Part shown: positions 1-64,000 of the stretch, in pieces
How the letters are laid out: each line of letters starts with the position of its first letter
How positions within the stretch are numbered: the first letter of the stretch is position 1
Assembly (NCBI GenBank): GCA_030407315.1
Contig: JALQPE010002307.1
Location: forward strand, 62,001-126,000
Length of the DNA: 64,000 nucleotides
Source: Asparagopsis taxiformis
Lineage: Eukaryota; Rhodophyta; Florideophyceae; Bonnemaisoniales; Bonnemaisoniaceae
Direction of reading: 5' to 3'
The notes under the pieces: generated by a model
What the model was told of the DNA's origin: nothing
The model's database searches: none
The model's input: only the letters and a program-made list of their open reading frames with translations
Position numbers and translations under genes: made by a program

Positions 1-1626
1 TGATGACGGCGCAGGTGAGGAGAAGAAACGGTTCAATTGCTTCAGCGTCGCGCGCGAGATTTGAAACTGGGGATATGCCGATAAAAAATGTAACATAGTC
101 GCATGAATTCGTTCTTTGGGTACATCTTGTACACAATTTTTCCTCTCTTCATCGATACTATACGCTTCTAATGGCATAGATCCATGTCGCTCGGCTGAGC
201 AATGCCATGCCAACCACGCAATTGCGAGACCAGCAGACCAGTCTCCATTCTTCTGGGTACTGCATATCAGAGCGGACTGTTTCTTGTCCACACAACAATC
301 TCGTAATTGCGAAAGGCAAGGACCAAGCGCACGTCCAAACGCATATTTATGATCAATCTTCCCTTTTCTGTCAGTAAGTGGAAGCCAATGAACATTACGC
401 TTCTCATCCACCTGTGCAGGCTTTATGCATCCAAGGACAATCACGCATCCAAACCGTTTCGCAGCAGCCAGCACAAATGCCGACGACGAAGCGAGTGCAA
501 TGCGCTCGAGATGAATGCAGGAGTTCCAAATCGGAACGCCGATCACGGAATCAGTCGGCTGCAATGCACCACCAGTGCTACCTGAAAGGACGGCTTCATT
601 CGCAAGGATGTTTGCAATCGTGTTTCGAAGATCATCCTCGATATGAGCGGCACGAACATTGTCGGCACACTGAGCGACATTAAAAATACGCTCACGAAAT
701 CGCCAGAAGAGTTGTGGCGTGAGACCACGACACCATGCCTCTTCATCATCGCCAGCGCCCTGCACATATGGAAAGCCGACTGCAACGGCTGGAAAATGAA
801 TGCCGCAGCATGACTCTGCATCGCGAGGCTCGATAAACGATCGATGACCGGACGGTATCGGTGTGCTGGCTGATATACATATGATCGGGGTAAAGTCCAG
901 TTGTGACAGGGAAATTGCATCATCCCACAGCAGTCTGCCCGGTTGCAACCAGAGTGCACGCAGTGGTTTGAGACGTTTGTTTCGTGCCTCGATAAAACTG
1001 GGAATAAAATTCTGTAACTGAGTATCCGATCTAGTCCAGTGTTGAATCCAATGTGGAAGTCTCTGACGAATTTGTTCACGCTCGGACGGCGGTACATGTT
1101 TGTGCAAATGCAGTGGAATGCAGTCTGGACAAACATCGGGGAGCGGGACAGGATTGACACATGTGCATTTGATCAATCCAGCAACGATGTTCATAACAAC
1201 GCACCATATTGGAATTGTCTTTGTCAAACTATCGGGAAAGTGCTTTCCCGCTCGGGTGACATCCACTATAACGACGGATGCATGCGAAACAGCGGCTTGA
1301 AATACATGAACGTTTGGTCGACGCAATGAACTGGACCACTGTCCATAGTGACCGTCGGCACTCTTGAAATAGCACGTGTGCGTTTGCACGGGTGATTTAT
1401 CGCGGTAGAGCTGCGGCGGAACGTACCAAGATCCGGCTCGAGAATTGGCGAACAAAGGCAATGGCGCGACAGATGAGGATAGATGGTCGTAGATACGTAG
1501 TGCACGTAGCGTATCGTGAAGTATAGAGTTGAAGCGAGCACGAAGCCCCTGCTCTGTGGTTCGCAGTTGCTTGAGGATGTGATTTTGACGAAAGGCTGTT
1601 GCGTCTAGAGGAGACGACGAGTCCAT
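1..1626 (-). CDS. RIT1: tRNA A64-2'-O-ribosylphosphate transferase (Rit1 family), 3' end outside window
   Basis: The minus-strand frame is open without a stop from the ATG at 1626 to the window edge (542 codons), so the C-terminus is missing. The family adds a ribosylphosphate group to A64 of initiator tRNA-Met, which keeps it out of elongation; it acts in the cytosol. The call rests on my own translation: residues 88-97 read KSADGHYGQW, followed by SSSLRRPNVHV, and residues 121-128 read VDVTRAGK, followed by a PDSLTKTIPIW stretch. These are the signature blocks of Rit1-like proteins. Yeast Rit1 is about 510 residues, so little should be missing unless this protein has an extended tail. The gene is intronless as far as seen. 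It lies tail-to-head with the LRAT gene at 1759-2223, about 130 bases away. The family assignment is confident; activity is inferred. Confidence 0.85.
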   Translation of the reverse strand, partial: MDSSSPLDATAFRQNHILKQLRTTEQGLRARFNSILHDTLRALRIYDHLSSSVAPLPLFANSRAGSWYVPPQLYRDKSPVQTHTCYFKSADGHYGQWSSSLRRPNVHVFQAAVSHASVVIVDVTRAGKHFPDSLTKTIPIWCVVMNIVAGLIKCTCVNPVPLPDVCPDCIPLHLHKHVPPSEREQIRQRLPHWIQHWTRSDTQLQNFIPSFIEARNKRLKPLRALWLQPGRLLWDDAISLSQLDFTPIICISASTPIPSGHRSFIEPRDAESCCGIHFPAVAVGFPYVQGAGDDEEAWCRGLTPQLFWRFRERIFNVAQCADNVRAAHIEDDLRNTIANILANEAVLSGSTGGALQPTDSVIGVPIWNSCIHLERIALASSSAFVLAAAKRFGCVIVLGCIKPAQVDEKRNVHWLPLTDRKGKIDHKYAFGRALGPCLSQLRDCCVDKKQSALICSTQKNGDWSAGLAIAWLAWHCSAERHGSMPLEAYSIDEERKNCVQDVPKERIHATMLHFLSAYPQFQISRATLKQLNRFFSSPAPSS

Positions 1627-1758
1627 AGCGTGTTTCTACTGTTGTTTATAAATGTGGCGGATGTGTCGAGGCAACGAGTTTAAAATACGATTTCGAATGG
1701 GAAATTTTGATTTTAGATCCAACCGTACAACTGCAAATGCTATTACAAACATCGATCG

Positions 1759-2223
1759 CTACACAGCTTTCTTCACATCATTGCTTGCACTAGCGCGCCG
1801 CCGAGCAAGACGAGTGGTGACCGCCGCAATGGATCCGACCAGCGGCACGGCAAAGGTGAGAGATTTCTTGACATTGCGCACCTGCAAACTTTGGGCCACA
1901 CCGGTGACACACCAGCGTGCAAAGCTCTCACAATTGAACACGAACACATGATAGCCACCATCGCCGAGACGACTTTCGGCGCGTTGTTGCACCACGTCGG
2001 GGGCGGCCATCATGGACGGGTCCTCGTAGACGACGTCGTAGATATTGGCGGCGCGTCTACCGACAAACGCTTGGCGCGTGGTGCGCACGATACGCGCGTT
2101 GGATTTGGACTTGCGAGTGCCTTTGGGGTTGGTGAAATGAATCACAGAGCCGTCGTTGCATTCAATACCGTGATGCCAGTAGCCGCACGGCCAGATTGGA
2201 CGCCAGGTTGCGATGTGCGCCAT
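1759..2223 (-). CDS. LRAT-domain protein, paralogue 1
   Basis: A 154-residue protein of the LRAT/NlpC-P60-like circularly permuted papain fold, a family of acyltransferases and phospholipases with a His-His-Cys active site. The start at 2223 was chosen over an upstream extension to 2613 because it matches the start of the paralogue at 4008-4514: both have 15-16 residues before the HHG motif. Visible motifs are WHHGI (H17-H18), a second histidine in SVIHF, and FNCESFARWC with the probable catalytic Cys98. A hydrophobic stretch near the C-terminus (about residues 120-140) could anchor it to a membrane. The upstream extension is basic and low in complexity and is probably untranslated. Which lipid or protein it acts on cannot be read from sequence. 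Confidence 0.75.
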   Translation of the reverse strand: MAHIATWRPIWPCGYWHHGIECNDGSVIHFTNPKGTRKSKSNARIVRTTRQAFVGRRAANIYDVVYEDPSMMAAPDVVQQRAESRLGDGGYHVFVFNCESFARWCVTGVAQSLQVRNVKKSLTFAVPLVGSIAAVTTRLARRRASASNDVKKAV

Positions 2224-3069
2224 GGCACTGCGATGTGCTGCCGGTGCGACGAGGCATTGCTTCGGGGTGGTTTGCGGACGACGCGTGTGCGGCGTGGTTG
2301 AAATATGAGCCGTTTGTGGTGGAAAGTTTTGCTTGCATGTATGGTCGGATATGTGTTCTATTTTTGCCGTTTCGAACGGTGCGCAATTCGGTCGCGCGGA
2401 TTTGCTTACGCATTGTTCGCGTCGTGGAAGATGTATGTGTGATAGGTGCGCGGTGGAGTGGCGCACGGACTGGCGGCCCGATCGTGCGAATTGGTTGGAC
2501 GTGGACCGCTGTGGTGTGGTAGTGTGGCCGAGACTCGAGAGCGTGTAGGAATTTTCTAGGGCTTTCGGACGACGTGGACTGCACGGTGGATTCGACTTGG
2601 AGATGTGTACCACAAATTTCCATTGCGATTGTGGATATTGAAATTACTATGGCGCTGCCATTGATTGTATCACATACGAGGCGAGCTGTACTGGTGGAGA
2701 CACAGTTTGGCCACCTGCGAGTAGTTTTAGATCGGAAAGGAGAAATAGATTACGTGCACCGCGTTTGGACGATATTGACAGCAGGCACGCAGCAGTGATG
2801 GTAGATGTGTTACATGGTTGTACATGAGTAGAGTTTCTAGTACAATCCGCAAAGATTGTAGTTTTGCTCGAGCTTTCTCGTTGCATTTGAAAGACGTCTC
2901 AGTCTATCAACCAACCTGATCGTGACCATTTCTTGCCAAGCAGTATGCAGCATAGTTTGTTTGCGCTGTGCCAATGTGTGTTTGGAGCATTATTTGCACG
3001 GCAATTGTATTGGATGTGGTTTCATTATACACCACAGATCCTCTCTCGACATCGGAAGGAATTGCAACG
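2224..3069. other. Intergenic, upstream of LRAT paralogue 1
   Basis: About 850 bases with no convincing coding potential. It should hold the promoter of the minus-strand LRAT gene and the 5' flank of the tRNA-Leu gene. The last 14 bases before the tRNA (a GGAATTGCAACGGG block) recur with one change before the second tRNA-Leu, so the duplicated unit includes flanking sequence. Confidence 0.5.
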
Positions 3070-3149
3070 GGAAGCGTGGCCGAGTGGTCTAAGGCGCTAG
3101 TTTAAGGCACTAGTCCTCCGGGGCGTGAGTTCGAATCTCACCGCTTTCA
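3070..3149 (+). tRNA. tRNA-Leu (anticodon AAG)
   Basis: An 80-base class II tRNA. The acceptor stem pairs GGAAGCG with CGCTTTC. The D arm is GCC-GAGTGGTCTAA-GGC. The anticodon stem CTAGT/ACTAG encloses the loop TTAAGGC, giving anticodon AAG. A short variable arm follows, then T arm GTGAG-TTCGAAT-CTCAC and discriminator A, as usual for leucine. No intron is present. A T-run (AAAATTTTT) about 10 bases downstream is a plausible RNA polymerase III terminator. An identical copy lies at 5649-5728 on the other strand. Confidence 0.95.
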
Positions 3150-4007
3150 TCCGTGCAAAATTTTTGCCCCCTGCCATCTCCGCGAAATCTTTTGCCACAC
3201 CATGTTTTGCTGTGCGCTGTCCTCTCCATGTCTGGTCTGGTCATACTTACGTCGCGACTCCACTTGGCAGGTAACAAAATTTGGCGCCCGATGAAACGTG
3301 CCGTACGCACGCATACGTGTTGGGCTCTCGCGTCTGATGACACCACCGATCATCTCACCGATGAATCGCGTTTGCAGTAGAAACGCACTGTCCATGAATG
3401 TGTATACACCCAACGCATAGTTGTACATAGTTGAGATTCAGCAAATGTTCGGTACGAAAACTGACCGTGTGCTCACTACATCGCTGATCTAACACTCGAC
3501 CAACATAACACTGCGCGATGCGTTGCTGGCCACGACTCACTGCATCCTGATGGTGCGGACGCGGATGTTGTGGCGATGACGTGCCGTGTGTGTTGCAAGT
3601 TGACAGCGTGCCATTGCGCGCGCGGTTTGAATTGGACGTCTAATCCGGTTGGACAGCATCGCTTCCACAGACGCATCACCAACAGTGCAGTGATTGGAAC
3701 ATGTACACAATATTGACAAACACTCGTCCAGCATATTATTACAAATTTTAATTCAGAAAAACTCGAGTGGTGTTACAAGCATCTGTAGTTTGACTCGGCA
3801 GCATCTTACCGAGTCGGTGGACATCACCAGTAAACGTCAGAATGATGCCGCACCTCGAGGCAACACAGAGAGGGCAACATATTCTGTTTCCTACTCCCCG
3901 AGTGCCACTGCCGTTCTACAGTTTTTTCACAATGCGTTCCCCCACCGCGCCCCAGTCCGTCGGTTCGATCCTTCAAGATATACACTGTACAACTATGTGA
4001 CCGCGCG
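3150..4007. other. Intergenic between tRNA-Leu and LRAT paralogue 2
   Basis: No supported gene. Several short frames overlap here on both strands but lack any recognisable domain. The region contains the 3' flank of the tRNA and the 3' end of the minus-strand LRAT gene. Confidence 0.4.
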
Positions 4008-4514
4008 TCACATGGCAAGCCGAACAAGCGTGACAATCCTCCCCGCCATTGAACCAGGCGCACGTTTCTGCGGTTCGTACATGACCATTCGAAAGCCCCG
4101 ATGCTGCCCGCTTATAAACGTTTTGCAAACCATCACGATACACGGTCCGGCGACGGGGATCAGTTGCATCATTTTGTACATCGCGTTGGTCACCTGCACA
4201 CTGTCCGCGACACCGGTCATGCACCAGCGCGCAAACGTCTCACAGTTGTTTGTGAACAGGTTGTAGCCGCGCTGTCCGAGTTTGGACATTGCACGTTGCT
4301 GCACTTGGTCCGCCGCTTTCACAACCGACTGGTTTTCGTAGACATACTGGTAGACTGTGCGCTGGTTGGCAAATTGAGCAAAGGAGGTGCGTGTGATGAG
4401 CGCGTCGTTTTTCCATGTACCTTGGTAATGGATGACGGTGTTGTCGTCGAGAAGGATTCCGTGATGCCAGACGCCGATCACGTTGTTACCGCTTCGTACA
4501 CAGACTTGCGACAT
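4008..4514 (-). CDS. LRAT-domain protein, paralogue 2
   Basis: A 168-residue member of the LRAT/NlpC-P60-like acyltransferase fold. Motifs are WHHGI (H17-H18), TVIHY (H29), and NNCETFARWC with probable catalytic Cys91. It aligns over its length with the paralogue at 1759-2223, including a QQRA..LG..GY stretch before the NCE motif, so the two arose by duplication. A hydrophobic segment follows the catalytic region (around residues 118-138) and may act as a membrane anchor. The ATG at 4514 is the natural start. The gene sits between two inverted tRNA-Leu genes. Substrate unknown. Confidence 0.78.
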   Translation of the reverse strand: MSQVCVRSGNNVIGVWHHGILLDDNTVIHYQGTWKNDALITRTSFAQFANQRTVYQYVYENQSVVKAADQVQQRAMSKLGQRGYNLFTNNCETFARWCMTGVADSVQVTNAMYKMMQLIPVAGPCIVMVCKTFISGQHRGFRMVMYEPQKRAPGSMAGRIVTLVRLAM

Positions 4515-5648
4515 TTTGGATGCGGTGTGTGTTGGTGTCTGTGTGTGGTGGTGGTGGTGGTGATGGTGATGGGAGAGAATGTCAGATGTTCATGACGGGG
4601 GTGGAAATGTTTAAGTAGAGAGAAAGCGCACGGGAGGTGATTCGTTTAAGAGGAGATAAGCTGCTTCTTTGTCCACATGTAACGTTGACGTGGAAGAGGA
4701 GATTCACCGGAATCTTTGCTGTTGCCAGCGTTTGGCAGATATGAGAATTTCTGCATGAAGGTTACAAAACTGTTTTGAATTGGGGCCTGGTCGGCTTATT
4801 CATGGAGCAATCATGCGCTTGATTTCACGAAGACACGTACAAATGAGCAAATGTAGATGCAATATACAATGTCTGGTTTCATTCCTGGGGGCTGTGTCGG
4901 TGTCAGCGATCACATCGATGACTTGAACAAGTCATAAGATCCCAACCAAACCTTTTTAATTTAGTTGATTATATATATGTGTCATTGATGTGATACAGAA
5001 ACTAATTTAGATATACAAAATAGAGGGACCTGGTTAGAAGTTCTGACTCAGAACACAAACAACATTGTTGGCTACAAGTCGATTGAAAAACTGCCAAGTG
5101 GTCAGTTCTTGTATGCTTACATGCATCGACTTGAAAAACGTGACAGACGCACGCATCTGTTGGGAAAGGCTAACAACGGCGCTCATCAAACCGTGCAGAC
5201 GTCGAAACAATAAAGTATTATTTTAACATGTGATGCACTGATCTGCGTGCAGCAAATTTGGCAAGCTTTCCTCCAGTCCTGGCTGGAGTTGGAGAATATG
5301 TACGATTTGACGACTCGACCTTATCGAGTGGATTGGGACGTCAGTAGGACAAGTGGTGCGCCGTGAGTACTCGTGTACAGCAGTTATTATCAAACATCAT
5401 TATGATTGGCTAATGTTTCTACCATCTCGTACGTGCAAGCAATTTGCTTCATATCGTACAAGCGGTTGAAAGCGAAATTTTTCTCCATCTCAAGTGTCTA
5501 TCGTCAATATTGCTGTTGCTGTCGTTCATGACGTAATTGTCGATAAGACAATACTGGCTTCAAGTCGCAGGACAATTGAGAGCGCGACTAGAGATGCAAA
5601 CAGAGCTGCTTCGAACCGTTGGGAAAAAGGAAAAAATTTTGGTACGGA
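4515..5648. other. Intergenic, about 1.1 kb
   Basis: AT-richer sequence without a convincing gene. A GT/GGT-rich microsatellite-like stretch near 4530-4570 lies just upstream of the LRAT start. Otherwise I see nothing identifiable. Confidence 0.4.
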
Positions 5649-5728
5649 TGAAAGCGGTGAGATTCGAACTCACGCCCCGGAGGACTAGTGCCTTAAACTA
5701 GCGCCTTAGACCACTCGGCCACGCTTCC
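5649..5728 (-). tRNA. tRNA-Leu (anticodon AAG), second copy
   Basis: The reverse complement is identical to the tRNA at 3070-3149 over all 80 bases: same acceptor stem, D arm, anticodon loop TTAAGGC, T arm and discriminator A. The 14-base upstream block and the downstream T-run are also shared with small changes. This indicates a recent inverted duplication of a unit a little larger than the tRNA itself. Confidence 0.95.
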
Positions 5729-6036
5729 CGTTCCAATTCCTCTCCTTGTCCATCTCCCGGAAATCACGTTAATTGAAACCACACACACAGTACCCCGGTC
5801 GACACACATGCGACAAAGGTGACCTGACTCATGTCACATCTTTGCACGACATAGACATTGGTCGAAATCATCTCGTCGAGATCAAGTAATACGAATAAAA
5901 ACGACGGGTCTCAATAAATTTCCCACAAAACATTCCCAGAGATGCACCACATAGCTGCTCAACGTCACCTCCCTCCCATGACACGAACACGAAGAGATCC
6001 ATCCGCACCACGACCGACCATAGCCAGCAAACCGCC

Positions 6037-6858
6037 ATGACCGCCTTCGTCCCCGCCATCCCCACCCCCATTTCAACAACAGCATCGTTCACAAACCGCA
6101 AAGCCCTTCCATCAGCGAGACGAATCCACCGTGCGACGCGCGCGATTCCCTCCGCCTCGCTACATGAATTTCCGCGTCGTGACCTGTTAAAGCTCTGCGC
6201 GGCCACTCTGGCGCAACTCGTCGTGCCGACGTCGCCAGCGCGAGCTGCTCCGCCGCTGACGAGCACAGAGGCGAGTGAATCGTACGGGTACTCGTTCAAA
6301 GTGCCGGCTTCGGGCTGGACGCGCAACACCGCTTCACTGTCGTCCTTTCGGGAAGTGACGGTGTATCTGTGCGATGAGGATGGAGATACCAATGTTAATA
6401 TGGTAGCGACACCTGTTCCTGGTGATTTTCAAAAATTAACCTCCTTCGGCTCAATGGATAACGTCCTGGTGCGTTCTTCATGCCATTCCGTCAGTGCACA
6501 TTTGTGCCCGGAACGTGTTGATCCGCTGACACATTTGTTTCGAACCGTACATTCGCCTGCTTCTCTTCCAATGTTCTTTGTGTCTCGCGAGCAGGATACG
6601 CTTGTGCCGAAAGGTCGCAAGGGGATTGATGGACAAGTTATTTCAACACGTGTGGATTCGTCTAAGAATGCCTATGTTATTGAGTATACCATCACTTCTG
6701 CCGGTGTGGCGAGACACTTGATCACAGTGTTTTCTCTGCAGCCTGGCAGATATCTGCTCACGCTCACCGGGCAAGCAAAGGAGGAGAACTGGGCAAAGAA
6801 TGAGGCCGTTTTGAAGTCTATAGCTGATTCTTTTGTATTGAACAAGTTTGATGCATGA
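6037..6858 (+). CDS. PsbP-like thylakoid lumen protein (one inferred intron)
   Basis: Encodes a PsbP-domain protein, a family that supports photosystem II oxygen evolution or assembly in the thylakoid lumen. The N-terminus is basic and Ser/Thr-rich like a plastid transit peptide. An RRDLLKL twin-arginine motif, a hydrophobic core and ARAAPP then form a Tat-type lumen signal (about residues 46-72). The PsbP domain starts at SYGYSFKVP. The uninterrupted frame contains an extra 42 codons exactly between a GTGCGT donor (6469) and a pyrimidine-rich GAGCAG acceptor (6594). Removing them joins GSMDNVL to DTLVPKG, which restores the usual PsbP spacing. I therefore propose exons 6037-6468 and 6595-6858 (231 residues). 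The gene converges on PDX1. Confidence 0.85.
   Translation: MTAFVPAIPTPISTTASFTNRKALPSARRIHRATRAIPSASLHEFPRRDLLKLCAATLAQLVVPTSPARAAPPLTSTEASESYGYSFKVPASGWTRNTASLSSFREVTVYLCDEDGDTNVNMVATPVPGDFQKLTSFGSMDNVLVRSSCHSVSAHLCPERVDPLTHLFRTVHSPASLPMFFVSREQDTLVPKGRKGIDGQVISTRVDSSKNAYVIEYTITSAGVARHLITVFSLQPGRYLLTLTGQAKEENWAKNEAVLKSIADSFVLNKFDA
6469..6594 (+). other. Inferred in-frame intron of the PsbP-like gene
   Basis: 126 bases, a multiple of three and free of in-frame stops, with GTGCGT at the 5' end and a pyrimidine-rich tract ending GAGCAG. Retention would insert 42 residues into the PsbP fold rather than truncate the protein. Confidence 0.7.
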
Positions 6859-7054
6859 TAGACACTTTAATGAGCTGTTGTAAATTAGGTTTGTCGTTCT
6901 TCCAGCACAACTGTCTTGGATTCGATTTCAGCTGGGGCACAAATACCGAGCGTCACGTCCGGCACGCCAATGTATGCATACAATCTTTACTTTTCCTCAG
7001 CAAGCACAAGTAGTATAGTAGAGAGCGAAAAAAAAACTGCCCGTCTCACGATAC

Positions 7055-8044
7055 CTAGTGTGTCTTGTGGCGAGCATCATCGGCCCACTTCTGCACAAGA
7101 CTATCCATCTCGATACCAACCATAGCCTCACCAAGATTTTCGGAAACGGACGCGAGCACCTTGGGATTGTCATAGTTGGAAACAGCCTTCACAATAGCCT
7201 CTGCGCGTTTCTGCGGGTTTTCACTCTTAAAAATTCCACTTCCGACAAACACACCATCCATGCCGAGCTGCATCATGAGGGCAGCGTCGGCCGGGGTAGC
7301 GACGCCACCAGCGGCGAACTGTACAACTGGCAAGCGGCCGAGCTCCTTTGTGCGACGCAGCAGGGTGAGTGGGGCGCCAATTTCCTTGGCAAACGTATAC
7401 AATTCATCATCATCCATCAGCTTCACCTTGCGAATCTCGGCGGCGACAGCGCGGGCATGTCGCACGGCCTCGACGACATTTCCAGTTCCGGCCTCGCCCT
7501 TTGTGCGAATAAAGGCGGCGCCTTCAGCAATTCTTCTCAACGCCTCTCCGAGGTTACGACAGCCGCACACAAACGGGACGGAGAATTTATGTTTGTTAGT
7601 ATGGTTGAGATCGTCGGCGGGGGTGAGCACTTCGGATTCGTCGATGTAATCTACTGAAATAGCCTCGAGAATCTGCGCCTCCACAAAGTGACCGATGCGT
7701 GCCTTGGCCATGACGGGAATGGACACAGCGGCTCGAATACTCTTGATCATGGATGGATCTGACATGCGGGCGACTTGACCGCCCTTGCGAATGTCAGCGG
7801 GGATGCGCTCCAGAGCCATGACGGCGCATGCGCCTGCTTGCTCAGCGATGCGCGCCTGTTCAGGGGTGACGACGTCCATGATGACGCCGCCTTTGAGCAT
7901 TTGAGCGAGGCCGACCTTTGTGGCGTAGGTGGATGTGAGGTTTGCGTCCATTGTGGCGGCGGTTGCTGTGGATTCAGTGTCGGCGAATGCGGTGCCGTTG
8001 AGCGCGTGGCGGGTTCCGTTGGTATGTGCAGTTGGGGTGGCCAT
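7055..8044 (-). CDS. PDX1: Pyridoxal 5'-phosphate synthase, PdxS/PDX1 subunit
   Basis: The synthase subunit of the DXP-independent vitamin B6 pathway. It makes pyridoxal phosphate from ribose 5-phosphate, glyceraldehyde 3-phosphate and ammonia supplied by the PDX2 glutaminase, and normally forms a dodecamer. The start at 8044 (329 residues) is preferred over an upstream extension because PDX1 proteins are about 290-315 residues and the core begins at [19 protein letters not shown]. Visible active-site features are Asp57 in GGVIMD, Lys114 in VMAKARIGH (the Schiff-base lysine), a [11 protein letters not shown] phosphate loop, and the C-terminal [18 protein letters not shown] and VGSGIFKS blocks. 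The short N-terminal extension looks disordered, not a targeting peptide. No intron. Very confident. Confidence 0.96.
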
Positions 8045-8584
8045 TTTGGTTGGGGTGTGTATGTGTGTGGATGAAGGGAGAAGGGTGAATAGAGTGGTAA
8101 AGGCAGTTGGACTGGTGTACTTGTAGAGAGTTGGGTAGGTGGCGTTGAGCTGAATTGTGAGCCTCATAGAGTTGGGATTGGGAGATTAGCATATGCGATG
8201 AAAATGTTGTATGTGTGGACTTTGCGACGTGAGTGGTTGTTAATCGGGCGAGGGTATGATTGTGGCCCAGTGCAAAGTTACATGTTCTTCGGCGCCTCTG
8301 AACGCCATTTGAGTGGAGGTAGTGGAGGCGGAATACGGCGTCGTTTCGAAGATGATTGGCTGGCGTGGTTAGTTTTGCTGTTACTTGACGAACGGTCGAA
8401 ATCGTAGCCAATGAGAAATTAGTTTACAAATCTGGTAGACTGTAGATCGGCGGTGCATGCCATCCGCAGTTGACGCCAGTCGAGCATGAACCAACGGCCC
8501 AAAAACGAAGAGTAATCGAGGCTCAATGCTTTCACACCAAAGGGTTAACACATGTAGACCGCACATTCGTCTTGCGCACCTTTT
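8045..8584. other. Intergenic between PDX1 and cyclin
   Basis: About 540 bases holding the PDX1 promoter and the 3' flank of the cyclin gene. Short frames on both strands are overlapping shadows. No recognisable element. Confidence 0.4.
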
Positions 8585-9697
8585 TCATTCACCCACCACT
8601 GATCCGTCATCGCCCCAATTACAAAGCAGCCAGTGTTCCAGTTTCTTCATGTCCAGCTGTTCTACCTTATCAGCCAGCGTATAAAACTTCAACAGTAACC
8701 ATCGCGAATTACCACCTCGATGCGTGTGCAGCACGCGCTTCCACGCCTCCACCAGCCGCAGCACCACATCGACAGCACTCATACCACAAAAATCACTCAC
8801 ACCACCAGCGCATCCTTTCAAATGCGACGCTCGCGCACCAGCAAACCACATCCCGAGCAATACGCACCCCATCGCAATATCGCCCGCCCTCCTATATGTC
8901 GTCTTGTAATCCAACAACGCCATATATGATGCAAAGCGGGCAACTTGACAAATTGTCGCCGCGCAATGCGCCCCCTTCTGTACACTTTCTGCTAACTTGG
9001 ACACAATAGACATGTGCGTCGGTGTCGTGAGACGATACTCTAATGTGTTCAACACTATCTCCTCCATGGCCAACACTTTAGATGCTGAATACGATTTGTC
9101 GCATATAGAGACGATTTCTGCTACGGACGGCGGTTCTGTTTCTTCAATCTTACATGCGATCAACATGCTGACAATGGCGACTAGCTGTACATTGGCGACG
9201 GCGACAGCGCGTTTGGACAAAACTCTGTCCATAAAGTTTACGGCAAGGACGAGTGTGTGCGGGCGCACAGTAAATTCGGAGGCGACTTCCATGAGCCAGT
9301 CGACCACAACTTCACGAATGGACGCTGTGACATCGCTCGATTGGACGCGCGAGAGGAAATCGGGCGCGAGCGTGGGTTCGAGCCGGAACACATTGCGGAT
9401 AATAGTGTCTTCTAAAGAGTCTGTCACGAGAAGACAGGGGTCATGACGCGACGGAGTGGTGTCGAGCACAACTGTCGCGTCGTCCGACTGTGGACTATCG
9501 GGGGTGTGCTGGGTGCTGGTACGTCGTCGCACTCTCTCGGAGCGACGCAGCGGGGGCAGGTCGGGTCGCGGACGCTTGCGCGCGGAGATGCGTTTACGGG
9601 TGTACATTGGTGAGGCGGAGGATTGTGTTATGGCGGCGACGACGTTGGCCACGGACGCGGCGTGTGTTTGGGCGAGTTGCTGCAGCGGCTGGGTCAT
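8585..9697 (-). CDS. A/B-type mitotic cyclin
   Basis: A 370-residue cyclin from the ATG at 9697. The open frame extends upstream to 10138, but that part is unlike any cyclin and includes promoter-like sequence. The N-terminal cyclin fold begins near residue 120 with IREVVVDWLMEV, followed by FTVRPHTLVLAVNFMDRVL and LVAIVSMLIACKIEE, the hallmark A/B cyclin-box blocks. A second fold follows TTPTHMSIV. The N-terminal region is basic and holds RxxL sequences (RPDLPPL) that might be a destruction box, though not a textbook one. Cyclins activate CDKs, here probably for S-phase or mitosis. A cluster of E2F-like sites lies upstream. A versus B subtype cannot be settled by eye. Confidence 0.85.
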   Translation of the reverse strand: MTQPLQQLAQTHAASVANVVAAITQSSASPMYTRKRISARKRPRPDLPPLRRSERVRRRTSTQHTPDSPQSDDATVVLDTTPSRHDPCLLVTDSLEDTIIRNVFRLEPTLAPDFLSRVQSSDVTASIREVVVDWLMEVASEFTVRPHTLVLAVNFMDRVLSKRAVAVANVQLVAIVSMLIACKIEETEPPSVAEIVSICDKSYSASKVLAMEEIVLNTLEYRLTTPTHMSIVSKLAESVQKGAHCAATICQVARFASYMALLDYKTTYRRAGDIAMGCVLLGMWFAGARASHLKGCAGGVSDFCGMSAVDVVLRLVEAWKRVLHTHRGGNSRWLLLKFYTLADKVEQLDMKKLEHWLLCNWGDDGSVVGE

Positions 9698-10808
9698 GAG
9701 GAATGTGCAATTGGAGTCTAGACGGACATGACGGGTGCGGACGGACAGTTGGCGAGTTAGTTGAAGGATAGATAAGCAGCCATGGAGTGGTCGGATGTGG
9801 ATGGAGCAGACAAAGCGCGCTGAGCGGACGGGGCGGAGCGGCGAGTCCGGTCGCTGATGTGGGATGCGGCGACGTTTGCAAATTGGGCGCGATGAGGCAG
9901 CTACACGGGGCGTGGTGTGCTCATTTTCGGACGCTTTGAACGGGACAAATTGGCGGCAAATTGGATTTTTGAGCCGTGCGATTGCCCGCCAAAAGCTGCC
10001 AAACTCAATTGGCGCCCAATGATATCGTGAATTGCACAAACGTAATACGACTGTCGAGAGTACTTGAACGCTGTTGCTCGTTTGCGCGTGCGACCTCACT
10101 TTCCCGCCGCGCCGCACCGCGACACCATTTGTGTCCAAACGTGGCAGCTGCCCATCGACGCGTCAGGAAACAACCCCTCCGATAGATAGCTTCTCTTCGC
10201 GTAGACGCACGTGACTCGATACTACTACTCCCCAGCATCTTCCTCCAGCTGTCGTTGGTCTGACGTGATCTCACATAGTGTACATACTTCCCGCTCCTTT
10301 ATACATACACGTGCTCCTAACATACGTACATACAATCCAACCTCGCTCCACACTGTGCACATAGACCAATCCAGGTGCCAGTAGCTTGGCACAAACATGC
10401 AAGGACCTCCCAAAGGCTACCGGCAACTTGAGTGGTCAAGCGAGTGAACGTGCATCTATTTTTATCAAATCTCCACAACATTTGCTTCCACAGCTCGCGG
10501 TGGTCATGACAGTCGAGCTATTGTCGAGCGGAGCAACGCCGTTACAAACTCACGAATCATCTTGACAAACTGCGTGGACGCAGACCAACTCTCATCCACT
10601 TACTGACACGTCATCCCTTCCTGCCCATCTCCCCCTGCGCTACCGCCGCCACCAACAAAGCCACACTCTCAATCGATCCCGTCCTCGCCGCCACCGACAT
10701 TCATTCCATTAGTCCGCATCCAATCCCATTCCACACCACTTCCAACCGCACCCGTGCCGCACATCACCCGCTCATCCATATGAGCCGCACACTCTTGCAC
10801 CCACCACT
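9698..10808. other. 1.1-kb divergent promoter region, cyclin / EGF protein
   Basis: Separates the minus-strand cyclin from the plus-strand EGF-type gene. It contains the E2F-like cluster annotated separately. The stretch 10,600-10,800 on the plus strand is C-rich and likely 5' leader of the EGF gene. No further gene is supported. Confidence 0.45.
9950..10017. promoter_or_regulatory. Cluster of E2F/DP-like sites upstream of cyclin
   Basis: Within 70 bases there are three matches to the TTTSSCGC E2F consensus or its palindromic form: TTTGCCGCC on the minus strand at 9951-9960, TTTTGGCGGG on the minus strand at about 9985-9994, and TTGGCGCCCAAT near 10009-10020. They sit about 250-320 bases upstream of the proposed cyclin start, a usual position for cell-cycle control. 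Binding is inferred from consensus only. Confidence 0.5.
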
Positions 10809-12272
10809 TTGCCACTCCGTCGCTATGCGCGCGCCATGGAGCTAACGCGACCGAGACCCAAACCGAGACCGCTCTCCCTCCTCCTGCTCCTCTTCATTCT
10901 CTCCCCCACCGCCGCCCAACCCTCCATTACCGTCACACCGCTCCCGATTTCCGCCCCGCTCGCGCTCCCGCACACCATAGCCTTTGCGTCCTCGATGCAC
11001 TACAAGTTCAAAACCGATCGTCAAACCGTCGTTGCAATCGATTGGGCGACCGACTTGTCTCAAATCACCACCCAATCCCCAGACGTCGTTCTCGCTGTGC
11101 GAATCAATGCTCGTCCGACACTCCCGACCACAACCGGCCTTGCACAACCGCCACTCGTGTACACATGTTCCGTTTTCAATCCGTGTTTCGGTCTCAACGA
11201 TACGCGAGTCGATGCGCAGCTCTTCTTTACCGGCGCCACGCGTGGCTTTCTCCAAATCTCGGTCCCGGATCGGGACGCTTTGCATGTCACCGTGCTCAAC
11301 TATGACAGAGGCAGACGCGTTGGGGAACGTCCGTTACAGCCGCAGCTACAGGGGACGCTGTTCGTGCGAAGCGTGCAGGGCGAAGCGTGCGGCGGATGGA
11401 CGGGCAGCGTGGAGTGCAGTGCGCACGGTAGCTGTGTGGATGGGGTTTGCGTGTGTGAGGCGAGTTGGAGAGGAAGGTTTTGTGACGAGCGTGTGATGAA
11501 TGCGCCGCAAACAGAGCTGAGACCGGTTTCGGCGTCTAATGTCGAACCGCTTGGCAACTCTGCAATTGTGCAAGTTGTGCAAGCGCAATCTACGATTTTT
11601 CGATACGAGTTTGAGGGGGATGGAAGCGGGGTGCGCGTCGTGTTCAGGGCAAGAGTTTTGGTGGGCAATATGATAGTGGAGGGCAATGTGGTGAGTATCG
11701 GCGGAGGTGGCAGCGGAGCTAGCATGTTTGTGAAGGAGGCGGGTTTCAATGGTGGCGAGTTTCTTACGACAGGCACGGACATGCCTAGTGTTTATGATGA
11801 GCAATCGAGGGGTATGACGTTTGTGGAGCGACAGGGTGAAGTGGCGTTCTACGAGACGCTTTTTGTTAGCGACCAAGTGTTGGGACGCAAGGAATGGTTT
11901 ATGCGACTGGCGGCCAATGCAACGCAAGGGACTGGAAATGTGGTATATAGTGTACGAGTACGACTATGTGGCGGACGAAGGGGAGTGAATGGTAAGTGCC
12001 CATTTGCGGAGCAGAACAAGAGTAAGGTGCCGGAAGGGGTGTGGATCGGTGTGGGTGCCGTGGTTGGTGTCGTCGTGCTCGTGGTGATGGTGATGTGCAT
12101 GTGGAGGAAATTTGTTGGAAGGCGACAAAAGAGTGGCAGTGGTGGACAGGAAAGCGGTGCTTGGAAAGACGTCGAAGTGAGTAGTAGTATGGTCGAGAGC
12201 AGTCGGGAGATTAGTAGTAGTCGCGATTTCACCGACAGTCGCTCCAAAGATATTGAAAGTTTCACCGGATGA
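10809..12272 (+). CDS. Type I membrane protein with EGF-like domain
   Basis: A 487-residue secretory-pathway protein. An alternative start at 10836 puts the signal peptide nearer the N-terminus. A leucine-rich signal peptide (LSLLLLLFILSPTAAQ) ends near residue 37. The ectodomain carries a block with YTCSVFNPCF shared with the neighbouring gene, then one EGF-like module with six cysteines (about residues 194-225). A single transmembrane helix (about residues 405-428, Val/Gly-rich) is followed by a 55-residue Ser-rich cytoplasmic tail. It is a tandem paralogue of the RING protein downstream but lacks the RING. The combination suggests a cell-surface or vacuolar sorting receptor-like protein. 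Function unknown. Confidence 0.75.
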   Translation: MPLRRYARAMELTRPRPKPRPLSLLLLLFILSPTAAQPSITVTPLPISAPLALPHTIAFASSMHYKFKTDRQTVVAIDWATDLSQITTQSPDVVLAVRINARPTLPTTTGLAQPPLVYTCSVFNPCFGLNDTRVDAQLFFTGATRGFLQISVPDRDALHVTVLNYDRGRRVGERPLQPQLQGTLFVRSVQGEACGGWTGSVECSAHGSCVDGVCVCEASWRGRFCDERVMNAPQTELRPVSASNVEPLGNSAIVQVVQAQSTIFRYEFEGDGSGVRVVFRARVLVGNMIVEGNVVSIGGGGSGASMFVKEAGFNGGEFLTTGTDMPSVYDEQSRGMTFVERQGEVAFYETLFVSDQVLGRKEWFMRLAANATQGTGNVVYSVRVRLCGGRRGVNGKCPFAEQNKSKVPEGVWIGVGAVVGVVVLVVMVMCMWRKFVGRRQKSGSGGQESGAWKDVEVSSSMVESSREISSSRDFTDSRSKDIESFTG

Positions 12273-12417
12273 AGATACGTGTCCACGTTTAATTTCAATC
12301 CATGAATTGTAATTGTAATTGCTCTTGCCTGTTAAATGTAACTTTACCGCTAAATCTTGTTGGGATGCAATGCAATGCTCCGCGATGCGATGCGATGCGA
12401 CACCACATCCGCCCATC

Positions 12418-14598
12418 ATGCCCATCGTCCTCCTTTTTTCTCTCCTCCTTCAACATTTCGTTCAAGCGCAACCGCCGCCGCTCGACGTTGGCACCATTCT
12501 CTGGCGGAAAATCAATAATGAGTATACAAGCGCTCCTGAATTCTCCTTCATGGTTCAAACGCCCGGCCATCTCACCGTTGACTGGCAGCTCTTCGACGCG
12601 CAAGACCAGCAAACTCAACGCCAAGGTGTGCCTGATATTGTGCTTTCAGCTTCAATAGGGCACCAACCGCCGCCCCCTATAGAAAAGCCGCCTGAAAATC
12701 CGCTCCCCGTTCACTATCAATGCTCCAAATTCAATCCGTGTTTCATCAACAACGAAACAACTGTCACCGATGCTGAGGCCTTTTTCTCCCACTCCAATCG
12801 CTCTGTCGTCTCCCTCAATGTGACCCACATCAATACAATCCTTTTTGTTCGCATCCAAAACTATCCTCGAAACCGCCGCGGATTCAACAATACAGAACTG
12901 AAGCCCCGCATGAATGGAACTATCACTATACGATATATGAATGCCACTGACGCTGAAGCTAATTGTCCCGCGTGGCTTCCAACCTCAACATGTACCAGCG
13001 ACCAGTTCGACGTCTTGATATCAGGTCAAAAGGGTGAAATGCAGCGTATCGAAGACCCATCATGTGGACAACAGTGTTCGGGAAAGGGCCGCTGTATTAA
13101 TTCAAAGTGCGAATGCAACCCGCCCTATGAGGATCGTTTTTGTTCAAGTCTAATACGACCCTTTCCATCACTTGACGCTTCCCCCACGCCAACCGTTCCA
13201 CCACTACCTCCCGGCGCTCGCGTCGTTATCAAGCCTTCAGCGACCCTGTTGTACCGCTGGACGCAAAAATTGGACACTTCCCAACTCGCGATAGAGTTTA
13301 GAATCGACACCGGGATATACAACATCAGCCGCTTCCAATCTTTCAATGTGAACGAATCTAACAGCACAAGAATAATCATCAACGTTAAATCACGCGGAGA
13401 AAACGGTACCAGCCTTCTCGACCCGCCGGCGCTTCTTCCTGGCCCTTACGATGTGTTGAAACGGCCGCAGCTTTACACCCCTCTAGGCGGCACCGCTAAA
13501 GGCTTGTCAATAACTCGCACCACAGACCCGATTCCCCAAAATCAATCGGTCATCATAGCTATTACTGCCAATGCTACCGCCATCAATCCAGACCTATCCC
13601 CGAAGGACGCAGTGCTCTTTATCAGCGCCACCCGCTGCAATGGCACTGATAGCGACGGCAGAAGTCTCGAGGCATGTCCGACTCCACCGCGGAGTGGCTT
13701 TGTGCTTCCACTTGCGGTTCTTCCCATATGTATTGCTGCAATAGGTCTTACGTTTCTCGCCCTGTTTGCGATGTTATGGTTTGATCGGCGGCATGGCTTT
13801 ACAAACTCCGTTGACAGACTCTCTCCAAAGGAACTTTCACGCATGTACCCCGCATACAAACATCATGCTCCGTCACCACAGTCGAATCATAACCACCGTG
13901 CAATCGATCCAGATGCAGTGATAACCAATTCGGTGCCGCCTCATTCCGATTGCTCCATCTGTTTGTCACCGTTTGAGAATCTGGACTCACTAAGGAGATT
14001 GCAATGCGAGCATACATTTCACGCGGACTGCATTGATGTAAGAATCCTGCTTTTTCATTCCGTATTGTCGAAACGAGCAACTCACTTCCCATGTGACCCT
14101 GGACATTTTTCTGACCGACAAGTACTACCTGTATATTTTTCTTTCCTTTGTGTACCTCGGTGACTTGGCATTCGAACACAGCCGTGGGTCACTCAGAATA
14201 GCGCGACTTGTCCAACCTGCAGAGCCGATTGTAGAATAGAGCAATTTTCCGACAAGCGCCAACTGCGCAGGGTCATCATATTTTTCCTAGCCCCTGTTGC
14301 CTACCTCCGAAACTTGCACCAACGGCGAACTGCAACTCAGATGGATGAAGAGCTAGTCGAAGTGGCAGCCGCTGAGGGAAATACCGATGCCGAGGCCGGG
14401 GGAACACCAACAGAAGAGCGGACAACTAGTGTGGCAGATAATTCACCCACTTTCAGTCTCATGCCGGCTTACGTCCAAGTCCGGTTTCCATCAGATGCTC
14501 AGGAGAGTGCCGATTCCTCAACAGCAAGCTTCATTTCAGCAATTGGACATCTGTCTGACGAAATTGTCGACCAACATGCACAGCCTGCTGCAAACTGA
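12418..14598 (+). CDS. EGF-like, transmembrane RING-H2 protein (probable E3 ubiquitin ligase, one intron)
   Basis: Proposed exons are 12418-14037 and 14182-14598 (678 residues). The start at 12418 gives a clean signal peptide (MPIVLLFSLLLQHFVQAQ). The ectodomain repeats the block YQCSKFNPCF seen in the gene upstream, then has an EGF-like module near GKGRCINSKCEC and many N-glycosylation sequons. One transmembrane helix (AVLPICIAAIGLTFLALFAM) precedes a cytosolic RING-H2 starting at Cys512 (CSICLSPFE..LxCEHTFHADCID). The intron falls after CID; the next exon supplies PWVTQNSATCPTCR, which completes the last two zinc ligands. Without splicing the RING is truncated after 14163. The architecture recalls RMR/GRAIL-type ligases, but with an EGF module in place of the PA domain. 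Confidence 0.82.
14038..14181 (+). other. Inferred intron inside the RING-H2 finger
   Basis: 144 bases, GTAAGA donor after the CID codons and AACACAG acceptor before CCG-TGG. Phase 0. It contains an in-frame stop at 14161-14163, so retention removes the final CxxC pair of the RING. Confidence 0.85.
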
Positions 14599-15106
14599 GA
14601 GTGGTGTTGTGCTGACTGTGTTCGGTGTGTGGCCTCTTTCACACTGTGCAGTTAAACCACACTGTACTGAGAATACGGACGCTTGACCAAGTTGAAATAT
14701 TTCCCTCTACCGAGGACAATCAGCTCAGTGCTCGATGTATGCATCGTTTCGAGACGCATACAAGGCTGTAACGAAGCTGAGCTACAGGCCACCTGTCAAT
14801 ATTCGCAAGCATAATATCTTTTCGCAAACTGAATTCTCTGAGAAGAAGTTCATGTTCCAGAGAACCGGGTATCGGACAAGTTGGTCTCCACTGTTACCAA
14901 GTTGAGGTAACTGAGGCAATATACTGTCAACTGTATTATAGCCACGTGCGCGTTACCGGAGCCAAGTGCAAGAGGGTGTACATAGCACTTGGTCGTTTAG
15001 ATCTCATGCCGCGCTGGCCGTGTTATTCAAGTAGCTTGTATAGAGATTCAAGTATTCAATAGCTTCCACGATAGAACCGCTTTATTACATATTTGTTCAG
15101 CTAGAA
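14599..15106. other. Intergenic between convergent genes
   Basis: About 510 bases between the 3' ends of the RING gene and the NUDIX gene. No coding signal or repeat recognised. Confidence 0.4.
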
Positions 15107-15790
15107 TCACTGCAATGTCTTCGTCCCCATTCCAAGCCGTAATCCCACCGCCAACGCTGACACTGCGTGCATAACAATGACCCCTTCAGTGTCAACAACA
15201 TATTGTAAAGCCTCGTCCAACCTGTGTAAAGGTACACTGATAACCTCAATGTTCTCGGAAGCGTCTAATTGCTGCTTGCCTCCCACACCTTCCACATCAA
15301 CCTCCACCAATATGACCAACTCATTGGACATGCCGGGCGTCAACGAAGCGGGCGGGTGTACACATCGTACTGTGCCTGTAAAACCGGTTTCCTCTCTCAA
15401 TTCGCGCAATGCAGCCTGCTCTGGACTTTCGCCGGGTTCTAGCAAACCAGCGGGGAGCTCGACACTCACAGCATTCATCGGCGGGCGAAACTGTTTCACA
15501 AGCACTATGCGCGTGACATTATCCGCCAATCGCAGTCTTGCCAACATTACAACGGCGTCGGCTGCAGATTCCACAGGGCGTGTTGTACGCTCTGCGATGT
15601 CCCATTTTCGAGGATAGGTGTTTGGCTTGTCATGATCAAATCGATATGAAATTGTCGAAAGTGCCACCCAGGGCGTCTTGGCAACAGGCTTGGGACCGGT
15701 TGGATCTATACTGCCGCGAGTGGTTTGATGAGAAGCTGCTTCTACGCGGATGAGAGAAGAGATTGGGGGAATTGATGGCTTGGATGACAT
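15107..15790 (-). CDS. NUDIX hydrolase, ADP-ribose/ADP-sugar pyrophosphatase type
   Basis: From the ATG at 15790 the product is 227 residues, close to the size of NUDT5/Ysa1 enzymes that cleave ADP-ribose to AMP and ribose 5-phosphate. The frame stays open to 16102; an N-terminal extension, possibly organellar targeting, cannot be ruled out. The NUDIX box matches the consensus: it starts at GLLEPGES (residues 115-122), continues as PEQAALRELREETGF and includes the REL and EE metal ligands. The preceding LVKQFRPP..VELPAG and following LTPGMSNELV blocks are typical of the ADP-sugar subgroup. Substrate is inferred from this subgroup. Cytosolic if the short start is used. Confidence 0.85.
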   Translation of the reverse strand: MSSKPSIPPISSLIRVEAASHQTTRGSIDPTGPKPVAKTPWVALSTISYRFDHDKPNTYPRKWDIAERTTRPVESAADAVVMLARLRLADNVTRIVLVKQFRPPMNAVSVELPAGLLEPGESPEQAALRELREETGFTGTVRCVHPPASLTPGMSNELVILVEVDVEGVGGKQQLDASENIEVISVPLHRLDEALQYVVDTEGVIVMHAVSALAVGLRLGMGTKTLQ

Positions 15791-16178
15791 TGGTGAGGTG
15801 CAATCGGATTCTAGAAAATCTATTATGGAGAGATCTGTATGGAAATCGAAGCGTTTACTGTTGATTGAGGAGACGACGGTAGATCCGGTGGTTTCAAAGC
15901 TGGCGTACTTTGTTCGGCTTGGTAGGATGAAACTTGGTAATCGCTGATGGAGGATACGCGGGCAGGTAGCGAGCGAAGTCCATCGGCAACGGTTTTGTGC
16001 TCTAATATAGTGCAATGCGCTGTACCTATGACGTCTGCGTCCAACGTACTGTTTCAGCACATTTTTGGCCGTTTCTTGGCTGCCAGGAGCCGTGTACCAC
16101 ACCGAGTGTACACATGTATGCTACGTAACTGAAAGTCGTTCATTCATACATGTCCAATTTGCTTCTAGCGCTGCTACT
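15791..16178. other. Intergenic or 5' extension of NUDIX gene
   Basis: About 390 bases between the NUDIX start and the eIF3c stop. The NUDIX frame remains open through most of it (to 16102), so it may be a 5' leader or encode a targeting extension. Confidence 0.4.
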
Positions 16179-19067
16179 TCAACCAACAATGCTATGTTGT
16201 TGCGAGACATTATCTAATCCATCACGACTGAGCATAGCGCCATCTCTCCCACCATCTCTATCGCTCCCACGTCCCCCTTTCATGCCTCTATTCCCGCGAC
16301 CACCCTGCTTCCACTCACTTCCCTTACGATCCCCGCTGTCCTCCTTGCGATCATTACGATCACCACCACCCGTCTTTGCATCCATAAGCTTTTCATTATT
16401 ATCCGTCATGTTGGCTACCTTGGACGCCAGCTGCAACGCCAGCGACTGCAGCCTGCTAGGCTCAGTTCTTCTCATCACAATACTAGCCGTAGGTTGATCC
16501 CAGCTAGCACGCATCTCCATATTAATAATCATTTTGGACAACACCGAGTGTACTTTGGCAGCGGGCAAACCAAACAGCTGAGCCAGCTGTGCCGTTGACA
16601 TGGACTCAAAGTAGGAGGAATAGCTCAAAGAAAACGTCCTCAACGCCTCCACCTTAAGTAACTCTTGCAACCTATCTAGTGTCTCCGTTCTCGTTGCCGG
16701 TGAAAGAGCCTTCCAGGAGCGAATACCGCATATATATTCATACGCCCCGCTCCAGTCCCCTCTCATCAAACAACGCGTGGCCGCCATAACAAAATCTCTG
16801 GTATTTTCCGGCGGACCGGGGAATGCCTGCTTCATTGAGTTACGAAGGAAGTATTGGAATGATTTGGAAATCGGCCATCGCCGCACATCACCCCGTGCCT
16901 TGCTCAAAGCCATGGCAGGAACCTCCAACAGCATAGCAGACGTTAGATGTGCCGTTTCGATAAAATCCAAATTGATGTGCATGTGATATGGAACTTGGCG
17001 TCTCGCCTCTGCTTTCTCTTGTTCGGGAGTCTTCTCATAGCCTCTCTGTTGAGTGATGCCTTGAGCCAAAAGTTCTTTCATCCTCGCAAGACCGCCACCG
17101 CCTCCACCATAGCTCGGTGAACACAATTCCTGCAGGCACGCGTGGGCTTCTGAAGGCTTTCCAATTCGGAATGCACACAATCCTAACTGAGTCATTGCAC
17201 GATTAAACATTACTTGAAGAGGAATATCAGACTCAGAAATAGTTTCCTGCAAATGAGACATGAGAAGCATATCTCTCGCAGCGAAGAATCGGTTCTCGAG
17301 AGCATGGTTATAGATGTGAGCGAGCATAGTCATAGATTTCGCACGATCATCTCCATAACGGTAGACGAGAACAGCAAGTTCAGTCAGAGATTTATCATGT
17401 GGTTTTCGCCCACACAGTTCTTCAACCTTCTTGTTCAGCTCTTCTGATTTGTAGTACATGTGGGTGACGCGACGGTTTGCCACTCGTGCAGCGCGCGAAC
17501 GCAGAGCATTTAATCGAACTTCATTGATCTGCTCTTTGCCCTCCTCTCTTTCAGCTGAAATTTCAAAATACGTTTGCACTTCCGCAGCAAGGTCGAGAAG
17601 TGGAACTTCGTCCTTGAGACGCTCCACATATTCTGGCGTATATGCATCAGTATGTTGCCAGGCGCGGAAAAGCTCATCGTCAAAGCGTTCAAAGGTAGAA
17701 ACTATATCTCCACGAACAATGATTTGACCCTCTGCGTCAATTTCCGTCTTCTTGACCTGTTCCTCATTCAAACCTCGCCCAGCTGTGCCCTGGACAGCAA
17801 CTCCACTCGGATCAATGATTTCCCCGGCAACAGAACCGCCCTTCAGCAGAATGTTGGGGTCCTCAACAAGAGCATCTGCTTCGTCGGAGAAACGAATACC
17901 GGGAAATTGGGCACGAGCCAACGCAACGAGCTTGCCAGCATCAGAAATTGCGGAACGCCACAATTCTACAGGCATGAAAAGCTTGGCGGCTGGAATACCA
18001 TCAAACTTGGCAGAAATAAGATGAAGAAGGACTTCAATCTCCTGACGAGGAGATTTGGCGCAAGGAAGAAGAGACTCAATAAGCTGGATTTGTTCGAGAC
18101 GGTTTGTACCCTTGCGTCCACGAGCTTGAAGGATTTCCAGCATTTTAGAATCAACGCTTTCCTCCGTCATGTCCTCCGGTCGGAAAACCTCTCGTGCGAC
18201 AACCTTTGACCTCGAGACGACAGTAAAGCCGTCGTCTTCATCAGAAGCTTCGCCACCTATGGGGCCTTCTTTCAACGCGGCGGATTTCTTCTCCTTTCGA
18301 CCGGACTTTGCTGCGGATGTCGACTTTTTGTCATTGGCTTTGAGCCAGATCGACTTTTTAGGGGCGCCGTCATCGTCCGAGTCGGTATCGTCAGAATCAT
18401 CACTATCACTGCTCGGCCAGTCTGAATCATCGGAATCCTTTGCAGCCTTTGCGGCCTTCTTATCGGACATATCGCCATCATCGTCATCGGAAGAATCGGA
18501 GTCCATTTCGGAGGAGTCATCGTCGCTGGCCATGTCGTACAAAGTTGCTTTGCCGGTTGCACGGAGGGCGTCAATTTCATCTTTGTAGATTCGATTGTTC
18601 TTCGGGACCTTGAGCTTCATACGATTCAAGCTGGTGGCATTGGTCTTGCTGAGCTTTGGCTTATCCTTCAAGGTCTGCACGACAAAATCCTCAATTGTGA
18701 TAACAGCTCTGAGATAGACTTCGGGAACAGGGGGCTTGCGGCCGCTGACCATATCTGTCTTCATGATCTTCTTGAGACTCTCATTGAGTGCATCAAAATC
18801 TTCCTGAAGTTTGGACCAATCTGAGTTCTTGATGTGGTTTTTGACATTGTTCGAAATGGCAACTATGGCGTCGAAACGGCGATCCTTCGCAGAACGGCTG
18901 ACGCGTTTGACGTCCTCGTCTTCGGAATCGGATTGCAGAAAACGTGAGCGCCCCACGCCGCCAACTGTGGTTCGCGCCGCAACGCCAACTTCTTCTTCGC
19001 TACTCGACCATGACGATTCGGAAGAACTGTCGGAATCATCGCCGGCACGGAAAAATCGAGAACTCAT
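16179..19067 (-). CDS. EIF3C: Translation initiation factor eIF3 subunit c
   Basis: A 962-residue eIF3c, a core PCI subunit of the eIF3 complex that recruits the 43S pre-initiation complex. The start at 19067 gives MSSRFFRAG, matching the conserved eIF3c N-terminus. The frame is open further upstream to 19265, but that part is not family-like. Order of features: Ser/Asp/Glu-rich acidic N-terminus; EDFVVQTLKDKPKLSK; a second acidic tract (about residues 175-230); a central helical repeat region including GRKGTNRLEQIQLIESLL and the HMYYKSEELN and MLLMSHLQE blocks; a C-terminal PCI/winged-helix region with TAQLAQLFGLPAAKVHSVLSK. The last 70 residues are Gly/Arg/Asp-rich. Intronless. Highly confident. 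Confidence 0.95.
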   Translation of the reverse strand: MSSRFFRAGDDSDSSSESSWSSSEEEVGVAARTTVGGVGRSRFLQSDSEDEDVKRVSRSAKDRRFDAIVAISNNVKNHIKNSDWSKLQEDFDALNESLKKIMKTDMVSGRKPPVPEVYLRAVITIEDFVVQTLKDKPKLSKTNATSLNRMKLKVPKNNRIYKDEIDALRATGKATLYDMASDDDSSEMDSDSSDDDDGDMSDKKAAKAAKDSDDSDWPSSDSDDSDDTDSDDDGAPKKSIWLKANDKKSTSAAKSGRKEKKSAALKEGPIGGEASDEDDGFTVVSRSKVVAREVFRPEDMTEESVDSKMLEILQARGRKGTNRLEQIQLIESLLPCAKSPRQEIEVLLHLISAKFDGIPAAKLFMPVELWRSAISDAGKLVALARAQFPGIRFSDEADALVEDPNILLKGGSVAGEIIDPSGVAVQGTAGRGLNEEQVKKTEIDAEGQIIVRGDIVSTFERFDDELFRAWQHTDAYTPEYVERLKDEVPLLDLAAEVQTYFEISAEREEGKEQINEVRLNALRSRAARVANRRVTHMYYKSEELNKKVEELCGRKPHDKSLTELAVLVYRYGDDRAKSMTMLAHIYNHALENRFFAARDMLLMSHLQETISESDIPLQVMFNRAMTQLGLCAFRIGKPSEAHACLQELCSPSYGGGGGGLARMKELLAQGITQQRGYEKTPEQEKAEARRQVPYHMHINLDFIETAHLTSAMLLEVPAMALSKARGDVRRWPISKSFQYFLRNSMKQAFPGPPENTRDFVMAATRCLMRGDWSGAYEYICGIRSWKALSPATRTETLDRLQELLKVEALRTFSLSYSSYFESMSTAQLAQLFGLPAAKVHSVLSKMIINMEMRASWDQPTASIVMRRTEPSRLQSLALQLASKVANMTDNNEKLMDAKTGGGDRNDRKEDSGDRKGSEWKQGGRGNRGMKGGRGSDRDGGRDGAMLSRDGLDNVSQQHSIVG

Positions 19068-19291
19068 TTTGAAACGTAACGCTAGCGCAGACGAGGAAGC
19101 AACTCGTTGCTCGACGAAACGCTTGGTCCGGTCTGGTACCAATGCGCCAAGCACGACTTGGCGGCTTTTTTCATCAATTGTGGTAATTTGTCCAGGCGTG
19201 ATTTTTTTTCGGCAATTCAAGGACGTCGGCGGCGCAGTTCGTTGAGACGACAAAAACTTTGCCATTTATTTTGGAAATAATTTGAAATATT

Positions 19292-20968
19292 TCAGCCATC
19301 AAAGCGTTTCTGTTCCTCTTCGTCTACTGCGTCAATGGGGACTGTACTCAGATCATCGGCCACTCGCTCGTTCATCTTCTTCTTCAACTTTCTGCGGAAT
19401 GATCGTTTTCGACTGAACACTCCCTCGACAACTGTCGCTTCCATGTCCGAACGCTGGCGAATGGCATCGGCCAATGGTTTGGAAACATCATCGAAGAAAT
19501 GATCTGTAGCTCCGGCCGCACCGGCGCGAGCCGTTCGTCCAATCCGATGCAAATAGCCGACTACGTTAGATGAAAACTCAAATTCAATGATGCGAGTCAC
19601 GTTGCCTAGGTCTAGACCGCGCGCTCCTAGATCCGTACAAAATAGTATGCGTCCATCGCCTCGCCGAAACTCTTCCAGATTAGCCACTCTCTCTTTCGCA
19701 GCTACGTTCTTATGCAACTCCAGAACTGCCCCAAATTTCTCCGCAATCTTCTCTTCCCCCAATCTTTCCCTCACCTCTCTTGCCACCGTCTGCATAGTGT
19801 CCGCCTTGGATGCAAATATCATCACTTTGTCCGTTTCTGTCATCTCTTCCTCAATAATAGTCATCAGTGCCTCCATCCGATCCTCCATCGTCTTTGTGTA
19901 CTGCCAACGTGACTGCAGCCGAACCGACCGCTTGTGAATGTCTTCTGTCTGAATAGACTTGATGTCAGGATATCTTCGTCTCATCCAAGTAACAATTGAC
20001 CGCACCTTTTCTCCAGTCCAATGCGGATATGTTGCACCGACAAACAGCAATCGATTTCTGTTCACCTTCCTCAACTCTCCATTTCTCCTTGTTGCAAATG
20101 GTTTCATACCAGGCTGGTCCAGAATTTGTTCAATATCCTTTAAGAACGAACCGGACAGCAGCATATCAGCCTCGTCGACTACAATGTACTTATCGCTTGT
20201 GTCGCGCTTCTGACTGAAGCGAAAGTAGTTCAGTAACGCTGTTGGTGTTGCAATGACCACACGAACATTTTTTATATCGGCGACATCAGGCGGCAGTCCC
20301 CCCGCCAGTACAATATGAGCCGGTGCATCTTTAAAGTACGACGTCAGGAACTTGGCAACCTGCTGGCAAAGCTCTCTGGATGGTACCAAAATAACTGCCT
20401 TCAACTTTGTCTCGGCATTCCGGCGAACCGTCTCGACAAATGGCAACAAATAAGCCAATGTCTTTCCACTACCCGTCTCGGCGCCCACCATCATGACATC
20501 ATACGCGTCATTCTCAGGCGGCCGTGGGCGTTTTGCCGCTTGTTCAGCAACATCCGACGCTGTGGCGTGTGAATCACGTTCATCGGCCAGACGTACCTCA
20601 TTGGCGTATTTGACCTGTATGTCCAGACCGTCAAGTACAACGGGAACAACAGCTGCTTGCGCTTTCGTAGGAGTAACAAAGCCCTGTTCAGACAGAGAAT
20701 TGACAATCTCCTCCGACACGCCCAATGCATTAAACGAGCTATCGGTTGCGAACATTCCATTATCAGTGAACACTTGCTCATTCAATTTGGGACCAGCAGC
20801 GGATGCAATCGTACATCGTGGATGCAATTGACGACCGAGACAAACTCCAGGCTGCAAAGGATTGCGGCTAAGTGGGAAGAAACGAGTAGCTCGTAGAGCG
20901 GGTCGAAGCCACAATGTCACAAAGGCGGCCGTGTCCATCGGAGCGATCGGATCTGCAGAGGACGACAA
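19292..20968 (-). CDS. DEAD-box RNA helicase
   Basis: A 558-residue ATP-dependent RNA helicase with a complete motif set: Q motif FNALGVSEEIVNSLSEQGF, motif I AETGSGKT (163-170), Ia VPSREL, GG, Ib TPTA, II DEAD (265-268), III as GAT rather than SAT (311-313), V ARGLD (449-453), VI HRIGRTARAG (474-483). An unusual 40-residue charged insertion lies between the Q motif and motif I. A second start 10 codons in (20938) opens a sequence rich in Arg, Leu and Ser that could target an organelle. The C-terminus is basic. It is divergent from the small gene at 21136 and close behind eIF3c. The precise RNA target is unknown. Confidence 0.92.
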   Translation of the reverse strand: MSSSADPIAPMDTAAFVTLWLRPALRATRFFPLSRNPLQPGVCLGRQLHPRCTIASAAGPKLNEQVFTDNGMFATDSSFNALGVSEEIVNSLSEQGFVTPTKAQAAVVPVVLDGLDIQVKYANEVRLADERDSHATASDVAEQAAKRPRPPENDAYDVMMVGAETGSGKTLAYLLPFVETVRRNAETKLKAVILVPSRELCQQVAKFLTSYFKDAPAHIVLAGGLPPDVADIKNVRVVIATPTALLNYFRFSQKRDTSDKYIVVDEADMLLSGSFLKDIEQILDQPGMKPFATRRNGELRKVNRNRLLFVGATYPHWTGEKVRSIVTWMRRRYPDIKSIQTEDIHKRSVRLQSRWQYTKTMEDRMEALMTIIEEEMTETDKVMIFASKADTMQTVAREVRERLGEEKIAEKFGAVLELHKNVAAKERVANLEEFRRGDGRILFCTDLGARGLDLGNVTRIIEFEFSSNVVGYLHRIGRTARAGAAGATDHFFDDVSKPLADAIRQRSDMEATVVEGVFSRKRSFRRKLKKKMNERVADDLSTVPIDAVDEEEQKRFDG

Positions 20969-21135
20969 ACGCGGTCACGTCAGAAGATCTGCGGCCAATT
21001 TGTCGACAGAAAAGGCCAACTGGTATGATTTATAATTTTGTCGAGATTCCAAAACCCAAACTTGTGTCTATTGAGTTTTGGTCGTTGCTTTCCCACGAAA
21101 CCGATCGTGCGCTGTGAAATTGCCGCGAGCAAGCA

Positions 21136-21582
21136 ATGCCCTCCTCCCAGCCTGACCCAATCTTCGACGGTTCAAAACAGGATGCGATACTGACGGGCGC
21201 CATTCCAGACAGTCGAAGTTCTTTGGAGACAGCGTCAGGTTCCGGTTCAAGTCGCAAGCGAGTTCGCGAGGGAAATAGTATGGAGAACGGTGACGATCAC
21301 GCCGCCAATCATATCGCTATGCACGATGATGACGAAGAATATTTTGACGTGGATATGGAGGCGCAGGATGCCTATGATGAACTTGAAGCGTCTGGTATCG
21401 CACCATCAGCCACTGACGTGCAAACCACCGCAATTTTCGTGCCATACTATCCCAATCTCGGTGGTACCGATTTCGATGATGAGTAAGTCACACATTTGTT
21501 TCGCCCATACGCGACATTCTGTGATGAGGTATGTTACTGACCATATTGTATCGTGAAACGTATTCGCAGCAACTTGGAGTAG
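21136..21582 (+). CDS. Small acidic protein of unknown function (one inferred intron)
   Basis: I do not recognise the family. The first exon (21136-21482) encodes an acidic, Ser-rich protein with a possible nuclear signal (SSRKRVREG) and a DDDEEYFDVDMEAQDAYDELE segment. Read without splicing it stops at TAA inside a perfect GTAAGT donor at 21483. A CTGAC branch-like sequence and a TTCGCAG acceptor ending at 21569 allow splicing to a tiny last exon (21570-21582) that ends DDDNLE-stop, total 119 residues. It is divergent from the helicase, with only 170 bases between starts, so the two may share a promoter. It could be a small nuclear complex subunit, but nothing shows which. Confidence 0.6.
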
Positions 21583-21721
21583 TTGTAGCCTGTACTAGTT
21601 TCAAGTGGTGACAACTGAGTTTATGACTGCTCAATACGGCCCTAGTTGTTACAATGCCTAGTGATGTAGAAGCTGAAACTATCTATAGCGAATGGCTTGG
21701 CAGTGCTATACAAGACGCAAT

Positions 21722-22816
21722 TTACATATGATTTGTATGGCGCGAGCCGAGACCAGCTCGATCGGGTCTTACCTGCGGAGCAATAGGTTCCAGTCTTCCA
21801 TGCGCTTCTGCTCCGAGTCCCTGACCTTCCTGCCATCCCATATTTGCGAGCATTTTGAAACCTTTATTGGATTCGTCGATAGGTTGTGCAGGTCTCTGTT
21901 TTCCACCACGAGCGCCAGCGCCATTCCTTCCCTTTCCACCGCGCATTTTACCGCTCTGATGTCCCCTCATGTAAGAAGCAGAGCCATTCCTTCCACTAAA
22001 ATTGCGATTACCTGTCCAGCCATTAGCATGTCCATTCGGCGCGTTCATAACCCCCTTAGCCTTCTTATTCCTACCGCCAGTAGCCGGAAACGGCATTCCC
22101 TCAAACAACTTGTCTAGACCGTCCCAGTCGCCTTGTTCAACTCTATGCTCGACCTGTTCTGGTAGAGCATCTCTCCTGCGTACATAATTAGCTCTGGCCT
22201 GCATCTTCCGTTTATATTTCTCTGGATCGGGGTGACGGTGCGCATGCGGCCGCGGTGGAAACAGCTCGGAAAAGATCGCCTTGACACGGTCCAAAAACTG
22301 CTCCTCTGTCAAGTCACAGTGACTGTCCTCCCTCCACGTCATCACAATATGACGATCAGGTCCGTCGGCCACAGAGACCGAGTCGGCACCGAGAACCTCG
22401 CTGGCGCGATGCACAGCGAGACGTAGTTTTGCGTTGGGCATGGGCACGCAGCAGTATTCAGTACCGGGATTTGAGTTTTCTTGAAAATGTCGGTAGGCAC
22501 TGAGCGCCTCTTCGATGACGTATTGGAGGTCTTGCTCGGGGTCGCTCTGTCTATAGTATGGTGTGTGCTTGCGAGGTTTGGGTATGAATTTGGCTGAGGG
22601 TTTGGTGGGTCTTGTTATCGGTACGAAAGGCGGTTCCGAGGGGTCCATTTCGGAGGCTATATTGTCGACGTAGTCGTTGCAGAGCGAGCTTGATAGTGAG
22701 GCGTCGTCAACGTCAGAATCTATTATTTCTTCTTCCGGCAACGAAGGCTGCGCATAATGCGGGAAACTGCGCCGCGAGCGTCTTACTGCCCGGTTGTAAG
22801 ATTTCCGAAAGGTCAT
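21722..22816 (-). CDS. R3H and G-patch domain RNA-binding protein
   Basis: About 364 residues from the ATG at 22816 (the frame is open to 22882). The start MTFRKSYNRAVRRSRRS is basic, as in Sqs1-like proteins. An acidic Ser/Asp stretch follows. An R3H-like domain reads LRLAVHRASEVLGADSVSV..PDRHIVMTW. After an Arg/Gly-rich linker the C-terminus is a G-patch: GFKMLANMGWQEGQGLGAEA followed by GRLEPI and RAGLG. Proteins with R3H plus C-terminal G-patch (Sqs1/Pfa1 type) activate DEAH helicases such as Prp43 in splicing and ribosome biogenesis. That role is inferred from architecture. The segment EHRVEQGDWDGLDKLFEGM resembles the extreme C-terminus of the next gene upstream. Confidence 0.82.
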   Translation of the reverse strand: MTFRKSYNRAVRRSRRSFPHYAQPSLPEEEIIDSDVDDASLSSSLCNDYVDNIASEMDPSEPPFVPITRPTKPSAKFIPKPRKHTPYYRQSDPEQDLQYVIEEALSAYRHFQENSNPGTEYCCVPMPNAKLRLAVHRASEVLGADSVSVADGPDRHIVMTWREDSHCDLTEEQFLDRVKAIFSELFPPRPHAHRHPDPEKYKRKMQARANYVRRRDALPEQVEHRVEQGDWDGLDKLFEGMPFPATGGRNKKAKGVMNAPNGHANGWTGNRNFSGRNGSASYMRGHQSGKMRGGKGRNGAGARGGKQRPAQPIDESNKGFKMLANMGWQEGQGLGAEAHGRLEPIAPQVRPDRAGLGSRHTNHM

Positions 22817-23064
22817 GCTGCAGCACGTATCGCTGACTGTGGCCGGAACGGACGGGAGATGGATCAAAAAGACGACGTTCACGGCCGAGGTGGATTCACT
22901 GCGTTGAGGTTGTTACAGACTGCATGGCAAAGTTTAAAATTATGTGCGCCTCACAGGAGCCGTTGTCTGACGCGTACAAAGCTACGGTACGGCTTCTAGT
23001 ACGACCAATCAAATGTGTACACGCACAAGAGCGCATTTACTGTGCTTTCTCATTCCCTTCTTCT

Positions 23065-25449
23065 TTATCTTCGCCGCTTGCCGTTAAACAACTTACCAAG
23101 TTTATCCCATTTGCCATCGCGCACAAGCTTTTCAATCTCACTGGACGCCACTTGCGCCCTTCCTGCAAATGACTTGACAAAATTGTGCGCATTTTCACCC
23201 TGGTCTCCCGCCCGCTGCTTTTTTTTCTTCGTTGCAGAAGACTTGACCAAATTATGGTCGGTACCTTTCCCCGCATCACCATTCCCTTCACCCTCTAGCC
23301 GTTTGGCAACTTCCAGCGCCCGCGGCAGACACAGTTCCTCTCCTATCGCTTCCTCTGCAAGCTCTTGGAATTTCTTCTTTTCCATTTTCAAGCACGGATG
23401 TTTCAGGTATCTCTTCTTCTTTGAAATCACTATGCGGGCTCCAACACGTTCAGCTAAACTGTACAATACACCACGATGCCGCACAGACATGCATGCAATC
23501 CTGTAGCTTTGCCGTTTGAACAATGATTTGTACACCTTCGTTGCTTTTTCGAGAAATAACTTGCGTTCATCGGCAAGCGAACGGTTTTTACGACTTTTCC
23601 TTCCTGCCGTACAACCCTCATGTTCGTCTTGGCCCTCCCTTGTTGCCTGTTGTGCGCTCTCCACCTGGGGCTCGCTGTCCGAAATCACATAAACATCTTC
23701 TGAAACAACTGGCGCTGCACCCTCATCTGTGGAATCGTCTATTACTATAACTGGGATATCACTCTGCGTGAACCGCTTTGCATCAGGTCTCTGAGCGCGT
23801 CGCCCCGCACTTCGTGTCATGACATGTTCATGTATTTCACCACGACTACTTATCTGTTTGTTGGGCGAAGCGCTATTCCCCTCAGTTCCTTCACAACCAC
23901 TGCAATCACTGCGACTATTTTCAGCACCTTCCTCCGCACACCAGTCCTCATCATCGGCGTCGATTCGAAAATCAGGTGCCTCCGACTCTGATGGCGACGA
24001 TTCCGTGATACTGGGATAATCTTCCTCGTCATCCGCGTCTATATCAAAACGTGGACGTCTTTGGACGCTGCGCTTTTTCCATGAACGATTCCTCGCGCGC
24101 CGAGTTACCACATCAGATTCAGAACTATCCTCCTTTGGAAACTGTACTACTGCCTCTGGTGTAAACGCATTATGCGAGTCTCGCTCATTTGGCGTCACCT
24201 GCGATAATCTTGGCACAGTTCTTTTTGGTTCGCGTCGTTTCCGCGAACCGACTTTCATCGCTTGCGAACCCCATTGTTCTGGAGGTACATCTGATAATCT
24301 AACTGGCTGCAATCTTTTCCGCAGACCAATCCTCTGTGGCTGCACGCCCTCTCCCGATTGAGACCCGGGACTTGACTCCATACTCGAATCCGAACCACCC
24401 ATCATTTCCTCTAGACTTGACTCAAATGCTGAATCTAGCTGATTGGCCACTTCCCCAGTCGGAGATATCTGCATCCTTGTGTGCGTGTCCGAGCGATAAA
24501 CTGGTTGGGTATCCAAATACTTTGTAGAACGCCGGATTGTATGTGACCCATTTTTTCCAAATTCAACATCTCTGGAAGGTCTATCAGCAGTTGATGACCG
24601 CCTCCTCCGCATAGGAGGTGGTGATTTGCTAGTACCACTCGACGCAGATGGACCACCCGTGTTTGGAATTGAGGCACTGGGCTCCCATCCCTTAACGCTC
24701 GAAGGCCGCGATGGTCTACTCGTGCTTTTGCTCGGTTCCAAATCTGTTGGACGGCCCCGTGGTGTTGAGCGACGCGTTCGACGTGGGGAACCAATGCTGT
24801 TTGAACGTGGCGTTGGACTGCTTGGAGTCGGAATCGGGGATGGAGATACATGGTCGTCAGATGCGGAAGGGATATATTCGGAGCCCGGCCGCTCTGGTTC
24901 AGTATTTGCCGCCGAGTCTTCCGTGAGAGGATGTTCATCCTCATAAGCAGGAAGTGATTGCCGAGATACCGATGCAGCGGCGGGAGGTGGTGTTCCTCGC
25001 CGTGGTTCGGGGAAGAGTGAATCTAACACAGAATCTGGTGTCGGTGTAATTGCTTGCTGTTCCGGTGAACCTACTGAGGGCTGCTTAGGTTTAGGGCTCG
25101 ATAGGGGCTGCGGAGAAACAGGGGGATCTTTTGCGGGAGTATATGCTGAGGTTGGTGAAATTGCTTGTAAACGTGGTGATCCCCCGAGTTGTTTCTCTGG
25201 AGCAGGGAGACAGGTTTTCTGTGGGGAAACAGGGGCATGTGTGCCCGGCGTGGAAGTTGGCGTCGGCGAGACCACCGATTCCACAAAGGGTGTTGCACAT
25301 GATTGAGTTGCAGGTGGCGTCGCAACGGCAGCACGTGCAGCTTGCAGCGCTCGTTCGAGTGGCGTTGAGAGCTCTGCGAGGCGCTCAGATGTGCAGTGCG
25401 AGCAGACACAGGGTTTGTCTTCGGGTTGCGGTTTGCAACTAGTCGACAT
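23065..25449 (-). CDS. Large low-complexity nuclear protein of unknown function
   Basis: About 794 residues from the ATG at 25449 (open to 25539). The first 40 residues hold a Cys cluster (CVCSHC). The next 350 are Pro/Ser/Thr-rich and probably disordered. The middle has acidic Ser/Asp/Glu patches with basic KR clusters typical of nuclear proteins. The last 150 residues look folded: KATKVYKSLFKRQSYRIACMSVRHRGVLYSLAERVGARIVI, then a KKKK motif and a terminal SEIEKLVRDGKWDKLGKLFNG helix. That final helix resembles a segment in the neighbouring R3H/G-patch protein, which suggests a shared partner or an old duplication. No enzyme motif seen. It may be a chromatin or ribosome-biogenesis factor; this is a guess. 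Confidence 0.6.
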   Translation of the reverse strand: MSTSCKPQPEDKPCVCSHCTSERLAELSTPLERALQAARAAVATPPATQSCATPFVESVVSPTPTSTPGTHAPVSPQKTCLPAPEKQLGGSPRLQAISPTSAYTPAKDPPVSPQPLSSPKPKQPSVGSPEQQAITPTPDSVLDSLFPEPRRGTPPPAAASVSRQSLPAYEDEHPLTEDSAANTEPERPGSEYIPSASDDHVSPSPIPTPSSPTPRSNSIGSPRRTRRSTPRGRPTDLEPSKSTSRPSRPSSVKGWEPSASIPNTGGPSASSGTSKSPPPMRRRRSSTADRPSRDVEFGKNGSHTIRRSTKYLDTQPVYRSDTHTRMQISPTGEVANQLDSAFESSLEEMMGGSDSSMESSPGSQSGEGVQPQRIGLRKRLQPVRLSDVPPEQWGSQAMKVGSRKRREPKRTVPRLSQVTPNERDSHNAFTPEAVVQFPKEDSSESDVVTRRARNRSWKKRSVQRRPRFDIDADDEEDYPSITESSPSESEAPDFRIDADDEDWCAEEGAENSRSDCSGCEGTEGNSASPNKQISSRGEIHEHVMTRSAGRRAQRPDAKRFTQSDIPVIVIDDSTDEGAAPVVSEDVYVISDSEPQVESAQQATREGQDEHEGCTAGRKSRKNRSLADERKLFLEKATKVYKSLFKRQSYRIACMSVRHRGVLYSLAERVGARIVISKKKRYLKHPCLKMEKKKFQELAEEAIGEELCLPRALEVAKRLEGEGNGDAGKGTDHNLVKSSATKKKKQRAGDQGENAHNFVKSFAGRAQVASSEIEKLVRDGKWDKLGKLFNGKRRR

Positions 25450-26699
25450 GTAGGAATAGTTCCAAATGAAGCGTACTAAGCAACCTTGAGATTGTAGGCG
25501 CGTGAGGGAGAGAACAAGTTTAGTACTCGGCTGTCGCACGACATTTCGGCCGTTGAGCTGAAGTGTTGTGTTTGGTCTGGGATGACATGTTCAATGAGTG
25601 AGATAATTTAGAGCTTAATAATGGAGAAATTTTGAGGATTTGAGAAAGTTGGTGTTTCCATCAAATGACTCTCGTGAACGGGATGAAAAGAACGGAACTC
25701 GTTCACATGAAGTTATCTCAGCTGCAATACACGATCCTGTACGCAGTGTGTACGAGGAAACGTGAGGCAAGAGGAAACAGACGATTAGGTTAATTCCCTC
25801 ACCAAGTGTGTTCAATATTCTCCCTATCAATGATGCTAACTTTACTCTTACATCCACGAGTTCTAGGCACAGATTCTTCTGGAAAAGCCAGTTTGCAATC
25901 TTTCTATTTCTATTGACCGAAGTAAATTGTTCTTCCGAGATGAAGCATCTGTTAGTATCGAACAAGACCAAAACGATGATAAGGGATCAATTCCTCAGGA
26001 TCAATCACGGATTCGTCCCAGAGTGTAGTAAAGGGTCTAAATCTCATGGCAAAGTTTGTAGAAGCATACTTTACCGGGTTTTACTGATGAGACACATCAG
26101 GAGAATGGATTTGTGCCCCTTTCGATGATAGTACTTTAATCGTGGTATTCCACAGGTCCGGTTGGGGAGATGGGGTTATGGGACAGTCGCTCTCTTGAGA
26201 TCTGAAAAATAAATGATATCAGCGGGTAAAAGAAGCTTGTCAGGCTCGAGGTGAAATGTGGATTTCTCCGGCCTTTCAGCCTACTACCAGCTTCCGAGGT
26301 GACTGCTTGCAACTCGGTGATTCTTGCAAGGCTTGACTCCCACACGCAATCTTGTATTTTCGGTACAGTGGCAGGTTGAACAGAATCAAGGATTCCTCTC
26401 CCCGCGTTTTCGAGTGGGTCGAAAGTTATGGATTTAATGTCAATTCCAGGACGACAGTTTGGTCGATTCCAGATTTCTTTCTACAGCTAGATGACAGCAT
26501 CCGTTCTATCTTTCATAATCAACGTTCGATGTCACAGCTGATCACGGCGGTGAATCGAATAGTATTCCGCCCTAACTATGAAAAACGAGAGGGACACCAT
26601 GAAGTTGATGGAGCAGTGATAGAGATAAACGGAATCAAATCTGTATCAATAAATGAATTCTGGCAACTGATAGTGATACTACCAATTCATTAGATGTGT
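25450..26699. other. Intergenic, AT-richer, no clear gene
   Basis: Contains the promoter of the preceding gene. A 113-codon frame at 26352-26693 on the plus strand has ordinary amino-acid composition but no recognisable domain and no start context. I do not call it. The region may contain old decayed transposon DNA. Confidence 0.35.
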
Positions 26700-28114
26700 G
26701 TAGGACCTTAGCCCTTGTAGATGGATTATACCTCCGAGGAGGATTAGAGGATAGGGATAAGGCTTCGAACTCACGAGTGAGAGCGCCGATTCCACGAGGT
26801 TGACGCCTCGTGCGATCCTAGTAGCCCGAGGGCTGTGTCGGGTGGATCGATCCCTCGGAGCCCGGACACCAGTCCCCCAACCCGGTAGCGGGTGGTAGAG
26901 CGGGGTCCGGGACGGCTGGATCTAACCTGCCGGAGGGACCTATCGGCCGTGGCCGTCCTCAACCCACTCAAGGGTTAACTAGGCACTTAGCGCGATGGAT
27001 CCCCGCGGGGATTGTGGTCGCCTCCACGCGTGGGTTTTCACACGACGTATTCCGCAACTGTGATACCACTGACGGCAGCGGTCGGGACCGTTTGAAAAGC
27101 CTGCGGGCGTTGGCTTCGGTTGACCGGCTGGGGGTGCCAACCGACAGCACTCCCCGTCGGTAGCCTTGTCCCGGTGGGCGGAAGGCCCCTCCCGGTCGCC
27201 TAGCGGCGTTAAAAGAAGCGGGAAGGTTCTCCACTACCGTGGAGACGAAATGCCCTAGGGCAATCCACGTGCACTCCCGCCGGAGGAGGCTCGCGGCGGG
27301 CAATTGGGGAAATGTGCGAGCGACCCCCAATTGGAGATCGAAACGGAGCAGCGGGTATCCGGTAAGGGAATTGCCGCCGCCGTTTAGTTGTAAGTTAAAC
27401 GACCACGGTCGAAAGATTTGGAACCGAGACGATCTGCCTTTATTGTAGCTTAGTGGTCAATCCGTTGACCTTAAATGATCAACGAGGCTGCCGGGACCGG
27501 ACCAGGACCAATGGTCCCGGTACGGCGTCCAATGGACCTTGTGGGGTGTTTATGTGGCCCAGGGGCCTTACAGAGTAAGCTGCTACGTTGCTACGTGTAA
27601 AGTAATAGAAACGGCTAGCCGTAACATACACGTGCACAACTGTAACGGGAGAATACTCCCGCTCGCACACGTGTGTGACTAATCGCGCCTATATCGCTAC
27701 ACGTTGCACGCTCGCCGAAGGGTCCCGCGCAAGCAATGTGGCCCGGTGCCAATGCAAGGCGGCACGCGCCCATTCGCCCTTGGGCGACAATTGCCTTGCC
27801 ACGTCACCGCGGCCATTGATTCCCAACGCGGCTCTTCGCGGCTGATTCCCTATCGAGCACCCACTCACGCTCTCGAGCGTACCGCTTAAGCGACCCTTCC
27901 TGGCGCCCATTCCAGACGCCTGGAATTGTCCCCCCCCGCGACCGCTCGCAGCGCAATACGGGACGAGTCCCACACTCTCCCCTTCTTAAACTGGCGCGCT
28001 CCTGCGCGCAGGTATCATGTATCCATCAAATCCCCACCTTCCTTCTCTTCCTCCTCACAGCGACTCGTCACTTCCGTTTCCCCTATCCCGATCCAATTCA
28101 GCGAGTGGGGAATC
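26700..28114 (+). other. GC-rich leader of a repeat-associated gene (possible LTR/5' UTR)
   Basis: Base composition changes sharply near 26,700. About 1.4 kb of GC-rich, structured sequence leads into the long frame starting at 28115, as an LTR plus leader would. I could not find the matching direct repeat downstream in this window, so LTR status is unproven. Confidence 0.35.
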
Positions 28115-30342
28115 ATGACTCCTCCGCATCCCGACGGGAAAGGCGACGTCGACAACAACCCTCGGGAGTCTACTCGCTCGTTGCCTGCAACGAGTACTCC
28201 GACCAATACCGCCTCGGCGGGGACAGCGCGCGCGGCAGCCCATCAACCGTTGCCGGGCTCTTATCTTGACCTCTATGCTCCTGCCGCAGCAGCCACGCAA
28301 GGCCTTTCTGACCCTTATGCGGGGACTGAAGTGATGCCAAGTTATTACTATAACCACCCACGGCCGCGGCCTGCGCGCGATTCTGTCATCCCCTCGGGTG
28401 TTTCGTATTTCACCCCCACAGGTGGCGGCAACCGCCCTCCGCGTTTCGGCTCCACGGCAGCCAGGGGGGACCAAACTCCCGGTCGACAGGGACGGGGCGT
28501 CTCCCCTTCGGTACCGGCTCCGCCGAGAATCACAAGTGACGGTAATCGTGGCCGTCTCCCTGGGGAGTCATCTGCGGGATCCGTCCCGGCCCCCGCTGGG
28601 GGACAAGTGTACTCTGCGTTGGCTCGCCTCGTTGGCGAAGCTGAGTCACCGGCCATGGCCGCCAAGCTGGGTGAGGTGTTGAACCTGGTCAACACTTTGC
28701 CCTCGGGCAAGACGGCAGACATCCCCGGACACTCTCAATTAACCGGGGGAACCCCGGAGTCTCAAGGGACGCGACGAGATCCTTATTACGGGTCACCGTC
28801 CCCGCGGGCGCCGCGGCCTTTATGGTTGACGAAACCTCCGGTAGCTCCGTCAGCTGGAGTTGCCCCTGGGCATGAGACGAGGGTGGTGGAGTGGATGCGG
28901 ACGCTTCACACGCAACCCTTCATCCATCATCAGGACGCCTTCGGGCACGAGCTCTCGCGCGCACCCGGTTACCGCAGCTACGAGTCATACGGACGCTTGC
29001 CGTTGCGCCGCCCCGTCCTGGAACGGTTCGAATGCATCAAAGGAACTCACGGAGCCGCCGTGGCGGATCAAGTAATGCGCAAGCGCATGGAGCATGGCCG
29101 ATGTCGTATCACTATCCCGGCCAACTTCCCGAGCGACGTGTATCACCTCAGTGAACCAGAAGACGAACCAATGGTTCGAATGATCGCCCGTTGGATCAAA
29201 TTAGACCAACTTGGGGCGTTGGTTGACGATTTCGCTGAGGTGGACATTCGTCTACTGGCGGACCAGGCTCCAATGTTCCCAGTGCGCTGGATTCGCCAGC
29301 GGTGGGGTGGGGAGTATCGCGACGAGCGTCGGCGCACGTTTCCTCAAACAAGTAACCAACCGCTGCATCTCCGGCCGGGTCCGCGGGGTTACGTCATCAC
29401 GTTCAAGGACGTAGAATACGTGCGCATTCCGAACAGGTTGCGTCGACGTTACTATGCTCGCATACCCCGTTGGATGGAAGTCCCCGAATGGGAGGTCTTG
29501 TTCCCGATGCCGCTCGTGTACCGCTACGCAGCGTCACACCTGGTGAGCTCGGAAGGGGGTACCCTCGCGAGGGTTTTAGACAAGATGGCCCATACGGAAT
29601 GGGTGTGCTACTACGCCGCGACGTGGTTGGAGAACATCGTGGCGCAAAATCGTATGCACCAGGTCCCTGAGGAGATGTTCAAGAAGATACGCTCTTTGGG
29701 CGTCGAGGCACCCATCTGGCCTAGCGGACTCATCCGCAATTTCGAGTGCTTCGATGTCACGCCCGAGTTGCTCGAGCATTTCTATCGTTTGCACGAAACA
29801 TTCCCGTGGGAGACGGTTGACATTGTGCCGCTACCCAATTCTCCTTACGAACCGACGCGTCGGCTGAGCAAGTGGGTGCCAATGGACCCGGTCTCGCATT
29901 CGATCGACTTATCGTCGTACCTGTTCAGAGCACGCCTCGAGTTGGGCATCCCCCTTAGGGTCCTCGCATACACTGCCGCGCAACCCCTTATGGGAGGTTG
30001 GATGGCCAGGGGGTGAGATTATGTTACCCTAGGGCGACTCGTGGAGGACTGCATATCGTATCAGACCCATGGCGGCCGTCCTCTCCTTCCGCGGGAAGAA
30101 ACAGGCTTGCCCGTCGCGGGTCCCAGGTCAGCGCGTCCTCCGGCGGCCACAGACGCGTCGGCAGAAATAGCCACCATTGAGCCTGTCCCGGCTGATTCAG
30201 CCGGTCCGTCGTCGGTTACTCGGCCGCGGCCGTCCGACCGTTCCCTCCCGTCCGACATGACTGTGCATGCTTCGGCCTTGGAAAAGCGCGTGGAAGAGCT
30301 CCAGCGCGCGGTGTCTGCGGGCCGAGAGCGCTTGGCACAAAC
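28115..30342 (+). pseudogene. Unknown mobile-element-like protein, 5' portion (interrupted by element 1)
   Basis: The first ATG in the open frame is 28115. A 633-codon stretch runs to a TGA at 30014-30016. The same frame then continues open through 30342, where element 1 begins. The N-terminus is Pro/Gly/Ala-rich, followed by a folded-looking region rich in Trp, Arg and Tyr (RWIKLDQLGALVDDFAEVD, YYARIPRWMEVPEWEVLFP). Past the TGA comes a short heptad segment ALEKRVEELQRAV. I recognise no reverse transcriptase, protease or zinc knuckle; a gag-like protein without CCHC is possible. The single in-frame TGA is either a nonsense mutation or a readthrough site. The 3' portion resumes in phase at 50,234. 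Confidence 0.55.
30335..30342 (+). repeat. Candidate target-site duplication, left copy (element 1)
   Basis: GCACAAAC immediately before the element 1 terminus; the right counterpart is GCACCCTC at 50234-50241. Five of eight bases match (GCAC...C). Both copies start on a codon boundary of the interrupted frame, so excision with either copy restores it. Confidence 0.55.
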
Positions 30343-30375
30343 GTCTGTGTTTTCGGAAGTGGACGCGGACGTCCA
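30343..30375 (+). repeat. Terminal inverted repeat, left end of element 1
   Basis: 33 bases matching the reverse complement of 50201-50233 with two differences. Followed by CTCTAGTAC on both ends a few bases further in. Confidence 0.75.
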
Positions 30376-30429
30376 GTCTCTCTAGTACGGGTCCTAGTCG
30401 GCCCCGAGATTTACTAGAACAAATGAACG

Positions 30430-30695
30430 TCCGCGTCCGAAAAAAAATAAAAAATTTTTGGATGCGGACGTCCACTTTCTCTAGTACATATGGCGGAATA
30501 CTAGGGCCCGACATCCACTTTCTCTAGTACGTTTGGCGGAATACTAGGACCCGACATCCACTTTCTCTAGTACATATGGCGGAATACTAGGACCCGACAT
30601 CCACTTTCTCTAGTACATATGGCGGAATACTAGGGCCCGACATCCACTTTCTCTAGTACGTTCGGCGGAATACTAGGACCCGACATCCAGTATAC
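30430..30695 (+). repeat. Subterminal repeats: GGACGTCC motifs and five 43-bp tandem copies
   Basis: From 30481, five near-identical 43-bp units each begin CTAGTAC and contain ATGGCGGAATACTAGG and CGACATCCACTTTCT. They start at 30481, 30524, 30567, 30610 and 30653. Isolated GGACGTCC or CGTCCGCG motifs precede them. Arrays like this near transposon ends usually bind the transposase (known for CACTA and related elements); binding here is inferred. Confidence 0.75.
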
Positions 30696-30819
30696 AATAT
30701 ATCAGCGAAAACCGGGAGGGAAGAAATTACAGCGGATGGTAAATTCAGGGCCCATATCGGACCGTATTTTATTCTCTCATTTACGAAACTGCTCGTATAC
30801 AATACGTCTCTCTAGAATA

Positions 30820-30995
30820 GGAAATACATATCTGGTCAGAATAGGAAATAAATACCCGGTTAGAATAGGAAATACGTATCCAGCCAGAATACGGAATACG
30901 TATCCAGCCAGAATACGAAATACGTATCCAGCCAGAATACGGAATATGTATCCAGCCAGAATATGAAATACGTATCCAGCCGGAATACAAAATAC
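30820..30995 (+). repeat. 24-bp tandem repeat array
   Basis: About seven copies of a 24-bp unit containing AATACGTATCCAGCCAGAAT, degenerate at the left end. No stop in one plus-strand frame, but the translation is only a simple repeat and is not called a gene. Confidence 0.8.
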
Positions 30996-32408
30996 CTGTC
31001 AGCATATCGTCGATCACCCATTCCCTCACTATCGCGTTCTCCCTACCATCCGAACGCCATGCACCACCATCCGCACATACTTCAAGAACCCTCACGACCT
31101 TGATTACAAAAAATCCGCTCCTTCCCAATTCCATCCCGCTTTCCTCGACACCACCCCAGCCCATTAAATCATCAAGACATCAAACACGAACATGGTCAGC
31201 AAAATCTTACACCACTTGAAACCCACTCTCACTTCTATCGTATGCCCCAAAATATACACATACCAGAAACACCTCACAGCTTCATTTCCCATCTTCCTAC
31301 ATCCCTTCTTCACTCTCCTTCAGTCCTGCCGTTCCTGCTTCACCACTCCTGCATCACATACAAAACATCAACCCCAACAGTCAGATTCAAAAGCAACGCT
31401 TACCACGACAGATATCCTAGAAACTTCCTTACTTACCTCTCATCCATCCTACACACAATACAAACCATGATCCAAAAACCTTGCAATGAATAATCAAAGT
31501 CAGCAGTCCATATCTTCGCAAAACAAGTCTTGGTGCTCAATGAAACTTACCTTCCGTTATCACCATTCCTGCATCATCTACGCAACATCGGAATCAACCA
31601 CAACAGTCAGACCCAAAACCAACCTTCCCTCGCTGCTTACTTTCAAAACTCGCACACTTACCTTCGCTCCACACAATACACACCATGAGTCAACAGGCTT
31701 CCAATGAAAAATATCGCATCAACGGAAATAGTCAGACTCAAAACCCACGCTTCCCTCAATGCATACCCTCAAGATTCGCGCACGTACCTTCGTCCATCCT
31801 CTACACTAAACAAAGCAAAGTCGGTCAAAGAATATCAGTCGGTGATGAGGGCGGAGTGGAGCCTGCGGCGTCGACCGGACAGCTTTCAGCGTCCGCTTAA
31901 GTCTTGCTGTGCATACTCGAAATCATCGCCGGCAGTGAGATTGAGTATGGCCCAAGCCATGGTCTCTGAATCCCCGAACAATGAGATCCGGATCGAGAAC
32001 AACGAATATAAACATATAATCATATATATGAGAATCCATTTGCTTTCCTTACATGATCCGTGGCATATCCGCTGTAAAGCACATTCAGATTCCACGAAGT
32101 TCGGAAATAAAAAAGTTTATTATTACAAATGAATTAATTGAAAATTCATCTGCCAGGGTGGTCGTTCGTCCTTCCATGCACACGTTGCCAGCACGCAATG
32201 TGATGTAACAGTTGGAAATGATTGAACTCTCGGTTAAATTCCACCGTTGGGATGTCAGCTGGAGTGAGCACAAAACTACTACCCACAAAACTACGAACAA
32301 GTTACATTCCAAGTCTCGAAAGCACCACAAAAATAAAATTGGTCGCATCTGGACGGCACAGTCTCCCCTGTTCAGCTCGCAATCCTCCCTTTTGCGTCAA
32401 AACTCGAC
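30996..32408 (+). other. Left non-coding region of element 1 with diverged ~200-bp tandem repeats
   Basis: Pyrimidine-rich on the plus strand. Two or three diverged copies of a block of about 200 bases, each with a TTCCTGCATCA... start and a CACACAATACA...CCATGA end, lie between about 31,330 and 31,810. Short frames here are low complexity. The last 300 bases hold the transposase promoter. Confidence 0.5.
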
Positions 32409-35400
32409 ATGGAATGCAAGTATGAAGGGTGCTTCTACTACTGCGTAGATGCTTATGCGCTCGCGCTGCATGAGCGAACGTGTCGCTACCGTTTCAACCC
32501 CTCTCCCCAACATTTCAACAACGCTCGTGTCCCTGCCGTCACCCATGAGCCTGCTCGAAACGGCCACCATGATTCCCCGCAACCCAGCTCCCCAGACCCA
32601 GAATCTGGTCGTGCTTCCTCCAGCGACTCACCCTGTGACGCTCCACTGCCACCAGCCTCAACCCCCTCCCGCGCAGACCTCCTCGTGCAATCCCTCGCCG
32701 CCAGTCTCACAACCCTCGAGTACAAGGCCGGCGCTGGCCGCGTGAGCGAAGTCATCACCATCCTACAAGACCCCGCATTCTCCCTAGAAAAGTTCAACAG
32801 CGCCGTTCGCACCGTAGAAGAATGTCGCCACGTTACCGCTTCCATGGTCGAAACACATTTCCGCACCGAAGGTTACAAGAGCCACATCATTCCAGACAAA
32901 ACTGGTAAGTACTCGGCACAACTGTACCTCCGCGACCCAGTCGACATGCTCCGCAGGCAGTTAGCACTGGCTAACGACCAAAATACTCTCTTCCACCCCT
33001 CCCCACAGACCACCCCAGACGGCACCGCAATATTTTCTCATCCCCTACACACAGAATTCGCGAAAACGCTGCACCAGGTTACTAGACAGCGCGTTCAGCT
33101 CTCGGAAGATCCACAGGTCGTATGGGCAGAGGAAACTGATCCCACACCTTCCTCCTTTGCCGGCCTCCTCCAAGTGTACTCCGACAAGAGCAGCACAAGC
33201 CTCAAGAGCTCCGCAATCGTCGCATACCCCATACACGTCACACTGCTCAACTTCTCCGCCCCCCTCCGTCGCCACTGCATCCGTACCGGCCTCACCATCG
33301 TCGGGTATCTTCCGTACATTGTTAACCCTTCGTCCAACGCCTTGTTCGGTGATGAAATGCCGACAACCTCTAGTTCTGCTAGTCGCGCTTGCAAAATTGA
33401 TATTCTTCATAAAGCACTCGAAAAAGTGTTTTCGTCCCTATCCACCGCGTTCTCTTCCGGGTTCCCCTGCACAGACTCCACTGCAACTGCCCGCCAATGC
33501 TTTCCCATCCTAGCCAATTATTGCTGCGACTTTCCAGAGGCCAAAGAGCTGTCATGCACTCGCAACAGCACTACCACCACACATCCCTGCCACCGCTGCT
33601 ACATCCCCGCCACTCAACTTGAATCCACCGCGCCACACCAGCCCCGCTCCCTCGATGATACACGCTCTGCACGCCAAGAGAGCGCTCAGGAGCATACAAC
33701 TGCTCCGCTCGAAGCTCTCTCCCTCCTCGAACAACACTCTGTCCTCGAATCGACCGCTCTTCTACCCAGCAACAGTCCCCTAGACCCCTACAACATTTTC
33801 TCCTTCGAGCCTCTGCACAATCTCCACCTCGGCATCTCAAAGCTCATCAAACAGTGCATTGTGCACCGCCTCAGCTCCCCAGACCTCACCACCACCACTG
33901 CCTCCCATTCCGGGACACCTCGCACCTTCAAGAAGGTCAAAAAATCCATCTTCGCCGGCTCAAACAGCATTCTGTCCGCTATCGAACGCGACTACTACAT
34001 CACCGGTCTTCATGTCGACTTCTCCAAGGGTGAGAAGGGCACCAATTTGAACGGCCTCTTCACGGAGGACGGCATACGCGGCATGCTCGCAGCCAAAGAC
34101 TATCACCATGTCGACATGGTGTTCCCTTTCATCGCAGCATTCATTGACACATGCTGTGACGAAGTAGATACAGCCCCCCTCACTTCCATCTGCACGCAAT
34201 ACTCTGACCTCGTCGCATGGGTCATGAAACGCGGTCGCATCAAGCACTGGACTGCCGCCGAACTAGAAAGCCTCCAAAACTCCATTTCCTATTTCAAACA
34301 ATCAATGCTCTCCACCCTCGGCCCATTCCACACCACAGGTCTCAAAACTTTCAAGTTCCATCTTCTAGACCATCTTCCCGGTGACTTGCAGAGATATGGC
34401 GCCCTGGAACACATTGATGCAGGCCCTTACGAACACTCGCATATTCTGTTCAAACAGAGTTATAGGAAAACCTCTCGAAGGCGCTCCACAGCCATGGAAG
34501 AGACTATTCGCCACATGGAATTCTCCTTGGCCACTCCAACTGGTCACACCCCATCCAACACATTGGGAAACCCACGCATGATATCGCCCACAGGCGGTGC
34601 AGTACTCGTTCGCGACGGATTCACCGTTGCACTGCACGACTTTGCCTCCCTGCTGCCCGATGAAACCCTCCTCGTTGCAGATATCGACGGGCAGCCCGAT
34701 CCTGCCACTCTTTTGCCTCTGCACAACTCCTCGTTCCCGTCTGGCACCATAACGCTATTCCAGCAACTCGGTGACACAGCTGCACAAGCGTTCCTCACCC
34801 TCGCTAGACTGCGCGCCACGGCAGAAGGCCCTCCAATACATGACATGGACATTTCCGTCACCGTGGTAAAGTCCGCCTACGTCATGGGAGGGTACGTCCC
34901 AGATGCCGACGACTTTGACCCGCACAGTGGCATGCTTCGCCCCACAAACGTGTCGAGGCACAAGCAGCAGCGCGTCTTTGCAACTTCATCATTCGGCCCC
35001 GCAAAGAGATCGCAGTACTCCTTTTTCGTCATCTCCGGAACTGCCGATGACTACAGAACCATATGGGTAGGGCGCGTCCTGGCACTGGTACGTCTGCAGT
35101 CTCCAAACCTGTTTCAACCTGTAGAACTCGCTTTCGTTCAGTATATGACCTGCTTTGCCCCAAAAACCGCTGTGGAAAAATCACTTGGGTGCATTTGTTT
35201 AAAGTGGTCCACATGGGACCCGGACAACGGATCCGTTGACAGCAATGACACTGCATCCCACAGTGCAGGTGGTCCTTGGTTTGACCTCATTCCTGCATCT
35301 ACTATATCTGGCACCGTGCACATCGTACGAAGTAACTTTCCAGTCAAGCCATTTACGAAACAAATGCACTGGTCGGACCACCGTTTCTATCTCAACCGCT

Positions 35401-35450
35401 TCTACACCAACACTGATTACCAGTTCACAGATGATAATGAAGAAGAATAA
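32409..35450 (+). CDS. Plavaka-like DDE transposase of element 1
   Basis: A 1013-residue intact frame. The N-terminus has a zinc-finger-like Cys/His cluster (CKYEGC..C..HERTC). The catalytic core follows the Plavaka pattern: VYSDKSSTSLKS..AYPIHVTLLNF..VGYLPYI with Asp259; ILANYCCDFPEAKELSC with Asp374; a CHRC zinc knuckle (394-397); FEPLHNLHLGISKLI at the position where relatives have a D/E plus LH block; and FKFHLLDHLPGDLQRYG..YEHSHILFKQSYRKTSRR with Glu675. In relatives this enzyme cuts and joins transposon ends using a DDE metal centre. No stop or frameshift is visible, so it could be functional. The C-terminal 300 residues are family-specific and unassigned. It converges on the coiled-coil gene, 77 bases away. 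Confidence 0.8.
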   Translation: MECKYEGCFYYCVDAYALALHERTCRYRFNPSPQHFNNARVPAVTHEPARNGHHDSPQPSSPDPESGRASSSDSPCDAPLPPASTPSRADLLVQSLAASLTTLEYKAGAGRVSEVITILQDPAFSLEKFNSAVRTVEECRHVTASMVETHFRTEGYKSHIIPDKTGKYSAQLYLRDPVDMLRRQLALANDQNTLFHPSPQTTPDGTAIFSHPLHTEFAKTLHQVTRQRVQLSEDPQVVWAEETDPTPSSFAGLLQVYSDKSSTSLKSSAIVAYPIHVTLLNFSAPLRRHCIRTGLTIVGYLPYIVNPSSNALFGDEMPTTSSSASRACKIDILHKALEKVFSSLSTAFSSGFPCTDSTATARQCFPILANYCCDFPEAKELSCTRNSTTTTHPCHRCYIPATQLESTAPHQPRSLDDTRSARQESAQEHTTAPLEALSLLEQHSVLESTALLPSNSPLDPYNIFSFEPLHNLHLGISKLIKQCIVHRLSSPDLTTTTASHSGTPRTFKKVKKSIFAGSNSILSAIERDYYITGLHVDFSKGEKGTNLNGLFTEDGIRGMLAAKDYHHVDMVFPFIAAFIDTCCDEVDTAPLTSICTQYSDLVAWVMKRGRIKHWTAAELESLQNSISYFKQSMLSTLGPFHTTGLKTFKFHLLDHLPGDLQRYGALEHIDAGPYEHSHILFKQSYRKTSRRRSTAMEETIRHMEFSLATPTGHTPSNTLGNPRMISPTGGAVLVRDGFTVALHDFASLLPDETLLVADIDGQPDPATLLPLHNSSFPSGTITLFQQLGDTAAQAFLTLARLRATAEGPPIHDMDISVTVVKSAYVMGGYVPDADDFDPHSGMLRPTNVSRHKQQRVFATSSFGPAKRSQYSFFVISGTADDYRTIWVGRVLALVRLQSPNLFQPVELAFVQYMTCFAPKTAVEKSLGCICLKWSTWDPDNGSVDSNDTASHSAGGPWFDLIPASTISGTVHIVRSNFPVKPFTKQMHWSDHRFYLNRFYTNTDYQFTDDNEEE

Positions 35451-35527
35451 ATCTAAATCGCAGCACTCTATTGATAATGTACTACATGATAAGCCTTCTA
35501 GCCAACGTCACATTTACTGCACTAATT

Positions 35528-37812
35528 TCAACCATCCTCCATTACGCCAAAACCGTTATCAGCAGTTGCTGCATGGCGCCGCTCCATGCCCCCATACTGT
35601 GGGGCATTGATTTCTACATTCAGGTTTGCACTCAGGTGTCCAGCATATGGGTCAACGACGAAAAGTTCTGCGCCAATTAGTCCTTGCGCAATCACACAAT
35701 CCATTACAGCACCGAGGTTTGACGTAATATGCGATTGAATCCAATCCTCGGACACTAGAACAAGTGATGAGCAACGGTTTACATCATCAACGACATGAAC
35801 AATTCCAGACCCCTCTCCGCTTTGCCACACTTCAACAGCCTCTCTCGTCACAGTACGGCTTGCAAACACATGCCGTGACTGTGCACTAGTCCGCTGTTCG
35901 CTCTCGACAACGTCCGTTTCTTCCCTTGCTTGCGAGCCTTGGAGACAAGACATGCAGTACACCACCATACCAACTAATTGCTGAAAAGCTACCCCCACAT
36001 ATTGACTGTACCGCCTTGTAAACTCCTTCTGCCGTGCACCTCCTTTCCCCTTCGGTTCATCCAAACACTCCACAGTAGTCACTAGCCAAGCATCCAGGCG
36101 CGCCAGCGTTAGTATGCTCGTCTCTATGTCCATTACTTGTTCTGGTCGTATCGAATAACCCCTGAAGATGTCCAGCACATTCACAGCTACTCGGTTGTTA
36201 AACCATGCATCACCATTCACTTCCATTTCGAAGCTGTCAGGAACCATGCCTTTGCTGTATCGCAGCTCTGAGAACGGTGCCGTTCGCCACCTCCCCATAT
36301 CCAAATCACCGTTGCTTTCCCGTTTCAAAAGCTTCTCAGACGCTTCGCGCTTTTGATCCTCTCGCTCGTCCATCTCAGCTCGCGTCGTCAGCATCGTGCA
36401 TCTAGACATTAATTTCGTGTACCCCAGCGAACCGAACAATCTGTCCCTCGCATTACGCTTCCGTGCACTCATCACGTCGGACAGTTTCTGCGTCACCTTC
36501 ACTTTCAATTCCTTGCTCCCCGCCACAGCCTCTTGACAGCACACACGCTGCTCCTCATCGGAAAACACATCACACCACGGACTTTGACGCAGTACGTGTC
36601 GCACCAAGTCATTCAGCAGATCACTCTCGTCTCTGTACGAAGGTGTATACCACTGCAGATTCTTGATGATATAGCCCGGAGGGGTAGCAATATATCCTAC
36701 ACCGTTTTCGCTCCAAAGTGTCCCTTCTACCGGCTCTACCTCGATGGTACGTCCAGTCCAACGTCTCTGCGTTTGTTCCGCTATAGGGTCCAGCTCCATA
36801 GTCTCGTTCTTGCACCACTTTGTCAGGTTTTCCTCAACCGCCCTAAGAACTCCAAGGTATTTCACAGGAATGGCTTTCTGTATTTTCGACTTACCGCCAC
36901 CGTGATCACTGATTCTACCTGTTCTCGCAATTGCAGTAAGGCTGGCATTTTCCGCCTGCAGAGTCTTCACCTTAGCCTCCAACGCAACTATCTCCGTGGT
37001 GAGCGCCTTGTTTGCTATGTCCTGGCTAAACACTTTTTTTCCAGCTCCGCGATCTTCTTCTTCTGCGCATTGATGCGACTCGCCATTAAATCGATGGATT
37101 CCGGCGGATGCAACCTCTCTGCCCTCACCGTCCCCCCATCTCGCACGCTATCGGGAATATGATGTCCTCCATCGGCAATAGCCTGACGTCGCGGGGGCGT
37201 TACGCGCATATTTGGCACCAATGACAGTCTGTTGTGACGAGGCCCGCACTCCGGCTGCTCTCTCCCCTCAGTACCACCTGACCGCCGATGATAGTTGGCA
37301 TCCTGTGAACGTTGCTCAGAAACAACATCCCTTGCCGCTATCCTCGGGTCCCTGACTGCATTACCTGCTGGGGCTGATGTACTCGGCATAGTTGGCGCAG
37401 TGGGGGTCACAGCCTCCAGTGTCTCGCGAACCCCCGGCTGGGACTCCGTCTGCAGCACCTCCGCATCTGCCAACCCGGGAGAAACTACCTTTGCCATAGC
37501 ACTCTGCCGCAATTCCAACATGTTTTGAGCCACTATCATGTCATCATCATGATGTTCACTGTCCCTGCGAGCACGCTTGCCTCGGTCAAGCCCCATCTCT
37601 CTCCGCGCCGTTCCTCCTTCCTCACTTTCTCGCTGCGGATCCCCAGTTCTGCGCCGGTCCGTCTTGCGACTACCGGACCGCGGTTCAATGCTGCCGGTAG
37701 GCCCAGACCGCTTCTTCGCACGGGATTGTCGGGCACTCGATACAGCAGCTGCTGACCGGGTTTTCTGGAGGCCCGGAGGCTTTGGAGCTTTCTTCGCAAT
37801 ACGCGGCGGCAT
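35528..37812 (-). CDS. Coiled-coil protein of element 1, two frames joined by a probable -1 frameshift
   Basis: Frame 0 starts at the ATG at 37812 (MPPRIAKKAPKPP) and ends at TAG 37015-37017: a basic Pro/Arg-rich, disordered protein ending in a coiled coil (SRINAQKKKIAELEKK). The second frame (35528-37033) has no ATG near its start and continues the same coiled coil: VFSQDIANKALTTEIVALE..KVKTLQAENASL. The switch occurs exactly at A AAA AAG (37033-37039 on the minus strand), the canonical X XXY YYZ arrangement. The fused product would be about 760 residues. The remaining 400 residues are helical with no recognised domain. A distant likeness to the 508-residue protein of element 2 (coiled coil, then an R..R...LG(F/Y) block) is suspected. 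A sequencing error in the A7 run is the main alternative. Confidence 0.6.
37033..37039 (-). promoter_or_regulatory. Candidate -1 frameshift slippery site A AAA AAG
   Basis: On the minus strand the zero-frame codons read GAA AAA AAG, giving the heptamer A AAA AAG. Slipping one base back leads directly into GTG TTT AGC, the start of the second open frame. The zero-frame stop is 16 bases past the slip site. Confidence 0.5.
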
Positions 37813-38043
37813 AATGAAGCTTTCCCGAAGCGATGGAACGATTGAGTTGCACGAGATACAAAAAAGATTGCTGTATAGTGTCGGTAACCACAACGGTCTG
37901 CGATGAACGTTCAGGTCAGGTCAAGTACCGGAGAATACGCCAACAGCCCAGATTGTATACGGTAGGCAGTCATCAACAGTATTTAATGAGGTACAATTAC
38001 AGCTGTCGAGCTAGGCCGCGAGCACCCCTATGTCCGGAAGACG

Positions 38044-38241
38044 TCCTGATTTGAATTAAAATTTGGGCTATTCTCAAAAACATGCACATGTGAACATGTT
38101 TTTGAGATGGGGGTGTGCCGTACGGCACAATCGACCCGCTGAAATCGATGTTTTTTGCAATATTTTTTTCTGCCCTGAATTGTAGAATTTCTGGGCTGGA
38201 CAGCAATGCAACTGAGCTGGACATCCACCGGGCGTCCATTT
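38044..38241 (-). repeat. Internal ~200-bp repeat, copy A
   Basis: Contains, in order on the minus strand, CGGTGGATGTCCAGCTCAG, CAGCCCAGAAATTCTACAAT, the perfect palindrome GTGCCGTACGGCAC and a hairpin with arms TCTCAAAAACATG / CATGTTTTTGAGA, ending CCCAAATTTTAATTCAAATC. It lies upstream of the minus-strand coiled-coil gene. Confidence 0.85.
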
Positions 38242-38471
38242 CAACTTGGTCTTGTATTTTGCATCTGCACGCATAACAGCAACCAAGCAGTCAGGTTCAC
38301 TGCTCGGACGAAGTGCACCTAGAGTGTGAACGATTGGTTTTTGACAGGCGAGTACTGCTCAATAGGTTTCACCCTGGACTAATGGTGGCTGGACATGCTG
38401 CATTATATGATATACTTCAACTCTGGAACGTAGCTTTATTTGTAGTCGAAATGAAAACATCTTTCGTGACC

Positions 38472-41400
38472 CTAATTCCATGCTCTAAACGCTGTCCCAT
38501 AATGAACGTAGAGCTCCTGCCCCGGACGGATATCGCGGATTGCACGTACTACAATGATCTTCGGATTTTCTAGGTCCTTCGCCTTGAGCTTCTTCCCCGT
38601 CGAACCGCTGCTGTAGTTCTCGACAAACTCGACGTTGGCCATCCGCCTGGTGTCTTCCGCCGGAGTGTCCTCACCTCGCAAATACCGCGGGTCGTTGATG
38701 AACTGCGCCGAACAGAACGGAGCCGGAACAATCCAAATTGGATGCTCGATGTTTTCGTCGTCCTCCGCTGTTGCATACAGCTTGATGGCATACATCAAGA
38801 ATGTTTCCTTCGTTATCGCCATGTGACCCTCTCCGTACGCGAACCTCATCGACTCCTTGCTCATATCAGAGTACACAACAGTTCCGTAGTATGCACATAC
38901 TTCGTCGCCAACATTAAATGTCTGTTCAGCGAAGAGCCCTCTTCCTGCATTTGGATGCTTAATCAGCGATGGTCGAACGCTCAATTTTTTCGCAACACAA
39001 TCGTGTGCCCGCATCACGCGAGGGTTTTCAGTTTGCAACCAGCGGCGCAGGGAAGGTGGCCAATAATGTACCGGTTTTTCCATGTGCTCGTGCGACGCAA
39101 TCGACTCTGGGCACAGCTGCCAGAGGTACTGCCGAATATATTTCGGGAACCTCTGGTACAGGGGAAGGCCAGGTGGGGGTTCGATGATCCTGCGTTCCCT
39201 CTGCGTACGCATCGTGACAGAGGGGGACGCCAAGAACTTCTCAGCACTCTGTTTCGCTTCTGTCGTGACCCTCATGTCAGTGTTGTTTGAAAGAATTACA
39301 CGTGACATGACTGCACACAGCTTTGGAAGCGATCGTGCCACACACAATTTGTCCATGTCACTGCCGACGAAAACACGGTGCTCAGGCAAGCTCATAGCTG
39401 CTTTTCCCGTTGCGAAAGTGCCAGAGAATGGATCGACAACAATATCACCAGGCTGTGAATGCTGGCTGATCAACTCCATCATGAGAGCGACGCTCTTCTG
39501 CTCTGCACGAACTCTGACCGTAGCACCGGTTGTGCTCCTTGTTCGCCACACCATCTCATTCGAATCGATGGCGGGCATATTGATGGTGACGTTGCACCAC
39601 GCCGGGTACGTGCCGTCCATGTATCCGTGGTTCCTATAGGCCACCATCTCGCTTCCGGTCTTGAACGGAACACCTCGCTTCCAGAAGTGGATAGCGACCT
39701 CTGCCATGTTCATGCGTTGGTACCTCTTCCGCCCCGGCATTTGATAGAGGTGCCCAGGTAGTCGGACAAACAACAGAGGTACCTCGTCAACGAAGAAAAC
39801 TGAATTCCGAACGACGTCCTCCTCCTCCTCGTCCTCCTCCTCATCCGCACTTTCTTCGCCACTGTGCTGCGATGCTTCGGAGTCCGAATTCATGGACGTA
39901 ACCTCTTCTTCATCCGACCCGTCATCACTGGCAGCAGCATCGGTTGGGCCTTCTGACTGCGGTCCTTTGTACGTTTCCAAGTAATGGAACCATTCGTAGA
40001 ACTGCAAAACGGAGCAGAACACGATGCCGTGGCCACCGGGGCGCAACAGCTCGTCAAACACTTCGATGCTAGCCTGCATATCTTCTGCAGTTAGCCTGTC
40101 GTACGAAGAGTTGGAATCGTTCCTCTTACGACGAACATTGTAGGGCGGATCAGTCAGAATGAGCTGAACGTTGCCCGTGATGGGCACGTGTTCTCGGCTC
40201 TCGTCGGCACTGACCAAATCTTCGAAAGGGACGTCGTACACCCGGCAATACTGACTCATTTTCGAAAGAAAGTCCTTTGCGAGAGCCTGCCCTTCACTTT
40301 CCTGCTCTTCTGTCGCATGGGGTGACGGTGACGGGGGAGACGGCCCTTGGGCAGTAAGACTGGTCCTCCCAGGTCCAAGTTGAAGCCTGGTTGTGTGTCT
40401 TGTCGACGGAACCAAACCTCTCCCTCCTGTGTTGCGACGAGTGGGAGTGTCATCAACCGGCTTGGGGACCTTTTCTGCGTCCGCGGCTTGTGGTGCCGGG
40501 CGGAGGACAGCCATAACGTCTTCGTCGAGGGTGTCAAAGTACGCTGGCAGCTTGTCCGGATTTCCGCTTGACAAGTATATTTCCAGCGCCCCCCAGCGGT
40601 CGGACTCCGGCCAGGTGTACAGGTCCGGGTTGACGATAAGAAACTGCAACCGGTCGAAGAACTTCCTCACAAGGTCCCTAAATGCACTGTGCTGCGCACT
40701 GGTTCTTGTCTCTACTTTTCCACCATATCCATCAGGATGAGATAGGGGAGCTTTGTCGTGGTAGAGATCTAGCTTCTGCTCCATCGGTGCGAATAGACCT
40801 TCATCGAGCACGTCAAACCAATGCTCACTGCTGTCGAAAATGATGTACGGCGCCATCAACTCTTCGAAGCTGGAAAACTTTGCGGCGAAGGCCACATCGG
40901 TCCAAGCATGGTATAAAACTTGAACCACGTAACAAGCTCGATTAGTGCTTTTCCGATGGGCTGGGACGCGTGCGGCTTCGTTCCCCTCTTCGGCCGCGTC
41001 GCCTATTCGGCGACGCGGCAGGTTCTTGTTGTGATTTCGGATGATAGACAACGCTTGGAAATACATCAATACCTCGAACGTTTCCGGTGGAGCAAGAACG
41101 AAGGCGCTTGGTTCCCCGCGCTGCGGCGCCTGTAGTGGCGAAGGAAGCATGTTACATCCAATAAGGAAGGTCTGCGGCACGATCCCAGAAAGGATGCAGT
41201 GCTCAACCCATTGCCCGATACGCTCATCCTGTCTTGAAAACTCGGCAATCGGTAATGCCAGACGAACAATCTGCTTGGCTCGCTCAACGTTCATCTCTGC
41301 CATGACGATTTCGGCAACATCCGCCTCGACTCCAGCATTCTTCGAACGACCGCTGAAGGACATGCTGAGTCGACCTTGCAGCGCCAGAAATTGTTCTTCC

Positions 41401-41669
41401 GTGCCCTGCGCAACCCAAGCGCCAAGGTCCGCGTATGTGAAACCTCCCGGCTTGTCCGTCAAGTCTGCGAAACTTGAGTGGGCGAATAAATCCAGCAAGA
41501 GGCGGAGGAAGTCTTTGCCAGCGAGAGTAGTTTCGCGGGCGGCGCGACCTACGTTTCGACGTGTACCCATGTCACTAGAATCCTCCCAAGGGCTAGCGGG
41601 TTCGCGCAGAATTGGCACGGTTGCGTCGTCAACGATCGGATTGCTGTTGCGCCTGCGCTTATTCGTCAT
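38472..41669 (-). CDS. DNA N4/N6 methyltransferase fused to a SET domain (element 1)
   Basis: A 1065-residue intact frame. Residues 1-400 are helical and unassigned. A beta-class methyltransferase of the N6/N4 type (Pfam 01555-like) spans about 500-790. Motif IV is DPPY (507-510), then LLRPGGHGIVF. A highly acidic insertion (about 575-618) follows, then R(A)EQKS..LMMELISQHSQPGDIVVDPFSG with motif I (748-751). DPPY before FSGT is the permuted order of this class. A SET domain occupies 895-1063: AGRGLFAEQ, CAYYGTVV, FINDP (990-994), GQELYVHYG (1052-1058). DPP(Y) classes methylate exocyclic amines (6mA or 4mC); SET domains methylate protein lysines, often histones. Both active sites look complete. 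Likely nuclear. Ancestry looks bacterial or phage for the methyltransferase half. Confidence 0.9.
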   Translation of the reverse strand: MTNKRRRNSNPIVDDATVPILREPASPWEDSSDMGTRRNVGRAARETTLAGKDFLRLLLDLFAHSSFADLTDKPGGFTYADLGAWVAQGTEEQFLALQGRLSMSFSGRSKNAGVEADVAEIVMAEMNVERAKQIVRLALPIAEFSRQDERIGQWVEHCILSGIVPQTFLIGCNMLPSPLQAPQRGEPSAFVLAPPETFEVLMYFQALSIIRNHNKNLPRRRIGDAAEEGNEAARVPAHRKSTNRACYVVQVLYHAWTDVAFAAKFSSFEELMAPYIIFDSSEHWFDVLDEGLFAPMEQKLDLYHDKAPLSHPDGYGGKVETRTSAQHSAFRDLVRKFFDRLQFLIVNPDLYTWPESDRWGALEIYLSSGNPDKLPAYFDTLDEDVMAVLRPAPQAADAEKVPKPVDDTPTRRNTGGRGLVPSTRHTTRLQLGPGRTSLTAQGPSPPSPSPHATEEQESEGQALAKDFLSKMSQYCRVYDVPFEDLVSADESREHVPITGNVQLILTDPPYNVRRKRNDSNSSYDRLTAEDMQASIEVFDELLRPGGHGIVFCSVLQFYEWFHYLETYKGPQSEGPTDAAASDDGSDEEEVTSMNSDSEASQHSGEESADEEEDEEEEDVVRNSVFFVDEVPLLFVRLPGHLYQMPGRKRYQRMNMAEVAIHFWKRGVPFKTGSEMVAYRNHGYMDGTYPAWCNVTINMPAIDSNEMVWRTRSTTGATVRVRAEQKSVALMMELISQHSQPGDIVVDPFSGTFATGKAAMSLPEHRVFVGSDMDKLCVARSLPKLCAVMSRVILSNNTDMRVTTEAKQSAEKFLASPSVTMRTQRERRIIEPPPGLPLYQRFPKYIRQYLWQLCPESIASHEHMEKPVHYWPPSLRRWLQTENPRVMRAHDCVAKKLSVRPSLIKHPNAGRGLFAEQTFNVGDEVCAYYGTVVYSDMSKESMRFAYGEGHMAITKETFLMYAIKLYATAEDDENIEHPIWIVPAPFCSAQFINDPRYLRGEDTPAEDTRRMANVEFVENYSSGSTGKKLKAKDLENPKIIVVRAIRDIRPGQELYVHYGTAFRAWN

Positions 41670-41996
41670 AATGGAATGAGTGGAAATTCGGTACAGGATG
41701 GCGACCGCTCGGCGAGACAGTCAAATTTGACGACGTATCTCGTGACGTTTGCACTCTTTCGTGAGGAACACTGGTTGATATCGAACGGAACAGAGTATAC
41801 GGGTACACAGCACTGGAAAGGTCTTGAAACCCGTAACCGGTGTAGGTAATAAGTTGTGACGGATACGTGGTAGAGAAAAAATTTTAAAAAGATTGTGATT
41901 CCCTGCCTTTGAGTGTTGTACTGCAAGGCCGCCAGTCACATAGGTTGTCACAGGTGCATCACGCTTACCAGGTGAGCGACATCCGGACGGCCACTG

Positions 41997-42184
41997 GACA
42001 TGGGGATGTCCAGCTCAGATGCATTGCTGGCCAGCCCAGAAATTCTACAATTTCGGGCAGAAAAAATATTGCAAAAAACATCGATTTCGGCGGTCGATTG
42101 TGCCGTACGGCACACCCCCATCTCAAAAACATGTTCACATGTGCATGTTTTTGAGAATAGCCCAAATTTTAATTCAAATCAGGA
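41997..42184 (+). repeat. Internal ~190-bp repeat, copy B
   Basis: Same block as copy A in plus orientation: GGATGTCCAGCTCAGATG start, GTGCCGTACGGCAC palindrome, long hairpin, CAAATTTTAATTCAAATCAG end. Located about 330 bases upstream of the methyltransferase-SET start, in the opposite orientation to that gene. Confidence 0.85.
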
Positions 42185-42439
42185 TGCAGATATTCGTCTT
42201 CTAGCATTGTCAGAACACATTCGTATAACCACATTTGGAGAACCTGAGCCCAGAGCTATCGGTTTTGGCGGGAGCTAAGCCATATCTCATATAATCAGTA
42301 ACTACTTCCCGCCAGCTGAGTGGTGGAACCCCTGCTATTTCTACCAACGAGACATACGGGGTGTCAACTCGGCAATCGTATATGATTTGGGTGCTAAATT
42401 TATTCAAGAGACGAATGGGCTTCGAAAAGGAGCCCAACA

Positions 42440-42910
42440 ACGTCTTCTTGTGATCCATGGGTATAGGACTATTCTATTCTTCTCCAGGCTTCCACCGTAG
42501 CCGCCTCCTCCGCCTCCGTTAATGGAAAGAATATCCGAACCGCACCTCAACATGTTCTTCTTGTGATCCATGGGTACTGACATCTCACATGCTCTCCAGG
42601 CTTCCACCGTAGCCGCCTCCTCCGCCTCCGTTAATGGATCGAATATCCGAACCGGACCTGAACATGCTTTTCTCTCATCCATGGGTACTGACATCTCCAA
42701 GATGTGAGTCACATGTTCTCCAGGCTTCCTCCGTAGCCGCCTCCTCCGCCTCCGTTAATGGATCGAATATCCGAACCGGACCTGAACATGTTTTTCTTCT
42801 CATCCATGGGTACTGACATCTCACATGTTCAACATGTGAGATGTCAGTACCGGAGAAGTTCTCCGGGCTTCCTCCGTAGCCACCTCCTCCACCTCCGTCT
42901 GTGGGAATCA
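42440..42910 (+). repeat. ~110-130-bp tandem repeats with a 39-bp near-perfect palindrome
   Basis: Four units share CATCCATGGGTACTGACATC, a CTCCAGGCTTCC(A/T)CCGTAGCC segment, CTCCTCCGCCTCCGTTAATG and ATATCCGAACCGGACCTGAA. The last unit forms a palindrome at 42811-42849: TACTGACATCTCACATGTT and its inverted partner, mismatched only at the centre. Confidence 0.8.
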
Positions 42911-43364
42911 ACACAATATCACCACTGCGTCTTACCTCACATCCACATCTCTCCGGGATGAAAACGGACGGACGACATAGGGTTTGTAGACGTTTAGAAT
43001 CTTGTTAGAAAAAAGTAAACGAAAGAGAACTTCTCTTTCATTGAATGACATCTCGTCCCTGTCGCAATATGTTCCATTTTCAATTTCTCGGGTTGCACAC
43101 CCATCATGGGTGATCAAGGCCTGGATCGAACCCTCCGAGGGTCTTCGATGGATAGGACAGATAGTGGAAGGCTTTTAAGCCTGTGACCAAGCGGCTATTG
43201 ATTAATCAATTAATTGGTTGGAGGAAGGAAATTACAGAGGAAATATAGCTGAGTACGGTGCTCGCGATAGCTGTTAGGTTAAAGTCAAATATGTTTTTCG
43301 ATTATTTTTCGTACGGAAATGCCTTGCAAAAGACGATCCTTTGTCGTTCTCCTGGAGGGAGTCC

Positions 43365-43453
43365 GATTGTGCCGTACGGCACACCCCCATCTCAAAAACA
43401 TGTTCACATGTGCATGTTTTTGAGAATAGCCCAAATTTTAATTCAAATCAGGG
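43365..43453 (+). repeat. Internal repeat, copy C (half unit)
   Basis: Only the downstream half is present: GTGCCGTACGGCAC, CACCCCCATCTCAAAAACAT, the hairpin and the AATTTTAATTCAAATCAGG end. Essentially identical to copies A, B and D over this part. Confidence 0.85.
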
Positions 43454-43757
43454 TGTCTAATTTGGCCACAACGGCCCCAGGAACCGGCCGCCGCCCCGAG
43501 CGGGGTCATCACTGGCTTCTGTAAGCACTAACTGTGAGGCTAAATGGCGCCGAAAGATGGGTCGATTCCAGGCTTCAAGCCTAAGTTATGCTAGGGAGAA
43601 ATCTTCTTCCGTGTTTCATCATGGTCCCGCCTTACTCCCTCAACAGAAACACTACTCACCCATCACGTTACTCATATTCCGTGCACTTTATATTAGTAGT
43701 GAACCCGCCTGCTTAGTTGCTGCAATGCGTGGATGTAGGCAGCACACGACCAACCTG

Positions 43758-43954
43758 AAATGGACGTCCGGTGGATGTCCATCTCAGATGCACTGCTGGC
43801 CAGCCCAGAAATTCTAAAATTTCGGGCACAAAAAATCTTGCAAAAATCAACGATTTGGGCGGGTCGATTGTGCCGTACGGCACACCCCCATCTCAAAAAC
43901 ATGTTCACATGTGCATGTTTTTGAGAATAGCCCAAATTTTAACTCAAATCAGGG
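43758..43954 (+). repeat. Internal ~200-bp repeat, copy D
   Basis: A full unit starting AAATGGACGTCCGGTGGATG and ending AACTCAAATCAGG. It lies about 350 bases upstream of the ParB-like gene, in the same orientation. The first part carries the GGACGTCC motif found in the element ends. Confidence 0.85.
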
Positions 43955-44301
43955 TGTTCCCCGGATAAAGGGGTGCTCGCAGCCGCCCCAAAAGCCGCCT
44001 AGCTTGACAGCTGTAATTTTAACACATTACACATCAAGGACACTGCCTGCTTCACGCCACCTCGTCAGGTTTCGAGAGCCCGACTCGGGCCCGTTCCGAA
44101 CGGACACTCACATCTCGATTGCCTGTCTTGCATTCCAGCGGTCACGATAGGTGTGTACCTAACAAAATTTCGGTTGTATTGTGTTATTATTTCCAGCGAT
44201 TGGCGTTCACGACCATTCTTCAACTTAACGTGAAACATACCATCCACATCACTCGAATACGTCAACGTCAACCATCTCTTTTCCTTTCCAACTCAACAAC
44301 C

Positions 44302-45912
44302 ATGGCGGATACGCATTTCAGCAGTTTGTTTTCAACGGTTTGCGGCGATCAAGTGAGCGCGTCAGCGGAGTCGCGCGGACTCAAGCGCGGCGTCGATGTC
44401 GACTTGTTTGCGGACGTGGACGGTGCGGCTGTGCATATTGGGACGGCTTCGGTGAGCACTGCTGGTGGCGATGTTGGCCTTCCGCGCACGCTGCACAACC
44501 ACAAGCTGCCGGAAACCGACGAGGCGGACTATATCGTCGTGCGCAACATTGCGACTAAGGACAAGTTCAAGGACCTCCCGTTCCCGTACATGTTTGATGG
44601 CGCCGAGGGACCGCCGGAGACGATGGGTGGAGCATACGCCGCGGCGTTTTACCCTTGGGATACTCGGATGATGCGCCCCGCTGCGGAGGATGGCCCTAGC
44701 GACATTCGTACCCCTGCTGCAGCGTCAAACTTCAACGCAGCGACGAACCAGGCCAGCTCGGGACGGATGCCCAGTACCGGTCCAGCAGGCGAAATCACTG
44801 GTTCGGGGGGTACGAAGCATCCAGCACGCTCCGTCCCGGTTTCGGGAGGCACGAAGCGCCCTGCTCGCTCTGCCAGAGCCTCCAGTGGAGGCACGAAGCA
44901 CCCTGCTCGCTCCAACGTCACCGAAGCTACTACGCAGGACGTAACCGAGGTGGACGACGAACCGGAGGTGGCGGAAAGCATTCGTGAGCAGCAGGGGACG
45001 CAAATTACGGTGCCCAAGTTTGTGACGTCGGATTACGTCGGAGAAGGAGCGACTGTGTTGGTGAGGCAGCTAGTGGAACCGGCCGTGACCCTTCGGGATG
45101 TGAAAGAAGACCACGTGGAGGACCTGCGCAACAATATGTTGGCTGTGGGGTATGTGAGCTCTTCGCGTATCACTGTGACGGTGCTGAGGTCGCAGAACAC
45201 GCATCTGTCCGCCGACACGCGTCTGTTCCAGAATGGCAAATTCCATGCCAATGCGAACGTGACCGTGATCGACGGACTGCATCGTCTCAATGCTATGCAT
45301 AGCATTGCGGATGACTTCACGCGCCTCACCCGTATGCACAGAACCAAGCTGCCACAGGACGCAAACCGCTTGCGCTGGGTTACTCAGCCTCTGGATGTGT
45401 ACTACCTTCGCCGCAAGGACGACAGTGATCTTCAGCCTCATGAGATCATCCACAAGAGTGCAGAGTCGAACCATACGACTGGGACGCAACTGACGGAGCG
45501 CTCCCTGGTTCGAATCTTGTCGTCCATCCAGCAGTTCATCCGTACGATTGCTGTTGCAAACAACGTGGAAAACGCTGGCGACTTGCGTGAGTCTGATGTC
45601 ATCCGAACATTGTTCGAGGCGCAGTTCATGGGGATGATGAATTCAACGAACACGGCTCGGCGGTGGACGCGTTTGGCTATAGCAACGCTGAAGCATCCTG
45701 TTCTCGACGACGTGTTGCGTGAGCTGAACAATTCCGAGCGCCGCAACGAGATTGGGATAACGCACCTGGACCACAAGATAGTGCGCGAGTTGCTGGAAGA
45801 AAACTTTGTCTTCGTCTTGCGTGGTCTTTCGGAGTACTTGAACCCTGCTCATGGCGGACGTCCGGATGGACGCTTTGACGTGAACGACTTTATACATACG
45901 TCCGTCGCGTGA
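44302..45912 (+). CDS. ParB-like (ParB/Srx fold) protein of element 1
   Basis: 536 residues from the ATG at 44302 (ACAACCATGG, a good eukaryotic context; the frame is open upstream to 44119). An N-terminal 100 residues is unassigned. A Pro/Ala/Ser linker follows with three SGGTKHPARS-type repeats (44,800-44,920). The ParB-like domain spans about 235-340: EPAVTLRDVKEDHVEDLRNNM, then VTVIDGLHRLNAM at about residues 320-332, the DGxHR signature. In bacteria and phages this domain is often joined to N6/N4 DNA methylases, and in ParB it binds CTP. That pairing fits the methyltransferase-SET gene nearby and the ParB-methyltransferase-SET fusion in element 2. Its stop overlaps the opening of the next frame with no gap. 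Confidence 0.75.
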   Translation: MADTHFSSLFSTVCGDQVSASAESRGLKRGVDVDLFADVDGAAVHIGTASVSTAGGDVGLPRTLHNHKLPETDEADYIVVRNIATKDKFKDLPFPYMFDGAEGPPETMGGAYAAAFYPWDTRMMRPAAEDGPSDIRTPAAASNFNAATNQASSGRMPSTGPAGEITGSGGTKHPARSVPVSGGTKRPARSARASSGGTKHPARSNVTEATTQDVTEVDDEPEVAESIREQQGTQITVPKFVTSDYVGEGATVLVRQLVEPAVTLRDVKEDHVEDLRNNMLAVGYVSSSRITVTVLRSQNTHLSADTRLFQNGKFHANANVTVIDGLHRLNAMHSIADDFTRLTRMHRTKLPQDANRLRWVTQPLDVYYLRRKDDSDLQPHEIIHKSAESNHTTGTQLTERSLVRILSSIQQFIRTIAVANNVENAGDLRESDVIRTLFEAQFMGMMNSTNTARRWTRLAIATLKHPVLDDVLRELNNSERRNEIGITHLDHKIVRELLEENFVFVLRGLSEYLNPAHGGRPDGRFDVNDFIHTSVA

Positions 45913-45962
45913 CTGCAATAGCAAATTCTCTGTACGCTGCGTTTGGGCGCCCAAAGAGTATT

Positions 45963-48235
45963 ATGCGCAAGTCATTTCTGAGCACAGAGATGGCAATTGG
46001 GTCGGTTAAGCAGCCGAAGGAGTTGCAATGGCATCTCACCAATGCCATTGCAATGTATAGAGGGGACGACCGGAGCAGTGAGGTTCGAATGCGACGGAGA
46101 ACCACGCGTTTACAGGATTTGGAAACGAACTTGAAAGAGTTTTTCAATCCGACATTGAAGAAGAAGACTAAGGCTCGACGCAAACGCCGCCCTTCTGCTG
46201 CCAATGTGAGACTCACTCACAAGAAGCAGCGGAATGTCGAACATGAGCCTGCTTCGCATGGCATCCGCCGCCGTTCACAGCGACTTCGCTCGACGGGGAG
46301 CACACGCCTCGAGGAAGAAGAGCCGGTTGTGGTACAACAATCCGCCGGGGAAGAAGAGCAGGCCGTTGTTGATAAACCCACCGATCAACAACAAGCCACT
46401 GCTTCCGGTGATGAGGTTGACGAAGACTCCGCCCGTTCCCCCGATTCTGCCGTTGAGATTGTCCCCCAAGATAACCAACGTGCTGGTGCGACTCCCTCCA
46501 ACCAAGAATCTGTCCATACCGCTTCGGACGAGGAAGACAAACAGGGTGCAGACGAGGGCCAAGTCGAAAGCAAGGGGGTCCGCGAAGTGACAATTACATT
46601 CACTGTTCCGGAAGGAGTGGAAGTCGATGAAGACGGTTACATCGTTCGTGACTCTCCTTCTGAACACGACCTCCTGTTCGACGACCGTATGCCATCTCTT
46701 CCTGACGATTTCGAAGACCGAGCCGAAGGGCATCATCTGGCGCAGCGTCCCGCGGACGTCATCGCATCGGTGAGGGTTGGCTGTCTGCCCCCGATTGAGC
46801 TCAGGTTGTTATTGGAGAGTGTGGAAATCGATGAGGAGGGCAGAGAGGTGAGGTATTTGAAGCAAGTGGCGATGGACCCTGTGTTTGAGGGGCTGCATAT
46901 TCCGGAACAACATCGGGCTCGTCATCTTGTTTTGGAGATCGACACCATCTATCCGATGTTTTTCGCAGCGTGGAAGATGGCTGCCAAGGCGATGTGTGAG
47001 CCTACATCGACGTTTCTACCCTCGAGGCTGGACTTCGCCCAGGTTGCGCGAATGTCTACAAGCTGGAAGGATTCGTATGAGGCCGGCACTGGTATGGCGT
47101 ACTTCCACAATTGCCGAACGGAAATCAACGAGCGAGGGTATACGGTGATGCACAATTTCGCGGATGTAAGCTACCTCGATGCGTCGGACAAGTTCCCATT
47201 TGACTTGGGTCTCATGGAAGAAATTCCTAACCAGGAATTGTTTCGGTACTTTTTGGGAACGTGGGAGGGGGAGGAGGTGCACAAGGACCCTGGGAACCGG
47301 CAGCTGTGGAGTCCCATTGTCAATACAGGGGACGATGAAACAGATGAGAAGAACCGGAATGAGGGGAGGGCTCGCTTCACGTCTACGCGCCACTGCCTGG
47401 TTGACTATGCCGAGAACGATGAGACGCATATCGACCGGTTCAAGTTTGTGACGCGGCGAGCCCTGCTGGATGTGTGGTTGGGAATCCTTGTCCGGCTGAT
47501 AGGGCTGGAGGAGTGCGGTTTACCGGGAGAAAAACTTGTCATGCCGGCATCTGGGGGACGGTTTTTGATAACGGGAAAGGGGTGTCCTCGGCAGGTCCCA
47601 CACAATGATTTCCCTGTTCCTCCTCGCGACCGCAAAGATCAACTTCCGGGTTACTTTGTTATTGCCAACGGAGATGACCCATTCCCTATCTGGGTGTGTC
47701 CAGGGTCCCACAAGTACGTCTTTTCCAAAGCGCTGGAATTAGATATGTACGCCAAGACGATGAAGCTGAAAAGGTAATCGTTCCGCCACGTTCAGTCTTC
47801 ATCGGTCACGGCCATGTACAACATGCCGGGGCAGGGCATGTCGACAGAGTTGTGTCACACACGACAACGAGGTATCACACGTATTTCAGGAATGCGTCGT
47901 ATCCGATTCCCGACAATGTTTCGTTTGGTTTCATCAGGCGGTTGGGATTCGAAGAAGAAGTAATCGCCAATGCTCCGCGCCGGTCTGCCAGGCAAAGTCA
48001 ACCGGCACCTGTCAATGTTCGCCACAAGACAGTTGTTCCCATCCCGGTCAAGAAAGATCGTAGGCCGAAGACAGGGCAGCTCGGAATGATGCGGATGAAG
48101 ACGACAGAACCTCGCAAGGATATAATGCACACACGGAGTGGGGCCCCGGTAGTGCCTCTTCTGCCGGGAGAACCTGGATATCTAGTTCACTATCATAGTG
48201 AGGACGAAGAGGAAGAACAGTTTTCCGACGGCTAG
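45963..48235 (+). CDS. 2-oxoglutarate/Fe(II)-dependent dioxygenase of element 1, in two frames
   Basis: Frame 1 (first ATG 45963, stop 47777) has a basic, KR-rich N-terminus, a long acidic Gln/Glu/Asp linker, then a folded half. That half ends with the iron motif PHNDF (HxD at about 47601-47609) and GYFVIANGDDPFPIWVCPGSHKYV. Frame 2 (to 48235) supplies VIVPPRSVFIGHGHVQHAG, with the distal iron histidine near 47822, and TTRYHTYF, with the probable 2OG-binding Arg near 47870, then a basic tail. Together they form one double-stranded beta-helix dioxygenase, the fold of TET/JBP and AlkB enzymes. The frame change may be a 29-nt GT-AG intron (GTACGT...ATTAG), whose removal gives GSHKYVRQDDEAEKVIVPP, or a one-base lesion. 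Substrate unknown; oxidation of modified bases is a reasoned guess. Confidence 0.65.
47717..47745 (+). other. Possible 29-nt mini-intron or insertion in the dioxygenase
   Basis: The segment begins GTACGTC and ends GGAATTAG. Removing it joins CCCACAA to ATATGTACGCC and merges the two frames into one reading frame across the dioxygenase core. It is far shorter than the other introns inferred here (87-144 nt), so an indel is at least as likely. Confidence 0.35.
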
Positions 48236-49929
48236 ATATCTTAACAACAACTACTTTAGCAAACAATTATCGAGAATATAATCATCTCCTTTATCACTTT
48301 CAATCTATGAACCTACTATAATGCACTTCCGTTCCATGCTTTCAAACTAGATTGTCCATTCCCTAGTGGGTTGGAGCATGATTTCCAGGACGATTCCCTC
48401 ACATCTCTAGACTCGATGGTCTATGCTAGAAATAGCAGAACAATTGGGTTTATACGTGCTTCATCGCCAACTTGCTTCTGGTAATGGGTGGACGTGCACG
48501 ATACACGATCAACCTGAACTGGACGTCCGGTGGATGTCCAGCTCGATTGCATTGCTGGCCAGCCCAGAAATTCTAAAATTACCGAAAAATCAATTTGGTG
48601 GCCCAGCATCTCCTGTGCCGAAAATTCCAGCAGTCACTTCTGATATACTATATCGTAGTAGTAGTAGTCTAGACGTGTTTCGCACTTGTACGCATCAGGG
48701 AAGGCTGCACGGAAGGTTGAGACTACGCTACTTGTGTACCGCGTCGTCTGAAATAGCGAGTAGTGTTTGTTGTATAGTTGTGGAGTATGCGTCTAGTGGT
48801 TTGTAAAGCTTGCAGAACGGGATAGGGATGTGGGTGGCCCTATTTTATGAATACATGAGTACCAATATTCAGGGTTGACAAAGCGGAAAGTCATAGGCTC
48901 ATACATGTTTGAGATTGCATAGTGGAGAAAATATTTACATCGAAATTTACATGGAGGAGATGGAGGTTTCAAGGATGAGGTATGAGAGGAAGAAAATTCT
49001 TCTGTGGTATGAGGATGTGTTCTAAGGGGGGATGGAATCCTGGGATGGTACAGGGGGAGGTGGAAATGTACGGAGTGCGGGTTTAGAATGGAGTGTGATT
49101 CGGAGAGGAGTGCCGAAAAGCATATTATGGGGATTTGGGAGACGCTGCGGGGTGTTGGGGTAGTGAGGGCGGAGGAGGTGTTTAGGTGGGACCGTAGGAG
49201 GGTGCGGTTGGAGGCGCCGAGAGGAGGGGGTTTTAGGAAAGTGAGGAGAAAGAGGGGGGGGGGGTGGCGTCTGTTCTGGCTGTGGTGAGTGGGGATGTGA
49301 TGGTGAAGAAGGGGGTTATTGTATTTGGGGAGGGAGGGGAGTGGGAGGAAGGGTGCGAAGTGGGGGGTTGATATGTGTTTCAGAGCGGGGAGGTTTCTGG
49401 GGAGACGGCGGGGGAGTGGGAGCGTGGGCCAGTTGTGGTGGTGTATACGGTATCGAAGATGCGGATGGCGTGGGGGCATGGAGCAGCTGAGGGAGGGAGG
49501 GGTGGAGCAGGTCGGGTACGGGATGGGGACTGAGAGGTTTTGGAAGAGTAAGCTGCAGGGGAAGTTTGTGGAGAGGGCGAAGGAGAGGGGTTGAAGGTAG
49601 AGGAGAGAGGGTATTGAAGAACAATACGTTGCAAAGGTGATGGGGGAGAGCATGGTCGAGGAGATAGGGGGTTTTTTGCCCTATTCTGAGGTAGTATGAG
49701 GACTGGTTATACGAAATCTGTACGGTAGAGCAGAAAAGTAGGTATGGAATGGAGGTGTGCACCGTGGAAGCGGGGATAGGTAGCTAAAAATGCGTGCTAG
49801 AGTGGTATTGGGGGTGTTTGAGGTACAGTACGGGGGAGGTGAGCACCAACTGGAAGGGGGTGTGAGCGAGAGGATGAAAAAATTAAAGACGAAATTGGAG
49901 TCGACCGACAAGGAAAAATAGAGTGGTCG
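48236..49929. other. Right non-coding region of element 1
   Basis: Contains a partial internal repeat (copy E, about 48,508-48,582: GGACGTCCGGTGGATGTCCA then GCCAGCCCAGAAATTCTAAA). From about 49,000 to 49,650 the plus strand is strongly purine (G)-rich. A 286-codon minus-strand frame there is Pro/Ser/His/Leu low complexity and is not called. Confidence 0.5.
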
Positions 49930-50233
49930 CCGTGATGGATGCGGACATCCATGTCGAGCACGGCGGCAGAAATTTCTGGGCTCGAAATTTTTGAATTTCT
50001 GAACCGGCGCCCGTCCTAGGTGGACATAGACATGGCGGAAGTCCATCCCGAGGGGGACATCCGTGGTACTAGAAACAATGAATGTTGCCCTAGTAATACT
50101 AGACGTACTAGACCACATGGACGTCCGGTTCTAGGCGGACATCCAAAAATACTGGAGAACATGGACGTCCGCCTAGTAATACTAGGTGTACTAGAGGTTG
50201 TGGACGTCCGCGTCCATTTCCGAGAACACAGAC
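49930..50233 (-). repeat. Right subterminal region and terminal inverted repeat of element 1
   Basis: GGACGTCC and GGACATCC motifs alternate with CTAGTA and CTAGAC motifs, mirroring the left end. The last 33 bases (50201-50233) are the inverted repeat partner of 30343-30375. A segment at about 49,970-50,000 (GAAATTTCTGGGCTCGAAAT) resembles the internal repeats. Confidence 0.75.
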
Positions 50234-50851
50234 GCACCCTCGGGTGCAGCGACTGCCCCGGCGGCCACGTCTGAAGAGACGATAACAGCCCCTCTTGGTG
50301 CGGTCACGGCCGCGCGTCCCGTTGCCAACGCTCCTACACCGTCGGCTAGGGGCGCTTCCGATGCGGTAGCGTCGGGTGGTTCTGCTCCGGCCGACCCAAT
50401 GGCAGTCGAAGCTGTCAAGGCGACGACCTCGGTCGCTCTTGCCCCGACAGCAGCGGGAACTGCTATGGCTGTGGCTGTGGTCGAACCCGCCACGAGTAAG
50501 CCAACCTCCGCGGTTGCTACCCCTACGGCGACGGGTGTTACTGGTGCCACCACCGCTGGGGGTACTGAAAAAGAGTCTGAGGGCATACAGGAGGCAACTC
50601 CTAAACCCACCGACGCAACCTCCCCTGGTGGCGAGTCAGTGCAAGTCGTTGAAGACCCTCGATCGCCCACGCGCGCCACGCGTCGCCTCAATGTGACGTC
50701 ACCGGTGGCGACAGTCGCGGCCGCAGTGGCGGCGGCGGGGCAACGAGTCGCCCGAAGGCGTAAAAGGGCTCAGCTCTCTTCCCCTTCAGCGAGCGTGGGG
50801 TCTCCAATTAACAAGGACAGGCCGACTCGTCGGACTCGTACGCGCCGTTAG
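50234..50851 (+). pseudogene. 3' portion of the gene interrupted by element 1
   Basis: The frame resumes in phase with 30342: GCA-CCC-TCG-GGT here against GCA-CAA-AC at the left edge. It is Ala/Thr/Pro/Val-rich and disordered, ending in a strongly basic tail (ARRRKRAQL, TRRTRTRR) before TAG. The intact protein would have been near 950 residues if the TGA at 30014 is read through. Target-site copy at 50234-50241. Confidence 0.55.
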
Positions 50852-53351
50852 TCGCAGCCCGTTCGAAGCGCGTAGTAGCAACTGATACCCTAAGGTAATC
50901 TTTGACAGTTAATACCCGCGTATAGAGAGCCATTGTAGGTGTGCAACAATAAAGCTGAGTTTCCAAATGAATTCCTTTATGCAACGAGGGTAGGAATTAC
51001 GCATCACCTAACCCCTGCTACAAAAGAGGTCCCTCGGGAGTCGGATGAAAACTCACCCCGTGGGTGAGAAACCGTGTCCCGGGGGCTATGATGTGCCATA
51101 ATAATGGCCGTTCTCGATGGCCTTCGCCGCTAGTCGCCTTACGCTCTTGGGCGATTCGTGGCTACGGCCTTCGCTGTTGCGCGAATTCAACTGAATTCGC
51201 CATCCGAACTGACGCTCTCTTGCAAGACGTCATCGCTTTTGTCGGGCGGCTCGATAGCCGCAGTGACAATCTTTACCGGCAAGCCGGTGAGTGAGAATCG
51301 CTCTCGCGCATGGAACTGGCAATAGAGTTCCCACTGGACGGAAGTCGAGGGGTCGTGCGACCATCCATGCACGCGTTTTGAGAGTCCCAAGGTACGTGCA
51401 TCCCATCGCGGGTTATTACAACCGGCCATATTGAGAGAGGCAAGCTGTAAAATTCCTCCAAGTCCGAAGACGTCCGTTGTCCTGCGCAGCCACTTGTTCG
51501 GGATGACTACGGTCAGGGCCGTTGCGAGACGCTGCTATCGCTAGCGTCGGCGCGTTCCGCGCACGTTAGGAGAGTTGCCCACCATCAGTGACAGGGCGCT
51601 CACTTAGGCGAAATACTCCCGAGTGAGTCGACCCTGAAATGGGTGATGGCCTAGGCCAATTGTTTTTCCGAGTCGCTAGCGATGTTCAACGTACTCCAGA
51701 GTGCCCGTGCGCGAGTTTTGAAGGACAATGGTGGACACTACATTAATGTAAACTGAGGTTATTGTGTTCGCCCTCAGGTTGCATCTTGCCCATTTCCGCA
51801 GATGACCAATTTTTGCAATGCCCAATTTGGCCTGGGAGCAGATCGCCGAAAATTTCTAAGTCCAAGGACGAATTCCGAGTCGCGACGCAACATTCCCGAA
51901 ACCTATTCGAATCGAACCGCCGTAAGGCGCTGGCGCCGCTGGTGTTGGTGCCTTTCCGATCCGTTAGGAGGGTTAGCTGCAATCGGCTATAGAACGCCCC
52001 GTTCATGCGACATTTTCGCGAATAAACTCCCCCGAGCGCGAGGGTTTGGCCTCGGCCAATCGGTATTATGGGCTGCTGACGGTGTTCGGCACGCCCTAGA
52101 GCGTCCATGTGCGGAATTTCAGGCGAAACGGCGGACACTACATTAATGTAAACCGAGGTTGTTTGCGTTGCAACCTCAGGTTGACCGCCCTCCAATTGGT
52201 CGTTTTTTGGGGGTATCAAATTTTGCGGATTGCCAACTGCGCTCAGGGCAGGTCGCAAATTTTCCTACGGCTCCGGGGGAAAGTCGCGTCTTGCCGTGGC
52301 TTATTGAAAGTGCCTCAGGGTGGCTGCTGTCGAGCCGTTGCCGCTCACTAGCAACGCGGGTACTCTAGTGCGCCCGTGGAATTGGCGTGCCTTCCAGTAC
52401 CTTGCGGTAACGCAGCTGACGTTATAGGGTCCGAACGTGTCGTCCGATCGGGGGCGTGCATCTGGTCAAGGCCAACAGGTTCTCCGTATCGACGATAGTG
52501 TTAGGCGTGCTCAAAGGCGCACGAGTGCGAATTTTGGCGCACGACGGTGGACATTCCATTATTGAAACCCAAGGGTATCTATAGGCGCATCACCGGGTGC
52601 TGCCCTCCTTCCACTCAACTCCTTTTGGGGTACCGGGTGTGCGGTTATCCATTCCCTCTGGGGGCAGGCCGCAGAATCTCGCTCAGGGCGCAGAATCCTT
52701 GGTACTATTTTCACTCGTCCTAGCACTTCGCGCGCTGTTGCATGGGCGCCAGTGATATGTGCTAGCGTCGCCGCTTTCACGGTCACGGGTTGCGAATCGC
52801 AGAGTGTCGTGGCGCACTTAATAAAGGAACCCCCGTGGGGGCGACAGATAACGACTCGTGAGTTGATGAAGCCGCAGGACGGCGGGCCGTGAGTAGTCGG
52901 TCCCGACGCGATTCCTATAGGGAAGCACGCGTCGTTGAAGGTGGTCGCGACAATTGGTCCATTGTGATTCCGATCAATCACGAGGTGTTTCCGTGCACGG
53001 AAACACAGGGGGCTTCCTAGGAAGAAAGGTTTGCAGGGTCGGCCGCGGTCCATTGATTGCTCCCTTGACGTGGCAGAGGGGGTTCAGGAAGGGGGTACGC
53101 GCCTTAGACGGGTTATTGACCCTACATTACTTCACCCAGAAGGGGAAGAATACGTCAGGGCGATCACCCTGGATGTCGACATCCCTGGTGTTTCTATTGG
53201 CTCCCGCCCGATTTGCGTCCATACCTTCCGGCACGGCGCACGCGCCGTGGTCAGCGTACACTGGTAGCGATATATCGGTCTGGTTGTGTACGTTGCCATT
53301 TGGCCACGGCCAACCAGCGCGTGACATCTGGGTCCGGTGACTGTGCGTCAC
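50852..53351. other. Non-coding transposon DNA with ~400-bp diverged tandem repeats
   Basis: GC-balanced repeat DNA. Three diverged units of about 400 bases occur at about 51,550-51,950, 51,950-52,350 and 52,400-52,700, marked by GTGGACACTACATTAATGTA at 51731, a close match at 52131 and a degenerate one at 52546. It is probably the 3' untranslated/LTR side of the minus-strand gypsy remnant and/or the tail of the interrupted plus-strand gene. No gene called. Confidence 0.45.
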
Positions 53352-54768
53352 TTAGATCCAACGGACGCCGTGGATCAACGATATTCTTACCTTCCGGCTG
53401 TGACTTGGCCGTTTGAAACGAGCGCGCTCTTTTTGACGTGCGGTCCGTTTCCGATGCCAAGCCACTATAGCTGGGGGAAGGTTCGCTTCCGGCTCCCAGG
53501 TATCCTCCTCGGGGGCGTACCCCAACCAGCGCACACGGAAGTAGGACACGCCATCATCGTCTACCCATTCCTCGATAAGGTCGTCTATCGTATACTCCTT
53601 GGAGTGTTCCTCGGAGTCACCGTCGACCGGCGTCGGACTGACCAGTTCGCTTGCGTCCTGCGTTACCTGCGTTACCCGCGGGTAATCTTCGCGTACGATT
53701 GGCGCGGGGGTGCTTCCTTGGGGATTGCGCGGGTCGGATACCGTATTCCCGGATGGCGGGACCGCCCTATCTGCCGGTAGAAGCGCTTCGGAACCCGGTT
53801 CCGTCTGTACTTCATTCGCCCGAGGGCGACGCGGCAATCGACTTCTTGCATTAGCGGTTTCGCGGCCTTCCCCCTCACCGTCGCTACCCGGCTGCACCGG
53901 TCCATAACCCGGGGCTGGGCGTACGCGATCCGAACTAATTCTCTCGGGAATTCCGTCGACAAGTATGTCAAACGTGTGACCTTGGTTAGATATAACCGTA
54001 TACGGACCCATCGATTGGAAAATCCAACTTGTTCCGGGCTCGCCCGAGTATAGTCGTCTCCTGGGAGGTATTGCGCAAGTCGATATAGACTGCGTCCCCG
54101 GCTCGGATGCGGCGATTTGGTGCTCGCACCGCCTTATCGAAGTCGCGCTTGTACCGGGCTTGCATTCTCGCGAGCGAGGAATTAGCGCGCGCATACAACC
54201 CACGAAGCTGCCGGCGCCAGGAATCACGCATCCAGGCTTCATCGCCTTTGAGTTCAATATCCTCCAAGCCTATTGGCGGTGGCGCGCGCGTCAAGACCAA
54301 TTCGAAGGGAATTGTATTAGTCGAGCGGTACACGCACCGATTGTACGCATAGGCAAGGACGGGGAGGTATTCGTCCCAGTTGCGATGATCCTCAGCCACG
54401 TAATGGCACAGCATAGACGCGAGCGTCCTGTTGAATCGTTCGACCTGACCATTCGTCTGCGGGTGATACGTAGTAGTAGTCACCGGCTTAATACCCAAAA
54501 TGACGCAGGCGTCGACGAAGGTCTTAGAACGAAACTGGGGTCCATTATCCGACAGGATAGTCTTAGGTGCCCCATAAGTAAACACCCATTCCTCCACAAA
54601 GGCTTTCACAACCAAGCTAGCTTGTATCGAGCGCATGGCCACGAGCCTGCACAGCTTAGAATAACGGTCCATGATGACCAGAACGTGTAACTTTCCTCGG
54701 GAGGTTTTCGGTAGAGGACCCATGAGGTCTATGGCGACGTCCTCAAGTGGCCTAAGGGCCGGGAACAA
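53352..54768 (-). pseudogene. Ty3/gypsy integrase and chromodomain remnant (broken)
   Basis: From 54768 downwards: an integrase core with VAIDLMGPLP (first Asp), ILSDNGPQFRS (second Asp) and HPQTNGQVERFNRT (Glu), then AWMRDSWRRQLRGLYARANSSLARMQARYKRDFDK and a basic region. That frame ends at 53986. The continuation, GPYTVISNQGHTFDILVDG and a chromodomain (YTIDDLIEEWVDDDGVSYFR, then VRWLGYAPEEDTWEP), lies in another frame ending at 53352, so a frameshift occurs near 54,000-54,050. Reverse transcriptase, protease and gag are absent: the 5' side is cut at 54768 where element 2 begins. Chromodomain integrases belong to chromoviruses and target marked chromatin. This copy is inactive. Confidence 0.85.
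54761..54768 (+). repeat. Candidate target-site duplication, left copy (element 2)
   Basis: GGGAACAA at the end of the integrase remnant; GGGAACAT recurs at 63545-63552, just after the last hairpin of element 2. Seven of eight bases match. Confidence 0.4.
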
Positions 54769-54789
54769 CCACTACGGTGTTGGGAATGA

Positions 54790-55145
54790 AAAAAGACAGT
54801 AAATTTACTGTCTGAGACAGTAAAAATTACTGTCTGGCCAAGACAGTGCGCGGAGACAGTAAAATTTACTGTCTGGAAATTTCAGAATACTGCTGCAGCA
54901 GTAAACTGGCACGAAATCTGGACAGTACCAAAAACAGTAAAATTTACTGTCCAGAACAGTAAATTTTACTGTCTGGAAGTGTTGCCGCCAGACAGTATGT
55001 GCAGACAGTACATTTTACTGTCTGAGGCAGTACATTGTATTGTATTACTGCACTGTCTGGGGAAATCTGTAGACAGTAGTGTAGATAGCAAATTGTATTG
55101 TCTGCGGGTAGTACCGTGCATTGGTTGACAGCACTGTCTGGTGGA
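54790..55145. repeat. Left-end palindrome array of element 2
   Basis: At least eight full or partial palindromes of the form GACAGTAAA(A)TTTACTGTC, beginning at about 54794 and repeating at about 54816, 54854, 54933, 54955, 55004 and beyond, with ACTGTCTG tails. Probable transposase-binding or replication-linked sites; the function is inferred. Confidence 0.85.
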
Positions 55146-55676
55146 GTGGACTTAGAGGAAATATGGAGCATAGTGTTAGTGTGAAGGTAAATATTGGAAT
55201 GGTGTGTGGAATACGACTATAGTAATTGTGATGGTGCTTTACAGATAGTTGGGTGCGGGGAAGCTAGATGCTGAATAGGACGTTGTAGAAAGAAAGATAG
55301 GGAAGATTGAACATATCTCGTTTGTCTCACCGTAAGGAGAGAAAGTACAGAGTAGACTATATTATGTTGAGTTTAGCATTTCAAATTATACCTATCTATC
55401 TTTGCATTGAAAGTGTCGAGTAGAAGACGTCAGTCTGGTAGCGAGGTGTGGTATTCACAGGACGTGGGTGGTAGCAAAGGAAAGAATACGCACCATCCAC
55501 CACTAAATTATGAAAAATAACCGTTACGGAGCACCGAGAAGCATTATTATTATGTAGAGTAGAACAGGATGGATGCATCCACTGGAATGATATTTGCTAC
55601 AACACTGCTGTACTAAGCGTGACACCCTTCCTTCAAAGCACTTCTCCTTTTAGCAAACTCCAATTGCAAGTTCAAC
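55146..55676. other. Promoter side of element 2 first gene
   Basis: 530 bases, AT-rich, no frame of interest. Likely promoter and leader of the 508-residue gene. Confidence 0.4.
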
Positions 55677-57203
55677 ATGAATCCCGAAACCTCCGTGAGC
55701 ATCGCTGCATTTTCCGAAATAACGCGTGAGGGCTTTTCGAACATCACTGCAGAGCTGAAAGCCCTGAGTGATAAAATGGATGCCGTCGAGAAGAGCACCA
55801 TTCAATTACGCGAGACTCTCGGAAATGTCGCCAAGACTGTCTCCATGCTAAACACCGATATGCAGGAGGTCAAGGGCATCGTCGATGGGCTTCTGAGCCA
55901 GGGACAAGGACATCCGAAGAAGATCGCCTCTGAGAAGGACAGGGAACGTCTCCGCATTGCGCAGGATGCGGAGAAATCGTTCACGTTCGAAATGGTGTGT
56001 GCCGTGCTGTGTGCTGTTGTTCCAACGTACACGAAGGCAATGGTGGATAAGATGGATAGGCATTTCAACGGATGCGAGCTAATCAATACGCTGATGTTCG
56101 CCAGGCAGAGCAATGAGCGAAAGGATGTGTTCAATAGGACGCTTGCCGGCCGGAACCACATTGAATTGCGCTGCCAAGTTGTGACCTCTTTAATCAAGAA
56201 TACGTGTCAAAACAATTCTTTCAGAGAGGGAGGAGACCGTTCCAGCTCCAATGGAACGTCGGAAGGTATCGAACGGTGGAGGGCGCGGGGGTATGTGACT
56301 ACCGGGACCATTGAGGAGACAATTCGCGGAACGGACTCTGCTCGCATGGATGGAATGCATGGGACGTCCGAGGCAAGTGATGGGGCCGCTCGAAAGCAGA
56401 AGCGAAGAAAGGTTGGTGACAATGGGCCGTTGCACAGAAAGGAGGTAGGCATCACTGTGACGAAATCGGCACTCACGGCAGTGACCGGGTTTATGAACAA
56501 GTCCAGAGATCATGTGCGAAACCGGTTCATCCGAGATCTTGGATTCGTTCTATACAGTGGGTTTCAAGGTTCAGTCCGCATGGAGCATCATTTGCACGAC
56601 GGTGGGCTGGACATTGAGTCAGTTCCAAGTCTGTACTCGGCGCAGAGGAAAATGAATGCAGCGGAGCGCGCAGCAATGGATGACAAGAATATGAAGATTC
56701 TTCGCGACTTCATTGCTGTGCGAAAAGAAATGGTATTCAAAGTCGAGTACGAAGTTCAAATAATTGGAGAACCGGACAAGAGGTTTGTGACTAGGAGGAT
56801 CAATTTAGTAGAGGTTGCACTGAACTTTGCAGTCGCCTACACGCAATGTTCTGATAAGAACATGTTCCTGCGACGTTCAGAATACTCCTTGCAATTCATC
56901 TACATACTTGCATACGGGTTCCGAACGATTTTGAAATTTCAAAGTGGAGCAGAGGTGGGAGGAGCGCAAATCCGGGAAATCAATGAAGCAGTGAAACTGC
57001 TTCTTCCCGGGGAGCGGGTGAGTAGTCGTTTTATGAATGAGGAGGTTTTGACTATATCGCGTGATAGATATGAAGAACTGAATGTAGACGATGGAGGGGA
57101 CTCAGTGCTGGAGGAGAGCTTCAGGTCTATGGAAGAGGACGGAGGAGATGAAGAATATGTGAAGGTATTTGTCGATGATGAAATCGAGAATGAAGGGGAG
57201 TAG
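55677..57203 (+). CDS. Coiled-coil protein of element 2, unknown function
   Basis: 508 residues, family not recognised. An N-terminal coiled coil (about residues 14-72: ITREGFSNITAELKALSDKM, then VEKSTIQLRETLGNV) precedes a helical region (about 85-180) with conserved-looking Cys. A basic linker AARKQKRRKVGD could be a nuclear signal. The second half starts VGITVTKSALTAVTGFMNKS and continues RDHVRNRFIRDLGFVLYSG, ending in an acidic tail. The sequence of coiled coil followed by RNRF..LGF recalls RDRLFGSLGY in the frameshifted protein of element 1, so the two may be diverged counterparts. It could be the element's mobility protein, but I see no DDE, tyrosine or HUH signature. Confidence 0.6.
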   Translation: MNPETSVSIAAFSEITREGFSNITAELKALSDKMDAVEKSTIQLRETLGNVAKTVSMLNTDMQEVKGIVDGLLSQGQGHPKKIASEKDRERLRIAQDAEKSFTFEMVCAVLCAVVPTYTKAMVDKMDRHFNGCELINTLMFARQSNERKDVFNRTLAGRNHIELRCQVVTSLIKNTCQNNSFREGGDRSSSNGTSEGIERWRARGYVTTGTIEETIRGTDSARMDGMHGTSEASDGAARKQKRRKVGDNGPLHRKEVGITVTKSALTAVTGFMNKSRDHVRNRFIRDLGFVLYSGFQGSVRMEHHLHDGGLDIESVPSLYSAQRKMNAAERAAMDDKNMKILRDFIAVRKEMVFKVEYEVQIIGEPDKRFVTRRINLVEVALNFAVAYTQCSDKNMFLRRSEYSLQFIYILAYGFRTILKFQSGAEVGGAQIREINEAVKLLLPGERVSSRFMNEEVLTISRDRYEELNVDDGGDSVLEESFRSMEEDGGDEEYVKVFVDDEIENEGE

Positions 57204-57478
57204 TATCAGATGAAACCGGTTTCGGTATAGTAGACGAAGAATGAAGAAATAAAATTTCTGTTGAGTTGAATTTTGTAATAGATGGAAGTAGATAGATACG
57301 AGACATCAGGAAACCAGTCAGACGATAGTGTCAAGTCGAAGGAATAGCGCAGAGACAGGTAGTGGAATAGTCGAAGTAGGAAGGGGCGAGGGTATCCGTC
57401 TTTACTAGAAATTGATGGCCACAGGAGCTCTAGAATGGAATACCCAGGAACAGGATAACTACGGATAGATGTACTTTA

Positions 57479-58840
57479 TTATTTTTGCTCAGGACTGCAG
57501 TTGGCAGGTGGAGGAGAGCGAGGGTGGGTATTGTCTGAATCCGCATTGAAGCCAAGACGAGAGATAGCCTCATAGCCAATGTCTTCAAGCTCCTGGCATG
57601 TAGTAGTACCACTGAAAATACAGCAAGGTAAGCGTAGATGTAGTGTACCAAACGTCTCTGCGGTTGATAGAGGCTGGAAAGTGCTGTAACAAGCTCGGCG
57701 CTGAATACGTCTCCACAGTAACGAAAACGTTGCTCCATAGGTAACAGTAGCCTTATCACGTAGGTGGAAAGAGTCCACGATGCTAGACTGTGATAGTTGG
57801 CTAAGACATAGGGGATGTAAAAATGTATTGTTGACGTGGTCAAACTCGTAGGAGTCTCTGCAAAGAACTGTCATACGTTGGTCTGGGCTGGACAGGACGT
57901 AAGCAGATGAGCCGACGAGAAATGCGGAAGAAGGAGCATCATGAGAGCAATCAACGTCGACTAGATTTCCTAAAATTCGGACAATCGATGAGCTGCCTCC
58001 ATCGCGTTCCGCCCTGCTCTTCACCAATATTTTCTGGAACCCGTGTTGCGAGGTACCTATGGAGTCACATAGTGCCTGAAAGGTGGGGAAAATGATGGAA
58101 AGATCCGACTCATTTCCAGAGGGAAAGGTGATGTCCTCAAAGGACGGCTGGAAGAGAACGTCACGATTCTCTTTCGCCTTGCATTGAATGGCAATAGTGC
58201 GGAATTGAGCAAGGGAGCAGTCGGCCTGTACTCTGATTTCTTCTTGCGATGTTTGTCGCATTCCCCTGGAGTGCTCGGATTTCGTCATCCGGAGGGAGAG
58301 GGGCTTGTCTGTGTACACACCAAGCTTCTGAAACAGAATGCTACATACAGTCAGAGCAGAGGAGGTCATGGAACTGTTGGAATCGAATGGAGGGGGTAGA
58401 GGATGTTTGGCAGCTGACTCCAGCTTTTCCAATCTTGCCAGCATTTCTGCTACGGTCTTCTTCATTTGATCCGCAGTGCAATCTTGAAGGATGCCGCGGT
58501 GGCGGTGGCGAGTGTGGTCAATGCCGTAGTCTGGGTCTCTCTCTGCTGGGGATGGAGGTGAGTCCATACTGCGAAGCTCACCACTTCGCCACGGGAGAAC
58601 CCTTCCGGAATCCTTGTCGACGAGCTCGTTACGATCTGAAATCTTGACTTGAGAAAGGGTAGAGTCGAAACCATATTCAGCTTTGTATTCGAGCAATGCA
58701 TGGAGGAATGGGTCTGTTTCAGTCTTGACCTGAGTAATTTCCTTGACGATTGCAGACCACCAGACAATTTTTCGTTTCCTCCCAAACGGCCGAAGTTCCC
58801 ATTGAACTTCTATAACGTCGTTTGGAGCGAGAGGAAGCAT
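57479..58840 (-). CDS. Unknown protein of element 2, possible Tudor/Agenet-like N-terminus
   Basis: 453 residues, ATG at 58840. The first 70 residues, VIEVQWELRPFGRKRKIVWW followed by SAIVKEI, resemble a small beta-barrel of the Tudor/Agenet/PWWP type, which reads methylated lysine or arginine; this is a weak visual match. A short coiled coil follows (MKKTVAEMLARLEKLES), then a 250-residue globular region without recognised motifs, ending in a Pro-rich tail. It converges on the 508-residue gene (275 bases apart) and is divergent from the ParB-methyltransferase-SET gene. If the Tudor-like reading is right, the element would encode a writer and a reader. Confidence 0.5.
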   Translation of the reverse strand: MLPLAPNDVIEVQWELRPFGRKRKIVWWSAIVKEITQVKTETDPFLHALLEYKAEYGFDSTLSQVKISDRNELVDKDSGRVLPWRSGELRSMDSPPSPAERDPDYGIDHTRHRHRGILQDCTADQMKKTVAEMLARLEKLESAAKHPLPPPFDSNSSMTSSALTVCSILFQKLGVYTDKPLSLRMTKSEHSRGMRQTSQEEIRVQADCSLAQFRTIAIQCKAKENRDVLFQPSFEDITFPSGNESDLSIIFPTFQALCDSIGTSQHGFQKILVKSRAERDGGSSSIVRILGNLVDVDCSHDAPSSAFLVGSSAYVLSSPDQRMTVLCRDSYEFDHVNNTFLHPLCLSQLSQSSIVDSFHLRDKATVTYGATFSLLWRRIQRRACYSTFQPLSTAETFGTLHLRLPCCIFSGTTTCQELEDIGYEAISRLGFNADSDNTHPRSPPPANCSPEQK

Positions 58841-59353
58841 GTTGGGATAGCTATGGAATAGAATTGTTGTATTAGTGAAAGCCTAACCGTTACCTTCTGC
58901 TAAAGAGTAGTATATACTAGGAGGATTGGAAAGGTCTAGAAGAGATGTTTAGCTGGTGTAGAAATAGAATGGACAATTGACAAAATTGACACGTCAGTGT
59001 GGATGATGTCTGCCATGAACTGACTGCAGCATAAAATTTGATGTGAATAATCGTTCTAGAAGTGAATGTCGGATGCATACGATTGGACTACAAAGATACG
59101 TTTAGAGATGTTACGGGGCCCAATAAATTGCATGGAAAAATGTTTTGAGTATTACTTTAGTATTACATTGATTATTGAGCTAACAGTCGATATAGTTAAC
59201 TTGTAAAGGTTCGGACAGGGGTGGAAAGGAAACAGCCACCGAAGTGCTACCACTCGCTGACACTTTGTTTTAAACAACCAACTTCTGCTTTGCGCCACCC
59301 TGGTCAAGCAGCAACCAACTATCCCTTTCTTAAAAACTCTACCTTTGTTCGCC
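58841..59353. other. Divergent promoter region of element 2
   Basis: 510 AT-rich bases between the 453-residue gene and the ParB-methyltransferase-SET gene. No repeat or coding signal. Confidence 0.45.
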
Positions 59354-62300
59354 ATGGAAGGAACGTTCCACAATCACGGTGAAAAGCACGACGGATGGGT
59401 GTTCATCGACCCCAATCAAGTCAGCAAATTCGTATCGATTCGCGATGTTGATGGAAGTCATGTGGAAGCGCTCATGGAGAGCATTCGCAACAGCGGTTAT
59501 GACACAGCTCATCCCGTGACTGGCAGGTTTCGAGAAGGCGTTCTGGAGATATTGGATGGAGCGCACCGCTGCATGGCAATTGTACGTGGAATGGAGAAGG
59601 GCATCTTTCCTCCTGGCGTTACGATTCCTATGCGAGAAGAGTCTATCGTGGCGGACACCAACAGCAGTACTGCTGTTGTGCTGGACCGTGTGAGAGCGAC
59701 GACATCCAACGACATTGCAGGCCTGCAAAGGCGCATGATGTTTGTTGAGTATCTGATGATCGCCGTTGATCTCAGAGACGAGTACTGGGTCCAAAACGGA
59801 AAGGACAAGTACGCTCACATTTCGTCTGTGAGGATGGCTGATGTGTTGGGCTGGATCAAATCCTGCGATCCAAGCGGCCAAATTGCTTCAAGCCTGAGTG
59901 GTAAACCGCAGTACAGCTCATGCATGTCTATTCTGGCTGTGCTTCGGCCGTATCACCGAGCAGAAGATTCGAGTGCGATTGATTTGCGTCTGTGGCAAAT
60001 GTTTTGTCATCCATGGGGACTCAATGCAGATATGGGTGATTCTCCGAGGATGGTTGAGTTTCCGAAACAGGTGGGGGTGACTAGTTCTCGTGCCGTCGAA
60101 ATGTTTGGCAAGACACCCCGCGGAGAATTGTCCTCTCCACTGAACCGCGAACTGCTTTCGAGCAGGTACTTTCTGGACGGCGCTACATCCGACATGCAAG
60201 ATTCTTTGCAGGCTAGCCAGAAGCGGTTCAGGAGGCTGATGGTTATGATGTGCCAGTGTATCTTGGCTATTCGCAGTAAGGAGATGGGCAGTGTGCCATC
60301 CAGGCGGGCCAGAGCCACATCCGGGGCCATTGGTGGTGGTGGAATGGTTGTAATTGCAACATCCAGTGCGCAAGCCAACCAGCTTGGATTTGTTGTCGAC
60401 CGTGTGTTAGCTGCATGGGATACTGGGGCAAGAGTGTTGGGGTATGAGGATGTTGAATCGATGTGCTGGCCGTTCATGGTATTCGATCCCGCGAGCCTTT
60501 GCTTCAGGTCACTCCCGAATCGGTCTGATGGCTGTGCGGTCGAGGAGCATCGGAAAAACCTGACCATTGTCCCGAAAACTGTAGACAGTGAAAACGGGTT
60601 CTGTGCCGACCTTCCAGTGGCTGTGGATGCAAGGCTGCGATCATTGACAAGCGCCTTCCTGCTGTCGATACGCCAATGTGTCACTGAGGTGAATGTTTTC
60701 GCCGAGCGTGGTCAGCTGATGCAGAGACTTCGAGCCTTGCTTTTCGACACTCCTGACAAGTTCGGATTGAACTCGTTCATGCGAGCCAAGTTGAACACGT
60801 CTCATGCCCTGGATGGTCAGAGGAGGCTGAAGGCTTGGTTATTGCGAACCCGAGAGCAACGAAAGCTTCCTCTGACCATGGATGAGTTGCACAGTCTTGA
60901 GGATACGCCCGAGCCTGGCATCCTTGAAGGTGCACCTGCGCAGATGGAAATATCCGCAGCAGTGCCAAACAAAGGCAGCGAGGATATAGAAGAGGATAGT
61001 CTGGAGCCACAGAGGAAGAAGGCTAGGCTGGAGCGCGGTGGTGGAGAGGACGATAATGCGGCGGTTGCTAGCGAAACAGCAACAAGAGAAGGTGCGGCCG
61101 AGGATGACGCTATGGAGGTTGACACTGTATCGCCTACAGAAGCACCGCTCGTTGACGTCGGAAAGGAATCCAAGCCAGAATATGTCACCAAGCTGGAAGC
61201 TGTGATGGGGCGTTACATTCACACTGTGAATTGTGACGCCACTGATGTAGCCAAAGAGGTGGAGGACAAAATTAGTTTCCTGGAAGATGGCGTGCTGGAG
61301 GACAGTGTTCAGCTTGTGCTCACTGATCCTCCATTCAACACGAGGCGGGAAGGCGGCAGAGAAAACTCGGAGTACGATATTCTGGAGCCGGAAGAGTTGG
61401 CGAGTGTTGCGTGTGAAATAGTTCGAGTTCTTCGGCCTGGTGGCCATGCTCTGATCTATTCCAGCGTGCGCCAACTCGTGGCATGGATGGATGCAATCAG
61501 AAATGCCGAGCCTGGCAAGATGATTGTGGACAGTGTTCCAGTCGTGCTATCTCGCCGACCACACAGCTTTACGTCCAATCCATCGACGAAAACGTGCACA
61601 CTGCATAATATGCACGATTTCGTTATCCATGCGTATAAGCGGGGGAAGGGTATGGCTGCATACGATATGGTGGATTACAGGTTGCACAATCCGGACATAT
61701 CGAGGCACCCTGGGTTCACTAACGCGATTGACAACGTTCCGAGGTTGTCGGCTGGTGAAGCTCAATACGATGGGCAGAACAACCGACTGCGCCATGAGCA
61801 GAAGGCGTTGACCACTCTTCGTGAGCTTCTGGAACGATTTTCGAAGCAGAACGATATCGTGATGGATTTCTTCTCGGGAACATACAGCACAGCCATAGCG
61901 TGTATGACGTTGAGGGATGGTACGTATCGTCGGTTCATTGGGTGTGAGAAGGAAAAAAGGTGCCACGATGCATCGCAGGAGTGGATACTGCATGCTTTCG
62001 TCAGTGAGGTGAAAGCCGGGCGATATGGGGGGATCTTGCAGCGTGAGGTGGAGAGTATTCTTGGGGACGAGTCGGTACCGGTCACAGGAAAAGCTCCAAG
62101 GCTTCGTCAGAAGCACATCTCAGATGCACCAGAAGGATTCCCTGCTGTGACAGCATTGCCGAACCATCTGCTTGTGTTCGTTGCGTCAATGAAGAAGGAC
62201 GGGTCTATGCTTCACAGATTGAGCGGGGTGCCTATGGACCAGTGGCCTGCCGAGGACATGCACTCGTTTTGGAGCATAGACCCGGACGCGATTCTGGCTG

Positions 62301-62821
62301 CCGATGCCGCATTCTACGGTGTCTATGTTTCGCAATCGGAGGTAAGAGGTGGTGGGTTTGGCGTATTCGCGGCGAAGAAACTGAAGAAGGGGACGGTCAT
62401 TGGCTGGTACAACGGGACGATTTTCTATGCGAAGATTCGAGACTCGGAACCGCAGAGATCAGTGATGTACGGCCCGGAAGGATTTGGGTGCACAGGAGAG
62501 AGGTTCCAGGACTACAACATGGAATTGGAAACCACATACATAGGGAGGGGTGCACCTGTTCGGAAGGTTTGGCTCGTTCCAGCGGTCTATAATTGTACCA
62601 GCTACCTCAATGATTGTCGGGTCATTGACGGAACGGAGAAAGCGACCGAGGTGAGTCGAACACAGTCAGCCGAGTTTCGACAAGGCGATGCCATAGACAA
62701 ACCGGACTTTGCTTCAAATATCAAGAATCCCCATGCTGTCAAGGTCGTTCTGACCAGAGACGTTGAAGCTGATGAGGAGATATTTGCCGACTATGGTAGA
62801 AAATATTGGCCAGCTAACTGA
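59354..62821 (+). CDS. ParB-like / DNA N4/N6 methyltransferase / SET fusion protein (element 2)
   Basis: 1155 residues from the ATG at 59354 (CGCCATGG). The following numbering counts from three codons upstream. N-terminal ParB-like domain (about 20-95): SHVEALMESIRNSGYD and EILDGAHRCMAI with DGAHR at 71-75. Residues 100-500 are helical and unassigned. A charged linker with QRKKARLERG (possible nuclear signal) leads to the beta-class methyltransferase (about 655-870): DPPF (661-664), VLRPGGHALIYSS, RHEQKALTTLRELLERFS, DFFSGTYSTAIA (motif I at 843-846). The SET domain fills 991-1156: GGGFGVFAAKKLKKGTVIG, CTSYLND, EEIFADYGRKYW. All key motifs are intact and there is no intron. DPPF and DPPY both occur in 6mA/4mC enzymes. 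ParB plus methylase is a known phage/bacterial pairing; the added SET is eukaryote-style. Confidence 0.9.
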   Translation: MEGTFHNHGEKHDGWVFIDPNQVSKFVSIRDVDGSHVEALMESIRNSGYDTAHPVTGRFREGVLEILDGAHRCMAIVRGMEKGIFPPGVTIPMREESIVADTNSSTAVVLDRVRATTSNDIAGLQRRMMFVEYLMIAVDLRDEYWVQNGKDKYAHISSVRMADVLGWIKSCDPSGQIASSLSGKPQYSSCMSILAVLRPYHRAEDSSAIDLRLWQMFCHPWGLNADMGDSPRMVEFPKQVGVTSSRAVEMFGKTPRGELSSPLNRELLSSRYFLDGATSDMQDSLQASQKRFRRLMVMMCQCILAIRSKEMGSVPSRRARATSGAIGGGGMVVIATSSAQANQLGFVVDRVLAAWDTGARVLGYEDVESMCWPFMVFDPASLCFRSLPNRSDGCAVEEHRKNLTIVPKTVDSENGFCADLPVAVDARLRSLTSAFLLSIRQCVTEVNVFAERGQLMQRLRALLFDTPDKFGLNSFMRAKLNTSHALDGQRRLKAWLLRTREQRKLPLTMDELHSLEDTPEPGILEGAPAQMEISAAVPNKGSEDIEEDSLEPQRKKARLERGGGEDDNAAVASETATREGAAEDDAMEVDTVSPTEAPLVDVGKESKPEYVTKLEAVMGRYIHTVNCDATDVAKEVEDKISFLEDGVLEDSVQLVLTDPPFNTRREGGRENSEYDILEPEELASVACEIVRVLRPGGHALIYSSVRQLVAWMDAIRNAEPGKMIVDSVPVVLSRRPHSFTSNPSTKTCTLHNMHDFVIHAYKRGKGMAAYDMVDYRLHNPDISRHPGFTNAIDNVPRLSAGEAQYDGQNNRLRHEQKALTTLRELLERFSKQNDIVMDFFSGTYSTAIACMTLRDGTYRRFIGCEKEKRCHDASQEWILHAFVSEVKAGRYGGILQREVESILGDESVPVTGKAPRLRQKHISDAPEGFPAVTALPNHLLVFVASMKKDGSMLHRLSGVPMDQWPAEDMHSFWSIDPDAILAADAAFYGVYVSQSEVRGGGFGVFAAKKLKKGTVIGWYNGTIFYAKIRDSEPQRSVMYGPEGFGCTGERFQDYNMELETTYIGRGAPVRKVWLVPAVYNCTSYLNDCRVIDGTEKATEVSRTQSAEFRQGDAIDKPDFASNIKNPHAVKVVLTRDVEADEEIFADYGRKYWPAN

Positions 62822-63107
62822 GCTACTTTGATAGATTTGAGTAAACACGCATTGGCAGAGACAATAGACTGTGCATCATCTTGCAAGAGCGCTAGATATT
62901 ATAGACTAGACGACAACAATCGTGACATGACTGCAGGAAGGCATCTGCGGCCTGGAGTGCAAACTATCCACTTTTCTACTGCTTTACCTATGGATACGAA
63001 AAGGAGAGAAACTAGAAAGATGTGAGTGAGAAATTGTGTAGCAACGCAGCATGTAGAACACCAGTAAGAGAGCGATGTAGGAGAAGCAGTCACCCCATTA
63101 CAGTGCG

Positions 63108-63430
63108 GGCCGTTTACCGGGGATGCTGACAGCAAAGTCATCGTTACGATGACTTTGCTGTAAGAAAACAGATCATTACAGCAGCCACGATTTCTTTACC
63201 GGGTAAAAAATTGTGGCCGCTGTAATGAAACGTTTTCTTACAGCAAAGTCATCGTAACGATGACTTTGCTGTAAGAAAGCAAATCATTACAGCGGCCACA
63301 ATTTTTTACCCGGTAAAATTCTTGCTGATTTTTACCCGTAAAAAATTCTTTGGCCACTGCAAGGAAACGGCTCCTTACAGCAAAGTCATCGTAACGATGA
63401 CTTTGCTGTAAGGAACCCTGTAAACGGCTT
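63108..63430. repeat. Nested hairpin block with three near-identical 39-bp palindromes
   Basis: Palindromes with arms CTTACAGCAAAGTCATCGT lie at about 63127-63165, 63237-63275 and 63374-63412. Between the first two is a further inverted pair CATTACAGC(A/G)GCCAC around TTTACCGGGTAAA. The block is bounded by GCCGTTTACCGGGG on the left and CCCTGTAAACGGC on the right, so it may itself be a foldback/MITE unit. Confidence 0.85.
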
Positions 63431-63437
63431 CGGCTGT

Positions 63438-63519
63438 AAGCAGCAGGAGTTTCGTCGTTCTCCCATCTTGGTAAGGTACCTTTACCAAGATGGGAAAAGG
63501 ACGAAACTCCCTGCTGTCT
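63438..63519. repeat. Long hairpin at the right side of element 2
   Basis: Arms of about 34 bases: CAGCAGGAGTTTCGTC, TTCTCCCATCTTGGTAAGG on the left and TTTACCAAGATGGGAAAAGG, ACGAAACTCCCTGCTG on the right, with a few mismatches around GGTACC. Confidence 0.85.
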
Positions 63520-63552
63520 CACGTGAGAAGCGAAGTGTGAATTAGGGAACAT

Positions 63553-64000
63553 CACGAGAGGATGGTTTGGACGGCTGTTGGTGGCAAAATGTACTCCTTG
63601 TGCCGTGAGCCACAGCGACCATATGGTACCTGTGCCTCACGGCATAAAATATATATTTAACCCGCCCGGGCGGGAACCGGCGCCGGTTCCGGTGCACTAT
63701 AGTCTTCAGTAAGTAGGACTCTAGCTACTCACTATACAACTATAATCATAAGGTAGGATAGCCTAGGATCGTAGTACGGAAGAGACCGATGGGAGGGTGG
63801 GTGTAGAGGAAAATTAAGGCGGCAGTACGAGTAGACTATCGTGGTAATAGACGAGTATTTCATTGCGAGAGGGGGCGTGAGGGGGGAAACGAAAGGCGTC
63901 AGTCGTCACCAGAGAGGCTGGGATGATGAGGCGGAGTAGAGAAATGGGGAGAGGGTGAAGCCAGAATGCTTACAGCTTTGGCAGTTCCGGCGGGGTGCTG
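63553..64000. other. Right flank with further palindromes, no gene
   Basis: Holds an imperfect hairpin TGCCGTGAGCCACAG...CTGTGCCTCACGGCA (about 63600-63645) and two adjacent perfect palindromes, CCCGCCCGGGCGGG (63661-63674) and GGAACCGGCGCCGGTTCC (63673-63690). I see no coding region. Whether this is gypsy DNA or another element is unclear. Confidence 0.5.

Follow-up and report, generated by a model that had tools for sequence, protein, structure and literature searches.

A giant Plavaka-type DNA transposon of the red alga Asparagopsis taxiformis, with a proposed chromatin-modifying cargo

A 64,000-nucleotide stretch of contig JALQPE010002307.1 of Asparagopsis taxiformis (here called the window; GC 50-54%) contains a segment of almost 20 kb with inverted ends that interrupts a coding sequence. 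A first-pass annotation had described this segment as a DNA transposon with its own DNA and chromatin modification kit, which raises the question of whether it is a single mobile unit and what its cargo may do. Our analysis suggests that it is probably a giant, high-copy, recently active cut-and-paste DNA transposon of the Plavaka type in a red alga, for which we propose a chromatin-modifying cargo.

Comparison of the ends and genome matches placed the whole copy at 30342..50234 (19,893 bp, no strand assigned), with termini CGTCTGTG...CACAGACG. The left terminal inverted repeat (30342..30388, + strand) pairs with the right one (50188..50234, - strand) at 41 of 47 bases, and at 31 of the first 33. 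The reported 31/33 match was thus borne out, with the true boundary one base outward of the earlier 30343/50233. On the left, the terminal repeat is followed by subterminal tandem repeats (30424..31000, no strand assigned; 43-bp units, then 24-bp units, by repeat comparison), a possible binding array for the transposase or the ParB protein.

Searches of the genome identified many further copies with the same ends. With the left-end 1 kb as query, 31 of 51 matches among the best 40 of 1618 candidates spanned the full length from the first base, 30343. With the right-end query, all 40 matches (best 40 of 1485 candidates) extended to query base 1000 or 1001. The flanks differ among copies, yet the conserved sequence begins at identical outermost bases; the sole exception seen, L013, is truncated by the end of its contig. 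All copies that were read carry the termini CGTCTGTG..CACAGACG, and the delimited copies range from 18.6 to 22.3 kb in length. The methylase-SET gene is uninterrupted in C2140 (21,883 bp, flanks TA/TA), the ParB-dioxygenase gene in C2167 (22,321 bp, CA/CA), and the transposase in C284 (20,276 bp, AA/AA). C192 (21,374 bp from its coordinates, AA/AA) has an uninterrupted transposase and ParB-dioxygenase gene and a broken methylase-SET gene. The interiors of C1904, C104, C1684, and C2232 are rearranged.

The flanks of the copies point to a target duplication of 2 bp. Identical 2-bp flanks were present in 5 of the 8 fully delimited copies, with a chance probability of about 4.5e-5 at 1/16 per pair, or 4.3e-4 at 1/10. 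The window copy, flanked by AA and CA, is among the three without a match. The 8-bp duplications proposed earlier (GCACAAAC/GCACCCTC) had to be abandoned, as the two sequences share just 5 of 8 bases and extend into the element itself. An 8-bp target duplication is ruled out by the eight delimited copies, in which the signal is 2 bp, and by uninterrupted sites. When compared by eye, the 8-bp flanks of these copies disagree, and the duplication expected of Zisupton/KDZ elements was therefore not found.

The target of the window insertion is a repeated coding sequence, which we read as gag-like and for which a Pfam scan gave no family match. Its left half lies at 27890..30341 (+ strand; ORF and repeat copies) and its right half at 50235..50851 (+ strand; repeat copies), with about 375 bp gone between them. 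In the other copies of this repeat (best 40 of 72 candidates scored), the halves are separated by 374-380 bp in 38 of 38 cases, and by exactly 375 bp in 33 of the 38. In L064, the one translation read among five copies fetched, the frame is continuous across the ~375 bp. Clean excision would therefore not restore one gene, contrary to what had been deduced from the matching phase of the frame on both sides; the phase is the same because 3 divides both 375 and 19,893. The insertion would have replaced the ~375 bp, either as an aberrant insertion or through recombination between two nearby insertions.

The presumed Plavaka-like transposase was confirmed by Pfam. The open frame of 1013 codons at 32409..35450 (+ strand) matches PF18759 with E 2.9e-24 and 86.3 bits (cut-off 26.3) over profile positions 35-318 of 325. 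Plavaka transposases are of the RNase-H type. The frame is uninterrupted in 45 of 45 genomic matches (best 45 of 2540 first-look candidates; all such counts given here rest on the best-scoring matches only). Plavaka elements are also characterized by 2-bp (or 3-bp) target duplications, which were found in 5 of the 8 delimited copies but not at the window copy. The termini CGTCTGTG..CACAGACG correspond neither to sub-lineage A (TGT..ACA) nor to sub-lineage B (CATCA..TGATG). The element is therefore Plavaka by its transposase, but of neither described terminal type.

The methyltransferase-SET protein of the earlier description also held up. The open frame at 38472..41669 (- strand, 1065 aa) fuses a DNA N6/N4-methyltransferase (PF01555, E 3e-15, 57.2 bits, cut-off 26.7) to a SET domain (PF00856, E 1e-6, 29.5 bits, cut-off 22.4), both above the curated cut-offs. 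The methylase half contains motif IV as DPPY, and the motif order is permuted, with DPPY preceding DPFSGTF. The SET domain reads N-D-P-R, where the textbook motif is N-H-S-C. The frame is uninterrupted in 43 of 43 genomic matches (best 43 of 4139 first-look candidates). DPPY and the AdoMet-type motif are retained in the element's own family. Four of 6 methylase-SET relatives carry a changed motif IV (P0006, DPPQ; P0007, YPPY; P0008, APPQ; P0009, DPPL), and DNA-methylase activity is therefore not retained family-wide. Elsewhere in the window, a second locus (59261-62821) has a ParB-methylase arrangement plus SET; its N-terminus had no sequence match in PDB.

The ParB-like protein and the 2OG-Fe(II) dioxygenase, originally listed as two proteins, are not separate products. 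In the window they are the halves of one frame-broken protein. The N-terminal half, with a ParB/Srx fold, lies at 44302..45912 (+ strand) and is ended by a frameshift; the C-terminal half, a putative 2OG-Fe(II) dioxygenase, lies at 45879..48235 (+ strand) and has a second frameshift near 47760. The frame is uninterrupted in 33 of 33 genomic matches (best 33 of 4611 first-look candidates), and the single continuous frame in other copies rules out an intron between the two ORFs. The protein combines a ParB N-terminal fold with the DGxHR motif, as expected of the ParB/Srx superfamily. Both DGxHR and H-x-D...H...R are kept in 6 of 6 sequences despite an overall identity of 22-32%. H-x-D...H...R is the catalytic set of TET/JBP enzymes, yet it is not diagnostic of them because it is common to most 2OG-Fe(II) enzymes. 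Neither Pfam nor PDB gave a sequence match for the dioxygenase domain. A model of this domain from 3 sequences had a mean pLDDT of 29.1 and was useless. A model from 5 full-length relatives (mean pLDDT 41.5) was usable for the ParB part alone, with the dioxygenase domain mostly below 50; a structure search with this low-confidence model showed no 2OG/TET fold among the matches listed, which says nothing at such pLDDT. The putative dioxygenase may have an eraser-type role. Overall, the idea of one mobile unit with chromatin cargo stands as a ~20-kb Plavaka-type unit with many copies that share the same ends, and with intact genes in C2140, C2167, C192, and C284, except that ParB and dioxygenase count as a single protein.

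A fourth gene, absent from the earlier description, encodes a coiled-coil-like protein of unknown function. At 35528..37812 (- strand) it is broken into two ORFs; in C192 and C2663 it forms a single 761-aa ORF from its ATG. Its coiled-coil matches were all under the curated cut-offs. The window copy is thus partly dead, with the transposase and methylase-SET genes open and the other two frame-broken. All four genes are intronless. A scan with NCBIfam profiles gave matches only far under the cut-offs. Between copies, dN/dS was mostly 0.2-0.66 (full range 0.05-0.80), values that are weak because recent copies differ little and some frames are partial or have a wrong end.

Repeat comparison further revealed an internal repeat (no strand assigned) at 43681..43984, upstream of the ParB-dioxygenase gene. 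An inverted copy at 38014..38318 flanks the methylase-SET gene, and a further copy at 42004..42186 lies upstream of it. The inverted arrangement suggested a nested transposon (37984-44029) with the methylase gene inside, but this reading was not adopted because further repeat copies precede other genes.

How the genes may work together can be outlined from their domains. The Plavaka transposase would bind the inverted ends and mobilise the unit. The methylase-SET fusion would write N6-methyladenine or N4-methylcytosine on DNA, and its SET half would add a lysine methyl mark to nearby histones or other proteins. The ParB half would bring its fusion partner to element DNA, where the dioxygenase half would oxidise either a base that carries a methyl group or a methylated residue of a histone or other protein. 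Together, the two fusions would establish an element-chosen chromatin state, permissive for transcription or transposition and independent of host cytosine methylation. Since the cargo includes a methylase-SET fusion and a fusion of ParB with a putative oxygenase, the element may write and edit its own chromatin marks. A tentative extension is a write-erase circuit independent of 5-methylcytosine, in which methylase-SET would lay 6mA/4mC and a histone mark, and a spreading ParB clamp would carry the editing oxygenase, giving heritable, element-run chromatin in a host without a detectable C5 methyltransferase. A search of the genome for C5-methyltransferases (PF00145) detected none (the control matched in 10 of 14 genomes, all prokaryotic, with no intron-bearing eukaryote as control).

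Alternatively, the cargo may be a passive hitch-hiker or serve selfish regulation (transposase expression, copy number, target choice), with its enzymatic domains as relics. In keeping with this, motif IV has changed in 4 of the 6 methylase-SET relatives, which are more distant, and several copies have rearranged interiors. However, all scored copies keep their frames open, and DPPY, the AdoMet-type motif, and H-x-D...H...R are retained in the element's family, so that we regard this alternative as unlikely. The dioxygenase half might also be a divergent TET/JBP enzyme that strips host 5-methylcytosine off the element by oxidation, a role already proposed for TET+ transposons of fungi. Fungal Plavaka, EnSpm, and other transposons carry PE-type TET/JBP enzymes, sequence-distant from known ones (accessible part of PMC12730594), and H-x-D...H...R is invariant in the element's protein set. 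Against such anti-silencing, which we judge improbable, speak the undetected PF00145 (with control matches from prokaryotes only), the algal host, and the lack of fold evidence for TET/JBP, an absence that weighs little at such model confidence. Giant viruses commonly have genes without introns and ParB and methylase domains of prokaryote type, but an integrated giant-virus or virus-like DNA with an acquired Plavaka transposase is very hard to reconcile with the viral contigs, where 0 of 92 pattern matches proved to be relatives of the ParB-dioxygenase protein (at the sensitivity used), with the 2 of 134 for the methylase-SET alignment, each only about 50 residues long, and with a Pfam scan of the main ORFs that showed no capsid or packaging domain. 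Red algae, moreover, often have single-exon genes (PMC12115072, in part).

If the activities assigned to the transposon cargo hold, a prokaryote-type DNA methylase, a histone-type writer, a ParB loader, and an oxygenase would form one portable unit. Whether a transposon sets its own epigenetic state, beyond escaping that of its host, would then become directly testable, and annotated red-algal 'DNA methyltransferase' genes may prove to be transposon cargo.

The fungal setting originally chosen for comparison does not apply to a red-algal host, and the claim that the combination is undescribed needs to be narrowed. Transposon proteins with ParB and an N4/N6-methylase, and giant red-algal elements with accessory genes, are already mentioned in the accessible part of PMC12477816; our literature search, in sources seen in part, found no described element with both methylase-SET and ParB-dioxygenase. 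The Plavaka elements (CMC/CMCT group) of PMC12730594, as far as its accessible part goes, share the transposase, 2-bp target duplications, and in some cases a dioxygenase gene; those with TET are PlavakaB, from two Agaricales species. The present element differs in its CGTCTGTG..CACAGACG ends, its 18.6-22.3 kb length, both fusions, and its red-algal host. The giant repeats flanked by Plavaka in Amoebidium (PMC11244446, in part) resemble it in their intron-poor genes, great length, and Plavaka transposase, but many genes there are tyrosine recombinases. In bdelloid rotifers, N4CMT (PMC8885841, in part) likewise joins a permuted PF01555 amino-methylase to a eukaryotic chromatin domain. That enzyme, however, is a captured gene with a chromodomain that marks and helps silence transposons, whereas the present methylase is SET-fused and transposon-carried. 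Giant EnSpm elements of red algae with several accessory genes (Petroll et al. 2025) are known here only via PMC12477816; the present element may belong among them. Sola1-1_Ec32 of Ectocarpus, according to the same partial source, encodes an accessory protein with ParB and an N4C/N6A-methylase, within giant algal DNA transposons for which self-binding and self-modification were proposed; for such proteins in green and red algae it cites Iyer 2011 and Petroll 2025. The present Plavaka element instead splits the two domains between separate genes, one joining ParB to a putative oxygenase and the other joining the methylase to SET.

Searches of the assembly to which the window belongs (141.5 Mb, 3156 contigs) with 1-kb queries from the two ends of the Plavaka-type transposon copy returned 51 matches for the left end, 31 of which cover the entire query starting at its outermost base, 30343 (best 40 of 1618 candidates scored), and 40 matches for the right end, each reaching query base 1000 or 1001 (best 40 of 1485 candidates scored). 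In copies read across the ends, the conserved sequence begins at CGTCTGTG and stops at CACAGACG, with flanks that vary between copies. Together with the many genomic matches, these constant limits identify the unit in the window as a repeated element with exact ends. The inverted ends proposed in the first-pass annotation were borne out: counted inward from 30342 and 50234, the first 33 bases pair at 31 positions and the first 47 at 41. Eight copies could be delimited at both ends, the window copy (19,893 bp) and those on contigs C1850 (21,692 bp), C2140 (21,883 bp), C2167 (22,321 bp), C284 (20,276 bp), C1904 (18,558 bp), C1684 (19,428 bp) and C192 (21,374 bp, derived from coordinates). Copies on C104, C2663, C2232, C1967, C2475, C113, C2384, C100 and C1622 were left out of this count because their ends could not be paired. 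Locus L013 is a copy truncated by the end of its own contig.

The flanks of the eight delimited copies did not support the 8-bp target duplications suggested earlier, and point to 2 bp. The 2-bp flanks were identical in five copies (TA, CA, AA, GT, AA) and unlike in three (AA/CA in the window, TT/TC in C1850, TC/TT in C1684). The chance of at least five matches in eight is 4.5e-5 at 1/16 each and 4.3e-4 at 1/10.

The window copy sits within repeated, gag-like coding sequence. A query of the joined flanks (30341/50235) gave 78 matches to the interrupted repeat in the assembly (best 40 of 72 candidates scored). In all 38 other scored copies the repeat halves were separated by 374 to 380 bp (exactly 375 in 33), and abutting halves, as expected for an empty site, were found in none of them. 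The gap was 375 bp in four and 374 bp in one of five uninterrupted copies retrieved, and in L064, the single retrieved copy with its translation read, the frame runs unbroken through the segment of about 375 bp. Therefore, the window insertion replaced about 375 bp of repeated coding sequence, which accounts for the lack of a duplication at this copy. For the same reason, excision at the window ends would not rebuild the gene, and the expected clean excision restoring one gene was not confirmed. The window junction without inverted ends, which would have counted against the first-pass annotation, was not seen: the interrupted frame does occur elsewhere without the inverted ends, but its junction differs. 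The loss would be explained either by an aberrant insertion that deleted target DNA or by a pair of nearby insertions that later recombined.

The transposase (1013 codons, PF18759 match) was uninterrupted in 45 of 45 scored genomic matches (best 45 of 2540 first-look candidates). The frame of a coiled-coil-like protein is broken in the window and encodes 761 aa in C192 and C2663. ParB-like and putative 2OG-Fe(II) dioxygenase domains, previously annotated as two proteins, are spanned by a single 1403-codon frame in C192 (1310 aa if translation starts at methionine 94); the window version carries frameshifts near 45870 and 47760. This ParB-dioxygenase frame was uninterrupted in 33 of 33 scored matches (best 33 of 4611 first-look candidates). 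The methylase-SET protein (1065 aa; PF01555 at 501-774, PF00856 at 909-1058) has a permuted motif order, with DPPY preceding DPFSGTF. Its gene is broken in C192 and uninterrupted in 43 of 43 scored matches (best 43 of 4139 first-look candidates). These counts show that many intact copies exist, the intact fraction not being given by best-scoring matches.

Six relatives of the methylase-SET protein were 28-33% identical, and a seventh match, 99% identical, is probably from the same organism. Motif IV is altered in four of the six (DPPQ, YPPY, APPQ and DPPL in P0006-P0009). The SET region of these four is still alignable, with Pfam assigning SET to P0006 and P0008 only, as if methylase and SET activities were separable. 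A second gene at 59261-62821 (+), a single 1186-codon frame with a ParB-like N-terminus, DNA methylase and SET, encodes a product 22.9% identical to the methylase-SET protein of the first element and is probably cargo of another element. A family search of the two long ORFs adjoining it, 55623-57203 (+) and 57479-58882 (-), gave no match above cut-off. A putative Gypsy-type integrase with a chromodomain-like C-terminus, from ORFs read by eye, lies at 53352-54771 (-). The legend to Figure 4 of PMC12115072 lists 'site-specific' and 'adenine-specific' DNA methyltransferase genes on the contig that bears the Asparagopsis bromoform (mbb) cluster. They, too, may be cargo carried by transposons of this kind.

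Copies on C1904, C104, C1684 and C2232 have rearranged interiors. In C2232 (L033, L034) the methylase-SET module is inverted between internal repeats and its frame broken, which suggests that recombination between internal repeats reshuffles cargo. In C2475 (106000-141500; L017-L020) the right-end part occurs three times, spaced about 10.66 kb, and the extra ORFs there share 29.9% identity with a portion of the dioxygenase half. C1904 (L021-L023) and C1684 (L030-L032) share the ends of the window copy and have interiors mostly unrelated at the DNA level; C1904 contains a 219-codon ORF twice, in opposite orientation.

The window encodes a PsbP-family protein (PF01789, E 6.3e-15), contig C469 holds 11 of the genome's 13 phycobilisome matches, and nuclear genes are long and uninterrupted, which means that the host is a red alga; the fungal frame adopted at first is thus inapplicable. 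The C469 allophycocyanin alpha chain fits this reading, its nearest PDB chains being 5tjf and 5y6p, which come from red seaweeds.

Between-copy dN/dS, based on few changes and partly incomplete frames, was mostly 0.2-0.66 (full range 0.05-0.80; one pair identical) and is consistent with constraint, for which conservation across distant relatives is the stronger argument. A search of the whole genome for C5-cytosine methyltransferases (PF00145), which intron-split genes might escape, found none; the control was positive in 10 of 14 genomes, every one of them prokaryotic. Clearing host 5mC is therefore not the obvious role of the putative dioxygenase. Inferred from the domains, the most economical reading of the cargo is self-directed chromatin control, in which the ParB half would serve as loader, and the oxygenase and methylase-SET protein would edit histones or marks other than 5mC.

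Giant Plavaka elements have reportedly been treated in a red-algal source by Petroll et al. in Current Biology in 2025. Our literature search found no description of methylase-SET and ParB-dioxygenase fusions in one element. TET/JBP genes occur in fungal Plavaka and other transposons, according to PMC12730594, and the permuted motif order of the methylase-SET protein is shared with bdelloid N4CMT, as described in PMC8885841.
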